Below are positions 1-64,000 of a stretch of 64,000 nucleotides of DNA, in pieces (within the stretch, counting starts at the first letter, position 1; the number at the start of each line of letters is the position of its first letter). The translations under genes were made by a program, and so were the position numbers. The stretch comes from Trichuris trichiura (lineage: Eukaryota > Nematoda > Enoplea > Trichinellida > Trichuridae): positions 4,290,001 through 4,354,000 of the forward strand of contig JBAJFE010000042.1 of NCBI GenBank assembly GCA_037903355.1, given 5' to 3'. The notes below the pieces were generated by a model. It did no database searches. It was not told the DNA's origin and saw nothing but the letters and a program-made list of their open reading frames with translations.

Positions 1-52
1 CAGAATAATACTGATAGAGAGCAACGAGCTGCGGCGTAAGCGCGGAGGGGTC

Positions 53-1939
53 ATGCACTTGCCGCCGACTGGAAGAGCTGTGGACGAAGTCAAAGCTACT
101 GTTGTTAAAACAAGTCAACTTGAGTTTGAATTTATGCTTAGTATTAATGGAATCGTGGCCGTAGGCGAAGGCCGACGCGTGAACTTCAAGGCGCAAGGTG
201 AGGTAGTCCGCTTAGCTGCCGATGACGAAAACAACATTAAAGACTTTGGGTTCACGGTAACGCCTTAGTCTGACGACGCGTACATGGACCTCCTGGTGGA
301 GGGAGGCACACAGGTGTCGTGGGACCGGAGGTTTTGCGGAAAACAGTAGAAAAGTACCTTCAAGCGACTGAAGCAAAGCCAACGTTCGATGAGAGACTAA
401 GAAATTGGATGATAACAACTAGTAATAGTTGACAATGAAAGCGAGCAATGGTCTGGCAGAAGGTGCGACCTGCGTTGGACTTTAAGAACGAGTACATGGA
501 AATGTTCGCTGCGTTATTGAACGTGGGCTTTCAAAAATTAAGAGAAAGAGCCATTACCACCATCACTGACGACGGGACAAGGCTAGTTCTGAAAGCTACG
601 AAATCACTAAGTGTGTTGTTCTGTATTTCTCCTTAATAATTGCTCATCCATCCTTTGGTAGGGCATTTGCTTCGGTTTAATTTCAGACTCCATCAACGGG
701 GTGGAGAACATACCGTTTAGAAGTTATGAAAATTAGGAGAATGGCGAAAATAGCGACAAACGTAACAGTGCTTGATCTGGAAGAGGGCTATGTGCGAGTG
801 TATGCTGATCAATCAGTATGGCCGTACCACACCGAACTGAAGAGGGCGCACGAATACCATCTAATGTGACTGTGCTGCAGCTTTGGCAATACTGGCCAAC
901 GTGATCTCCATCGACCCAGACGCGAAAAAAAGGATCTCAGAGTACACTGACGAAGTTTTAGTGAACGAGGATGTCATTAAGGTCAGTAGCATGGTTGCTG
1001 TACCTGACGCGTTTCAGATTAACGCGCAAGGCGAACGAACGTATCGCTAAATGACACCCGTGCCTTGAAGCTGAAAGTCTGTGGGAGCGCAGAGTGCCAG
1101 TGCAGAGATGGTGAGTCAGCGAGGTACCGAGGGTAGTAATTCAGAGGTCTATCTTCCGCTTCTACGTCAGATTGACCGGGCACTCCCTCATCTGTTCTTG
1201 GCAGTGAGTCGCAGTGACTTTCTCGAAGAGGAGGGCCAACGATGTTTCGTCAAGTTGGGACGCAAGTATTTTGAATGGAGGGTTGGAAACGTTCCAGCAA
1301 AAGATCTCAACCTGAAGTAGAGCACAGAACCCAGCACGGCGCAGTTAGGACGTGCCAGGGGACGCATTTAAACTGGGTGGACGCCAGCTTGCTAGCTGTT
1401 GGGATCGTGCGTGAAGTCGGCAGCAATGTAGAAAATGAGGCTTGGCCAAGAACATCACGAACCATATGCCAACTTGGCTCAGCTTGATACCGTAAGCAAA
1501 AGATTAAACATCACTTTGTCCTGGAGTATGAACGATCTCCAGCTAATGAGGAATTCTTCAACTATCACAGGTGAATTTCAGATAGGTTTTCAGGCAAAGC
1601 TAACTGAGGACAGAGCTGGCAATGGTCAAAAAGTACGCTCTAGACATCACCGCCATGTTGGTCAAGCCTGCGAGTAATGAAGCGGATGCGTTGACGCGTG
1701 TAACGCAGCGACGGATGGAGTACCACACGACTGACCTAGCCTCCATGTCCTTTCTCACTCAGGGGTCTGACGCCGTTCGCTTGATCACCAAGGTTCACCA
1801 CAAAACCGGTCACCCAAATGTGAAGCATACCTTCTACTTTATGAACTGCATTGATACTGAGTTGTCGAAGAACCAAGCGCGTCGGTTGGTCGCTTCCTGT
1901 GAAACTTGTCAGTCAATAGACTTTGCGCCCGTGAGATGA
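53..1939 (+). mobile_element. Decayed LTR-retrotransposon pol (protease, RT, RNase H, integrase zinc finger)
   Basis: Broken reading frames appear in the order expected for an LTR element pol. At 53-268 is the end of an aspartic protease region (EFEFMLSINGIVAVGEG), alignable with the protease of the nested element at 46.3-46.8 kb, which ends in a similar Lys-Asp-Phe stretch. At 330-640 is the start of reverse transcriptase (FDERLRNWM, then KVRPALDF). At 900-1000 is the RT palm end (SEYTDEVLVNEDVI, in place of a YVDD-like box). At 1440-1600 is RNase H-like sequence (NLAQLDTV). At 1680-1935 is NEADALTRV followed by an HHCC integrase zinc finger (VHHKTGHPNVK, CETCQS). Frameshifts and stops separate all blocks, so it is dead. 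No LTR was found on either side. The layout resembles gypsy/Ty3, but I cannot place it in a clade. Confidence 0.7.
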
Positions 1940-2095
1940 ACTGGACAACCTGGGAATGCAAGAGGTGTGGCTGAGAGTGGCTGTCAGTATCACCCACTAT
2001 TGCAGGAAGCGGTAGCTAATCTTCATTGACTGTAGACCGTTGCGGTTTGCTATCTGGCACCCGCTTAAGCTACAGTCCATCGCGCCACATATTGT

Positions 2096-2372
2096 TCGGA
2101 GGGGTTTTTCTCCCTCGTCCCCCCCTGTTTTTTGCGGCAACTTCAAAGGAAGGTCAAGTGCGTACTGTACGTCTGCCGGCCGGCCGGCTGGCCGTCCTGT
2201 CCTGCCCTAACCTAAGCCTAAGCCTACACGTAAGGTGTGATGGTCCATTGTCCAGTGACCCGCAGTAAGACGTCCCTCCCGTTGTACCGCTGACCCGTGT
2301 TATCGTCGCGTATGACCCATTGATATTGCCGCCTGCTCTTGCGAGGGGGAGGGGAGGAACGAGTGAGAAAAG
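2096..2372. mobile_element. MITE of the GGCGGCAA/TTAGGC family, copy 1
   Basis: Non-coding. It carries the family block 'tgcggcaacttcaaaggaaggtcaag' near 2140, split here as TGCGGCAACTTC and GGTCAAG. The family telomere-like run CCTAAGCCTAAGCCTA lies near 2210. The mirror end TATTGCCGCC is near 2327. It closely matches the copy at 60.95-61.16 kb, including the stretch GACCCGCA(G/C)TA in the middle. Ends are approximate. Confidence 0.6.
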
Positions 2373-3549
2373 ATCCATCCGGAGGATTACATTTTACGAG
2401 CGTGAAGCTTCACTGGTCCTGCCGGTTGACAATGACACTGTTTTTTGCACTGACATTATCGCGTGATTTGCCGTTTACTAGAGCACCTACGTACGGTTCA
2501 GCTGCGCTTACGCGCGCTCAGGAAATGGAATAGCAGAGAAGTATTACCGCATCCAGAAAGGGGCTGTTTCATTTCAGAGGCAGTGTACCTATGCAACGTT
2601 TCTCCTCTTTATAATCGCACCGTCTGATCGGTCCTAGTTAGCGCAAATTGCAGGTATGATGAGATCAGACTGCGGGGAGTTCATTAGGCGTTGGAAGAAG
2701 AGGGGTCAAAGCACGGCCCATATGCACTTTGCGGCAAGATGTGGACTTGGAGTCACATCTTGAAGACTTGGAGTCTGGTGTAACTCTTGTTTCCAAAATG
2801 GCACTGCCAATCTGTTAGCATCGGCGGAAGCCCTTATCACGTGCGTGATCTCTAGCAGTGCACAATTCCTAAAGGATCAGAATCAGCAACCAGAGGGGAG
2901 GACAAAGATGACCTCCTAGTAATGAACTTCTTTGGACGAGATGCGTCGCAAACAAGCCAGTCAGACCAGGCGCCTGAAAAGATCACTGATGCACCAAGGT
3001 GATCTGCACGGTCGCTGATCACGGCTCCTCGAATGTTTTAATCGATAAGATCAGGGAGAGGGTGTGCCCGGTCAACTCGCTGGTCGAGGCTCTTGCTGAG
3101 AACAAAAACATGAGGTCGTTGTCCAGACATGACCTGAACTTAAGACAACCCACGGCACGAACTGACTATGCCCATTCCTCTTAGAGGGCCTTGCCCAATA
3201 CACGAATCTTCCAGGCGTAGAACGTTGTCTTCGCGAATCATAATTCCCCTCCAGACATTCACCTTAATTGGGAGCTTTGACTCCATACATAAATGGCTGA
3301 GGCAGTGGCGATCGGGTTTGTAAGGTGGTCGCGTACTTCGGCCATATCACTTTCGCTATAGCAAAAGATACGGAAAGGAATTCGATAAGCAAAGAAAGCA
3401 CACGTGCGCACTACAACACCATATACATGCGTGCCTCGTTTTATGGCGGTGTCTGTTCCGGAGCACTGCAACAAAACGAGTAGTCGCAATAAAACGAATC
3501 ACGCGTATCGTTCGCTTTTCCAATGCATTAAAAGCTTGTGCATTTACAC
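2373..3549. other. No gene recognised
   Basis: Only short frames are present. The frame at 2999-3184 might be more of the integrase of the upstream retroelement (VADHGSSNVLIDKIRERVC), with the MITE inserted between the two parts, but this is weak. Nothing else is recognisable. Confidence 0.4.
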
Positions 3550-4018
3550 CAGCCATTCTCAACGGGGGGCCGAGAGGGTGTCAGGGGGGGGGCCGAAATC
3601 GAAAATTTTTCAGAGGGGGGGGGGGCAGGAGGCCGTCAAGGGGGGCTGAAAAGCCTTATTGGAACAAGCGTAGTTAGGTAGATCGGAAGGGTGAAAATTT
3701 ATGCCAGTCCTCTATAGAGGATTGGTTAACCGTTAGCAACATCCCTCTATAGAGGATTCGAATAAATTGTCACTCGACTGGACGAAGTGGTTTCATTGCT
3801 AGTTTCAAAGAACCCCAAGTGCTCTTTTCAAATGATTTGACAACTGTATATTCGAATTGTATCATTGCATTAACTTGATCCTAGGAGGTTGCCATTGAAA
3901 GCTGATTGGCTGCTATACAAAAAACGCAAAAATTAATCGACCAATAGGAAAAGGGGGGCCTGGCACCTGAGGACACCTTCCAAGGGGGGCCTAGCGCAGA
4001 AAAGGTTGAGAATGGCTG
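3550..4018. mobile_element. Non-autonomous hAT element with 8-bp target duplication
   Basis: The ends are inverted: CAGCCATTCTCAAC at 3550 and GTTGAGAATGGCTG ending at 4018. Both are flanked by the identical octamer ATTTACAC (3542-3549 and 4019-4026), the target-site signature of hAT transposons. The end sequence matches the hAT at 25673-27232. The interior is G-rich at both ends and non-coding. It carries two perfect 12-bp palindromes CCTCTATAGAGG (3709-3720 and 3744-3755). Confidence 0.85.
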
Positions 4019-4026
4019 ATTTACAC

Positions 4027-4162
4027 CATACTATAATCTATTGAGTTTGCATTGAAATTGGGTCCAAGAAGTGTGTTCACAATAACTTGAAAATCATACT
4101 ATAATCTATTGAGTTTGCATCGATATTAGGTCAAAAAAGTGTGTTCACAATAACCTGAAGAT
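4027..4162. repeat. 68-bp tandem duplication
   Basis: Two adjacent copies of a 68-bp unit start with CATACTATAATCTATTGAG at 4027 and 4095. They differ at a few positions. The array begins right after the hAT target duplication. Confidence 0.85.
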
Positions 4163-7012
4163 CAAATGCCTCATAACCTGTCAGTTTTTCACAAGAAAAA
4201 GCGATTTTTATTCCTGTTATGCGAAAAATACAAGTGGTTGAAGCTTTCGGAACACAGGTGGCTCTGTCTTCAGAGATAAGGCAAAGGCAGCTATAATTGC
4301 ATGCGACAGTGTTTTATAGTCGAGACCACGGGTCAAGGTGCCAGCGCGCAGTAGCCGGTCGGATTGATCAGCTGAGCCCACGCTTCGCTACCTTTGATGC
4401 CTTTGTCTCAGTTAATGGAAGGGCATTTTGATGGGTGTATAATGCCTCCTTTAACTTTCGAAGAAAGAAGAGGATCTCGTGATACGATTTTCAGTCAGTG
4501 ATCGAGCGATTGAGAGAAATGTTTGACCCCTGAATGTTTAATCGTGTTCGCCGTTGTTTACCTGGGAAGGCTTTTCTCAGTCACGATCTCCGTAGGTTTC
4601 TTTCTTGGTCTCGCAAGGCCTCTTTGTTGTAGAATGTCTGCTGGCGTCGGCCAGTCGAGCGTTGTTGAAGTTTTCAAGCTGTTTTGCATTAGCGCCGTTC
4701 GACTTCTGTAGGCTGTCCCTATCTAGGTGTTGTTGGAACCTGTGAAACAAAGCGTTGCCCAATTCTCCTTTGTAGGAGGCGTTGCGACCACGTGTGAGAA
4801 ATAACTTGCGGTCTGCGGTCACGGACAGCTCGCCGCGGTAGGTTCCAACGAAAAACGTTTAAAGAAACTTATTACATTCAACATAACCCGAACATCAGCT
4901 AAGACGAAGGACCTGGGGTCAGTTAGGAGTGGACACCCATTAACCACCTGACCGTTTTACCACTACGAGCTGACCCCACACGTTCACACACTCAAGAAGC
5001 TCAGCAAAGTCCTCGCAGTTGACGACCTGACCTGCTGGATACTACCTCTACGTTCCCCAGTTACATACACTGATATAAGCACACTGCAAGCAGATCGCAA
5101 CACCCTTACCGTCACGTTGACGAGGGGACAAGGTCAGTCCTGAAAGCTCTGTTTATTCATTCGTGTACGATCAAAGGCATCTTTTACTTTTACTTCGCAC
5201 CGACAAAAAAGCAACAAGAAGAACTGTAAGTAACATCATGTTATAACAGCTATTGTGTCCTTTGCCATTTCTTCCTAACAGCAAACAAAACCCCGCAAAT
5301 CTTCCGGAAAGCGAAAATGAGTATTAATTCAGCTTCTTCGCAGTATTGAAAACTCGTGAGGGTATACCTGCACCAATTAGGCACACCTCAATGTTGGTGC
5401 TCCAAGAACACCATTGTTCTATCTTCGTCGAACTGGTGATATGTGGCGCACGATAATATTAACTAGGAGAGCACATAGAGAAAAGTAGCGTATCTGTGAT
5501 TGAACCACCCAGGCGGTGCCGGTTGCGCAGCGGTTGACATCAACCAGTTTCATTCGTTGTACAAAGAAGGCCAAGGAAACTATGCACTGCATGACGCAGC
5601 TGAAAAACGTCTGCTGGTAAATCAAACGTTTTTCTTATTAGGGAGTCTACGGTATCCATGTCTGCCAAAAATCGGAAAGGAGGCTCACAAAATATCTATG
5701 GCCGGTTTATGGCTGCATCAGTTTGACCTGCTTGGAATACCGCAATTATAGCGAAACGCAGTAAAACAAGGTAAGCCTGCATGAAATAGGGCACTTATTT
5801 TGTCCAAAAATTTTATAAGTAAACATGGCTGCTCCTGTGACGGATTGCCACTGTTTGAACAGACCAGATATTAATTTTAAATGGCACTGATGCGGTAACT
5901 GTAAGAAACCCGCTAGCAAGCGCACACAGAAATAGGTTGCAAAACGCTTTACTTTCGACGCGACAGCTTGCATAACACAGACGACCAACAGCAAGCACGA
6001 ACGAACCACTCTTATCTCTATTTGCCTGGCCTGCGCGTTAGTCAGATCACTGGCACAGAGCAAGGGATCAGCGTCCGGCGCACGCGTCCGGCGGCGCCGC
6101 AAATGTTTACGCTCCTGCCTGAACGATACGCCCTCGCGAACGCCTGGCGCCCGCTTTGGGCTCGCGGACGTGCGCAGTCTCCGCTACAGTAACTTTCGTC
6201 GGAATCCATATGGCATCATATAAATGCGATTTCTACCAGCGCTTTGGAGGCATGTGGCTTTGTCTGGTCGTTAAAATACCTGTTTCCAAACGGCAGCATA
6301 TTATTGGTCCATTAAATAATACAAGGAGACAGAGTACGATATATCAAAAGTCATATTTGCTTAATTTGAGTTGCAACTTTTCCAATGTGTTAGTGCTTCC
6401 CGACGTTGCTTCAAAACGAAAACGCATCGCAGTGCATTCGAACTGATGATTATCAGAAAAGAGAAGAGCGCCGCTCTTTCTGTTTCCAACACGACATAGT
6501 TTCTGTTAATTGTTCAAGTCGAAAACGGAAGACGTGGCTCAATTAGAGCTAACACTGTAAGAACTGTGTGCATTTCTGTAGATATTGATGAGGTAGTACC
6601 TATACACAAACCAATTAGTTGTGCGCCATTATTTTTCCATCCCATGCTTGCGCGCTTCAAAGGTCAAACCACTGATTAAAGGCAAAGACAGGTACATCGG
6701 TTTCAATTCATCCCATGCTCAGTGGCCAGCAAGGACTTCCCACACAATGCAACTATCGCTTTGAAATTTACGCCTGCCTTCATACCGTTAATTTGTTATC
6801 TGCTGTAAACTAATTAACCTAGCTAAACGGTTGTATGAACGAGGAAAATCGTGCGTGAGTTTATTCAGGCAGCCCTTCCTTTTAAAATTTAAGCAGTAAA
6901 ATGTTTACTCCGATTTATTTGATCTTCTGAAGGCATGATATTTACCTCGTCATTATGAAATACTCCAAGTTAGTTATAAAACTGAATCTGTATGTGATTC
7001 CGTAACTTAAAA
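4163..7012. other. Intergenic, no gene recognised
   Basis: No supported gene. A degenerate trace of the PLE ribozyme motif may lie on the minus strand at 4238-4277 (CTGAAGA, then GAAAGCTT, without convincing stems). The region 6050-6190 is GC-rich. The stretch just upstream of 7013 should hold the promoter of protease 1, but I see no clear TATA box. Confidence 0.4.
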
Positions 7013-7084
7013 ATGTTCTCTTCAACGAATGCAGTACTGTTCGTCTTTTCCTTCTCAACAATCCAACTGAGCAACGTTTGCGAG
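7013..7084 (+). CDS. S1A serine protease 1, exon 1 (signal peptide)
   Basis: First exon of a five-exon secreted chymotrypsin-family (S1A) protease; the joined reading frame is 951 nt, 316 aa. This exon is 24 codons. It starts at ATG 7013 and has a hydrophobic core (AVLFVFSFSTI), then a short polar tail ending Cys-Glu. It ends at the strong donor GAG|GTAAGC with phase 0, matching the phase-0 acceptor of exon 2 at 13200. The paralogue at 39693 has a first exon of exactly the same length with the same GTAAGC donor, which supports this start. The mature enzyme would be secreted and cut proteins in the worm gut or in secretions. The joins are inferred from splice signals, phase and paralogy; no transcript was seen. 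Confidence 0.75.
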
Positions 7085-7197
7085 GTAAGCAATGACGAGT
7101 ATATTCCTTTTGGATAAATTATTCTATTTCATTTTTTGGCTTCTTTTTGTACGAATTTTCTATGTCCCGTTGAAAAAAGCTTTTATTAATAAACTGT

Positions 7198-7237
7198 CCG
7201 TAGCTTTCGGGTCCGAACTTGACCCATCATCAGGGGT
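7198..7237 (-). ncRNA. Hammerhead-like ribozyme core (PLE)
   Basis: Minus strand: CTGATGA, stem II GGGTC/GACCC, GAAA, GCTA, then CGG. Stem I is weakened here (CCC against CGG). It is the partner of the better copy at 7992. Confidence 0.55.
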
Positions 7238-7991
7238 CTAAGGATTGACGTATGAATAAAGTGCACTAGTAACGTGCAAGGTGTATAGCTGTTTAAAGGC
7301 CAGTGTTTTAAAGTGGGCCTTGTAGTTCTTTTCTCTTTGTCTGTCAGCAGTTCGAGCGGGTGTATCCAATTTTAGTTGAGCGAGCAACAATTCGAGCGGG
7401 TTACAATATTCGTCCATATTTCATTTATTTCCGCTCCTTTATCTCGGTTGTAGGTTGTGTTGTTTCTAATATACTGAGCTTCCTTAATTTTTCGTAAGCG
7501 TACATTCTTTTCATAACATAAAACTTTTGCGCCAAGGCTTAGATTGCAATGTGATGCGTATTCCACAACAGCCGAGGCTAGTATTGCCTTCTCCATGGTG
7601 ATCCTTGGGTCTGATATTGGTCTTCCACGTTGTCTTGTGTGGTTGTTGCCGTTGCTGAGAATGTTTTTAGCGTTGTTATAAGTGGTTAAACCCTTTATGT
7701 GAAGTTTTATGTTATGAAAAGAATGTACGCTTACGAAAAATTAAGGAAACTCTGTATATTAGAAACAACACAACCTACAACCGAGATAAAGGGGCGGAAA
7801 TAAATGAAATATGGACGAATATTGTAACCTGCTCGAATTGTTGCTCGCTCAACTAAAATTGGATACACCCGCTCGAACTGCTGACAGACAAAGAGAAAAG
7901 AACTACAAGGCCCCTTTTAAAACACTGGCCTTTAAACAGCTATACACCTTGCACGTAACTAGTGCACTTTATTCATACGTCAATCCTTAGA

Positions 7992-8030
7992 CCGCTGATG
8001 ACGGGTCAAGTTCAGACCCGAAAGCTACGG
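7992..8030 (+). ncRNA. Hammerhead-like ribozyme core (PLE)
   Basis: CCG, CTGATGA, one extra C, stem II GGGTC/GACCC, GAAA, GCTA, then CGG. Stem I is CCG/CGG. Predicted cleavage is after GCTA (H17 = A). Helix III would be the self-complementary AGCT. Confidence 0.7.
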
Positions 8031-8112
8031 ACAGTTTATTAATAAATGCTTTTTTCAACGGGACATAGAAAATCCGTACAAAAAGAACCCAAAAAATGAA
8101 ATTATTTGGTCC

Positions 8113-9797
8113 CGTACGAAGACACTATATCTTCAAAATTATTCTATATGCACAAAGAATTACGTTTTCAAATGCACTTAGATTACCAAAAGAGCGTTGT
8201 TCTAACTGGTTCTATGAAAACAACATGCAAGTAAATCTAGCAGAGTCGTTATCCGTCAAAACAGAATTATAGTTATGATGGAAATAATTTCAGTTGCACT
8301 AATTTCGTTCTTTGAACCTAATTCTCAGTTGTCATTGCAAAGCACTCTTGGATCGCTGATATATTTTTCCCGTCGTTTGGGAGCGTAACACTGTCGATTA
8401 AAGGCTCCTTTCTGGTGCAGAGCAACTTTTTTCCCATCCGCTGAAGAGTCGTTTACCATTCGATCGCGAAAGCAGGAAAAAGGATGTTCTGGACTTCTCA
8501 CTTATTGAATTTCGTGTACAGTTTGGTGAACCGTTTCACTGGTAAGAAGAGTGCAACCGTTATCTGCTTTAAAATAGTTAGCTGCCATTTTAGAGAATCA
8601 CGGTGTACTCGTTTTTATTGAAGCAGTTTGGAGAACGGAGCTTTCGTGCCCTTCAGGTTCCGTCCTAAGCGGAACAGATCAGGAGGCAGAAGTTCTCTCA
8701 GATTTGTTTCGATAAAAACGGGCACACCGTAGTTCTCTATGATCAAAATCAATGCGCGCATTATAAAATACCCTGTTTTCAATAACCAGTTGCAACTGAC
8801 AGAGATATGGATGGCTTCATAAAGGGTTTTCAATGCGTAAGATCCCTAGTTTACCTGCACGGCGTTCCAGTAGTTATTATAGTTGGAGCCACCGTTCCAC
8901 TGCGTTAGCAGGAGCTGGGCGCTTGAATACTGCAAAGCGCATGCAACAGTGCATGAGATCCTCAGCTGCAGTGAAACATACTGCTGACTGTCTGGATAAC
9001 TTATAATTAAACTTTTCGCGTAAAGAAACCATTACTAAACAAGGTAAATTAAAGAGACCTTCATGGAAAACCATCAATCAAAGGGGTGCAACTGAGCAGC
9101 GTTTGAAAACCGATAGTAAAGAACTACGTTAACGCAAAAAGCTTAGCTAGAAGTGCCCTGAAAGGTATGCTTTTTTATTTGCCTTGTAGTACCTGGCTTT
9201 TTCCGTACAAAGAACATAAAACTCTAATAAACCGTACGAAATAACTGTTCACTATGAAGATGAATGACGTAAAATGTTAGGTTCCGAATGTTTGAAGTAT
9301 GACTTAAACTTGTTGCTCCTACTATGTCCTGGAACACATTTTTACGCACATGCTGAGGACAGGTCTTACCTGATCTGAAAGCTCTATGGTACTTTACTGC
9401 ATTAGATGGCTTTAACGCAGCTTACTATGAAAATACTATTGGTTTTTCTATAAATCTTTCATTTCATCGCGTTAGGTCACTGACTCGTTTTCTTTGTTAT
9501 TTTCACTACTGCTGCCTTTTGGACGAGTTTGAGAGAAACTTGACATAGTGAAGCACCTGAGTAAAACCATACACAATTTAAAAGTTCAGTGAGTTAGCCA
9601 GTGGACATCCTTTTCTGTTGGTAGTAGTAAAAGTTTTATTGATGGACCAACTGTTATTGCATAAGGGACACACAATACTAGGTTTCCTATTGACAAATTT
9701 ATGTTAATAATATGAGAAACAAGAAAGCTTTTACTGTGATTTCGTATTATCGCACTTCAACGATAATAGACGACAAAATTTGGATCTTTACAAAGGT
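8113..9797. other. Intron sequence, no gene recognised
   Basis: AT-rich and non-coding, within intron 1 of protease 1. A short PLE-type terminal tail (GGTCCCGTACGAAGA) is at about 8109. Nothing else is identified. Confidence 0.4.
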
Positions 9798-10955
9798 GTC
9801 CCCTCCGGAAGTGGAGGCGGCAATATCTAAGGGTAATGCGCGACGCCACTGCGTGCTAAAGTGTGATTGGCGGAACAACGGGAGGAACGTTTAACTACGT
9901 GTAACTGAACACATGCCGAGCAATTGGAACAGGGAGCACTATGGAACATCGGTGGCATATGCAGGAGGTGAAGGTCAACGGTATGGTCCGCGGTGCGCCT
10001 TCGTAAACGCCGTACACCTCATTGTGCATTACGAACAACGGAAGGGATGTTTTACTGCGGGTTGTTGAACACATGCTGAGCAATTGGCACGGAGAGCACA
10101 ATTGGTTATTGACGCGCGGAATATCTGCCGAGAAATTCCGTTATTGACCCCTGCAAAAGAGCTAAGGTGAGGGAATGGAACAGCTGTGCATGGATTGCTG
10201 GCACAGGGAGCACAATGGAGCAGCAGTGGTGCGTGCTCAGGGTTCGGTTAGTGATGCGTGGAAAACATCGAAGGTGAACGGTCTGATTCGGGTTGCGCCA
10301 TAGTAAACGGCGTAAAGCTTTATCTGCGTTATGTCTACGCGAAAGACACCGTGAACGTTTCGCCTGCGCCGGTTTTCCTGCCGCAGTGAACAGTATGCAG
10401 TTTCTATACGCTTATTTTCTCCGTGCGCGTTACTATCATCAGATTGAACCCACCCTGAGTGACAGCACCGCCTGCGACAGTCTCCTTCCCCCAGTGAATG
10501 GTGTGTATGCTTGTTTTACGTTTGCTTTCACTGTACGCTTTACTCAGACATTATCTCTCAGACGTCCCAGCGTTGGCAAAATGCAGGTTCCTTTCTGGCA
10601 AGCTTGCCCTTAACTTGTTGTGTCTTCATTGGAGAGCTTGCCCATCACCCTTTCTTGCCCTCGTGCAAATCTAAGCCAAGACATGCACCTTCTGTTTAGG
10701 CTTAGGCTTAGGCTAAGGAAAAACAGGATAGCCTGCAAACCTGCAGTACGACGCTGAAGGGGAATGGTGAAAGTCACCGTTACCATCGGCATATGTTCCA
10801 TTGTTCCCTTAATACGTGTTACCTGCCCTTTGATGTTGTCGCCAGAAATTTCTCTGCGCTAATCCGATAATCTGATTGCGCAAGCTATTGTACAAAAGCC
10901 CATTAATCCTCTTTTGACCTCCTTTGAAGTTGCCGTCTGCACTTCCGGAGGGGAC
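9798..10955 (+). mobile_element. Long MITE of the GGCGGCAA/TTAGGC family
   Basis: Inverted ends: GTCCCCTCCGGAAGTGGAGG at 9798 and its mirror, TTGCCGTCTGCACTTCCGG then AGGGGAC, ending at 10955. The interior is non-coding and about 1.16 kb long. It contains repeated segments around GGAACAGGGAGCACAATGG and a run TTAGGCTTAGGCTTAGGC near 10699. The block TGACCTCCTTTGAAG before the right end is shared by all family members. An opposite-orientation relative lies at 11.7-12.7 kb. Confidence 0.7.
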
Positions 10956-11287
10956 TTTTTCGTCAAGACCCCCAAATTTAATACTTACCTAGCTTAGCTC
11001 TGCTGAACGGGTAAGTGACTGGTATTTTATGATTAGAATGGATCTGCTTTCTTATTTTATGGTTAGCAAAGATGAAGAACTGTTCAGTGAATAAATTAAA
11101 GATACGATTTAGTAGCACGTAGGAGTATAAGTTCATGTTTTTTCTCAGACAACTGTCAGTAGCAGAGGAAATTTGGCTAACTGGAAAACAAGCTGCCAAA
11201 GAGTTTTGGAAGAGACGTCTGTTTTGCTAATAATATATAGTTACTGCAGTGAATGTAAACGATCACATAAGAGTAGGAAATGTGTGC

Positions 11288-11452
11288 ATAATGCAAAAAC
11301 TTTATTACGGAATAATTCCCGTTTAATGCGTGTTGACTCCGGAGCTTTCGGGTCAACCGAGACCCGTCTTCAGCGGCTGTGAATTATGCGGAAGCTCCGG
11401 AGTCAACACGCATTAAACGGGAATTATTCCGTAATAAAGTTTTTGCATTATG
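11288..11452. mobile_element. Short PLE inverted repeat
   Basis: A hairpin whose outer arms, about 55 bp, match well (AATGCAAAAACTTTATTACG and its complement). The left arm holds a complete ribozyme-like core; the right arm keeps only the 3' part (GAAGCTCCGGAGTC). Confidence 0.7.
11339..11376 (-). ncRNA. Hammerhead-like ribozyme core (PLE)
   Basis: Minus strand: CCG, CTGAAGA, stem II GGGTC/GACCC, GAAA, GCTC, CGG. All family features are intact. Confidence 0.7.
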
Positions 11453-11721
11453 AAAACATACGGTCCCGTACGAAGAAACCACATTTTCAAGATTACGAAA
11501 TGTGTGGTCTTAAAATAAAATATATGCTTACAATAGCAGTCAGTCAGTCATATCCATTCAGATATCCTTCGTTAACGATAAAACTGAGAATCGCAGGAGT
11601 CTTTCTTGGTTGCCTGGATAATATGTTATGGAACTTTCCGTGCTCTGCTCAGTTTCAAAATCCTTTTTGTTGCATTCAATGTTTCTTTATCCGGGTCTTT
11701 AAAACTCTTTCCTCACCAGTT

Positions 11722-12700
11722 ATGGCGGCGGCAACTCCAAAGAGGTCAAGTGGGGACTAGAGGGTATTGTGCGTAGTAGCTTACGTAATCGGATTATCAG
11801 ACTAGCGCGGGAGAATTTCTGGCGGCGACGCCGCTGCCTGTAACCATTCCACCGCAGCGTCATACTGCAGGTCTGCCGACCATCCTGTTCTGCCTTAGCC
11901 TAAGGCTAAGCCTAAACATAAGGTGTGTTTCTTGGTGTAGATTCGGATGAGGGCAAAAAATGGTGATCGTCATGCTGTCTAATGAAGACACAATAAGTTA
12001 AGGGCAAGCTTGCCAGACAGGAACCTGCATTTCTCCGACGCTGGAGCGCCTGAGAGACAGCATCTGAGTAACGTGTAAAGTGAAAGTAAGTGAAAGTGGT
12101 CAATCTGATGATAGTAACGCGCATTAAAAAAATAACAGTAAAGAAAGTGCATACCATTCACCGAGGCAGGGAGACCGGCGTAGGCGGTGCGGTGCGTCCA
12201 TGGTGTCTTTCGCAGAAAAATAACGCAGAATGAGCTTACGCCGTTTACGACGTGCATCGGTCCGTTGACCTTCGACGTTTTCTACGAATCATGAACCGAA
12301 GGCCAGCATGCGTCATTGTTGCTCCATTGTGCTTCCCGTGCCAGGAATCCATGCGCAGCTTTTTCATTTCCTCACGTTCACTCTTTTCTATGGGTCAGTA
12401 ACGAAATTCCAGGCCAAGGGGCCAGACGTAAAAAAGTATGAGGTGTGCACCGTTTACGAAGACGCGATGCGGATCAGTCAGTTAACTTTCAATGTTTTTC
12501 ATTTTTTCTTAGGGGTCAGTAACGGCGTTACTGATGACAGTAACGCGCATAGACAAAATAACAGTGAAAAAGTGCCATACCGTTCACCGGGGCAGGTAGA
12601 CCTAAGCGATCGGTGTGATCAGTCCGGGGTGGTTCAACCTCAAGGCAGTAACGCGCATACAGACAACAGCAGCTGTAAACTTTAACTGCATTTTGTTTCC
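11722..12700 (-). mobile_element. MITE of the GGCGGCAA/TTAGGC family, opposite orientation
   Basis: Starts with GGCGGCGGCAACTCC and AGAGGTCAAG, then CGGATTATCAGA and the telomere-like stretch TAGCCTAAGGCTAAGCCTAAAC at about 11892 (split by one irregular unit). It mirrors the 9.8-10.96 kb element, for example the block around TTGCTCCATTGTGC near 12320. The far inverted end is not visible, so it is probably truncated. Confidence 0.6.
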
Positions 12701-13199
12701 TGCAGCAGCGACACGACCTCAGCAGTAAATTAGCTCCACAGCTTTCTGGAACTTCACGCCGCGCCGGGATTTCAACGCAGGTTGCCTGGCATTTTTCAGA
12801 CTGAGCGTAGTCTTTTACCATCTGATCTTCGCTGACAACCTTATCAACACTTTAGAGTTCGTTAGGAAAGTTTCTAACATAGCAGTATGTTGAATAAGAG
12901 TCAGACTATATGTCAGCATTTATACAGCGCCGGTCCAGTTGGGCATTCCGTTTTGAAGTCAGTGACTGTTTAATAGATGTTCCACCGGTCAGCGACGAAA
13001 TAGAAATTACAAAGCTATCATGATCCTTCTTGTTCTGTAGTCAGCACTTTAATTGCTTGTGTCTAAATAGTACTACTTGTTTTGAATTTTTAAATTGTTT
13101 ATTACACAACAGGAACAGCTTAGCAACGGTTTAAGATTCGCTAAGCATACTGTCTCCTAGCAAAAAAGCCCAGCATTAACAGTTCCTCCTTTTTTGCAG

Positions 13200-13426
13200 G
13201 CCTTATGTGGAAAACCATACTTTAAGCCAATTCGTTTGAGTGAAGGACTTAATAACAACCGAATTTCAAATGGTATTGAAGCTAGGAAACATTCTCATCC
13301 GTGGCAAGCACTTGTTCGCGTTCGATTTGGAAATGCCACGAGAAGGTGTGGAGGTTCTCTGATTGATTGGGGAAGCAGCAATGCGTCAGACCTAGTACTG
13401 ACCGCAGCACACTGCCTTATGGATGC
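13200..13426 (+). CDS. S1A serine protease 1, exon 2 (pro-segment, activation site, catalytic His)
   Basis: Acceptor TTTTTTGCAG| at 13199, donor GATGC|GTACGT at 13427; 227 nt, entering in phase 0 and leaving with two bases. It encodes a short pro-segment with the family Cys (LCGKPYFKP), then an activation site Arg|Ile-Ser-Asn-Gly, in place of the classic IVGG. HSHPWQALV follows, then RRCGGSLI (Cys42) and LVLTAAHC with catalytic His57 and Cys58. The matching exon of protease 2 has exactly the same length and phase. Cleavage after Arg would release the new N-terminus that switches on S1A enzymes. Confidence 0.9.
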
Positions 13427-13721
13427 GTACGTTAGTTTTCTATCGTTTACAGCATTGAGTAATCTAAGTCTTATCTCGATAAATGCTATACACAAGATAA
13501 ATAGTTTAAGCGTTTACATTTTAATTCACTGTTAATTGGTACTAATTCTATTAATGTTGAAGATTGGATGCTTCTTAACAAGTCTGAGGATTTTCATGAT
13601 GGAGGTTTTCTTACGGCTTTCTGCCTTGCCCGTTGCTGGTTTTTGAAATAACCGCATCAAATGACCTACCAACGGATGGATGAGCAGTTGTTAAGGAAAA
13701 CTTCAGAACACCCTTACGCTT

Positions 13722-13760
13722 TCGGAGCTTTCGGGACCAACCTTGTCTCGTCGTCAGCGA
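13722..13760 (-). ncRNA. Hammerhead-like ribozyme core, single PLE copy
   Basis: Minus strand: TCG, CTGACGA, a stem II related to GAGAC/GGTCCC, GAAA, GCTC, CGA. Stem I is TCG/CGA, a compensatory change relative to CCG/CGG. No inverted partner is seen nearby. Confidence 0.6.
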
Positions 13761-14089
13761 TGACGGTAATGCAATGCCAGCATAGTTAGCTGTCTGTATG
13801 AATCACTGCAATGCCATGAATGTAAAGATTACGGGAGAAGCAACGTCAACGTTCTCACAAAGGTTTATTGAAGCAGCTTATCAGAGGTTACGTGAAGCAG
13901 CTAAGTCTTCAGTCATAACGAAACGACCTTGTGGGGTAATATTCCTAGTCATACATACGTGAGTAAGAGTGAACAGTTTTCAAGCTATCTAAAAACAGCT
14001 TTAGTTCAACGCTACGTGGAAATGTGACAGGTCATGTGATCAGATCAAGCCTTACAATCTTTTAAGAACAGACAAAACCGGCCTGCCCA

Positions 14090-14505
14090 TGTCCAACCAG
14101 CACAAAAGGTTTGGATAAAGGCTCTCTTGTTATTCGGATGATCCGTCTTATTATTGATCTGTGCTTTATTCCTGAAGAACTACATGAAGTGAAGAAACAT
14201 CTGAAAGGCGAGATGTTTCTGCCCTTGACTCTAACCGTGAGGGCGTCCTCATGGACTTATGGAAGCGTTTTAATAGCTGCAGATACCGGTAACAATTTAT
14301 TCCATCCTGCGCAAACGACATAAATGGTCAACACAGATTGGAAGCCACTATGGGGAGATGCATCCAATGATTTTACAAGTATCACTGGAATCGGTGCAGA
14401 ACCTATTAGCATCATGAACTTCTCAAAGAAAATCGTAGGGAAAGGGTTCCTTGAGATGATGGAAGACGACTCCGGGGGTATATAAAGATCCTTGCCAACG
14501 AAACT
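14090..14505 (+). pseudogene. Jerky/Tigger-like transposase C-terminal fragment
   Basis: The frame around 14330-14485 reads LWGDASNDF, then EPISIMNFSKKI, GKGFLEMMEDD. It aligns with the minus-strand fragment at 17.76-18.02 kb (LWGDAVSES, EEVMDIVNIAKEL, EGFSDMVEDD). This acidic C-terminal region is typical of jerky-like Tc1/mariner-superfamily transposases. Upstream, 14111-14323 may be a decayed end of the DDE domain. Stops interrupt it. It lies in intron 2 of protease 1. Confidence 0.55.
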
Positions 14506-14554
14506 CAAACTCCCAGTAAAACCGTCTACACGCGATGTTACAGACAGCGTAGAA

Positions 14555-15091
14555 CAGGCATGTCAAACTGGCGGCCCTTGCAAGCATATCTGCGGCCCGC
14601 ACAAAGGAAACTGCTGAATGACTAAATAGTCAGAAATAAATGCTCATTTGGAACAGGTGGTTTTTGCACGGTGTGCTTGTTATTGCACAAAACTTAAAAT
14701 TTTGTTCCTTTGTTAAACTACTTCACTGCTCTGCATTTATGAACATGGCTAAATGATAGGTATGCACGCTGTGTTTATAAGTTTAAGGAACAAAAACATG
14801 CTGCAATAATTTTTTACACGATGGAGCTGTCGTACGGTTTCGTTCTGAAGTAACCAGAGCAAACGCCATATAGGACGTTTGCATCGGTTACTTCAGAAAC
14901 CAAGAACGGCCAAGACGAAAACCGTACGACAATTCCATCATGAGGACCTTCGGAGCGGTTAGGAAGCATCCAGTTTTCAAGATCTGCAATAAGTTTTGCT
15001 AAATGACTTTATTTACTCGACCATGAGGCCCTCACGATGACGTAAATGCGACAAGTACGGCCCTCCAGGGCACCTCAGTTTGACATGCCTA
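14555..15091. mobile_element. Non-autonomous hAT element
   Basis: Ends CAGGCATGTCAAACT at 14555 and AGTTTGACATGCCTA ending at 15091. They are flanked by similar octamers GCGTAGAA and GTGCAGAA (6 of 8 match). The end sequence followed by GGCGGCCC is typical of hAT transposons of the Charlie type. Inside, 14819-14938 is an imperfect inverted repeat built on GTCGTACGGTTT and GTTACTTCAGAA. Confidence 0.65.
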
Positions 15092-16907
15092 GTGCAGAAG
15101 ATTCAGGGAAGAGGGCACCACGGACGGCAAAAATCTTTAAGAATAAAATCTTTAAGCTTAACTCATCGATGGAGTCACGCTGTAGTATCATTTAAACAAC
15201 GTCATCCTTATGCTTATGCAGGTTTTATCAGAACCGTAGACAATCTTTACGAGAATGAAGGAAAGAAAAAGGAGAAACAGCTTCCTTCAACATGTTTTTG
15301 ATTAGGGAATTTGCAGTCGTAAAAATAGTGTTTTCAGTGAATGAAATTTCTCACTCCTTTAGCTCTAGATAATCTGATGTTGAGCAGTTTCTATAGCATC
15401 ACCGCTTATAACCACTAAACAGCTGACCAGGGTAACGTCTCACTGCTTTAGGAGCATGCCTGCCGCTCACTTAGAAGCACACTGATCAATACCAGATATT
15501 TTGTCGTCTCTCCTTTGTAAGCATTGTTAAAAAAGTGTCATTTTACTAGTGTAGCAGGAGAGATTAACCATGATTCTAGTAAGGAAGGGCACACTGTGTA
15601 TAAAGGGTCAAACAGTGACATCTGTGTCCCTCTAACTTCTGAAATCTCCCCCTAACAGACAGAATGACATTTACATACGGGCTGTTCTTCCGCACAAAGT
15701 TCTGATATCTTCCCCATTTACCATTATTATTGTCATGTGTGCTCGTACTTTAAGCATTTTGTTCCATCCTATATACAGTATACCCTTGTATCCGCAGGTG
15801 TAACTTAACGCGACTTGCGAGGGAAAGCAGTGAGGACACTTTTGACGGGAATTATTGAATCGCTGATAGATGTGACAGCCGCAAAGGCTCTATACTTATG
15901 TAAGCACGAAGCGTGAGGTTTTGCCAGCAACTTCTTGTTGATGACGTTTTGTCAGCTGAATGCCAGTTCGATGATACTCTGGCAGGCAGCCGTTCCTAAA
16001 CCAACAGATAACTCCATCCATAAAGCTCAATACCGTTCGCTCATCGCCACAGGTTGAATAGCGTCAGTCTGCCATCCGGCGGACTTTCACCACCGCTAGT
16101 TTGGCAACTTTCGTTCACACTTGCTCTTTGGCTGTTTGGGAATTCGTCGCCGTTAATTCATTTTCTGTAATAAACCGGTGGGTGGTCTTATGTCCACGGG
16201 GGTCGCGAGGCAGGTCACCGGTTGGCCGTAAATCTTCCATTCTTCTACTGAGAAAGAACTGACAAGCGCAGCGTGGGGGAGCGCTTCCGCTTGGGGTGAC
16301 AGGAGGGTGTGCCGAGAGCGTGGGCTGCTGCAACGACATGAATCGCGAGGGCGTGAGGAGAGTTGGCTAGTGCGTTGGGGCGTGCGGCGGCGTTTGTTCT
16401 CTTTCTCTGTCGTTGGCGGTGTTCGTATTGTTGTGTACCGTAGGGAGAGAGAGATTCGTGTTGTGTCGGTACAATAAAGTGTTTGGCAACCCTTTTCTGC
16501 GTGCGGTTTTCGACTGCGTTTACCACATTTTCACACTGAAGGATCCAATAACTACATGGGTAGACCAGCAGTGGTAAACAAAATGGGATCTAGAAACATT
16601 AAACACGCGCAACCTGCCAATGGCAGCGAACCAGAGGGGATGAACGAACGAAGATTAACCTGCGGCTGTAAAAGAACGTGGGTTCATGAACGCTGGTGAA
16701 ACCAAATGCGACCTCGCACTGACAAAGCCACCGGTAATCGTGTAGGCAGTGCCAGCGGTAGCGAACTAGACAGGATGAACCAACGGCGATGACTCAGTGA
16801 CATTAAACTGTACCAACGAGGTGATGTGTTGGTATGAAAATGGCTGCTTGCAGGAGCATCGTCGTTATATTCTGCAGCCGGCAAAACGCTGCCGGCGAAA
16901 CGTCGTG

Positions 16908-16986
16908 CTTCGCGCCATCTCATTTGTACGCGTCAGCAGGAAATTTCCTTTCCTGCTGACGCGTACAAATGAGATGGCGCGAAGCA
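16908..16986. repeat. Near-perfect palindrome, 38-bp arms
   Basis: GCTTCGCGCCATCTCATTTG, continuing to CAGCAGGAAA, is followed within a few bases by its exact reverse complement. The spacer is only about 3-4 bp. It does not carry the PLE ribozyme motif. Confidence 0.9.
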
Positions 16987-17344
16987 TGCCAGGCAGCCAA
17001 CGAAAGGTGTCATAATTCATACAGGTCATGGCGACCAATGCGCGACGCTTGATGACTGACGGAGGGAAGGAATCACATTTTGAATATTTTTGTTTCATTC
17101 ATGTTGAGTTACTGAATAGGGACCGCGCTTTACGAAATCTAGCTACGAGGTAAGGACATCAATGAGACTGCGCTTGTCCAATGGGCTTAACCATCAGAGT
17201 CCAGGCCGTTAGACACAAGAAGGGATGAAAGTATGATGCTCTTTCTTTAAACGCCTGGGAATCGCCTTGGTTTAATGAGCTAAGCGATGTACTGGTACGC
17301 GGAATGGGTACAGAGCAAGGGAAATATAAAATACATAGGCGCAC

Positions 17345-18019
17345 TTAAGCAGAAATGGTGAACATCACACAGAACACATTTACACAGAACGAGACGTTTA
17401 TGGCAGAAACATTTGGGGCATCATTTAACAATTTACCCACTTTCTGTAGGTGGGTGCAAATCCCTGCAGACCGGCCAGTCCTAGGGCTTCCTGAACTTGT
17501 CGCTAGCAAAACTTTTCGCCTTAAAATGTTAGGCTCCGTTGCTGCCGGAGCTTTATTTAAAAACATTGTTATAGGGAGCTGTCTGCCTTTCCTTCGCTTC
17601 ATCGAATAAATCTTGTAGCGACTTCAACGAAACCGTTATTCCTTGTGTAACCATGATGCCACGTTCTATGGATGGATCGTAGTCGGCACTCGTATCCTTT
17701 AGGACCGCCGCTTGCCGGAAAATACTGGCAAGCTTTTGCAGCGTTCAATCAGCGTTTAAGCTTCTGTATCTTCCATAACGTTGCCGTCGTTGTCGTCGTC
17801 GCCGCTGCCCTTAGGCGATTGCATCAGTTCTTCGAGTTCCTCTTTGGTGAACAGTTCTCCACAACGTTCAATGTGCTCCCTGATATCATCTTCTACCATG
17901 TCAGAGAAACCCTCACTTCCCAACTCCTTGGCAATATTCACTATGTCCATGACCTCTTCATCGATGGCACCTAACTTCTCGGATTCACTGACTGCGTCTC
18001 CCCACAAACCAGCAACCAC
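17345..18019 (-). pseudogene. Jerky-like transposase C-terminal remnant
   Basis: Minus-strand frame 18019-17756 (87 codons) begins LWGDAVSESEKLG and continues EEVMDIVNIAKELG, EGFSDMVEDDIREHI and an acidic tail GSGDDDNDG. This is the usual C-terminal part of jerky/Tigger transposases. After a frameshift, 17602-17345 includes RKGRQLPITMFL, resembling the terminal 'QptItxFf' motif of this family. Confidence 0.6.
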
Positions 18020-18133
18020 TGACTGTTCTAGGCTTTATTTCGAGTACCGCCGTGCAAAAGATGACGGCATTATTTCACGCCGGGCGAACAGCGTTGCATA
18101 GAACCCCGCGGATACTGAGATACTGAGGGTCAA

Positions 18134-18136
<3 letters not shown>

Positions 18137-18178
<42 letters not shown>
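18137..18178. repeat. (TA)n microsatellite between two transposon ends
   Basis: A pure TA run of about 21 units. It is bounded on the left by GGGTCAACTG (the end of one Tigger/jerky element) and on the right by GTAGAACCTC (the start of another). Both families target TA. Confidence 0.9.
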
Positions 18179-18181
<3 letters not shown>

Positions 18182-18856
18182 GAACCTCTGAAGTTGTCCA
18201 CCTCTCTATGTCGACCACCTTCCTAGGTTGACTGAATTTTGACCACTTGGTTGGTCCGCACGTTAATAAGCGCAAGGGCAACTCCTATACATTGACCACC
18301 TCCGTAAATGGGAAGTTGACCGCTTTAGCCGTGACCTAGTATACGGACGCAATGCTAGTTTGCTCTCTGTAAGTTGACCGCCTCAGTTTGCTCTGTGTCA
18401 GTCGCTAGCAGCTGTTAACCGTCATTGCCTCAATGTGCTATTACTTAACGTAGCGAAGTTTTTCATTACCGTGCATTAGAGATTCCTGATTACAGAACCG
18501 ATTCCGTCGCTTTGACGATGCTTTTTCCATGCTTGCTGGCGCAGCTTGCGCGTTTCCTCAATTACATAACCTCTCACCTATGCGTCGGCTGCATTCGGCC
18601 ATTGAGCGAATGCTGCCGATGGAGGACAACCTCCGTAAGTGGGAAGTTGACCGCTTTAGCCGTAACGTGGTATATGGACACAATGCTAGTTTGTTCACAG
18701 TAACTTGACAAGTCTGTTGAATGGACAACTTACGGTGGTTCAACTGCAATCTATTCAGCCGAGCCACTTATACCCACAGCCTCCTATGTTGACCACCCTC
18801 TATGTTGATCAGTTTTCCCCGGTTCCTTGGGTGGTCAACTTATGGAGGTTCTACTG
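18179..18856. mobile_element. Tigger-type non-autonomous element
   Basis: Ends GTAGAACCTCTGAAGTTGTCC and, mirrored, GGTCAACTTATGGAGG with TTCTACTG at 18856. The subterminal regions repeat GTTGACCACC-like units many times. Sequence is shared with the ends of the full Tigger copies at 44.2-49.3 and 54.7-57.8 kb, including TTGCTCTGTGTCAGTCGC. No transposase is left. Confidence 0.75.
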
Positions 18857-18922
18857 TATATGTGTATATATGATGTAAAAGTTTTATTACGGAAGTATTC
18901 CTGTTTAATGTTCTAAATAACT

Positions 18923-18960
18923 CCGGAGCTTTCGGGTCGACCGAGACCCGTCTTCAGCGG
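18923..18960 (-). ncRNA. Hammerhead-like ribozyme core (PLE)
   Basis: Minus strand: CCG, CTGAAGA, stem II GGGTC/GACCC, GAAA, GCTC, CGG. Intact by all family features. Confidence 0.7.
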
Positions 18961-19372
18961 TTGTGAATTACAGATGTAACTTGTGCGCGTGACTTTAGTC
19001 TTCTGTCGCTTTCATGGTTTTAAAGCGGGTGTTTTTAAAGCTCTTTGTTGGTGGTCTTCTGTTTGCATGATATGTAATTTGTCCGTTTTTTCGCATTTTT
19101 TCATGTGCGGGAATTATTTCTTCTTTCTCTTGCTCCATGTGTTCTTGTATCATGTCCAATTATGGAGCAGCAGTTGGACATGATACAAGAACACATGGAG
19201 CAAGAGAAAGAAGAAATAATTCCCGCACATGAAAAAATGCGAAAAAACGGACAAATTACATATCATGCAAACAGAAGACCACCAACAAAGAGCTTTAAAA
19301 ACATCCGCTTTAAAACCATGAAAGCGACAGAAGACTAAAGTCACGCGCACAAGTTACATCCGTAATTCACAA

Positions 19373-19410
19373 CCGCTGAAGACGGGTCTCGGTCGACCCG
19401 AACGCTCCGG
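19373..19410 (+). ncRNA. Hammerhead-like ribozyme core with core mutation
   Basis: CCG, CTGAAGA, stem II GGGTC/GACCC, then GAAC instead of GAAA, then GCTC CGG. The partner arm keeps GAAA, so this arm has probably lost activity. Confidence 0.55.
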
Positions 19411-19502
19411 AGTTATTTAGAACATTAAACGGGAATACTTCCGTAATAAAACTTTTACATCATGAAAACATACGCTCCCGTACCAAGAAACCACATTTTC
19501 AA

Positions 19503-19503
<1 letters not shown>

Positions 19504-19580
<77 letters not shown>
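19504..19580. repeat. (TA)n(GA)n microsatellite
   Basis: About 22 TA units followed by about 15 GA units, immediately beyond the outer tail of the 18.9-19.5 kb PLE copy. Confidence 0.95.
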
Positions 19581-19583
<3 letters not shown>

Positions 19584-19757
19584 TATATAGCGTCCTTCCG
19601 GTGGATGTGTCACCGTCGCGGCAGGGTTAGGCGTTGACTGACGAGGCAGGACCAAGACTTGACGGCTCAAGATGGACCTGACAGCTGCGGCCCTGGCCGG
19701 AGTTGGTCGGATAAGGGGCTTGCAACCGTGAAGACCGGCCTGATGGTGGGCATTCCT

Positions 19758-19798
19758 AGCGCTGAAGACGGGTCCCGGAATGACCTGAAAGCTCCGCT
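19758..19798 (+). ncRNA. Hammerhead-like ribozyme core, single PLE copy
   Basis: AGCG, CTGAAGA, stem II around GGGTC/GACCT, GAAA, GCTC, CGCT. Stem I is four pairs (AGCG/CGCT), a compensatory variant. Confidence 0.65.
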
Positions 19799-19849
19799 TG
19801 AAACGTTATTTGATGAACGAAGGGTTAAAAACCATATATAAATGTGTTT

Positions 19850-22120
19850 TATAAAACATTTACGAAACCTGTTACGAAGAAGAAAAAGAAAAAAAGATTG
19901 CTGTTGTTAGTAATATTAAAGATTAGTAGGAATACACCGTTATGACACAAAACAGCAGCCTTTTTGCTTCGTCAGTGACCCCAGAGAAAGCGGGTTCCGG
20001 ACGATTTAAATACTTCGAGTATCATATGCAAACGAAGTTCTTCTAATGGGTCACTGTTCAATGGTCTAAGTCGACTACGTCAAGTACTATGGTATTTTAC
20101 TATCTTTGTTCATAAGATGCTCTTTGTAATAACTATTTACTAAGCATTTGCCCAATACTTGGCGTTTCAGAACTAAGTAAGCAAGAGTAGTTCGCGTGCA
20201 ATTTTCATTAATGATTGTGAGACTTTAGGGAAAAGCTGTGCGCTGTCATCGGCGCTAAATACAGTGACAACAGGTTTCCATGGTCATAATCTGATAAAAT
20301 GGGATAGGAATTGTAAGTTCGAAATAAGCTAATTTTCAGAGAGTTCCTATTCTATGAAGAGTAGCGAGAAAGAAAGAAACCAGAGCAAAATTGAGAAATG
20401 TGTTAAAGACATCGCTACCCTTTGAAATTAATGGAACGAAAATGGACACATGAGCAATCAACAAATCAACTAAACAAGGTTACAAATAAATTGAAGTAAA
20501 TGCCAAGACAATGCTGATAAAATGGGATCGTTGAAGATGGGGCGCAATCCGCGAATTGTTCAGTCGTCAGGTGAACACTTTAAGAAGCAGCCTTTGATGG
20601 AATTTTTGGCACTGTTCCAGGGGTTGCTCCCAGATGCACTATTGTCCCAGTTGATAGTTATGCCGTTGTACCTAGAGACCTCCTTTGTCTGTCAAACATG
20701 AAATCTTTCCGTCTACAGGTGACCCAAGCTTTTCAGGATGCAGAATCTACAACACATTGTCCAGGCTGTAAAGACTAGACAATGTGTTGTAGATTCTTCG
20801 TCCTGGGAAGCTTGAGCAAAATTGCGCTGTACGTTCAGATGGTTCAAGCGACTGCGGAATATCAGGCTGTCGACTTATATTATTTTTACTAATCAGTATT
20901 TTTGCGTTAATTGAAACATTTTATGTGCTGCTGCAACCTGTCAGCTAATCTTGAAGCTTCAGCAACATCTAAACAACATTGCAGTGCTCAGTTCCGTTCT
21001 AATGCGAATGATGGGAGAGAATGTGCTGTTGTGTTGTTTGTTCTTACCTTCGAACCATGTCTCCCTTCGGATAGTCACGTCGCCCCAACAAACTGGTGCA
21101 TTTGACATTTCTGTCTCTGATAGCTGCTCAAGTCAGGAAAAATGACCATCATTTCATGCCTGCGCGTGCAGGTTTGCTTAAGGTCTAGCAAGCCCTTTTC
21201 GGGAAGGAAGTGCAGCGCAAAGTCCGCATCACTTACTGTCACGAACGAACCACTTAAAATCATGGTAAACGCGTCGCAACACTTGGCAGTACTGCGTTAC
21301 AGTAGGCAATCAGATTTAAGCCGCCACAACCATAAGCAACAGTTGCCATCAGCTAAATGGATGTAATTGCGAGATACAAGAGTTCATCATCTGCTGAATG
21401 TCTGAACTAATCATCGCGAATAACGGCGGCATGTATATTGTATGTTCAGTTAAACCAGCTCTAAGGACTAGCAACCACTGCTCATCAGCGAAACTAGAGA
21501 TGAAATGCGGACGAGCGACTCTTCTACTCTTGAAGTAGTTTATAGACTAAGAGGTCATCAGACGCAATGCCTAATGAATTGTTAGAAGGATTTACCTCTG
21601 GAGTACTAGCATTTTGCTTATAAATTTCTTGACTTCCTGTTCCACTACAACAGGTTGTTAATTCTCTGACCTTCGCTTCGCAGCTGTGGGGTCACTTAGA
21701 ACAACTGTTTGACGAACCTACCATAGTCTTGCTATTTTCATTGCGCTAAACTTCCCAAACTAGTTATAGCATTAATACTTACACCGGTTAGATTCTTAAA
21801 CGCTTCTTCTCTGCTTACTTGTCCCATGTTACTTACATTCAAAATTTTATCAAATTACCGTAATTCCGTCTTCTGCCATCGATTTACCTTTTTTGTCTAT
21901 TCTCCCTTTGTTAGCCCTACTTAGTTCATGGAACGTATCGGTGACTTAAATCTCACCGTTACCAAAGTTTCACGCAGAATTCATCTAGGAAGCATTGGCG
22001 CTGATATTTAATACCACAGGCTAACATGCAACTCATTCACGCTGTGTTTAATTATAGTCCTGTGTGAACTGGATTCTCTGTTTAATTGTGCTGTTCATGT
22101 TTTCATTCTCTTTTTTTTAG
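19850..22120. other. Intron sequence with a possible unlinked exon
   Basis: Mostly non-coding. A hairpin at 20727-20813 pairs CAGAATCTACAACACATTGTC with its complement. After a plausible acceptor (CCTGTCAG| at 20944) a frame stays open to 21143 (LILKLQQHLNNIAVLSSVL, later NHVSLRIVTSPQQTG). It could be an upstream exon of the gene ending at 23504, but I found no donor whose phase joins it to 22121. Confidence 0.35.
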
Positions 22121-22189
22121 CAATGTACTTCTTGCACCCTATGAGATAATGGAAGAAGTTCAATTTTACTTGAAACGATTGCGCCATAA
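22121..22189 (+). CDS. Unidentified protein, penultimate exon
   Basis: I do not recognise this gene. The exon follows a strong polypyrimidine acceptor (TTTTTTTTAG|) and ends at donor CATAA|GTGAGT. It encodes NVLLAPYEIMEEVQFYLKRL and two more residues, with one base before and two bases after, and the phase fits the next exon exactly. The sequence is charged and looks helical. It lies within intron 2 of protease 1 on the same strand. It could be the end of a nested gene or of a decayed one. Confidence 0.5.
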
Positions 22190-23356
22190 GTGAGTTTCTT
22201 TAATGTTATAATTCTGAATGCAAACTGCCGTAAGTGCTATAATTCAACCTGCATTTTGACTTACCGGAAGTTTAATTCGTTTCGTCATGGGTTAGTGTAT
22301 GACTAGCCCACTAACTATAAGATTAGTTTACCCCATGATTAACGTTACAGTTTACGTTTTATGGAAGAATTAACGTAGAACGTTTTTCCTTTCACTTCAT
22401 CAAAAAAGTTTGCTATATTCAGTGTTAAAAACATCAGAATTGCATTTGGAACATGCTACTAATTCCCACCGGCATTAATAACCTTTTCTTTTGTATGGGT
22501 GTAGGCAGGAGAATACAACAGGTTTTACAAAACTTTCAAAACAAATCTTGTCTCGTCTGCAGTTAAGGTCTAGTCAAGGTGGGTAATGAGTTGATCAACG
22601 ATGTATGGTGAGTCCTCTTTGTATAATGTACAAGTTCTGAATTCAAGGTTTGTGCCAGTTTTTAAAATTCGTTTGTCTCGAATGGTATCCTCATTTCAAG
22701 TTCTTCATATAAACGTTGGTTTTTTTGAGAAGGTGATAGTAACTTGTAGGGTTAATAAAACCATACGATACTTCATTTACTTCCACGCCTTGATCATGAT
22801 TTGTTGTGATATTCTGGATGAAGAATACAGCTTCTTTTGCTTTTTAAACGCTTTGTGCGATTCCTGTCCGCAGACAGAGAGTTTGAGCTACGTGTAAAAC
22901 GTTCAACAGCTGCGGAAGAGTGATTTGCTTAATCCTTTGGTACAGTGGGTTCAGGCGACTGTAAAATACTTCAGTGCTCCGTAGCTGAGTTAGTTAAATT
23001 ATTCTGCACATCCCTGTATCACCTTATGCTAAACAGTTGTTACTTGTATAGATGTGTGAATGTGTTGCCAATTTTCCCAGTATGAAACGCTTAGCAGTCG
23101 AGTTTAATTTCGCAAACCACTCCTGGCTTGTCAGAGCGTGAAGTAATAATTCTATAGTTACATATTGTGGTTTTCATATTGGACGTTTTTGGTATGAATA
23201 CATAAAAAAGTTCTCTGTGATTTAAAAACGTAGGAAGAACTATTAACGTTAGTCACGAAAGCAGACAAACGCAACATGATAGTACCTAATCATTACCTGT
23301 ATCTTCAAAACGTTTCAGAACCTTTAATGAACAATGTCAGTGTGCCTATTTTTCAG

Positions 23357-23504
23357 CATCATCCAAAAAAATAAGGAACAGTTGCTAAAGCTTCTTGAAG
23401 ACTGGTGTAGAAATGGAAAGTATGAGATCCTCCACGAAATTCTGGTGCCTTTACTTAATCTCCAGCGAGCTCTACAAGTTACAGGAACTACTGAACATCC
23501 GTAA
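23357..23504 (+). CDS. Unidentified protein, terminal exon
   Basis: The acceptor CCTATTTTTCAG| at 23356 opens a frame that continues the phase of 22121-22189 and ends at TAA 23502-23504. It encodes EQLLKLLEDWCRNGKYEILH, then EILVPLLNLQRALQVTG and a short tail. The pattern of leucines suggests two or three amphipathic helices, as in scaffold or complex subunits, but no family is assigned. The long open frame right after it (23524-24090) is not joined by a clear splice signal and I do not call it. Confidence 0.5.
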
Positions 23505-24289
23505 GGATGGTGTCTGAGAACACTTGTACCAAGAACGAAGGCTTCGATTCACTGAACTGTATACTGATGTAAGCGAGTACACGATGAACGAAAGAGTTCG
23601 GCTGGGAAAAACAAAACCTCCTTATATGAGGCACGATGACCCCATTAGAAGGTCACTGAGTTCACTTTGGCGTGACCTTGTCATGTGTTCACATTTGAGG
23701 GGTTACATGCCGCTGTCGGTCTCTCTCCAAACGCTGGTCATTGCACCCATTAAGGTGCGACCGCGATTGGTCCCCACTGGTGTGACTATTCAGAGCGGTC
23801 TTCATGCGGAGCGTCCTCGCTCTGTGCCCTGCGGGGTTTCATCCTCCTGCTGGCACTGCCACAATGGAGTCTCATTCAGACCAGTAATATCAATTATGAG
23901 CAGTATTATAACATGCTTGTGGTCTTCCCTTAAACAAGTCATTCTGCCTCTAAGGGACACCATAAGTCCTCATCTTAAAAGTAGTAAAGGGCTCATCACT
24001 GAAAAAAGAAACCTGTCTATTTCCCTTACTGGTATCCTGGTAAGCTGTATCGATATTTTAATAAACATTAATGCATGTTGCAATTGGTGAAGTGTTTACC
24101 AAAAATGAAGACAATTGCGAAGACATTCTTTCCAACATTAACATTAGGGTACGGACCAACTGCCCATTCAAGTGACATCGCAGTGAGCGACTCCTGGATC
24201 AACATCATCAGGGCTACAAACTGCTGCCTCCTACAAGAATCGCCTACACAGGAACAATAACGGCGCTCTACGGTGTCTTGAGAATTTTC

Positions 24290-24460
24290 TCCCAGCCCCC
24301 CAATTGCCCTTGTTCCCCCTTTCCTTTTCTTTTCCTTTCTTTTCTTCTTTTTTCTTGCTTCCCTTTCCTTTTTCTCCATTTCTCACCCTTTCTCCCTGCC
24401 TTTTTTCTTTCCCCTTCCTTTCCTCCCTCCTTTTTTAAACATCTCCAACCCCCCACTCTC
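24290..24460. repeat. Pyrimidine-rich low-complexity tract
   Basis: The plus strand is almost only C and T (runs of CCTTTTTCTTTTC type). It creates meaningless long frames on both strands. Confidence 0.9.
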
Positions 24461-24596
24461 TATTACTCTTAACTTCCCCACCGACCCTCCACCCTCATTT
24501 TAATTTTGTTACTCATTTAAAACGACCCACGTTCTCTGCGGTTTAAAGCACTTGTTCTGGATAATGCCATGCCAGGATTCTCTCTGTCATTTTCAT

Positions 24597-24635
24597 GCGC
24601 TGAAAACGGGGACCAGAGTTTCCCGAAAGCTTCGC
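24597..24635 (+). ncRNA. Hammerhead-like ribozyme core upstream of PLE RT (mutated)
   Basis: GCG, CTGAAAA (G8 changed to A), a stem II related to GGGGA/TTCCC, GAAA, GCTT, CGC. Stem I is GCG/CGC. Confidence 0.5.
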
Positions 24636-25170
24636 AAAATTCATAAAACGTTCATCGGGTAGTTGGTCCGTACCATCATGTTAATTCACACACCCGTTAA
24701 AAGAAACTGTTTTTTTCCAACATTCTAATAAAATACAGACTGTATGTCTTGGAAAACTCACTGAACAGCGCCAAGCTATACCCCAGAGAAATTAACCCAC
24801 TTTTATATTATAATGCTGGATTTATTTTCTCTGACTTTCGCTTTTAAAGCCAGTTTTTTTGGCGCCAAAATAAAAATGCAGTGGAGAGACGTTTATTGCC
24901 AGTCATAGCTGTGGCTTTCACAGAACGCTTAGAACAACGAGCTCTCCCTACTTCACACAGTTCTGCTTTACTAAATACTTTCGAACACTACGTAGACAAT
25001 ACTTTTACTATAATTGGGCATTAGAAAAGTCTTTTCTCAGAACGTCTCAAGAAGATTTTCCTGAACAGACAAGATTCACGATAGAAAAGAAAGGAACCAG
25101 AAAAAACTCTTCTTTCTAGATATATTAGACTGCGACTCAACAACCGTGTAGAAGCTACTGTCAATAGCAC
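24597..25170 (+). mobile_element. Penelope-like element fragment: ribozyme followed by reverse transcriptase
   Basis: A ribozyme-like core at 24597-24635 is followed 250 bp downstream by decayed PLE RT. The frame near 24920-25010 reads RLEQRALPTSHSSALL and FEHYVDNTFTII (catalytic box YVDN in place of YVDD). After a frameshift comes KKLFFLDILD, matching the LPFLDVLV box that follows in PLE and other RTs. Stops interrupt it. This is the best evidence that the ribozyme family belongs to an RT-encoding PLE, with the ribozyme upstream of the ORF as in PLE terminal repeats. Confidence 0.65.
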
Positions 25171-26299
25171 GCTTTCTCAACCTTTTTACAACAGCCCCCT
25201 CAGGATCGTTGACACCTTCCAAATATCACAAGCGCAGCTTGGTGGAAAGATTTTTAAGATCGGTTCCGCAGGACTGACTGGAGAGCCAAAAGAGCTGATT
25301 CACCTACGAGTACTTTTTACGTCATCGTTTATTGTCTTTCTGGCATTTACTGATGCTGTACGGAGCATGGTCAAGCGTTTACGCTCGCTTCCATGCATGA
25401 GCACTCCAGGGGTTGCAGCGTTCTCTTCATGGGCTCCTTCCCTCCTAGCGCTCTCCGGAGATTTACCCCTATCCAAAACGTTTTCTGCCCCCTGGTTCTG
25501 ACTAGTTCCCATACAACGCTTTCAATATTTCGGAATAGCTCCGCTTCAAACTGTGTCATATAAAGAACTCTTTATCAAACAATAGTTACCTAAAAGCCTC
25601 ACTGGTAACGCAATACGAGGGAATTCATACTACTTGGAAGCAATGCTTTTCGCCTATAACGATAGTTTATCCCAGTGATTCCCAACTTTTTCTGCGCCAG
25701 GGCCCCCTTTCGAGACGCACATCTCCTCAGGGCCCCCTCCCGTTCTTGCGTGGTTGTGCTCTTCTCTTTTCTCGCCCTAGGTTCTTTCGCGTTTATTAGA
25801 GTACCTGTGACACGCAGTTTACGGAAGATTTCAACAATGAATTTGCTGTTGTCTTTTCGATCTGGTGAAAACCGGACAACGAACTTTTAATCTGCGTTTT
25901 AAAACTCTTCAATTTAAAAGTTCGATTTTTGCACTGGTCTGTGCCATATGGAAAAGGCAGTAACGAATCTAAATCTAATTCCTGACACGTGTGCAGTGTT
26001 TTTCAGTCGCGTGGTCTAAGTATTTCAGACGACCTGTAACTGCTCTTCTTTGCCGAGTGAATGAACGTAGGTCAAAAAGGTTCCTTAGTCATATGGAATT
26101 GGTCGAAACTTCTTCCACGCTCAGCTGCCAAACTTTCGTCTTGAAAATGGGTTTGTGTGACAAAAGTTTCCTATTAAGATTTATTGGATTTGTAGTCAAG
26201 ATTTGCAAAGACTACCTCACATGGAGATGGAACGTCTTTATACGGTCTAGCAGTTTTATCATAAGAAAAAAGAGTCGTTTATTCCCAGTGTAAGTCAAA

Positions 26300-26470
26300 G
26301 AAGGTATGAGCATACAAACGATAGGAGCTATCGGAACTCAACTGGTTCCGTCGTCAGCAACAGGGTACAAGGCCTGTCGCTAACGATGAAACTAGATAAG
26401 TGCTCCCTTTCGCCCAGGCTTGTGTCCTATCGCTGACGACGGATCCAGTTGGGTTGTGAAAGCCCTAATC
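26300..26470. mobile_element. Decayed PLE inverted pair inside the hAT
   Basis: Two ribozyme-like motifs face away from each other. On the minus strand CTGACGA (26351-26357) is followed by a GGAAC/GTTCC stem and GATA in place of GAAA. On the plus strand CTGACGA (26432-26438) is followed by GGATCC-type stem sequence and GAAAGCC. Both cores are damaged. Confidence 0.5.
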
Positions 26471-26771
26471 GTTTGGGTACTGCTGCGTTCTCTTATTTAC
26501 AACGGGAGTAAACCGCTCTTTTTCTCTTGTGACTAACTGGCACTTAACGCTTCAGTCGCAGTGTATGAAAATGGTTTGTTAGAAACTTCAACGCGCTTTT
26601 ACCGCACACGGTCAAATTCTACGTCTGTTTTTTGTTGTACTTGTCGCCTTGTTAACAACAACAGTATTATGCGTTGATCATGCTGGACGTCGGTTCTCCG
26701 AACTCCGTATTATTGCTTTCAAGTTTACTATTTGACTTTAGCAAGTAGGAAAAGTTGGCTATGTTGGCAAA

Positions 26772-27155
26772 TCAGTGTGGTGGCTGAAGCTGGTGCCCTA
26801 ATACCAATTTTTCCACGTCAGGTTCAATATTCGTTAGCAGCAATCTTAAGTCTCCACGCTGCGCTATTTGTAGCCTGTTTCTTTTTTTAACCAAAAGATC
26901 TGTGGCGGCACTGAACCCACGTTCAACCAAATAAGAGGAAGGAAACGGCACGAGGAACTTTTTAACGATCTTCCATAATTCAGGGTAAAGTGTCGCAATT
27001 AGATGCTGCAACCAGAAATGACTGTAGCCACTCTTAAACTTAGGCTTCAGTTCTTCATTGGCTTGCAACTCAATCAGCTCTTCTTGCAAAAATGTCTCTG
27101 CTTCGTTAGCGTTTGAATATGGATCCAAAATCCAGGCTTGTATTCTCATTTTCAC
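26772..27155 (-). pseudogene. hAT transposase C-terminal fragment (dimerisation region)
   Basis: A 127-codon open frame containing YPELWKIVKKFLVPFPSSYL, then VERGFSAATDLLVKKRNRL and GDLRLLLTNIEPDVEKLV. This is the conserved C-terminal dimerisation region of hAT transposases, close to the ZBED5/Buster type, where (S)E+xFS and KKRNRL recur. Upstream parts (BED finger, DDE) are missing, so it cannot transpose by itself. The end sits just inside the right terminal repeat, as expected. Confidence 0.85.
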
Positions 27156-27379
27156 AACCAGGGACCCCCAAGGGCCCCCTTAGCATTCAGGACCCCCAAG
27201 GGGGGCCCAGGGGCCCCCGTTGAGAATGACTGGTTTATCCACTAGTGATTCCCTGTTACCCTGGCGTCGGAGAAAGATCAGTCATTTGGAAGAATTTTTA
27301 CTTTCAGTGCTTTGAAGACATTTATTTGTGCGGTATGCTCTCGTTATTGTGTCTAGTTTATTATGGTCTGTTGGTTACC

Positions 27380-27419
27380 GTTGATGTCGGGTAACTGTTT
27401 ACACCCGAAAGCTCTGGTC
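27380..27419 (+). ncRNA. Degenerate hammerhead-like motif (PLE)
   Basis: CCG, TTGATGT (core mutated), stem II GGGT/ACCC, GAAA, GCTC, TGG. A PLE-type outer tail follows (ATGAAAATATATAGTCCCG at about 27473). Confidence 0.45.
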
Positions 27420-28135
27420 ATTTAAAATTGAACATAATAACCTAAGCACACCGTACAAATAAACTTTTTCAACATGAAAATATATAGTCCCGCTAAGAAG
27501 AGTTACTTATTCAATTTCAATGTTTTCTACGAAAATTCACGCATAATGAAAACTACAACATATAATGAGAAAATCACGACTTCACGCTCTGACGCTGCTA
27601 GAGTGGTTTCCGAAATTAAAAGCGGTCGTTCAGTGTCGTACATTAGAGAGCTAGCGACTTTTGTTGAGCACTACGCGTTATCAAATTGCATATTACAACC
27701 TAAATGCCCCGTTTAGTCAACATTTAATCTGCAACACGTTCAACGGTTCTCAGTAATATCAACCACTAATATCAGGGACCCCAAAATAAACTCAGGTTAT
27801 TCAACAGCTGAATTTCGACGAAATATCTATCGAAAATAATGCTTGATTTTGACTCCATTTAAGTTTTGAAAATGATCTCTTCTACTAACCTCAAAAGTCG
27901 TACAAAGGCTCCCAAATAAGCAAAAGTTTGGTCCAGAGGTTCACAAGAGTTAATCTCCGATACGCTCAGCCTATTAGCCTATGAGAGATTGGTTGGCAGG
28001 TTGATTAATAACAGATTGAAGTTGTTGAAGACGAAAGGTACATGGATTTTTCCCGTTTCTAATTTGCCAATGAAACGAGTCAAAAGGTAAAAAACTTTAT
28101 TGTCGTTCAAAGGCACAAAACCAAACACATGTCTG

Positions 28136-28173
28136 GCGAAGCTTTCGGCTCAATCTTGAGCCGTCATCAGCGC
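28136..28173 (-). ncRNA. Hammerhead-like ribozyme core (PLE)
   Basis: Minus strand: GCG, CTGATGA, stem II GGCTC/GAGCC, GAAA, GCTT, CGC. Both stems differ from the CCG/GGGTC type by compensatory changes. Confidence 0.7.
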
Positions 28174-28739
28174 ACGAAGGAGTTGCCCTCCCACCGAGTT
28201 CTTCCTCAGGAGTTGCTCCTCCACCTTTCCGAGTCGTGTGCGTGCCTGTCTGGTCGAACCTTGACCTGTCGAGGATATATGCACACGGCTGGATCAGCTT
28301 CGGAGCAAATTCCTTAGAGGCTGTCCTCGGCGGAGGCACAACGCGTAATACGGAGGTCAGTCAAAGTTATGTGAGGCGTCCTGTCGAAAAAACAGGACTC
28401 GAAAACACCGGATTGGACAAAGAAGCAAACCCCCTACACGTGGACAAACAGCCGTCGCCCCTAACATCGGCAGGTTGACCCATTTCGACAGGACGCCTCA
28501 CATAACTTTGACTGACCACCCCATTTCGACAGGACGCCTCACATAACTTTGACTGACCACCGTATTACGCGTTGTGCCTCCGCCGAGGACAGCCTCTAAG
28601 GAATTTGCTCCGAAGCTGATCCAGCCGTGTGCATATATCCTCGACAGGTCAAGGTTCGACCAGACAGGCACGCACACGACTCGGAAAGGTGGAGGAGCAA
28701 CTCCTGAGGAAGAACTCGGTGGGAGGGCAACTCCTTCGT

Positions 28740-28777
28740 GCGCTGATGACGGCTCAAGATGGAGCCGAAAGCTTCGC
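28740..28777 (+). ncRNA. Hammerhead-like ribozyme core (PLE)
   Basis: GCG, CTGATGA, stem II GGCTC/GAGCC, GAAA, GCTT, CGC. Mirror of 28136. Confidence 0.7.
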
Positions 28778-29138
28778 CAGACATGTGTTTGGTTTTGTGC
28801 CTTTGAACGACAATAAAGTTTTTTTTTTTTTTTTTTTTACCTTTTGACTCGTTTCATTGGCAAATTAGAAACGGGAAAAATCCATGTACCTTTCGTCTTC
28901 AACCACCTAACCCGTTACCAACTTTACGCCTTCAGATTGAAGTTGTTTTTCATTTTACTGGTCCACTTCGCTACGTTAGCACGTTAGCGAAAATGAAGAA
29001 ATCCAAGCTTACCTTCAAATTTCGTCATAAACTTAAGCGTAGAGGTAGTCAACCATGTTGCAGCCTCACGGCAACAGATTCAACCGCTCCTTACTAAAAC
29101 GCAAAAATGAACGCGTGAAAATCTCTTTCTTCATTCAG

Positions 29139-29461
29139 AATAACGATGGCGGGTTCAAGGGATGTATTTCTTAGAGGCAAATACATTGGTGTCCCGATTG
29201 TAAATGCGAGCCAAGTGTCTGTTTCCCTTGGACTTCATGACACACGCGCACTCAATGAAAATATGCAACTGCTGGATGTTGTTGGACTAGCAGTCGGACA
29301 TTACCATCAATACACAAATAAGGAAGATGTTGGACTACTGAAACTTGAAAGAAAGGTGGTCTATAACAAGTTCATTCAAGGAATTTGCCTTCCTTATCCG
29401 AAAGAAAACTTGCCTGCTATTGGTTACACATGCTATGTGACAGGCTGGGGATTTTTAGACG
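29139..29461 (+). CDS. S1A serine protease 1, exon 3 (catalytic Asp)
   Basis: Acceptor TTCTTCATTCAG| at 29138 and donor TTAGACG|GTGAGA at 29462; 323 nt. The single base A at the start completes the codon left by exon 2 (GC+A), and one base G is left for exon 4. It encodes GIPV-like surface strands (KYIGVPIVNASQVSVSLG), then KEDVGLLKLERKVVYNKF with catalytic Asp102. GICLP follows with Cys122, which should pair with the pro-segment Cys, then CYVTGWG with Cys136. It is 54 nt shorter than the matching exon of protease 2. Confidence 0.9.
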
Positions 29462-29529
29462 GTGAGACTGACAGTTGCAGCATTTGTAGACACTGCGTAA
29501 ATTATTTGCATAATATTTTTTAACTCAAA

Positions 29530-31930
29530 CACTGGTTAGGAACATTAAGGGGAAACACTATAGCCTGCAAAGAATGCTGACATTTTGCTGAGCAGCGCTG
29601 GAGAATACTTCAGAAATGTTTACTTTCCCGGCTGTTTCCAGAAACGTAAAGTTAAGCTTTCCTGTTTATTCCCACGTATGTGTAGTACGAGTTCCGCTCA
29701 AATGATCCCCCGATACTAGAAATATAGCTTTCTGGTTATCGTTTCAGAGCTAGGATGCGCTTATCACTGAGGAAGAAAGCCTGTTTATCAATCAGGGTTT
29801 CTAAAATATTAATAACTGTGAAAATTTAATTCTAACCTCGTAACGGGGTTGGTACTTATTGCTTAATATTTAAACTGTACGGATTAGAAGTCAACGGTGA
29901 TAAAAACTTAATTAGAAAAGAATGAAAGAACACTTACCGGCTGCCACTGCCTGCCAGCACAAGTTTTTGGGCATTGAACGTTTTCTTTTAACTTACATTT
30001 CACGTTGGAGAATGTAGGGAAGTTAATTGATGTCTTTGATGATGAAATTAACTGACTAACATACAATACGTAACTGTTTTCACTTTTAGCAGAGCGTAAG
30101 GTAAGTTGCTTACTTATTACTTTGCTGAGAAATTGCGTTGCGCTAATAATTTTGCTCAGGATAATATTAACAGAATCTTTTTGGCCATGTTAAGGTAAGA
30201 TGCACCGTGCTATAATGTTTGTTAGATAAATTCTCGCAGTGGAACAGCCATATCTGCGCATTTGAGCCGGTACATAATTCGTCCTGCTGAAGACAGTGAC
30301 CTTTTTTTGGCGGTGTCTGCAAGCAAGCGGAATAAGACACCTCTGACGCATTTGCAATTATGCACAGCTGTGCCAGGGATGGCTGCACTAGCACTTTAGT
30401 GAGCGCGGGTGAAAACTGTCCGTGGGAGCACGGTCCAAAGAGCGACATGAGGGCTCGGACTCGACAGCGACGTGAGAGCACGACCTCTGGACCAGCATGG
30501 GAACCTGGCATCGATGGCCTGGCACGAAGGTGGCCAAGATCGGGATTAGCGCCGGTCCTGCGGCCTGCTTCCCAGTAAGCGGATCAGGCGATGTCTGAAG
30601 AGTCTGGTGTACCTAGGAACGCGCAGGGCAGAGGTTATGGAAGGCTATACATACGTGTCGAGTCTGAGCCCAGTGCGTTCAGGCTGTCGCTGTCAATTGT
30701 GTGTCTGATTTACCGCTTTTACTCAGAAATAAACCGTTCTTATACAAGAGTCTTCATGGTCCGCCAAACCAAAACAGCTATAATCTTATCACATGACCTG
30801 CAGGAGAAGGTTTTACCCGCTTAAGTACTCAGCCTGTGTACAATACATTTCGGTCAGTGACTTTGTTGAGCTCCTGTTTACCTGTCGCTTTTGTTAATAG
30901 GTTCTGCATTGTTCGCTATTTGAATACTTCAAGAGTCTTTAAATAATTTATCAGCTACTAACGTCGTGCACTTCCCTTGCTAGTGCAAGAAGGCAGCTCA
31001 AAGAAAGAATTTAACGGTCAAGACAATTTTTTGAGCCTAGAAATCTCACGTAGGCAACCTTATCGTCAGATAGATCGTCTACGATGGAAGCATCGCCTGC
31101 CGCTCCATCTTTGGCGGAATAATTACTTACTCCGCCAAACATGGAGGAAGGTGGACTCTAATTACTCTAAAAAACCTTTCCGATAAAATTTGGTATCCGT
31201 AACAATTTATCAACATGAAAACGTGTGCCTCACTACTAAAAGTCCCATGTTGAAAACCGTAAGACATTGACTCCCTAGAATGCGCTAGAAGATTTTAAAG
31301 GGCCATTAGGGGGCGATACATCTTCCCCTGAGGCCCCACGAAGGCTGAAAGTTTCGATGGACCATAAACCTCTGAATCGGCCATGGTCCGTCAACGTCAA
31401 TAATGAGATTATGAACCCTGGAATAGGGTACTCCTTGCTGTATCAGCGTTGTGGTTCTTCAGCTGGCTCCGTGGAACTGATGTTAGAATGCCTGCGATAA
31501 GTTGCGGCGGTTAAACGGCGCCTGCGCCCTTTGGAGCGTTAGCGACATTCCACAGAGCGCTGGCGCGAAAAAGATAGGGTGACTATGCCATAACAGATGC
31601 GTGAAGAACATGCATTCTAACAACAGAGGAGCTATCACGGGAAAAGTCTTCATAAATCAAAGATTCACATAATCACTTTACTGCTGACTAAACAGTTTTT
31701 TACGAAGTATTTTACCGACTTTGAGAAGCTGAAATGGGCCTGATTTTTCACTAGAGGTAATAAGAAAGATCTTTTCTGTACCAGCCCAAAGGTCGCTGAA
31801 TGCTGAAAAGTGCCAAATTGTTCGAAGTTATTCTTAAAGCATATTGCAAACCGAGCTTTAATTAATGGTTCCTCAGGATTAAAACGGGTCACATTAGATA
31901 GTCTATTGTGAACTACTCTGAATTGTTTAG
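29530..31930. other. Intron 3 of protease 1, no gene recognised
   Basis: Non-coding. A GC-richer stretch at 30.25-30.65 kb is of unknown origin. A short inverted repeat CCATCTTTGGCGGA / TCCGCCAAACATGG lies at 31109-31145. A PLE-type outer tail is at about 31195-31240 (CATGAAAACGTGTGCC). Confidence 0.4.
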
Positions 31931-32064
31931 AAAAGATGACAGAGGGAAGAAGATTGCAACAAATCGAGGTCGACATTTTTGAGAAATCTAAATGCAACTC
32001 GCGAGTAAACGAAAAGACAATGTTTTGTGCAGGAAGTAAAGTGAACAATGTTGGAACCTGCTCG
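31931..32064 (+). CDS. S1A serine protease 1, exon 4 (Cys168-Cys182 loop, S1 pocket floor)
   Basis: Acceptor TTGTTTAG| at 31930, donor TGCTCG|GTAAGC at 32065; 134 nt, the same length as exon 4 of protease 2. Two bases complete the codon from exon 3 (G+AA) and it leaves in phase 0. It encodes RRLQQIEVDIFEKSKC, then TMFCAGSK and VGTCS. By chymotrypsin numbering, residue 189 (two before Cys191) is Gly rather than the Asp of trypsins. Cleavage after Lys or Arg is therefore not expected. Confidence 0.88.
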
Positions 32065-34560
32065 GTAAGCAGCATTTACTCAATATATACTAAAGTATGC
32101 TTCATTGGTGGCTTAGTTGTAACGTTTAAGGCACTAACATTGCTCCAATGCTCTGCACACAGCCCTGCGTTCGAGAAAAAAATTTTAGCTTCTAAACGAA
32201 CAATAATTCCTTCAACTTCTTTTTAGGTTCTTTTTGACTTAAATCGTTACGTAGTTGAAGCGCAAGCAGTGCCACTTGTTAAATATTTCTGCTATCCCAG
32301 ATGCGTCTCACAAACAATACCGTCTGTGAGCGCGTTAATGCCATATCACCGCTGATCATCAAACTAAACGGCAGAGTGAAACGGTTTCTTACGCAGGGTT
32401 TAATTTGTTTGTGGAGTAACTGAAGCCTCAACAGTACCGTTACTGTTAACAATGGCAAACATGCAAGAAGTTGAGGTTTTCCATGATGGAAGATATCATT
32501 ACAAGGACTGTGCCACCTATCAAAGCAAGGGCATGGGAGGTACGATTACTGCATTTGTCAAGAATTATTAGTTCATGCTGAAAACTTGTCACCCTTGGAA
32601 CGGAAACAGAACATGTTGCAGTAACAGTTTAATAGCACAGGAAAGCATTAAGCATACAACCCTCTGAGAGAAACGAGCGACAGAAGACGAATAACGAAAA
32701 CTGCGCACGGCAGAGCGAAGAAGGGGAAAGGAACGCGTAGATAGAGGTTGGCGAAACTAGTCTTCCGTGTTGACAGCTGGCGGTATATATCGTGCAGTTC
32801 CAATAGTTCGTGAAGACGGCATACTGTGGTAAGCAAGTCGGCTCTTTACCTGCTAATTGAGCAGGCTGGCTTGCGCTCCCCTCGGTTCCCTACGAGCTAA
32901 TTGGGTAGGCTGGTTTGATCTCGCCTAATCCGGCTTTTCAAGAAACGCCATGACCGCCGGTGCCGCTTAATCCGCGCATTTAATGAATGCCAAGGCATGG
33001 CAATTGCAGCTGCGGACGCAGGTGGGTGGTAGTAATTCGTGGTCCAGCAAACGGCTGCCCGTGGCGCATAGACATGCGCGCTCCCGGTTAATCCGCCTAT
33101 TACAGAAATGACACATGCAGTGTGGAGATGCAGGTGCCTGGGCATAATCCTTGTAGGTCATCTGCCTCAAGCGGTGACAGAAGCGGATTAGTGCCTGTAA
33201 TCCCTCTGCAAAACAACTGCAGTAAGATATAAAACCGCACATGCCGACGGGCAGCGGTCAATGGGAAAGAGGGACCGACGAGCTCCAAACTACCGTGTCA
33301 CTGACCATTACTTGTATCGATGTGTGCATAGCGTTATGCCACGCACTTCTTTTGCAATAAACTCTTCCGCACAAGCTCAAGGAATCGCTCAAGCAGCTAC
33401 GCTCTCCCGCGGCAATTCTGCTATGATTTGTTATTTAGAATGAATGGCGGTTTCCGGAGTAGAGTTTTCTAAGTCCCAGTGTTCAAGGTAACTGTCTGCG
33501 CGTACGGACACGTGAATCAACTGTAAAACTGATGACAAAAGATCCCTTAGCACTGCATTACATCGTTCACAAGGCCCGGATATAAGTGGTCTTTGAGAAT
33601 GACTGTGATGCTTCTCTGCTCGTAAAGCCGTAGCTATACTTGAGTTTGTTCCTGTGTGAAGCAAACTTGAGATCGAGTGGAATCCCTCCACAGGAGCAGT
33701 TGCAGCCTGTTCGTTGATAAGAAACCTGCTCGCAACAGGGGACCCGCGTCAAATGGTCAACCTGGTTGGAAAGAGGAAATACGGCAGCTAACGGATGGAC
33801 TCGCGCAGGTGGGTCTTCGTCTATGCGTGACGCCAAACAGGGGACTGATTCCTTGCGCCAGTCGAAAAGTTGAAGATGAAGAGCGTAATAACGGGACGTC
33901 GATGCGTTTATAGGTATTACATATGATGGGGTACAACTACAAAAAGGAGTGGCGAGCGTACCGTAGGTTGTCAGAGGAAGATTACAAGCACCTGCCTGTG
34001 AAACAGTCACTGAACTTCGCCGACCACGAGAGAGGTATGCACACGCAGCGAACGGCCTGTGTAGGCCTAACTGAAGAGCCAACACAGACTTGTAATTGGG
34101 ACCCAAACTAAACTTCAAACTCTGCAAACATCATCGTGGACACCGTTGAGCACTATCCGCCCAATTAACTGGCCACTAACTTTCCATTTCACCTCTGATA
34201 AACGCTTTCTGCTACCCGATGCTGGTTCCTACCTATAGACGAGTGGTTGTCTAGGGCATGCTTCTGCTGGAATGGACGTCAGCTAGGCCAACGTCATAGT
34301 TCACGATGGGTTGGTGGCAGTTCTTGTGTCGGGTAACGTGAAGAAAAGCGACTTATCCGCGGTGGAATGTCGTGACGTGGCGCGTTGTGCACCCAGGATG
34401 CCCTCATTATTTCATTACTCTCTTTGAAAACACCAGCTTAAAGTGATTCTTAGTATCATCCGGAAAGATTGTGCGGTTAATGCCAATTGGAAAAAACGAA
34501 CTTTTTTCCATGTAAATTTTACCCTAGCTATGAAGCTGCCTACAGTGGTATATGTTCTAG
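32065..34560. other. Intron 4 of protease 1 with unassigned repetitive sequence
   Basis: A frame at 32452-32538 (MQEVEVFHDGRYHYKDC) faintly resembles exon 4 of the proteases, but it lacks an acceptor. 32.85-33.45 kb is GC-richer, contains CAATAAACTC at about 33355 and may be LTR-derived. 33.43-34.13 kb has open frames on both strands (minus 186 codons, plus GYNYKKEWRAYRRLSEEDY) that I cannot assign. Confidence 0.35.
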
Positions 34561-34755
34561 GGAGATTCTGGAGGTCCACTGGCATGCCAGAAAAGAGGCC
34601 AATTCATTCTCTATGGTGTGGTATCATTTTCAATGAAAGGACATTGTTCTACCATAGATGATCCTACCGTGTTTACAAGAGTGCCCGCTGTTTTAAAATG
34701 GGTGAAAAAAGAAATAAGCGAACTTGCAAGTGATACTACAACCCAATCGAAATAA
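34561..34755 (+). CDS. S1A serine protease 1, exon 5 (catalytic Ser, stop)
   Basis: Acceptor TATGTTCTAG| at 34560, phase 0; stop TAA at 34753-34755. It starts exactly at GDSGGPLAC with catalytic Ser195 and Cys201, then LYGVVSFSMKGHCS with Cys220, then PTVFTRVPAVLKWVKKEI, the C-terminal helix. Residues corresponding to 216 and 226 are Ser and Thr. With Gly189 this gives a small, uncharged S1 pocket like that of elastases (my inference). After the helix a short tail with SDTTTQSK ends the protein. No AATAAA was found in the next 600 bp. Confidence 0.9.
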   Translation, partial: GDSGGPLACQKRGQFILYGVVSFSMKGHCSTIDDPTVFTRVPAVLKWVKKEISELASDTTTQSK

Positions 34756-35502
34756 TCATGGTGGCTTCTCACGCTCTGAAATGAAGACTTCCTTTTAGAT
34801 TTTCTGTTTTGCTTAAACATATTTTTCTTATATATATTTCTATCAGTGCTTGTAATTTTCGAAGAGAAGCATGGTAAACCAATCGGTAAACCTTTATAAA
34901 CAGGAATAAGATGACTGTGTATGCAGTTACAACAAACGGCTTTCATAAGCAAGCTCTTCTACGTACCAAATTAACTGCCATTTCTTCTATTTATACCCCG
35001 TAGCTGTTATCCATTTCTGTTGATTCCATTGCTTTAATCAGTGAGTTATCAGTCAGTTGATTAGTCATTGCTTAAGGTCGAGCTTCCTCAGCTTTTTAAG
35101 AGTCAGCGCTCCTTACAGAGCTCAGATTTCGCCAAGCCCATACATCTTCTGTTGCCCATATTAGCCTAGAATATCTCCATTGCTCCTTCCTCAGATAAAA
35201 TTGTAGAAAGCTATCTCCAGCGGATGCTTTAGGTCATTCATGCCGCTTTTACAGCCTTACTGCCGCTTTTCGTGTGCATAGAGGACTGCAGAAATGGAAA
35301 AGAACAAGTGAAAGCTCAAAACCTTATTTTGAATCAAATTACTTTAGAGTCCATCCGTTCGTGATTGCCGAGGGCGGAACGCCGATGTAACCGAATGATC
35401 AAGAGAAATGAAACCGATTTTAGAAAATGGGTATTAGCTTAAGCAAATCCTATCATAAAATTTATCTGTTTCTAATGGATGTGTATTCAAAGGGTTCATC
35501 TT
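34756..35502. other. Region downstream of protease 1, nothing recognised
   Basis: AT-rich, no supported gene, repeat or poly(A) signal. Confidence 0.4.
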
Positions 35503-35548
35503 TTCTCTTTTTGTTAGGAATTTTCCGTTTCTCATCAGAACCTTTTTC

Positions 35549-35591
35549 TTGCAGAGCTTTCGGCGTCAACCTTGGGCCGTCTTCAGCGCAA
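35549..35591 (-). ncRNA. Hammerhead-like ribozyme core (PLE), five-pair stem I
   Basis: Minus strand: TTGCG, CTGAAGA, a GGCCC-type stem II, GAAA, GCTC, TGCAA. Stem I has five pairs including one G-T. Confidence 0.65.
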
Positions 35592-35780
35592 ACAACCAAA
35601 CAAGCAAAAATTCACAGAACCTCTCTTTGCTTTCACCAGGACTGGCTGGTGAGAAACTCTTCCGTATTGCCAGCTGACGTGATTCCCCGTCAAGTCAACC
35701 CAATACGAGAGAGCTTTTCACCAGCCAGTCCTGGTGAGAGCAAAGAGACGTTTTGTGATTTTTTGTTTGTTTGGTTATTT

Positions 35781-35819
35781 GCGCTGAAGACTGCCCAAAA
35801 TTGTGGCCGAAAGCACCGC
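35781..35819 (+). ncRNA. Hammerhead-like ribozyme core (PLE)
   Basis: GCG, CTGAAGA, a stem II of TGCCC/GTGGCC type with imperfect pairing, GAAA, GCAC, CGC. Confidence 0.55.
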
Positions 35820-36111
35820 AAAAAAAGAATTCCTGATGAAAAACGGGAAACCATCCGTAATAAAGTGAAAAAAATTTCATCCTTGTCTAAATGAGATCAT
35901 CTTTATGAAACAGGAAATTCATTCTGTTGTATTTCCAATAAATAAACTGTTGTGACAAAATCATTTGCCACGAATATCAGAGGCATATGACGCAGAAAAA
36001 ACTAGGGTGCCTTACGTTACACGGAATTACGGTGTGCCAGTCTTATTCTGAAATTTTGGCGGGATTTTTTAACCCGTTCTTGGTTAAACGTTTATTTAAA
36101 AAAAAACAGTA

Positions 36112-36150
36112 ACGGAGCTTTCGGGCCTCTCCGTGGCCCGTCATCAGCGT
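36112..36150 (-). ncRNA. Hammerhead-like ribozyme core (PLE)
   Basis: Minus strand: ACG, CTGATGA, stem II GGGCC/GGCCC, GAAA, GCTC, CGT. Both stems differ from the CCG/GGGTC type in a compensatory way. Confidence 0.72.
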
Positions 36151-36730
36151 AATTGTACCGCCGGTCGGGTCGGCCTTTATGGTTGCAAGCTGCTCCATCC
36201 GACCAACTTTGGCAGAGACCTACCGCCGTCAGTTCTATCTTGAGCCGTCAGGTTTCGGTTCCGCCTAGCTAGTCAGACGGCGCAGCGAGCTTCCAACCGA
36301 CCTTCCGCGACGGCGGCACGAGAACAAGTGAGAACCAATGAGCATTCAATCGACGTTTGCCCGTTTGTTTTAAACAACAAGAAAGAAGAAAAACGAAGAA
36401 AGAAAAAAGAAGAAAAGAAAAAGAGGAAAAAAAGAAAGAGGACAACGAGGGGGAAGAAGAATGAAGGCTTAGTGGCGGGAAAACATGTTTAAAATCCGTT
36501 TGCTTGTTTGAAACAAACGGGCAAACGTCGATTGAATGCTCGTTGGTCCTTACTTGTTCTCGTGCCGCCGTCGTGAAAGGTCAGTTGGAAGCTCGCTGCG
36601 CCGTCTGACTAGCTAGGCGGAACTGAAACATGACGGCTCAAGATAGAACTGACGGCGGTAGGTCTCTGCCAAAGTTGGTCGGATGGAGCAGCTTGCAACC
36701 ATAAAGGCCGACCCGACTGGCGGTACAATT

Positions 36731-36769
36731 ACGCTGATGACGGGCCACGGAGAGGCCCGAAAGCTCCGT
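36731..36769 (+). ncRNA. Hammerhead-like ribozyme core (PLE)
   Basis: ACG, CTGATGA, stem II GGGCC/GGCCC, GAAA, GCTC, CGT. Mirror of 36112. Confidence 0.72.
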
Positions 36770-36870
36770 TACCGTTTTTTTAAATAAACGTTTAACCAAG
36801 AACGGGTTAAAAAATCCCGCGAAAATTTCAGAATAAAATTTAAAAAAACCCGTTACGAAGAAAGAAAAAA

Positions 36871-39692
36871 GTGCCAGTCTTATGGAATATTTAGAGGAAT
36901 TAGCTTTCAGCACCTCTAATCTATCCACCATTCCATGTTTTCTCAAAAGATGCGCTAATGACGTCTTTGCTACTGCAAAGACAGGTAACGAATCTTGCTT
37001 CCTTGAAATCCGCATATTTTTTCCGCAGTCAAATCGTACTTACCTTTTGAAAAGAAACCCAAAGTCGGCTGAGCTTTCTAGATGTACTCATTAAGGAAAA
37101 TTCAAATAAACTTCGAAACACGGCGTACCCATTGCCAACTCATTTCGACGTAGTTGGCACTTTACTTCACGTCCTTCCGTATCCATCAAAATCGTTGTAA
37201 CGAAAAATTTAACCGTACAATTTCACACTGCAGTTCTTATTTTTATTCCTTTGAAATAATACATCTGAAATAGGATGCAGATACAGTAAAACATAGTCAT
37301 AAATGCAGACCCATATGGGTGAAATAGATAAGCAGCCTCCCACGAACGTCATATGCATAAACAATGGATACTATTGAAGCTATTGACGCTCTGTAACTAT
37401 GGAAAGTACGAACACGCGTATAGACACATAAAAACAAAAATAAAAATGGACACACAGGTGTTAACTATAAAAATTTTAGTGATACAAGTAGGCATCTGCT
37501 GACAGGAACCCCAAAAGAAGACTTTCCATTTGCATCATCACCGTAAAACTACACCGGCGCACTTTAAAGCCAAACTGACCGAAAACACCCTCCTTGTCAT
37601 TTCCGTCACTCCCCCTCCCTGTTCGCTGAAGACTAGTGAAGATGTCATTTGAAGGCAAGGGTCATCACAATTTTGTTCTATGTCATAACAGGACACTGCC
37701 ATAACAGTGAAATTACATACTTCACATAAAGTTCTTTTGTTCTGTGCCAAAGAGCTATGTTTCCAATGCACCTGAAAAGAAAAATGATAAAAAGAAGAGG
37801 AAAAGCAATAGTAGGTGTTGGAAATTTTTGTGCATAGCACACGAACTGAACAAGCAACAATTTAATAGCGAAGCTGCGCCCAGAGCAAGCAGCTGCCAGG
37901 GAAGCACAAGAAAAGGTAATGAAATCGCCTACTGCAAAGGAAAGATGACAAGGGCGACGTAAGAATGAAGAAATTATTTAGGTTGCTGTTGTGGCCACGG
38001 ACAGCAGACAGGATCACAAAATAGAAATTACTAGTAGCTGCTACCCGCTATGACGTCCAACTCCAGATGCCGTACACTTCCAACGGAAGAAGAACAAACT
38101 TCAAAAAACAATAATGGAAAACGGAGAATTAAGACAAGATAGAACCCACTGAGGCAATATACACACGAAAAGAAATGAAGAAAGAAAATTAAAAAGGAAT
38201 AAAAAGAATGAAGAGAACAGACGATATGCACAACATACTTATGTATAACAAACCAATAAATGATTAATTCGTCTTTAAAGAATGTAATAAGCATTTTAAA
38301 GATGGTTATACGTGGAAACTGGTTAAAACCCAGGTGAAACTTTTTACTTGCGAAGCTTTCCGCCCGCGACCATGGGCCGCCATCAGCGCAACGAACGAAC
38401 AAACAAATGTTAACAGAAAACGTCTCCTTGCCTTCAGCAGGAATTGGCAGGTGAGGCGCCCTTCCGCGTTTCAGAAGAAACGGGAAGTCCGTAACAAAAA
38501 TTTATGAAAAACTGAAATCCCGTTAAAGAACAAGTGAAAATCAAAAAAACCAGGTGAAAACAAAAATAGAAATATAAGTGGGTATGTATCATAGGTAATA
38601 CTCCCGTAACGTGAGTGCTGTTACCTGCAAAATGCTGGAAAATTTTGCATTATGTACATATTGTGTTAAAGCAGACACGTAAAGCATAAAAAAATCAGGA
38701 TTTAGGGCAAAGCGTCAGAAAGATTGTTTACTTCTGAACAGTAACGCGGAGGAGTCGTAAATAAGTAGCGCTAAAAAAGCAATTACACCGTGTCTGCGCT
38801 ATTTATTCATGCCATTAGACAAGCAAGGCCATGAGTCTTACACAGGATCTGAACAACAGGTTCTTTTAATAATAATAACATATTAACGAGGTAACTTTTA
38901 TGGTAAAACCCTTTACAGCAGATAGAGCTCAAAGTTGCCTTCAAGGCAGCATTCTTGCGTCTTTACCCATTAAAAAGAGATCCTTTCGACCCTGAAATTA
39001 ATGACCTCGTATCAAGAAGAAAATAGAAGACCGTTGGACTGACTCACTAGTCTTTTACATTGCTGTACTTAATTACGGGCAAACTAAGCTCCTACTAGAC
39101 ATACACGTTGTCGGCCTCACGGTGCTGCTTCATCCCAGTGAAAATAAATGTCTACCGTCATTTTAATCAACCAGCTCTTTCATCAGGTGCTTTGACCTTG
39201 GCAGTTAATCTACAGCGCAAGATGTCATCCCATTGTTAGATTAAACAAGCGCTCTGTAAACATTATTTGCGCCCTATCAGTTTTTTTCAAAGCGCAACCA
39301 CGATGAAAGAGAAAACGCAAAGGATACGGCTAGCTACACGATGAAAAATGTTTTGTTGACGCTCATTCGCACTCATATGCAAAGTGTACAAAATGCAGAA
39401 ATAAAGCAACAGTTAAAGCGAATTGTTATGGAAAAGGATTTTAATTATTGGCTGCCGTCACGTTTTTGAAGTGTTATTTAAAAGCGTTTGTTCTGATTTG
39501 CAAGGTTCTAACAAAATTAATTACACAGGTTTCCAAAAGTAAATATTTCAGACCTATGGAACGTCGCACATGAATAGAAAATGAAATTTTCACTTGTTAA
39601 CGCACATGCTGACACCAGCTGCTGTGCGATAAATTTGAGTAAATGTAAACGCAAAATTAGCCTAAATACTGCCCGCAATTTGTATTTGCATC
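36871..39692. other. Intergenic between the two proteases, no gene recognised
   Basis: Non-coding apart from the single PLE copy near 38.35 kb. The stretch before 39693 should hold the promoter of protease 2. No TATA box stands out. Confidence 0.4.
38348..38391 (-). ncRNA. Hammerhead-like ribozyme core, single PLE copy
   Basis: Minus strand: TTGCG, CTGATGG (A9 changed), a GGCCC-containing stem II, GAAA, GCTT, CGCAA. Stem I has five perfect pairs. Confidence 0.55.
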
Positions 39693-39764
39693 ATGCATAT
39701 CCTACTACCCTCTAGTTCTCTTTTGATTTTCTACTCTGCGTTTCTCCTAAACAAAAGAACTGAA
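39693..39764 (+). CDS. S1A serine protease 2, exon 1 (signal peptide)
   Basis: First of five exons of the second protease (joined frame 990 nt, 329 aa). It starts at ATG 39693 and encodes 24 residues with a hydrophobic core (SSSLLIFYSAFLL) and a polar end. It stops at donor ACTGAA|GTAAGC in phase 0, the same length, phase and donor as exon 1 of protease 1. This match, plus the phase-0 acceptor at 49772, is why I choose it, although intron 1 is 10 kb of nested transposons. The protein would enter the secretory pathway. Confidence 0.72.
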
Positions 39765-39884
39765 GTAAGCGTTTTCGATGACTCTTTACGTATGTTCATT
39801 AAAATAGAGGGGAAGCCGACTTATGACGGGTTGGATAGCGGAACAACTTCGCTTCGAAATTTGTATTTTGTTATTTATGTGTAA

Positions 39885-40460
39885 GTATATGTAACAGATA
39901 GCTATTACGAAAGATTCTGGAAAGCTGATCGCACGGTTCAAGTGCTTTTGCTGGTTACATAAAAATGTGCAGAGGGAAACAGAAGAATACGAAACAAAAT
40001 TTCTTGCCTTCCTAACGTAGCCTACGCCTGGCACATAACCAATCATCATACTGATGCCTTCTTTCAACTATCATTGAATCAAGTTGGGAAACAACTTCTT
40101 TGGGCCGTCGCTTATCATTAGCACACCTTGCAAGTATCAGTTGGGTACACCGAACGCATAACTCAGCCCTTGCATGTGCGTGCACATTAAGGTACTTGCG
40201 TTATACGGAGTTCTAGTTTATTAATTCCACAACAAAATTGCTTTATTAGAAAACAACGTCGACCGACATGATTTCTTGCAATTCTAATTCTTGAGTTTAT
40301 GTAGTAAAACAAGTGCTTATGTGACCACGACGGTCACAAGGCAGGTCATGAGGCAGTTCACGGAAGTTGGACGTGTCCAAGCCAACCAATGATTTTACTT
40401 CGAGAATTAGGGCAGACAAGTATGTCAAACACCGGGTGTTTACTACTCAGAGAAAATGTA
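39885..40460. other. Intron 1 of protease 2, nothing recognised
   Basis: No gene or repeat identified before the pogo-type element. Confidence 0.4.
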
Positions 40461-40684
40461 CCGTGTTTTCTCTAAAATAAGACCTGGTCTTATATTTTTT
40501 TTCTTCAAAAAACATGGCGGGGCTAATTTTCCGGGGGGTAGTGTCTTATGTTTTCGGATACCACACTCTACACTTGTTCATTTATTTATGTGCAGAAGCC
40601 CATAAGAAACGTAAATGTAAAAGAAGAAAAATATCGAAACACCTAGAAGAACAACCATACGTGTACGGCTAGAAAAATGGGATC

Positions 40685-40983
40685 TTTGGGAATCTTATTC
40701 TGAATTTTTTTCGCGGAATTTTTAACCCGTTCTTTGTTAAACGTTTATTTTAAAAAAAACGTTAACGGAGCTTTCGGGCCTCTCCGTGGCCCGTCATCAG
40801 CGTAATTGTACCGCCGGTCAGGTCGGCCTTTATGGTTGCAAGCCGCTCCATCCGACCAACTTTGGCAGAAACCTACTGCCGTCAGCTCTATCTTGAACCG
40901 TCAGGTTTCGGTCCCGCCTAGTCAGTCAGACGGCGCAGCGAGCTTCCAACCGCCCTCCCACGACGGCGGCACGCGAACAAAAA
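40685..40983 (-). mobile_element. PLE half-copy
   Basis: Closely matches the left arm of the 36.04-36.87 kb PLE repeat, from the outer tail through the ribozyme to GGCGGCACG(C/A)GAACAA, and stops where a MITE end begins. There is no inverted partner. Confidence 0.8.
40765..40803 (-). ncRNA. Hammerhead-like ribozyme core (PLE)
   Basis: Minus strand: ACG, CTGATGA, stem II GGGCC/GGCCC, GAAA, GCTC, CGT. Confidence 0.7.
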
Positions 40984-40985
40984 TC

Positions 40986-41215
40986 TTTTCCCCCCGGAAG
41001 TGCAGGCGGCAATATCAACGGCTAATGCTCGACGAAGTGGAACGACGAGCACAATGCAGCATCAGTGGCACATGCAGGAGGTTACTGACCCATAAACCTT
41101 ATGTTTAGGCTTAGGCTTAGGCTAGGGCAAAAGAAGATAGCCGGCAAACCTATTGTTCCATTGTTTTTCCCTACTTGACCTCCTTTGAAGCTGGCGCCTC
41201 CACTTCCGGGGAAAA
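40986..41215 (+). mobile_element. Short MITE of the GGCGGCAA/TTAGGC family
   Basis: Ends TTTTCCCCCCGGAAGTGCAGG and, mirrored, CGCCTCCACTTCCGGGGAAAA. The interior has TTAGGCTTAGGCTTAGGC at about 41107 and GACCTCCTTTGAAG, as in the 9.8 kb member, of which it is a shortened form. Confidence 0.75.
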
Positions 41216-41254
41216 TCCCTAAAGACCTGAAAAATGTTAAAATAGCAACGTTTA

Positions 41255-41479
41255 TCAGAACTGAGTCATGCCATCATTTTCTAGGACATCTTCATAAATC
41301 TCCAAATTCTCAATTCCGGCCTGAATTTTTTGCGACCCTATTTCTTGCAGGACCATTGAGCCCAGCTTCTTATGTCTTGCAATAGAGCTTTCCTTGAAAG
41401 AGCATTTCTTGTCCGAGTAGCCCCCTCGTAGAGCAATGGCAACACAACTGTCAGTGATTTTGTCCCATGAGTTTTTCAT
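41255..41479 (-). pseudogene. Pogo/Tigger transposase C-terminal fragment
   Basis: A 74-codon minus-strand frame beginning MKNSWDKITDSCVAIALRGG. It matches the conserved 'W..it..tI...Frk.g' stretch that follows the DDE domain of pogo-type transposases, then an acidic end. It is cut off from the DDE domain by the MITE insertions. Confidence 0.5.
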
Positions 41480-41694
41480 TCAAGTCGCAACGTGTTGCAA
41501 CCTAGGCCTCATAAAGCTTCTACGCTGATTTCTCTCTATTTTATTTTCAATGTCATAATTGATTTCACTGCGCAAACTGTCTTTGAATGGCTTGTTTATT
41601 CCAATATCAAGAGTCTGGAGGTAGGCAGTCATTCCTGCAGGAATTATTACCTGATCTATTCTTTTCTCTGAAAGAAAGTTCTGGTCTTTTCGGA

Positions 41695-42003
41695 ATTCAC
41701 CCCTTCGCCGGCTGAGGTAACAACTTCAAAGGAGGTCAAGTGCTATAGGTTTGCCAGGCAACCTGTCCTGCCTCAGCCTAAGCCTAAGCCTAAACATAAA
41801 GGGTCAGGTAATCCGCCGGCCAGTGACTGCACGTCCTGCATGGGCCGCTGATGGTTCACTGTCCTCTTCGTTGAAACGTTCAGTAGCCTACAGTAAAAAC
41901 TCCCTCCAGCTGTTCGCTAATCCGCATTATCGTCGCGCATTACCGTCTGAAGTTGCCGCCTCAGCCGACGAAGGGGTGAATTCCGAAAAGACCTGAAAGT
42001 TTT
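41695..42003 (-). mobile_element. MITE of the GGCGGCAA/TTAGGC family with long ends
   Basis: Ends CTTTTCGGAATTCACCCCTT at about 41696 and AAGGGGTGAATTCCGAAAAG ending at 42000 are exact reverse complements for over 25 bp. Inside, AACTTCAAAGGAGGTCAAG is followed by AGCCTAAGCCTAAGCCTAAAC, the family telomere-like run. Confidence 0.8.
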
Positions 42004-42278
42004 TCATGTCTTTAGAACGGTGAATGCTCCCGGACTATCATTCCTCTTTGGTCATCTCACAAAATAGGTGGCAGGATTAAATCGACCCATTTCCTTATAA
42101 CTGACCGTGTGCACCAGGGCGTTTGGTTTGAAGAACATAAATACCTGAAACATGCTCAATTTCGTTTTTCTCTTCCTTCGTAGTGATTAGAGGAGGGAAT
42201 TTTTCCGTCCAAAAAAATTGCCAAAATGCAAGTAACGCAAGCACTTTCATAACCGGCAGAAGGAATATAGATTAACGA

Positions 42279-42489
42279 AGCTCCCCTACGAGGCCGATTG
42301 TTGCTTAAGATCTTTGGCCCATAAACGCTGCAGTTTCATCCGTAGCAATCATGTGGAACAGTTGATATTCAGAAAACTTGATTCTGTCAAGTTTTCTGAA
42401 TATCAACTGTTCCACATGATTGCTACGGATGAAACTGCAGCGTTTATGGGCCAAAGATCTTAAGCAACAATCGGCCTCGTAGGGGAGCT
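42279..42489. repeat. Near-perfect palindrome, 103-bp arms, 5-bp spacer
   Basis: The arms run AGCTCCCCTACGAGGCCGAT to AAAACTTGA and back, with spacer TTCTG. On the minus strand one arm encodes SEYQLFHMIATDETAAFMG, the start of the DDE domain with its first Asp. The other arm is therefore an inverted duplication of transposase coding sequence. Confidence 0.9.
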
Positions 42490-42539
42490 ACTTGATTGAA
42501 CGCGAACGCACGTTTAATAACTTCAGTATTTTCACGCTT

Positions 42540-43026
42540 GAACAATGTTGTCGATCTTCTTAGTGACAGTTCATGTCGCTGAAGGAAGCTATCCAGCCAG
42601 TGCTGTGACTCTGAATTTTGCCGTGGATATCATGGCATTGCAAGGGCAAATGCCTGAAAGTCAGATCTGCGCACAATGAAAACCTGTGCTCTCCTGTCAG
42701 CAATCCATTCACAAATGATGTCCTCAAGTTCAGGAAATAATGGCTGCCGACATGATCCACACTTAACGCTTCTTTGCATTTCTCTCGTCCATCTTTTCAC
42801 AGAGTTTATCGTACTGTGCTCGCCATTTTCGAACCATTCGGTGATCGAGTGTTTTTTTCCACAAAGCCGTCAGAATCTTGCTTTGAGAGTCCGCGATTAT
42901 TGCTTTCTCGTATTCGACACTATAACTTTTCCTTTTTGCAGACATATTGCCTGAGAGTGAAAATAATATTCCCTTTTGCAAACAAAATTGCACTTTTGCA
43001 CCAACCTGTTGCACACAGAATTGCAA
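42540..43026 (-). pseudogene. Pogo-type transposase N-terminal region (two HTH DNA-binding domains)
   Basis: Minus-strand frame with KRKSYSVEYEKAIIADSQ, then LDHRMVRKWRAQYDKLCE, a Brinker/CENP-B-like helix-turn-helix. In another frame a HWLDSFLQRHELSLRR-like stretch follows at about 42.6-42.54 kb, typical of the second (CENPB) domain. Frameshifts separate the parts. It would bind the element's own ends; now inactive. Confidence 0.6.
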
Positions 43027-43324
43027 AAATCACTAAGAAAATTCCTTCGGAAGGACTGCATGAAAGATCACTACAAATGCAGATACGCCACAGCACTTTA
43101 TTTGCTCGTAAACTCTACAGTACAGTAATTTAACCATCCACAAGCTGTCTATTTTAAGATACGATATACCCGTCACATTTTCCAACGGATTTGCTAAATA
43201 TGCCTCTCCTGAGGACGATCGCAACTGGGCCTTATTTGAGGGTAGGGCTTATATTAACGAGCACCCTAAAAGTAGTGCTATGGCATATTTTCAGGAGAGG
43301 TTTTATCATAGGGGAAACACGGTA

Positions 43325-44245
43325 TATAAAGGATCGACTGATGGTGATAAGGGGTTGGTGTGGATACTACCCTTGTGCCGAGATTTTGCGTCCCTCTCTT
43401 TCTTTCGTAGTTCGTTTTGTCGTGTATTGATCGGGACAACGGGTAAACTCTTTTCTGACTTAGCAGGGAAGGTAGCCCAGCAATTACCGTTTAATCCTGT
43501 TAAGGCAGGCTGCACAAAGTTTTCATATTCAAGCAGTTCTAATTTTCAGTACGGATTCATTACGGTTTATCACACTTTTTTCGTCATAAAGATCTCCTAC
43601 CTTGTCAGTTCGCCTTGCCTATGCTAAGATCGGTTTAATACCCTGCAGTTCAACTACATTGTAATGCTAAGCCTATGCTTATATCTTTATCGCTGAACAT
43701 TGAACGAATGCGTCACCAGCCGAGACCAATGAGAAAAATATTATTACCAAACCGTCGCTTCCGCGATTCGATTCAGCACTTAATGCATCGATTAGATTAG
43801 ACGGACGTTTAGACTTATGATAGAACGCTTGGAGGGGAATGCATCGTAAGTCGGAAACCCTTGTCAGTTTGTTTTCTGCTTTTGAAGTTCCTTATGACAA
43901 AAATCTGGATGGAATTCAGCGTACCTGGACCTTTCATTTTATTTCTTTTTAGGAAGAACAAAGAAAACGTAGGGAAATGATAACGAGTGGCTAGTCTCTG
44001 ATTGTTGTCACGGAAGAGGGCAAACTATTTACAAAGAAGGTCCCAGTTTCTGGCGAGCCTATCTGTGAGCAGCGTAAAATTAGAATGAATTTCAACGCAC
44101 AGTATAACCTGAGGTAACGCAGGGTCCACTTTTTCATCCGCAGCTTTCTAGACGAAAAGGACAGTCATCGTAGCAGTCAGTACAACTATAATTTATTCCA
44201 CTAAATAAACGCTGCCATCAGGTCGAACAGAGCGCTTGGTAATTA
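43325..44245. other. Intron 1 of protease 2, nothing recognised
   Basis: Short frames only; no transposon ends or coding similarity seen. Confidence 0.4.
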
Positions 44246-44444
44246 CAGTTGAACCCCCGTAAGTTGACCACCCAACAGACTGAGGAAAACTGGTCGACAT
44301 ATGCAAGCAGTGGGCATTAAGTGGCTCGACTGAACAGATAAGCATCTGTATGCGTTTTATTCTGTTGCACAACATCTATTGGAAGTCCATTAAATGGCGA
44401 CGTGCATAAAAATAACGTCACTGTAAAATCATGCATACGATTTT

Positions 44445-44987
44445 TTAGGGGCTAGAATGCTTCCTGAAAAACGTGTCAATTCTAGTCTGGTGCTTGTTCA
44501 TACTACAAACAAAAGCGGTAACAGCGGTCTCTGCGCCCGCTACCGCGCTCAGCGCCTCTAAGCATTTTTCAGCAGCAAGAAACCTCAGCGAGGCTAACAT
44601 GCTCCCGACGTCCTGTTCCTTCACCACTTGTACCATTTCCGTCTCATTGTCACTTACCTCCTCTGCGTCGTCTCTTGCGCTACTTGCTTCTACTCTCGTT
44701 CCCGCTTCGGCTAGTATAGATTGAAAGATTGCTTGTGGGTCAGGTCTGGTAGGAATGATCATCACATCATCTATTGCAACGAAATGTTCGAAATCTACTC
44801 CTTCAAACTCTGCCTCGCGAGTTGGACTATCAGGCTGGAGCTCGGCATTATCCACTTGGTCTTTGACGAATCCAGCTCTCCTGAACCACTTCCTTATTGC
44901 CTCCGGTTGAACCTTATTCCAGGAAGAATCGAGCCAAAATTCGGCGTCCAAAGCATTAATGATCGCAGCAATCGAAGTCGCTCCCAA
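44445..44987 (-). pseudogene. Tigger transposase C-terminal region
   Basis: A 180-codon open frame with LDSSWNKVQPEAIRKWFRRA and GF, the typical post-DDE Tigger motif. Then comes a long acidic and variable tail ending in MNKHQTRIDTFFRKHSS, resembling the 'qttldsFF' end of the family. The frame is intact here, but the gene is broken elsewhere. Confidence 0.85.
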
Positions 44988-45235
44988 AGATGAACTGGTG
45001 ACTTCTGCTTTGCGAATGACCCAATGCAGAAGCTGGGTCAGGTATTTCGCTTTAAACGTCTTGATTACTCCTTGATCTAGAGGCTAGGTTTTTGAGGAAG
45101 TATTTGAAGGCAGGAACTTCAACGTGACGTTTGTTAGGTGTTTCACCTGGGGATGGCTCGGACAGTTGTCTACTACCAGTAAGATAGAACGTCCCATTCG
45201 CTTCATCTGTCGGTCGGCACTTCTTATCCACTTCT

Positions 45236-45610
45236 AGTAGGCGAATGCCGCTGGGCAATACGCAAGAGTACAGGTTTATTAACACAGAATACTGAGGTGA
45301 TGACTGGGTACAAGACGGAGACGGAACGATCGTTCGGTCAGGGAGAGACCGACGGAGAGACTGTTCGACACCTCAGTTCCCGTAATCTTATATAGACGAA
45401 TTTGGGGCCATTCTGGGGTGAACGACTCGTTAATCGGTAACCTGAAGCGGGATCGCGCATCATCGAGGAGGTGACCTTTCCCGCTAGACGCGGCCTCGAT
45501 AGGGCCGTATCCCTTGCACCATAGGGAGGACAACGTCGATGCCAGGCAGCGCGAGGCATCATCCCACAGCGCCCAGAGCGGGGTCCGGTTCACTGGCCAG
45601 CATTGCCACA
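45236..45610 (-). repeat. 3' LTR of the nested retrotransposon
   Basis: About 375 bp, clearly alignable along its full length with 47552-47927 (for example TATATAGACGAATTTGG in both), with scattered substitutions. Confidence 0.9.
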
Positions 45611-45629
45611 CTCCCTCTGATCTTACTGA

Positions 45630-46186
45630 TCACAGCATTGGAGAAGGCGCAACCCGTGAATTCGTGCCGACTCTCCGCCACGTTTCCTGCACTGCCAAGG
45701 TGCCACGTTTCCATTTCACCGGTGCTGAATCAACCTTCTGACAGATCTCGCAGTCGGTCACGACCTGACGCAGCAGCCGTTTGGATACCGTCGGTTGGAC
45801 CCTTCTGACGAAGTAGACTGTCCTCCTAACACCTGGGTGGTCCACAGCGTGATGGACTCTGCTTATCCACTGTTCGGCGCTTCCGTCACCAGTCGCTGAG
45901 CAGAAAGGCTGATTAGCTACAGAGGCGATCGCCAACCATCCGAGGGGAACACGTGTCAGTCTGCCGCAGTAGGAGAACACTGATCGCCGGGACAATCGCT
46001 GCGGTACATCGCCCACCTTGGCGTCCTTTCACCACACTCGTCGGTCGCGCTCTCCCAGACTTTCAATCCGAGAACGCGCGTACCGTCGCATACGCGCTCA
46101 GAGGGCTTGCACAACAGCCCTTTCGCTAGTGCGTACTTCCTTTTATCGTTCGGCACTAACCAGCCATTTTCAATCCAGTTCCGCAA
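45630..46186 (-). pseudogene. Retrotransposon RT remnant fused to integrase zinc finger
   Basis: The minus-strand frame from 46186 reads RNWIENGWLVPNDKRKYALA, the region before the first RT motif. It then runs directly into LLCKPSERV and GTRVLGLKVW, the end of the RT palm region, so the catalytic core is deleted in frame. In the next frame (46016-45630) HHAVDHPGVRR and CEICQKVD form the HHCC zinc finger of integrase. The DDE core of integrase is absent. Confidence 0.7.
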
Positions 46187-46296
46187 CTCTTATCTGTATG
46201 CAGTCTCGGCTCCGGCCGCTGGCGCATATTCTTCGACTTCAGAGGACGTCCGGGGACGTCCGGTTCTATACCGTCGGACCATCTCCAAGCAGCGGT

Positions 46297-46770
46297 TCAA
46301 CAACGGGTGACAGGGTTAAATGTCAGCGCGAAGTCTTTTTCCTCCAACTTTATGCCGGCAACGCCTGCGGCACCCATCTCCTCGCGTTCCGTTCCAAATC
46401 GCACGTGGCGTCGAGGACTGATCGACACTTCGCCTAAGGCCGTCACTGCATTCATTCCAAGAATTACGTCGAATCCCAACGGTTTCCTGGCAGTCACTAC
46501 CACATCGACTCTAGCCCAGCCTCCTTCAACCGACTGTAGCTGCACCGTTCCCAGGCCTTGGCAACGTATCTCACTACCGTCTACCGCAACTATGCTAGCC
46601 AGGCTTTTCCTCCAGCTTGCGCAGCACGAAACGTGAGCGACACACTTTGAGCATCCAAGGTCCACCAATACGTTTCGTTCCCCGCCATCGATCTCCACTT
46701 GGACGGTCGGCAGCGCTCCTATCATAGTCTGCGAAGCGAGGATGCCGGTGCCGGCGGTTTCTCCCAGCAC
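46297..46770 (-). pseudogene. Retrotransposon aspartic protease region
   Basis: 157-codon frame with VQVEIDGGERNVLVDLGCSK, where VDLGCS stands in place of the catalytic D-T/S-G motif, so the active site appears damaged. A flap region and FDVILGMNAVTALG follow, corresponding to the conserved 'iLG.d.l' of retropepsins. Homologous to the fragment at 53-268. Confidence 0.7.
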
Positions 46771-47116
46771 TCGTTTCCCTGACGCTTGGGATTCGTTGCA
46801 CCAGACCTTCTGCGACGGCGGTTTCTCGTCTGAGGCTCGTAATCAGGTCTCTTACCGTTGTAGTCATGCTTTTGTCCTTGAGTTCGAATTGGACAGTTCC
46901 TCGCGAAGTGGTCTGAACCATCGCTTGCGAAGCATCACCGCGCTAAGCCTTCCGTTTGCAATCGTGCCTTAGAGTCTCTGGCGCCGAGACATACTTCCTG
47001 AACGGACGTACTTCCTGAACGCCTATGGGGCGCTCGTCCTTGATGATCGCCTGAACGCGTCCCACGATTTGGTTCAAGCTAAGGTCCTCCATACGCGCTT
47101 CAGCTTTCAGCAGTTT

Positions 47117-47502
47117 TCAGACATTTCCCGGCAGGCCACTCATAAAGGCACATGCCAGTACTTTCTCAGGGACACCGCCAAAACATGAGGCCAACCTTCG
47201 TAGTGCAGCCAGAAAGACGTCTGGCGCTTCTTCTGCGCTAAGCTTTCTTGTGATGAACTCCTCGTAGGCATCGTAGGGGTCGGCTGCGAAGGCGGTTAGT
47301 AGAGCTTCCGTCAGCCTAACGGAACTCCTTTTTCCCCATCCGGTAAGTGGAAGAACACGGCGAGGGCACCGCCCCTGAGGCGAAGGGGTATGTCGGCTGC
47401 AGTATCGACGATCCCGCGCAGCTTGCACAGTAGCTCTACTTGCTCGATCCATTCTGTGATCGCCTGTTTTCCTGATCCATCATATTCCAGGATTAGCCGC
47501 AA
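47117..47502 (-). pseudogene. Retrotransposon gag-like region
   Basis: Two overlapping minus-strand frames. The upstream one has YDGSGKQAITEWIEQVELLC, the other LTEALLTAFAADPYDAYEEF and LRRLASCFGG. This fits the retrotransposon gag (capsid) pattern of a dimerising helical domain. A frameshift divides it. It lies just after the 5' LTR, as expected. Confidence 0.6.
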
Positions 47503-47551
47503 GTCAAGGGACTTATCAGTATGGCTTCCGTCTATTAATGCTTCGATAGCT

Positions 47552-47927
47552 TGTAGGCGAATGTCGCTGGGACAATATGCAAAAGTACAGGTTTATTAAT
47601 ATAGAACACTGAGGTGATGACTGGATACAGGACGGAGATGGAACGATCGTACGGTCAGGGAGAGACCGACGGAGAGACTCAGTGACACTCCAGTTTCCTG
47701 TAATCTTATATAGACGAATTTGGAGCCATTCTGGGGTGAACGACTCGTTGGTCGGTAACCTGAAGCAGAGTCACGCATCATCAAGGAGGTGACGTCTCTA
47801 GCTAGACGCGGCCACAATAGAGCCGCATCCCTTGCCCCATAGGGAGGACCACGTCGAAGCCAGGCAGTGTGAGGCATCATCCCACAGCGCCTTGAGGGAA
47901 TCCGGCTCACTGGCCAGCATTGCCACA
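47552..47927 (-). repeat. 5' LTR of the nested retrotransposon
   Basis: 376 bp, pair of 45236-45610. The strand with the ORFs reads TG...CA from end to end. Confidence 0.9.
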
Positions 47928-48020
47928 CTCCTCGAATATGGTGGCTATCATCCAGGCGCATTTATTTGATCTCCAAGTGACAGGGAGGTCGTCAGGCCTC
48001 AAGTTCTTAAATGCGTGGGG

Positions 48021-48695
48021 TTACGCTGATTTACCAATGACCAATGGCTTTAACTTCTCCCCATATGCGCTAGCGCAAAGAAGCACAGTGAATCGTTCTA
48101 TGGAGTGCTTCCTGCTTTTGCATTTATCGCCCTTTAGTACAGCGCTTCTATTAGGCATAGCCTTGAAGAACATGCCGCATTCATCAGCATCGAATATGTC
48201 TTCCTTGAAGCCACTGGCGAAATAATGAAACTTCGCGATAGAGTCTTCGAAGACCTCGACAGGAACTTCATTAGATTCGCCGCATAAGATTTTCTGAGAA
48301 ATCAAGTGACAGTGCTTGAACTTATTGAGCCAACTGCTTGATGCTCGGAAACCTGTCAACCCGAATTTCACGGTGAATCTTTTAGCAATTTCCTGGATCA
48401 TTGGGCCAGAGATCCGTGCTTTAGGTGCTCTTATTTGCTTAAACCAACGAACGCTGCTTCATTGACTTGCGCAGCTTCATTGGTCGAAGGAGGTTCTCTT
48501 TTTTCGGTGCATGTCTCCGCTTTCCCTCTCATATCTTTCCAAGTACTCACGTTTACGTTTCTCAATGTTGCAAACGGTAGTTTTGGTGACATGAAACCGT
48601 TCCGCTGTCTTTCTTTGACTGTTAGTTTCGAGAAAGTGGATAACTTTCACTTTCTCCTTCAGTGTCAACTCTCTCGATTCTTTTCGTTTGGCCAT
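48021..48695 (-). pseudogene. Tigger transposase N-terminal half (HTH domains and DDE start)
   Basis: 48695-48477: MAKRKESRELTLKEKVKVI, then HVTKTTVCNIEKRKREYLE, the psq/CENP-B N-terminal HTH. 48401-48021: TGFRASSSWLNKFKHCH, the second HTH, then FDADECGMFFKAMPN, the start of the DDE domain (D-A-D-E), and KLKPLVIGKSA. Frames are open but shifted against each other between 48477 and 48401. Confidence 0.85.
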
Positions 48696-49302
48696 AGTGC
48701 AAACTGTAACCAGCTTGGTAGCTGCTACTGCGTTTATTACTGCGTAAGGCGGACCATCTTTACTCGTGAAGATTTATTAAGGCCACCTGCCGCACGGCTA
48801 TAGCAAAGCGAACGAATGGAGTTGAGCAGGACGCAAATGAAAACAATTAGGCTTAATTCGTCATATTTCGCTCAATGGGCGAATGCTGCCAACGCGTAGG
48901 TAGGAGGTTATGTAATTGAGGAAAGGCGCAAGCTGCGCTGGCAAGCATGAAGAAAGCATCGTCAAAGTGACGGAATCGGTTCTGTAATCAGGAACCTCCA
49001 ATGCACGGTAATGAAAAACTTTGCTACGTTGAGTAATAGCACATTGAGGCACTGACGGTTAACAGCTGCTAGTGAGTGACATAGAGCAAACTGAAGTGGT
49101 CAACTTACAGAGAGCAAACTAGCATTGCGTCCATATACCAGGTCACGGCTAAAGCGGTCAACTTCCCAATTACGGAGGTGGTCGATGTATAGAAAGTGCC
49201 TTTGCGCTTATTAACGTGCGGACGAATCAACTGGCCAAAATTCTGTCAACCTAGGAGGTGGTCGACATACAGGGATAGGCAACTTAGAGGGGTCCAACTG
49301 TA

Positions 49303-49771
49303 TTACCTCCCAGCCGCAGCCGTCAAGTTTGAGTCCCTGAAGAAGTTTGTTTTTCGATTGACGGTGCTCTTGTTTCCCGTAAACCAGCTGATTCACAGAG
49401 GTAGAGGGATTGCGTACTGCAGTCAGTACTACTCTGAGAAATAGGAATTTTATGTGCTTGCTTAATATCTTTTGCATCCATCAGTTGCCCAACTTAGTAG
49501 AAAAAGCGTAGTTCTTAAAGATTCAGCTGCTATGCTATCTGCGCTGCGACGTTTCTGCTTCGGTTACCATCATGAAATGAGTAAAATCCGGTGCAAGAAA
49601 ATATTAGTGCGCCGCTTTAAAAATAATCATGCTGTTCTTCGATGCTTATTATATCTTAAAGACGTGTCAGCATTATGATAGCTGTAGGTGTGCGCTATAG
49701 CGAACAGTAGCATGTGTAAAGATATTTGATATAATTCTTCCATAAATGCCAAACTGCTTTGCTGTGTTTAG
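49303..49771. other. Intron 1 end of protease 2, nothing recognised
   Basis: Unique-looking AT-rich sequence ending in the polypyrimidine tract before the exon 2 acceptor. Confidence 0.4.
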
Positions 49772-49998
49772 GCGATTCAATGTCGTCCCCATTTCCAACC
49801 TTATCGAAAGGCACGTGCCTGGAACCCTTATCGTATCACTAATGGAATTGAAGCAAGAAAACATTCACATCCATGGCAAGCTCTCGTTTTTACTATCTAT
49901 GAGAGACAGCCGTCAAAATGTGGAGGGAGTTTAATACACTGGTCTAATCAGAATGCATCAGGTCTTGTGCTGACTGCCGCACATTGTCTTCTAAGTAG
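49772..49998 (+). CDS. S1A serine protease 2, exon 2 (activation site, catalytic His)
   Basis: Acceptor CTGTGTTTAG| at 49771, donor CTAAGTAG|GTAAGC at 49999; 227 nt, phase 0 in and two bases out, identical in size and phase to exon 2 of protease 1. It encodes a pro-segment with Cys (QCRPHFQPYRKA), the activation site Arg|Ile-Thr-Asn-Gly, GIEARKHSHPWQALV, SKCGGSLIHW and LVLTAAHC with catalytic His57. The stretch around the activation site is nearly the same in both proteases (R-I-S/T-NGIEARKHSHPWQALV), showing a fairly recent common origin. Confidence 0.9.
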
Positions 49999-49999
49999 G

Positions 50000-51162
50000 T
50001 AAGCTGGTAAATTATTATAAAGAAAGTAGTATTAAAACATATTAACTCATATTGCTATATTAACAGAAGATGAGACTTTCGTAAAGAGACAATGAGTTTC
50101 TATTCATTTCTATTCACTACTGAACTGACTCGATTTTAGCTTTGATGTTCAATAAATCAATGCTAATATAGCAACAGTATGAACAATTGCTGACTGAGTC
50201 ATTTGTTAGCGTAAGCGTGCAATGCTGAGCATGGAGGTGATGTAAGAAAGCAAGTCACGGAATAGAAAAACAAGTGAAATCCTGATTCCCCTGAATTTTA
50301 CTGCTTCTGCGTTATTTTCACTAACAAAGAAACCTCTTACCTAACTGTCAGCCTTCATAATGCGCTACAATGTTACACGATAATATTAAGAACATTAATA
50401 TTGTTCTGATTTTTTTAGCGGGATTTCTGCCCGTTTCTTAGTAGAGGAGAGAGAAAAAACATTAACATTAACAGAAATCAAGTCGCTCGCCAACCAATAA
50501 ATTTTGTTTTAATATTACTGACTTTCCGATAACGATTCTGTTTAGTTTCATTTCTCATAAGGAAAAATTCATTCATGCTAACTGCATGCATTGCTCACAG
50601 TCCAACATGGTATGCGTAGCGAACAGGTGGACAGATAAATAAAGGTTGCAACAAGTGCATTGATCACACTGGCTACTTGAAACGAACTGTTCTAATGCTA
50701 GCGTTAAGAAATGTCCTTCCGCGCTAGATGAAAAATGTGCCTATTCCGTTGAGAACAATGGAAGTTACAATGAACAACAATTTTCGTTCTTGAAAAATGG
50801 GCGCTTCGTAACGGGGTGGATGACTTCATTGAGGATCTTTCACGACTTTTTCCATTCTTTCTCGCATAGAGAGAATCTGTACTTACGCTACGCAAATGCT
50901 CTACCAGCAGAGGGCTGAGCGATTTATTATTGGTATTGCACCGTTACTTAGCAAAGCCCTCATCCATCCATTGGTAGTACTCAGCACTTAGTGTAAGTAC
51001 TCAGCACATAACAAAGAAAGGAAAAGTCATGAAAAGTCCTCATTATAAACTAGTTCTTAAGATTAAACGTTTGTTGAACGCTTAATCTTTCTCATCTACG
51101 TTTCATATTGTACTGTGTAAAGAAGTTGTCCTCACTTCATAGACTCAGGTTACATTCCCCAG
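50000..51162. other. Intron 2 of protease 2
   Basis: AT-rich. A trace of a PLE arm (TTTTTTTAGCGGGATTTCTGCCCG) is at 50409-50435. No gene seen. Confidence 0.4.
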
Positions 51163-51539
51163 AATTTGCCAAAAAACTTGCAAGCAGTTGACGGATGTTC
51201 CGTTAAAGTACTCTGACAATACCGTTAATGTTAAGCTGGATCTCAATTGTAGAAACAACAATGCTGGTCAGTCCCTTCCAAGGGCGTCTCAAATAAGGGT
51301 GTACCTCGGTGTTCACAATGCTGTTCAGCTGAACGCTAATGCTCGCATAATGCGAGTTACTGCGTTTTCCATTGCTGATTACCAAAGCTTTAAAAAGCAA
51401 AATGATATTGCACTGTTGAAGTTGAAACAAGCGGTTCCTTACGATGAATATATTCGAGGCGTCTGCATCCCTCCAACAAGCAATGATTTCCCTCCCACAG
51501 GACAACCATGCTACGTCACAGGCTGGGGACGAATGAACC
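51163..51539 (+). CDS. S1A serine protease 2, exon 3 (catalytic Asp)
   Basis: Acceptor ACATTCCCCAG| at 51162; donor ATGAACC|GTAAGT at 51540; 377 nt. The first base completes the codon AG+A and one base is left over. It encodes an insert that protease 1 lacks, with three extra Cys (ICQKTCKQ and LNCRNN). Then come IRVYLGVHNAVQLN, QNDIALLKLKQAVPYDEY with catalytic Asp102, GVCIPP (Cys122) and CYVTGWG (Cys136). The 54-nt difference from protease 1 is a multiple of three, so the exon phases agree. Confidence 0.9.
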
Positions 51540-51544
51540 GTAAG

Positions 51545-52371
51545 TTCAGCTATGCTGCATTCCAATGTTACCCTTACATTTTATTGTACCACTATAATGC
51601 TTAAACGTTGCGCCAGTGATTTCCAAGCTGGGTGATGTCGCTTCCTTTGGGAGGGATGGAAGCTGAGAGGGTGTTATGGGGAGGGGGCGACAGATGACTA
51701 AAGGGCATGTTGTTATATCTGCTGCTCGTCGAAGCCAGTAGGGGTTCCAGCTAAGCGTTTACTACTGAATGACTGAGGGACGACCCAAGAGCGAAGCGAC
51801 AATCAAACGCGTAGTTTTCAGCACGACCCAATCTCAAATGGCGAGTAGGTTTTCGATTAAACGATGCGTTCTTTACGTGAATCTTGTTCGAAAACTTAGT
51901 ACTTCCAGAAACTTAAGAGGTCACCGAAAGATTAGGAAAGCGTATTCATTACGCTTCACTGTTGTAGCTTTGGTGTTGGCGTTTTTAGTAATCATTATTA
52001 ATAGCGAACCTCCAGATGTCGTTGTAATATACGCTCCTAAAAGACAATGCAAGTCGAAGTGGAGTAGGAAATCATATTAGCAATCTCCCAAGAAGGTTCT
52101 CCGTTTTATCATCTCTCAATAAGAGCTTTCAGAATACCGCTGTCACTCTTTTGTTGTTCACTTGTGTAACACTTGCTCACTTTCCCAGCAATGGCATTCA
52201 AATGTGAAGGGTGGTTTTTCTAAAACGAGTAGAAATGAACAGAAGAAAGAAATGTGATGACGGCAATTAAACTGCAATTTGTTTCAGCCCTTTAATGACA
52301 ATGTGCTATTGTTTTTCCTTTGCTGAATTCATCTTTTTGGTGAACGGTTTATCCGTTCTCATCGCCTAAAT
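51545..52371. other. Intron 3 of protease 2, nothing recognised
   Basis: A 103-codon frame at 51769-52080 has no recognisable similarity and looks like chance. Confidence 0.4.
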
Positions 52372-52839
52372 TGGGGGTGCGGAATGTCCAGCCCGCAAGA
52401 CCATTCCATCCAACCCGTGAAACATTCCCTCCTACCCGCTGAGGCAACCGCACATGGATGTGAAATTCAATGAAATCTGACTGTGAGAGCTTATTTTTTG
52501 AAAATGCGATAAACTTATTGTATTTGGATCGTAGTAACAACATAAATCTTGCGTAACAAGCAGGGAGCATCAAGTGGGCTAGCAAGATTGCCTTGCTGTC
52601 AGCTCTCTGTCGAAAAACAGACGTCGTTAGTCTTTGGAGGCAAGCAGTAGGCGGCATTACTGTGCGCGTCGGTAGCGTGGACCATTGGCCGCCAACCGAC
52701 CCAAAGTATTATTCTTATCTCGCCTTACCGCTTTGTTCGAGGGGTGACTTAAATGAACGTATATGCAAATAAAGCAGGCTATGTTTTTCGGTTGAGTATT
52801 CTGTACGGCCAGCGGCAGCATAAAGGTTCCCCACCCCTG
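52372..52839. mobile_element. Non-autonomous hAT element
   Basis: Right end GGTTCCCCACCCCTG at 52839 and a matching left end TGGGGGTGCGGAATGTCC at 52372. They are flanked by GCCTAAAT and CTCTAAAT (6 of 8 match). The reading CAGGGGTGGGGAACC from the right is a common hAT terminus. Confidence 0.6.
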
Positions 52840-53029
52840 CTCTAAATGGATAAACGGGATAAAATTTTTTGGTCTATGGAAATATCACCCGCTGAAATTA
52901 TCGCAATATCCCTTTGCGCAGGTGACATGGTATAAGGAAGGATTGACGAAATTAGTCATGACGTGGAAGAGTGATGTGTCTTTATTACAGAGCGTATGTC
53001 CCGTTGATATGTAAAATAAACTTTAATTT

Positions 53030-53067
53030 CCGGTGCTTTCGGGTCTATCTTGACCCGTCTTCAGCGG
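53030..53067 (-). ncRNA. Hammerhead-like ribozyme core (PLE)
   Basis: Minus strand: CCG, CTGAAGA, stem II GGGTC/GACCC, GAAA, GCAC (T16.1 changed to A), CGG. Confidence 0.6.
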
Positions 53068-53935
53068 TCATAAATGAATGTAGTTTGCCGAGCGAGGTCA
53101 ACATTCAAACGTTTTCTAACGATATGAAAACGAGAGTTTTAAAGTTTTCTATTGGAGATTTCTTCTGTGTCTGTCAGCTGCCACTACCCTTGTTTCGTGA
53201 ATCTTGTAGAATTTTACGTCTGTGCATATTGATTTATTTTTCTATTTTCTTCTATCGTCAATTCCCGTTTTTTATTCATTTTTATCCATTTGTGTGTTCC
53301 ATACTTGTAAGTTTGCTTCTTGTTTGTTCCAAATAATCTGTGGCTTTATCCAATTTTCACTTGTTCCATACTTGTTAGTGACTTGTTTCTTAACTTTTTC
53401 CAGGTGCTCTTGTATCTTATCCATTCAGTGAGCAACAGTTGTGGCGGGTGATAATATTTGTGCATAAATCGATCGCGGATAAAGGTCACGTTGTGAACGA
53501 CCTTTAACCGCGATCAAGGGGCAGATATAAGTGATTTATGGACAAATATTATCACCCGCCACAACTGTTGCTCACTGAATGGATAAGATACAAGAGCACC
53601 TGGAAAAAGTTAAGAAACAAGTCACTAACAAGTATGGAACAAGTGAAAATTGGATAAAGCTACAGATTATTTGGAACAAACAAGAAGCAAACTTACAAAC
53701 ATGGAACACACAAATGGATAAAAATGAATAAATAACGGGAATTGACGATAGAAGAAAATAGAAAAATAAATCAATATGCACATACGTAAAATTCTACAAG
53801 ATTCACGAAACAAGGGTAGTGGCAGCTGACAGACACAGAAGAAATCTCCAATAGAAAACTTTAAAACTCTCGTTTTTAAACCATTAGAAAACGTTTGAAG
53901 GTTGACCTCGCTCGGCAAACTACATTCATTTATGA

Positions 53936-53973
53936 CCGCTGAAGACGGGTCAAGATAGACCCGAAAGCTCCGG
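53936..53973 (+). ncRNA. Hammerhead-like ribozyme core (PLE)
   Basis: CCG, CTGAAGA, stem II GGGTC/GACCC, GAAA, GCTC, CGG. Intact. Confidence 0.72.
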
Positions 53974-55238
53974 AGGTTAAAGTTTATTTTACATATCAAC
54001 GGGACATACACTCCGTAATAAAGACACATCACTATGAAAACTTACAGTCCCGTGCCAAAACATCACGTCTTCATGACGTAGAAGAGACTTTATTCTAGGA
54101 CTACACCATTTGCCTTGCGAATTGATGAATCCACTTTGCCTGCCAATAGAACAATATTTTTGCAGTATGTTCTGGCGAGATACAGAGTATCTTTTAATGA
54201 GTATGCGGGTTTCGAGTTCAAGATACGGCTTTTACGATCTACCCGTTTATTTCGAGAGTTCTGGAACTTACAGGACGTGTCGTGTACTGTCTTCATCCTC
54301 AAGCCACGGAAGACAGGACAGGAAGTGTCCTAAAAGCTCCACAACTGCTGCCAGAATAACCGGTTACGTCGTAGCTAATTTACTCTGAACGTGAAAACCT
54401 TTTGTTTGCTTATAAAGAATGGGCACATATTAAAGAAGCCACCATTCCTCTGAGAATTTGTGGCATTTGTGCTTGAACTTCAGTACAGTTCTTTTCTTGC
54501 CCATTCTTGCTTTCTGAACTTAACCAAACAAACGCCCTACCAACGGGCGAAGCTGCAGTTATTAGGGAAAGAGAACAATATTTAACTTTCAGAGCTTTTA
54601 GAACCTTGTCGCCTTTTTAGAGACTGTAGCTGAGAAAGCTTTACTCTGACGGTGAAGTACTGTGGAACCTCCAAAATTGACCACCTCTCTATGTTGACCG
54701 AAATTTGACAAGATGGTTGGTCAGCACGTAAATAAGCGCAATGACAACCTCTATACGTTGACTACCTCCGCAAGTGGGAAGTTAACCGCTTTGGCCGTGA
54801 CGTGGTACATCGACCCAATGCTAGTTTGCTCTCCATAAGTTGACCACTTCAGTTTGCTCTGTGTCTGTCGCTAGCAGCTGTTAACCGTCATTGCCTCAAT
54901 GTGCTATTACTCAACGTAGCGAAGTTTTTCATTACCGTGCATTAGAGATTCCTGATTACAGAACCGATTCCGTCGCTTTGACGATGTTTTTTCCATGCTT
55001 GCTGGCGCAGCTTGCGCGTTTTCTCGTTTACACGACCACTCACCTAAGCATCAACAGCATTCACCCATGACGTGAAATATGACGAATCGAGCCTAATTGT
55101 ATTCGTTCGCGTCGAGCTCCATTCTATTCATTCGCTTTGTTGTACCCGTGCGGGAGGTGGCCTTAGCGTGTCTTGACGAGTAAAGGTATTCTGACTTACG
55201 CACTAGTAGCGACCAAACTAGTTACGGTTTGCACTATG

Positions 55239-56162
55239 GCTGAACGTAAAGAATCGAGGGAACTGGCACTGAAGGAAAAAGTGGATCCTATCCGCTTTCT
55301 CAAAACCAACAGTCAAAGGACGAAAGCGGAACGGTTTTATGTCAGCAAGACTACCGTTGGCAACATCCAGATACGTAAACGCGAATATTCAGAAAGAAAT
55401 TATAGGAAAGAGGAGACGTGCAGCGAAAAAGGAGAACCTCCCTTGAGCAAGTCAATGTAGCAGCGTTAAGATAGTTTACGCAAATGAGAGCAGCTATTGC
55501 AGGGATATCTGGCCCAATGATCCGGCAAAATGCTAGATTAGCCATGGAATTCTGGCTGATAGGTTTCTGAGCATCAAGCGGTTGGCTCGAGAAGTTCAAG
55601 CTCCGTCATAAGAATTCCCCAGAAAATCTTATGCGGTGAGTCTAACGAAGTTCCTGTCGAGGTCTTGGAGGACTTCATCGTGAACTTTTCTTATTTTGCC
55701 AGCGGCTGCAAAGCGGAAGACACCTTCAATGCACATGAATGCGACTTATTCTTCAAGGTCATGCCTGATAGAAGCTTTGTACTAGGTGACAAATGCAAAA
55801 GTGGAAAGCTTTCCAAGGAACGCTTCACTGTGCTTCTTCACGCTAGCGCAAGTGGGGAGAAGTTGAAGCCATTGGTGATTGGTAGGTCAGCGAAATCCTG
55901 CGCATTTAGGAACTTGATGCCTGACGATTTCCCCGTGACTTGAAGACCAAATAAATGCGCTTGGATGACAGCCACCATATTTGAGGAGTGTCGACCGACA
56001 AATGAAGCGAATGAAACGTTCTGTTTTATTAGTAGTAGACAACCGTCTGAGCTATCCCCGCGTGGTGCACCTAACGAACGTCACGTTAAAATTCCTGTCT
56101 CAAAACACTTCCTCAAAAACCCTGCCTCTAGATCAAGAAGTACCGTATATCACGGCGCATAA
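55239..56162 (+). pseudogene. Tigger transposase N-terminal and DDE parts
   Basis: The N-terminal HTH is followed by frameshifts at about 55440-55660. Then a DDE fragment has H in place of the first catalytic Asp neighbourhood (AHECD against ADECG in the other copy). The frame reopens at 55965 (TATIFEE). The PLDQ motif is directly interrupted by the MITE at 56143. Confidence 0.75.
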
Positions 56163-56427
56163 AAACTCCCCCCTACGTTAGTGAAGGGTGGTAACGATTA
56201 GCCCAGTGACGACGACGCTCATTGCTCATGTCTAGGTCTATTTTGATTGGTCAGTTTTCCAGTTGAAATAGAGGCAAGACAGTTTCAATTGGATGGACGA
56301 TTAGCATTCACAGGAAACTGACCCGTCAGAATTGACCTAGAGTTGAGCAATGAGCGTCGTCGTCACTGGGCCAATCATTACCACCCTTCACTAACGTAGG
56401 GGAGTTCTCATACGCCGCGATATACGG
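56143..56427. mobile_element. Palindromic pogo-type MITE
   Basis: Ends CCGTATATCACGGCGCATAA and, mirrored, CCGTATATCGCGGCGTATGA, flanked by TA. The arms continue inward for over 90 bp (ACTCCCC, CTACGTTAGTGAAGGGTGGT, GTGACGACGACGCTCATTG). It splits the transposase of the surrounding Tigger. Confidence 0.8.
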
Positions 56428-56508
56428 TAATTAAAATACTTAAAACGAAATGCAGGACCCAGCTTCTGCAGTCGGTCATTAGGAAAGCAGAAGCCCACCA
56501 GCTCAACT

Positions 56509-57057
56509 GTGGGAGCAACTTCGATTGCCGCGTCCATTAACCCTTTGAACGCCAGACTTTGGGTCAGCTCTTCCTGGAATGAAGTACAACCGGAGGCAAT
56601 AAGGAAATGCTTCAGGAGAGCTGGATTCATCAAAGACCAAGAGAATGATGTCGAGCTCAAGCCTGATAGTTCGACTCGCGAGGCAGAGTTTGAAGGAGTA
56701 GATTTCGAACATTTCATTGCAATAGATGATGTGATGATCATTCCTACCGGACCTGACCCACAAGCAATCTTTCAATCTATACTAGCTGAAGCGGGAACGA
56801 GAGTAGAAGCAAGTAGCGCAAGAGACGACGCAGAGGAGGTAAGTGACAATGAGACGGAAATGGTACAAGAGGTGAAGGAACAGGACGTCGGGAGCATGTT
56901 AGCCTCGCTGAGGTTTCTTGCTGCTGAAAAATGCTTAGAGGCGCTGAGCGCGGTAGCGGGCGCAGAGACCGCCGTTACCGCTTTTGTTTGTAGTATGAAC
57001 AAGCACCAGACTAAAACTGACGCTTTTTTGGCACTAAGGAAGCATTCTAGCCCGTGA
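56509..57057 (+). pseudogene. Tigger transposase C-terminal region
   Basis: 182-codon open frame nearly identical over most of its length to the minus-strand frame at 44987-44445 (EGVDFEHFIAIDDVMIIPT, EALSAVAGAETAVTAFVCSM). Its end differs slightly (KTDAFLALRKHSS), suggesting a small insertion. Confidence 0.85.
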
Positions 57058-57263
57058 AAAGCCTTGTGCATGGTTTTACAACAGCGTTACTTTTGTGCAC
57101 CTCGCCATTTAGTATACCTCCAACAAATGCTGTGCAACGGAATAAAATGCGTACAGAAATGTGATGTTTTAGTACGGGACTGTATGTTTTCATAGTTCAG
57201 CGTCTTTATTACGGTAGCTGTGTCCCGTTGGTAAGCACAAGAAAGAAAGAGAATGAAGAGTTT

Positions 57264-57301
57264 CCAGAGCTTTCGGGTCTGTCGCGACCCGTCGTCAGTG
57301 G
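57264..57301 (-). ncRNA. Hammerhead-like ribozyme core (PLE)
   Basis: Minus strand: CCA, CTGACGA, stem II GGGTC/GACCC, GAAA, GCTC, TGG. Stem I CCA/TGG is a compensatory variant. Confidence 0.72.
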
Positions 57302-57597
57302 TCAATATCTGTGTAATTTATGTGGGGAGATTTCTCTTGCATCATTTTCCATCGTTTAAACCGAGGATTTTAAAGTTATCTGTTGGAGATTTCTTCTGCG
57401 ACTGTCAGCTGCTTGTCTACTCTTTTTGTCTCTTTGCTCAAATGGATGAAAATTAAAAAAGAATAGACTAAAAAAAGAGTAGACAAGCAGCTGACAGTCG
57501 CAGAAGAAATCTCCAACAGATAACTTTAAAATCCTCGGTTTAAACGATGGAAAATGATGCAAGAGAAATCTCCCCACATAAATTACACAGATATTGA

Positions 57598-57635
57598 CCA
57601 CTGAGGACGGGTCGCGACAGACCCGAAAGCTCTGG
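57598..57635 (+). ncRNA. Hammerhead-like ribozyme core (PLE)
   Basis: CCA, CTGAGGA, stem II GGGTC/GACCC, GAAA, GCTC, TGG. Confidence 0.72.
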
Positions 57636-58079
57636 AGACTCTTCATTCTCTTTCTTTCTTGTGCTTACCAACGGGACACAGCTACCGTAATAAAGACGCT
57701 GAACTATGAAAAAATGCGTACAGATACTAATCTACTCAGCCGAGCCCATTATACCCGCAACCTCCCTGTTTTCTCCAGCCCTTCGAATGGTCAACTTACG
57801 GTGGTCCAACTGTATTTAAAGGCAAGGGAGGAGTGGCAGACAGTATGGAACAGCACCTAGTTTTACTGACAAGTGCCATCCCTACTATGCTGACCTCCAT
57901 TCTCTTATCGCGATTAATCAATGTCTTCCTGCGGATAAACAGGGAGACTAATTTTTCTCTGCAGAAATTGGCCCTTACGACAATTTTTCAAATGGGATCA
58001 CATAAACTCCGAGAGGCAGTTCAACAACTGCGTAACTATTCCTTGCTTCTTCCACAGTCTGAGATGACAGGAGTATTCA

Positions 58080-58850
58080 GGATCAGCGTCAGCGTTTCCT
58101 ATGTGTTCCATTGAGCTTTTCCTTTGCCGTGCTTAACCGTTGACTGCCTTCACGCACTTACTGAACCAGTCGAGTAATATGTTGTCCACTTCCCTATATA
58201 AGAGGCGTTGCAATTAAATTTAATCTCGTAAACGACACCCAGTCTTTCTGAAATGGGAATCTTGATCTAATCATTTTTAACCACAGGCCTTAGATTCAGG
58301 GAGGACTTGAAATAAACGTAATAGCCGTGATGATGGCCCAAACGTTTTAACTTTTCCCCTGGTCTATATTAATAAGGAAACTACTCAACTTCAATCTTCT
58401 ACACTATTAGATCAGTCTCTAAGGGCCTGCAATGTACGTTGGATGATGGGTGTCGCCCTGTTTGAGTAGCCATTCCCCTAAGAATTCTAATGTGATGCTA
58501 TTCAGACTGTGAGTCACGTATTGCGACAGCCTTGTCCAACATCCTTGTCACGAGACGTCTCTTTAGGGAAATTTGTTAATGGGAAGAAAAATGTAGGCAC
58601 GAGTCTGAATGAGCTGGTTTCCTATACGCCATGGTTTTTGAGCCTGCTTTTTCCTATGAGCAAAGTCGCTTGAGGAAGGGAGTTTGTTGTTTGGCTCTTT
58701 TTCAATTGGGAATATTATGTCTGGAGAATATCTTGTTCAGGTGTTCCAACAAGACGTCTTCCAGCTTTGCTTCAGCAATGTTGAACACGAAGTCTGTACA
58801 TCTCCTGAAAAGTCTCAGGTCACCGGGTTATCCGGAACTGGGAGTTAGCT
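58080..58850 (-). pseudogene. Penelope-like element RT end and GIY-YIG start
   Basis: The minus strand from 58850 downward reads DFVFNIAEAKLEDVLLEHLN, then EPNNKLPSSS and KTMAYRKPAHSDSCLHFSSH in shifting frames. This is the block 'LPFLD... VYRKPTHTD.YL.f.S.H' that ends PLE reverse transcriptases. Further on, LGVVYEIKFNCNASYIG matches the GIY-YIG endonuclease start (VYE-I ... YIG). Multiple stops. It shows that a full PLE with endonuclease once existed in this genome. Confidence 0.7.
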
Positions 58851-58859
58851 GCATGTTAT

Positions 58860-59271
58860 CTTAGCTTTGCTTACCTTGAACACACTCTCAGAGATCATGA
58901 CAGACGCTTATTAAGTATGCGATACCAGGTGCAGCATAGGTGCTCGGCAAAACCTGACACCGACTACCGCGGACTAGGTGAACATACCTCAAAAACCTCC
59001 CAAAACTAAGTGGGTGGGTCGGTTCTTTCGTTCGATTAAGCAGCAGCTAGTTTGGACGTGGAACAGGATTAATGGGCCGGTCTTGACCGCTGGGTGAACT
59101 CAAGTGTACGCATAAATTCGCACAGGTGTGAAGTGGCATGGGAAAGTGTGCGTGCAAGGAAGTCAAAGCAACGTAAGCACAACATTGCGTAAGCGTAATT
59201 TTGCAGTTTAAAGTTATTTTGGATGGTTTGTTTCCGTATCACTTTTTCATATGATGTGTGGAAATATTTAG
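58860..59271. other. End of intron 3 of protease 2
   Basis: Nothing recognised before the exon 4 acceptor. Confidence 0.4.
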
Positions 59272-59405
59272 ATGGCACACAGAAAGCCACGTTTCTCCAG
59301 CAAGTCGAAGTAATTGCTTTTCAAGGCGTGCGATGCAGCCCTTTTGTAAATCTCACAACAATGTTTTGTGCTGGGAGTACAACGGAAGATATTGGGATTT
59401 GCATG
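59272..59405 (+). CDS. S1A serine protease 2, exon 4
   Basis: Acceptor GGAAATATTTAG| at 59271, donor TGCATG|GTAAGC at 59406; 134 nt, the same size and phases as exon 4 of protease 1. It encodes TQKATFLQQVEVIAFQGVRC, then TMFCAGST and IGICM. Cys168 and Cys182 are present. Residue 189 is Gly and 190 is Ile by position, again excluding trypsin-type specificity. Confidence 0.9.
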
Positions 59406-59409
59406 GTAA

Positions 59410-60940
59410 GCTATAGACAATCAGGTTTTGATTACTTCTCATGGCCGATTGAAATTAAAAAATTAAGGAAGGGCTTAACCTACAATCAAAAGCTGAGCTT
59501 TACTTGCTCCGCAGAACACCTTTGACATTAAAAGCAGAAAGAATGAAGTGTTGATAAGTTTAAGGGACTAGAAAACTAACAGAACTTACTGAAAATTATT
59601 TTCTCCCCCTCTCCACCTCTTCCTCCTCCTCCTCCTTATCTTCTTATTCTTATTTAATATAGACCAAAAATGTTTATCAGATAACGCGTTTACGTGAGCA
59701 AGTTGACAGCGGAAAATTCTCAAACTTCTGAAACAGCAATGCCACTAGGTGATTTTTAAGGATTCATCTAAACGTTCTAAAAAAGCGCTCAGTGCTCTGA
59801 GACAAGTAGCTTTTTCGCTTACTTTGTATCACGAAAGGATTACACACCATAGCTTATCATTCCATCTGGCAATAACGAGGAAATTCTATTTTCGATACAG
59901 AAACAAGCCATTTGACAATTAAAGGTATTAATTTCACATCAGTATGCTTTAAAGTATATCATATCAAAATCCTTGCTATCAATAACAGTGCTAGTTTAGA
60001 CATTATAGCAACGATAGAATTTCAAACTTTAATCATTTGCATGATAGAAACACAAAGCACTATAAGAGTCACTGCGTTCTTGTGTAATAAAAAAGCAAGG
60101 AAATTAACATTTAAAGCTTTCCGGATGGCCAAGTATCGTCCTCAGCAAAAATAGTTAGCAAGAAACAACCGGAATGTTTCACTGATGTTGTTCCTGATCC
60201 AGGATGTTATGCACGTACGCTTATGTTTCTGTGCACATGTGTTGCTCACTCACAATCACAGTCTTTGTAACGGGACTTTCTTCGTGCAAGCTGAACTTTT
60301 TAGGAATGTTCTTCACATTAGAAGTTGACATGCCAACGGTTAAGAAAGCATCGCTTTACTCAAGCATTAAGTCAAAAAAATGAGGCTAAGGGTCTGCAAT
60401 TCCGTGTTGTCAAACTAACTCATACGTAGTTCGTTACACGTCAGAGCAACTTCCATCTGGCCATCATCAGTGATGACCTAACATAAAATGGCCGTAACAT
60501 TCCGGCTCAAATATAAAAAACAAAAGAAAAATGCTTTGACATTCCTACTTTACACCCTGTCTGTTGATTGAATTCAGCTTTTCCTGGCCATTGACTGTTG
60601 AGCCGCCGCTGAACATGGGCGCTTGGAAATTGGTCTCAGGTGTAATTAGCCATTTGTGAGTTAACTTCAAGGAATCAAGGCTCCACCCGACAGGGGTCTA
60701 CGGTGTTTGGCAACATGGAATTGCATGTCCTGAACAGCAGAACCTGTTGTCGATCAACAGGAACACTCATGCTGGTGAGAGCCAAAGGTTAACCTGAAAG
60801 CTTAGCTACATTTTTTTGCCTGCTAAATGAATAGTGCCCTGCTTTTTCGTCCTTAATGGCAACCTGGAATGAGAAGAACGTCCGTAACAAATCTATCTCA
60901 TGTAAAGAAAGTTCCAGGTCTTGACAACATTCTTCCCCGC
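59410..60940. other. Intron 4 of protease 2, first part
   Basis: AT-rich, with a short CT-rich run near 59610. A very degenerate ribozyme-like motif may lie at 60769-60812 (CTGGTGA ... GAAAGCTT). No gene. Confidence 0.4.
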
Positions 60941-60944
60941 AGGA

Positions 60945-61157
60945 GTTGTGGCGGCAACTTGAAAGGAGGTCAAGTGGGTACTGTACGTCTGCCGGCCGTC
61001 CTGTCCTGCCCTAGTTTAAGCCTAAGCCTACACATAAGGTGTGAGGGTCTATTGTCCAATGTTCAGTGACCCGCACTATGACGTCTCTCCCGCTGTTCCG
61101 CTGACATGTGTTATTGTTGCGTATTACCCATTGATATTACCGCCACTACTCCTGGGG
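60945..61157. mobile_element. MITE of the GGCGGCAA/TTAGGC family, copy near 61 kb
   Basis: GTGGCGGCAACTTGAAAGGAG and GGTCAAGTG at the left; TTGATATTACCGCCAC at the right. The inner run AAGCCTAAGCCTACACATAAG lies at about 61017. Very similar to 2096-2372. Confidence 0.65.
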
Positions 61158-61219
61158 GGAAAAATGTAATCAAGATCGAAAGTTCCGTTACAAAAACCGT
61201 GCTTCGATTTTAAAACTAC

Positions 61220-62419
61220 AGTAAAACTCCTCGTATCCAGGCGTCCATAGACTGACCGTACGCAGTAAAGATGCGCTGGCTACTTCATAGCCACCTAGTG
61301 CTATACGCACCTTTCCTTTCTCTGGTCATTTTTCATTCAGATGTGGTACGCGCCGTGCTAAATCTGAAGTACTGTTCTTCTTTTGAAGTTTAGGCCCACT
61401 GGCAAGACTAACCACAGCTTAAGACGTTTACTGTAGACGCCTGGTACTTTTCCATTCTCAGGTCACCCAGGTACTAGAGTTCAATGCTTCTGTTTCTGCA
61501 GGATGAACGGGGCCGGCCGCTAACTGGCCGCCGGGACAACTGGCCACCGGACAATCAAGGGCTGACAACTCACTCCCGTGAACTTTCTGCTACTGACTTG
61601 CCGCGGCTGGTTCTGTTTTTTTCAGTTCCCTGTTATAACCATTATTACGCGGCCATGAATGGTGAATGAATGCCATTCTGAGTTAAGACTTACTGCGCTG
61701 TAACAAGCTGAAACATTTTGCTTTTGCTGATTAGAAGTAGTATAAGAAAAACGCAGTTGTTCCTGTGAGGACGTTTATGCTGCTCACAATTAAAATTGCG
61801 CAGCATTAAAGCGGTGAGCCATTAAGAGACATCAGAAGTGAGTTGTAGTAGATGGATTCATTCAACCGCTACGTTGAATACAGAAACAGCATTGTGACAT
61901 AATGTTCAGCAGCTATTGAATCTGCCGTCTATACAGAACTGAGCTGACTATTGTCATCCAAGTTTCTTGGCAGAACGGCCAGTTGTCCAGGCGATCACTT
62001 GACGGCGCCCAATTGTCCTTTACCCAGTAGGACAATTTCTCAAGCATTTGCTATCTTGTTTAGAATTAAACGATTCTTAAAACATTAGCTTCCCAAGCGT
62101 AAGCCAGAAATAAGCCTTGAAGCACCAAATGCAGTCTGTCGCCAACAGGAACAATCAGAAGAGCTTGTCTTCCAGTCACCCCTGAATACGCTACCCGCAT
62201 TCTTTAGAAAATTAGTTTTAGTTGGTCGCAGTCTGTTGATGTCAACCAGAGCTTGGGTGCTACCTTAAGCTTACGCGGCCTAAGCTCACCGCGACTTAAA
62301 TTCACATGGATTGAACTCGCATTCCGATGCACTATACGGTAAAGCCCCTTCTATCCGGAAACCCCGCGTATCCGCGCGACACCTGATCCCGAGCTGTCCG
62401 GATACGAGAGGTTCGACTA
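61220..62419. mobile_element. Jerky/Tigger-type non-autonomous element with an inner MITE
   Basis: Ends CAGTAAAACTCCTCGTATCC at 61220 and, on the minus strand, TAGTCGAACCTCTCGTATCC from 62419, both next to TA. Within it, 61508-62035 is bounded by repeated GGACAACTGGCC / GGCCAGTTGTCC motifs (61534, 61978), which suggests a second, inserted element. No transposase. Confidence 0.6.
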
Positions 62420-62716
62420 TAGAAGTTCTGTTAAACTTGACGACTGGGACCGCTTTTACCTATAGTTGACTATATGTCATGATAATAAGCTTGAAATTTT
62501 TATTTTGGATGTGGAAGCGATTTGCTCTCCAATAAAAGTACATTCAGTCGGCATAATTTTCAGAACAGACCTTGTAGTGAACATAAACGCTTTCTTTTAC
62601 AACGGTTAAAGCTGCCATGCAAAAAAATGTAGCTCAAGATTGCCTAAATGTATCCAATATTCAAGAAAGTAGAAGTTTGGCATTATTTTCCATCTGTAAT
62701 TTTTAAAATTTTTAAG

Positions 62717-62896
62717 GGAGATTCTGGCGACCCGTTTGTATGTGAAGAAGATGGCAAATTTACGCTTTATGGTATGGTGTCATTTACTGACGGTCGAATT
62801 TGCTCAGATGCAAATCATCCTGCTGTATTCACAAAACTGTCGGCTTATTTATCATGGCTGAATCATACAGCTTCTGCTTTCAATGGGAATATGTAA
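62717..62896 (+). CDS. S1A serine protease 2, exon 5 (catalytic Ser, stop)
   Basis: Acceptor TTTTTAAG| at 62716, phase 0; stop TAA at 62894-62896. It starts GDSGDPFVCEEDGKFTLYGM: Ser195 is present, but the second Gly of GDSGGP (residue 197) is Asp, which is rare in active S1A enzymes. VSFTDGRICS gives Cys220, and PAVFTKLSAYLSWL forms the C-terminal helix, followed by a short tail. Residues at positions 216 and 226 are Thr and Ala. A poly(A) signal follows at 63007. Confidence 0.9.
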   Translation, partial: GDSGDPFVCEEDGKFTLYGMVSFTDGRICSDANHPAVFTKLSAYLSWLNHTASAFNGNM

Positions 62897-63006
62897 TCGT
62901 GCGATAGTAATGCCCTAACACGGTAGACACGCAATCAACGATAGACAAAAACTATGCGGTCATAGTGTTGGATTTTTGCTCATCAACATGGCACATAAAA
63001 TAGTAA

Positions 63007-63012
63007 AATAAA
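63007..63012 (+). promoter_or_regulatory. Candidate poly(A) signal of protease 2
   Basis: AATAAA 111 nt after the stop codon, the first in the 3' flank. Confidence 0.5.
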
Positions 63013-64000
63013 TGCAGGAAGTGAAAGAGAGAAGAACGCAAGTAAAAAAGCTGCTAGCGCAGAGTACAAACCGAAAAGAGGTCAAAAGATTATCGAGCAA
63101 CGTGACGCGCAAGTTACGTTCGAGCTAGAGGTCAAACTGATAGCAATATGACAACTGTTTTACCTTTAGGAAACAGGCAGACTTACTTGATGCCCTATTC
63201 GTTGCAATAAAAGTTTGCCCCCTAATAAAGACAATAAAAACTGCGTAGGCATTAAAGTTGTTGAAGCTCCTGCAGTCCTAGAAGAACTCGCTTCTGAGAC
63301 CCTCTTTATCCTCTGCGGGAAGCAACTATCCCTAACCGAAGCGACAAGGCCGCTACAGATCAGAAAAAATTAAGGAAACCCAGGAAGATGCGAAGTTGCC
63401 GGGGAGTCCTGCACGGTGCACTGGGCTCAAAATCTTGAAATCTCAAAATCCTGGTTGTCACGGATGGCACCGTTACATTACTTAACCAAGTAACCTTTGA
63501 TCCCCATGTATGAGTACCTGCACATATCGACATGGATACAGGGGACTAAGAAAACCAGTTTTGGAGGTCGTCAACGTTGTCGGTCCCCCTTTTCAGTTTG
63601 TGAAGAAGTTCTGGTCATTGTCAGTGCGTTGGGTTTTGGAGAATAAAGTCATGGTAGTTACATCTCTTATAGCAACGCTCTGTTTCGCAACGATTAAGTC
63701 AAGAAGTATATCGCTATGACAACGATCGACCACTTGTTCCGTACCAACAAATGCACACTGCTCACCTCAGCTTGTCATGGCTCTTATATACCCTCAAGGT
63801 CAACACGGGGGATGATCATAACAACAACAGGAAGGCACCCAGCTTTAGAAGGGAAAACATCTAGTGTCACGATAACAACAGCTGCAGAATCCTGTCCGGT
63901 GATCCTTAATTACCGGATGCCAGACTTGTTATTCGGCTCACTCCCTCCTGATGTGCAATCACAGCGAGCAAATCTGTGAGGCTTGCGGATCCTTGCTGAT
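63013..64000. other. Downstream flank, no gene recognised
   Basis: Two adjacent plus-strand frames (63510-63719 and 63716-63979) have no recognisable similarity. The region could be the start of another repeat cut off by the window end. Confidence 0.35.

Follow-up and report, generated by a model that had tools for sequence, protein, structure and literature searches.

Hammerhead cores and inverted insertions at the locus

The window, a 64,000-nt stretch of the Trichuris trichiura assembly GCA_037903355.1 (contig JBAJFE010000042.1, positions 4,290,001 to 4,354,000), carries hammerhead-like ribozyme cores on both strands. A relaxed search that tolerated one mismatch in CTGANGA and in GAAAGC returned 23 of them, in keeping with the more than 20 copies counted in the initial annotation; ten Markov-1 simulations gave 1, 0, 1, 0, 0, 2, 0, 1, 0 and 0, and the core at 37626 is possibly a chance match. 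With a strict pattern, 11 exact matches were found in the window (expected, from 100 dinucleotide shuffles: 0) and 2,437 in the whole 72.7-Mb source assembly (1,237 + 1,200; reversed-pattern control, 0), and the same strict motif gave 0 and 0 matches in viral and prokaryotic collections. The 14 core positions listed in the annotation and its start at 7192 all hold the motif on one strand, including a copy at 38348 with a broken core (CTGATGG) and the copy at 7192, which has lost one stem I pair. Our analysis confirmed that the motif copies are genuine and form part of Penelope-like elements (PLEs).

Of the 23 cores in the window, 12 lie as six head-to-head pairs within near-perfect inverted repeats, an arrangement absent from the earlier description. 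The PLE-derived insertion at 7128..8135 (cores at 7233, minus strand, and 7995, plus strand) has arms that are 97% complementary and a tail on its right arm (~8099-8135), tail here meaning the opening ~22-45 nt of the PLE frame; the left copy of its target-site duplication (AAATTATTCTAT) occupies 7116..7127 and the right copy 8136..8147. The insertion at 18863..19503 (18957, minus; 19376, plus) also carries a right-arm tail, adjoins a TA repeat and received a weak duplication call (16 nt with mismatches, score 10). At 28027..28932 lies an insertion of the GCG/CGC stem I family (28170, minus; 28743, plus), with 98% complementary arms and a duplication at 28012-28026 and 28933-28947; it is of the one-tail class, and its family lacks a PLE-frame link here. 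An ACG/CGT stem I insertion at 36047..36870 (36147, minus; 36734, plus; arms 96% complementary, right-arm tail) is flanked by a duplication at 36034-36046 and 36871-36883, and a single arm of this 36-kb family sits on the minus strand at 40715..40980 (core 40800). For the insertion at 52972..54071 (53064, minus; 53939, plus; arms 97% complementary, right-arm tail), a 15-nt duplication with one mismatch (52957-52971 and 54072-54086) was read by eye and then scored. The insertion at 57158..57710, with a CCA/TGG stem I (57298, minus; 57601, plus; arms 96% complementary), carries its tail on the left arm and is bounded by a duplication at 57144-57157 and 57711-57724. The window further holds an older head-to-head pair at 35544..35826 (35586, minus; 35784, plus), with arms too divergent for tail scoring, an asymmetric head-to-head remnant at 11280..11459 that keeps a core (11373, minus) in its left arm only, the decayed CTGATGG core at 38348..38391 (minus), and solo cores at 19752..19804 (plus; AGCG/CGCT stem I), 13715..13767 (minus; TCG/CGA stem I) and 9343..9394 (plus; diverged).

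The cores fit minimal type I hammerheads

Covariation of the stems, claimed previously, is borne out by 123 distinct cores, in which two-sided changes occur at all three stem I and five stem II pairs: 58 covariation cells compare with a shuffled mean of 6.4, cells that are not independent events because the core copies are related. Paired cells made up 96.3% in the same set, compared with 12.0-61.7% in slid controls. In 211 of 213 scan-called cores, CTGANGA is followed by a single unpaired base (201 C, 9 T and 1 A), as had been noted for the extra base before stem II, and the proposed AGCU-only helix III is likewise seen, GAAAGCT(C/T/A) following stem II and leading directly into stem I in 201 of 211 cores; the conserved core letters in these counts were fixed by the design of the search, and the scan also required GAA and GC.

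CUGANGA and GAAA occur with stems I and II, as in type I hammerheads, and 8/8 stem pairs covary; the loop-closed helix III of that type is absent from these cores. They fit the minimal type I hammerheads of PLEs, which lack a looped helix III. The Rfam hammerhead models, to which the initial annotation had pointed, did not recover them: there were 0 matches at gathering score and no hammerhead family among 37 matches with E up to 10. Rfam microRNA matches in the window lay below gathering scores, several of the strongest fell on palindromes, and all were discarded as by-products of long hairpins. On paper, a double-hammerhead pairing would be nested for the four cores tried. Conservation suggests that the ribozymes cleave, and nothing here would indicate that insertion needs cleavage.

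Cores reside in the leader of Penelope-like elements

A PLE connection had been suggested, and among 30 fetched GIY-YIG loci, 23 have a same-strand core downstream; in six others the 3-kb locus holds no core, and in one a core lies on the other strand only. Two core-adjoining frames, of 865 aa (L059) and 854 aa (L060) from stop to stop, encode RVT_1 followed by GIY-YIG in a single frame. At L061 and L062, both arms contain PLE-frame pieces, with GIY-YIG matches on both strands. Insertions here show the target-site duplication and the 30-40-nt tail from the frame start that are typical of GIY-YIG-type PLEs, and the cores sit in the leader, or pseudo-LTR, of these elements.

Same-family neighbours within 6 kb were head-to-head in 29 cases, direct in four and tail-to-tail in none, where three of the 29 are repeat sampling of one place and many loci had been picked for two close cores regardless of orientation. 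Direct same-family units were confined to L009, L012 and L016. A tail-to-tail arrangement was rejected, with 0 cases also assembly-wide for one pattern in one gap range. Palindromic centres of the ACCG-type families, sought in the assembly at four ranges of inner gap, numbered 107 at 0-30, 114 at 31-61, 10 at 100-130 and 4 at 300-330, with 0 in reversed controls. Many core copies are the two ends of palindromic insertions, which we regard as the more telling feature.

Very short palindromes number at least 221 in the assembly. Sixty short places were sampled in order from contigs C1 to C9, among the roughly half of the 221 that were listed, three places that had been sampled before being passed over; all 66 of 66 short centres are distinct, and they are near-symmetric, with short loops and filler. 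The median loop at the centre is 7.5, compared with 4.5 when two of the observed 5′ ends are drawn independently; since such draws are equally symmetric, we dropped the notion that centre symmetry reveals one shared template. One palindrome occurs at two unrelated sites (L110 and L150), so copying of a whole palindrome may happen on occasion. We also rejected the idea that RNA cut by the hammerhead is the template for insertion: the arm-end pattern for the cut site, sought in the CGGAGTTA families, was found at one place, which reads through the site. Arms that stop close to CCGTAATAAAG, with 5 matches forward and 7 reverse, were likewise set aside.

One tail per insertion

Target-site duplications are mostly 13-14 bp long. 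From a first set of 87 pairs, 81 were scorable, six being excluded for an arm score < 40 (L084, L092, L106, L115, L118 and window 35586). A duplication score of at least 10 was reached by 63 of the 81 (these include L022 at 929 and at 3053, mirror images of each other), and exactly one arm was tailed in 63/63; among 600 shuffled flank pairs, a score of 10 was reached by 16 and a score of 12 by one. In a hold-out set of 37 pairs, for which the prediction was fixed in advance and from which two were excluded (L142 and L158), one tail was present in 26 of the 27 insertions with a duplication (L136 being 97.6% like L117 over 700 nt). The exception, L123, has one arm with an internally deleted tail and one arm without a tail, and formally breaks the rule as stated. 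Over both sets, 89 of the 90 scored insertions carry a single tail, and all come from one assembly.

No duplication was called in 18/81 scorable pairs of the first set and 8/35 of the hold-out. Possible exceptions are L149, with homology past both arms and no tail seen, and L139, both arms of which break off early within an AAT repeat. L115 and L142 are two-family joins without a callable duplication; read by eye, each has one tail. For the target-site comparison, identical ends were dropped and 87 of 89 insertions kept; on both sides, the primer often has T as its last base (untailed 0.60 vs tailed 0.46), an asymmetry that was set aside.

Sibling arms belonged to the same family in 76 of 81 pairs, compared with 6.6% for random pairs. 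At L040, the arms are 82.5% alike, the left matching L052/L058 at 96.9% and the right L039 at 98.5%; this insertion has one tail and a 10-nt duplication, a rather weak call that 16/600 shuffled flank pairs also reach. Four pairs were nearer to other loci than to their sibling, of which L061 is listed only via duplicate sampling (L055, L056) and L018 is seemingly just old; two templates are indicated only at L040 and, less clearly, L017.

The idea that the tailed arm is always longer was refuted. It is longer in window 53k, L020, L040, L046 and L062, and shorter in three of the eight firmly readable pairs, namely window 7k (by ~175 nt), 18k (15 nt) and L061 (470 nt, all from BLAST extents). In window 57k, the tailed arm also reads shorter, by less than its unassigned bases. 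Arm length could not be read in other long pairs, as the reference copies there also occur in pairs.

Discussion

PLE hammerheads of a minimal type I form, without helix III, have been published (PMC7761336, PMC7229834, PMC6155905), the primary papers, as cited in PMC7761336, being those of Cervera and de la Pena (2014) and of Lunse, Weinberg and Breaker (2017). As described in PMC7761336, they share with the present cores the type I order, a helix III without non-conserved bases and a location in PLE pseudo-LTRs, and are thought to cleave as dimers. The cores here have a palindromic AGCU and, in 201/211, an extra C after CTGANGA, features that may set them apart from the published motifs. In the bdelloid rotifer Adineta vaga, endonuclease-containing PLEs have, as here, inverted head-to-head pseudo-LTRs with palindromic junctions, target duplications (8-10 bp) and a tail (31 bp) on one inverted end (PMC3846280). 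The tail is termed optional there, whereas one tail is present here in 89/90; our duplications are mostly 13-14 bp, and the assembly here holds at least 221 very short palindromes. Inverted arms and an optional tail are already published; for the strict rule, we found no published statement.

How PLEs insert is an open question according to papers of 2013 and 2024 (PMC3846280, PMC11167929). This genome offers hundreds of natural insertion junctions, many of them readable end to end, and the one-tail rule in the scored junctions helps to discriminate between the published ideas of self-priming and of both-strand copying. We consider it probable that, after a staggered cut, both 3′ overhangs serve as primers for reverse transcription, each at a different one of two RNA start sites, and that the cDNAs are joined head-to-head. 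The element's endonuclease would make the cut, leaving 3′ overhangs of ~13-14 nt, and both overhang ends would act as primers on element RNA. Copying would begin at a start site near the ATG for the untailed arm, and ~22-45 nt further into the frame for the tailed arm. Each cDNA would then extend across the hammerhead and in many cases stop within ~35 nt upstream of the core, presumably close to the 5′ end of the RNA. Short homology or filler DNA would finally join the cDNA ends into a palindrome flanked by the target-site duplication. In vitro, the PLE PAc of the lizard Anolis has both target strands cut and extended, and two RNA start sites bound the tail, as here (PMC11167929); PAc shows no strand difference in start site, whereas the scored genomic insertions here use one each. 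A counterpoint to priming on two templates is that sibling arms are nearly always of one family, which is also expected from self-priming or a shared template.

For the rotifer PLEs, self-priming was proposed, on an antisense template (PMC3846280): a cDNA or antisense transcript would fold back and copy itself, both arms then stemming from one molecule. The source reads its palindromic head-to-head junctions in this way, and the near-symmetric centres with short loops and filler and the usual one-family siblings here would suit it. Yet a copied arm could not gain a tail, and the one-tail pattern is left unexplained. The tailed first arm should be longer, yet is shorter in 3/8 pairs; centre symmetry is no tighter than that of two independent 5′-end draws, and the L040 arms derive from two subfamilies, which argues against self-priming. 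We regard it as unlikely.

Far less probable still, and poorly supported, is a MITE-like origin, in which ordinary DNA elements bounded by terminal inverted repeats multiplied as whole units and carried the ribozymes along. Inverted ends plus a target duplication do resemble a MITE, as does the palindrome common to L110 and L150, but the 66 short centres all differ, the outer ends are asymmetric in 89/90 scored cases, and the PLE-frame pieces in both arms of L061 and L062 speak against it. The cores could alternatively belong to animal non-LTR retrozymes, whose circular RNA, cut by the hammerhead, would spread with the help of PLE enzymes supplied in trans. Published retrozymes likewise carry type I hammerheads in short and sometimes tandem units, with RNAs of ~170-400 nt (PMC7229834); here, L009 comprises three direct 475-bp units and L012 two of 218 bp, with longest stop-to-stop frames of 165 and 112 codons. 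Against this stand the four direct versus 29 head-to-head neighbours, cDNA ends that do not coincide with the cleavage site (in the CGGAGTTA families) and the cores in 23/30 PLE loci. Published retrozymes mostly have canonical hammerheads with loop contacts, whereas the present cores lack a looped helix III and many lie in inverted PLE pieces. We deem this very improbable.

Returning to priming from both overhangs, we entertain, with less confidence, the broader idea that PLE insertion is obligately paired and asymmetric, both target strands being copied, one per RNA start site. The hammerhead might then be of the dimer type because two element RNAs always meet in the insertion complex. If the one-tail rule is valid in other species, it would give structural and biochemical studies of PLE complexes a specific prediction, and a reason to ask why the PLE ribozyme requires a partner. 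In Anolis PAc, the hammerhead lies near the frame start and is dispensable for insertion in vitro (PMC11167929). A conserved stem, in which leader ACGGGAN pairs with tail NTCCCGT, places the near start site in its loop and has its far side within the tail, so that it may serve as a start-site selector.

Hammerhead-like cores are carried by Penelope-like elements

The cores studied here combine CTGANGA, stem II and GAAA between the strands of stem I, with helix III reduced to AGCU. Checking 15 of the core positions in the initial annotation, we found the motif at all 15, the copy at 38348 having a broken core. With a relaxed search, the window yielded 23 cores and each of ten simulations 0 to 2; a strict pattern matched 11 times where 0 were expected. 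Across the source assembly (72.7 Mb, 62 contigs), the strict pattern occurred 2,437 times and its reversed control 0 times; viral and prokaryotic collections held no match to it. The Rfam search that the annotation had called for retrieved no hammerhead family, permissive E-values included, as expected given the missing helix III.

A core-calling scan of the fetched DNA, which itself demanded GAA and GC, yielded 213 cores, a few places being entered twice (loci L055 and L056 lie inside L061). A single unpaired base lay 3′ of CTGANGA in 211 of these and was C in 201 of the 211, confirming the proposed extra C before stem II, while GAAAGCT(C/T/A) directly followed stem II in 201 cores (157 + 24 + 20). 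In the standard hammerhead core, this C would have to remain unpaired, leaving G12 free; folded on its own, the core preferentially paired it with that G. The claimed covariation of stems I and II likewise stood: among 123 distinct cores, two-sided changes affected 8 of 8 pairs and filled 58 cells (shuffled mean, 6.4), and 96.3% pairing fell to 12.0–61.7% when the partner was slid by 1–3 columns. This covariation supports both stems, with the number of independent events overstated because core copies share ancestry. The ribozymes belong to a known class, with predicted activity.

Searching the assembly for GIY-YIG gave at least 81 matches, and 23 of 30 fetched loci had a same-strand core downstream, 204–876 nt from the match start. 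Two long core-adjoining frames (865 and 854 codons between stops) scored above the Pfam cut-offs for RVT_1 and GIY-YIG. This linkage and domain content mark the carriers, at the sequence level, as Penelope-like elements (PLEs), the association that the annotation had suggested.

Many cores are arranged in head-to-head pairs

Overlooked in the initial annotation, 12 of the 23 window cores form six head-to-head pairs within near-perfect inverted repeats. Neighbouring same-family cores at most 6 kb apart were head-to-head in 29 cases, direct in 4 and tail-to-tail in 0 over all loci, a count that includes three repeat fetches among the 29 and many loci selected for two close cores, regardless of orientation. 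Assembly-wide, ACCG-type palindromic centres numbered 107 at an inner gap of 0–30, 114 at 31–61, 10 at 100–130 and 4 at 300–330; most such palindromes therefore turn within ~35 nt upstream of the core in the gap ranges searched. The tail-to-tail pattern, sought over one gap range in the assembly, occurred 0 times. At L022 (929–3107), three head-to-head pairs form one larger palindrome, the outer two being mutual mirror images. The window palindromes at 19118–19215, 53383–53620 and 57387–57512 gave several microRNA-model matches below gathering scores, and small RNAs might be produced from such hairpins.

Exactly one arm carries a tail in nearly all scored pairs

The arms of 87 pairs (60 short ones in listing order, the other 27 drawn from the window and further loci) were aligned outward from the core by a script that sought a target-site duplication between both flanks; symmetric arm ends would appear as offsets near 0 and 0. 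Alignment was adequate in 81 pairs, and in 63 of these the duplication scored 10 or more, a level reached by 16 of 600 shuffled flank pairs (1 reached 12). Each of the 63 had exactly one arm ending in a tail, i.e. the first ~22–45 nt of the PLE frame, with none tailed on both arms or neither. The divergence point marked the end of the untailed arm (offset −8 to 2), and the tailed arm reached 24–44 nt further; tails lay on the left in 27 pairs and on the right in 36. A duplication-independent motif check concurred wherever readable; L033, the sole pair with the tail motif on both arms, has a right arm continuing into a frame and no callable duplication. Target-site duplications, counted together with those of the hold-out below and with identical ends dropped, mostly measured 13 or 14 nt (46 of 87 duplications; A+T, 69%).

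The remaining 37 listed places served as a hold-out, the prediction being recorded before fetching. Duplications were found in 27, with 8 lacking one and 2 unaligned. The stated pattern occurred in 26 of the 27 (tail offsets 22–45), the formal failure being L123, which has lost ~20 nt inside its tail. L139 and L149, pairs without a clear call, could be exceptions. In L009 (2000–3600; one inverted unit and three direct units spaced 475 bp), inspection by eye shows a duplication of 13 bp (ATAATTCTGCTTA) and, on the left, a longer tail, neither of which the script picked up.

This insertion pattern is known in outline: rotifer PLEs are described as having inverted pseudo-LTRs that are preferentially head-to-head, with palindromic junctions and with a tail at one of the inverted ends (PMC3846280). 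In that account the tail is termed optional, whereas here it follows a near-strict rule whose prediction was put to the test; no published statement of this rule appeared in the literature listings and passages covered.

Two templates or self-priming

Head-to-head palindromes could arise by self-priming (fold-back copying), favoured for rotifer PLEs in a paper that declares the question open (PMC3846280), or by both cut strands priming at two RNA start sites. Under self-priming, the copied arm should match the first arm's end or miss it at no fixed place, yet the tail sits on exactly one arm. Of the 8 pairs that could be read firmly, the tailed arm is moreover the shorter in 3 (window insertions 7k and 18k, and L061) and the longer in window 53k, L020, L040, L046 and L062; in window 57k the tailed arm seems shorter, but the difference is smaller than the number of unassigned bases (lengths derived from BLAST extents). 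The arms of L040, which has a single 10-nt duplication and a single tail, are only 82.5% alike and most closely match different loci, one resembling L052/L058 (96.9%) and the other L039 (98.5%) over 1.6 kb; L017 is a weaker such case.

These three results speak against self-priming, in favour of which sibling arms are nearly always of one family (76/81, against 6.6% for random pairs), being strictly nearest to each other in 47/81 and nearest or tied in 62/81. With two templates, this would mean that both usually come from one source. Apparent symmetry at the centres was no greater than two independent ends would give; by eye, they contain short homology and filler, and 66/66 differ. Centres of L103, L107, L119 and L141 hold repeated short inserts, by eye apparently copied from the adjoining arm, and might be products of polymerase-theta-type joining. 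The same palindrome is found in L110 and L150 at unrelated sites, which shows that a palindrome can be copied whole; L117 and L136 represent a single segment that has been duplicated.

The tail contains half of a conserved stem

The tail opens with the start codon (ATG) of the PLE frame (e.g. MKIYGPVRRNHIF, MKTYSPVPKHRIFK) and contributes the 3′ strand of a conserved stem, in which upstream ACGGGAN pairs with the tail's NTCCCGT. The seventh pair varies: upstream C faced G in 29/29 cases and upstream G faced C in 13/14 (the lone mismatch, L069, is not a tail), while upstream A or T (25 cases) was unmatched in 22; given two sets of families, this matching could stem from descent alone. RNAfold formed the leader–tail stem in 10/10 tails tried, and the loop of this stem is where the untailed arm terminates. 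Both features fit in vitro findings on a lizard PLE, for which reverse transcription is reported to begin at two adjacent tail-bounding sites, most often within an AC-rich stem-loop, with both target strands extended (PMC11167929).

The arms continue through the hammerhead, and none ended at the cleavage site in one set of families tested; uncut RNA thus seems to be the usual insertion template, as also reported for the lizard element in vitro (PMC11167929). The ribozyme is conserved, with covarying stems, although the arms read through it; we speculate that its need for a partner is tied to the pairing of two templates.

Other features of the window

A 534-nt inverted pair (44345–45083 and 56431–57157; 93% alike) contains long frames resembling what we take to be the C-terminal part of a Tigger/pogo-type transposase. 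Four scattered copies of a 71-nt repeat with GCCTAA runs (2187, 11875, 41753 and 60991) are akin to a telomere-type motif. An open stretch at 51143–51604 with trypsin-like residues by eye (IALLKL...VCIP...VTGWG) is probably a host exon.
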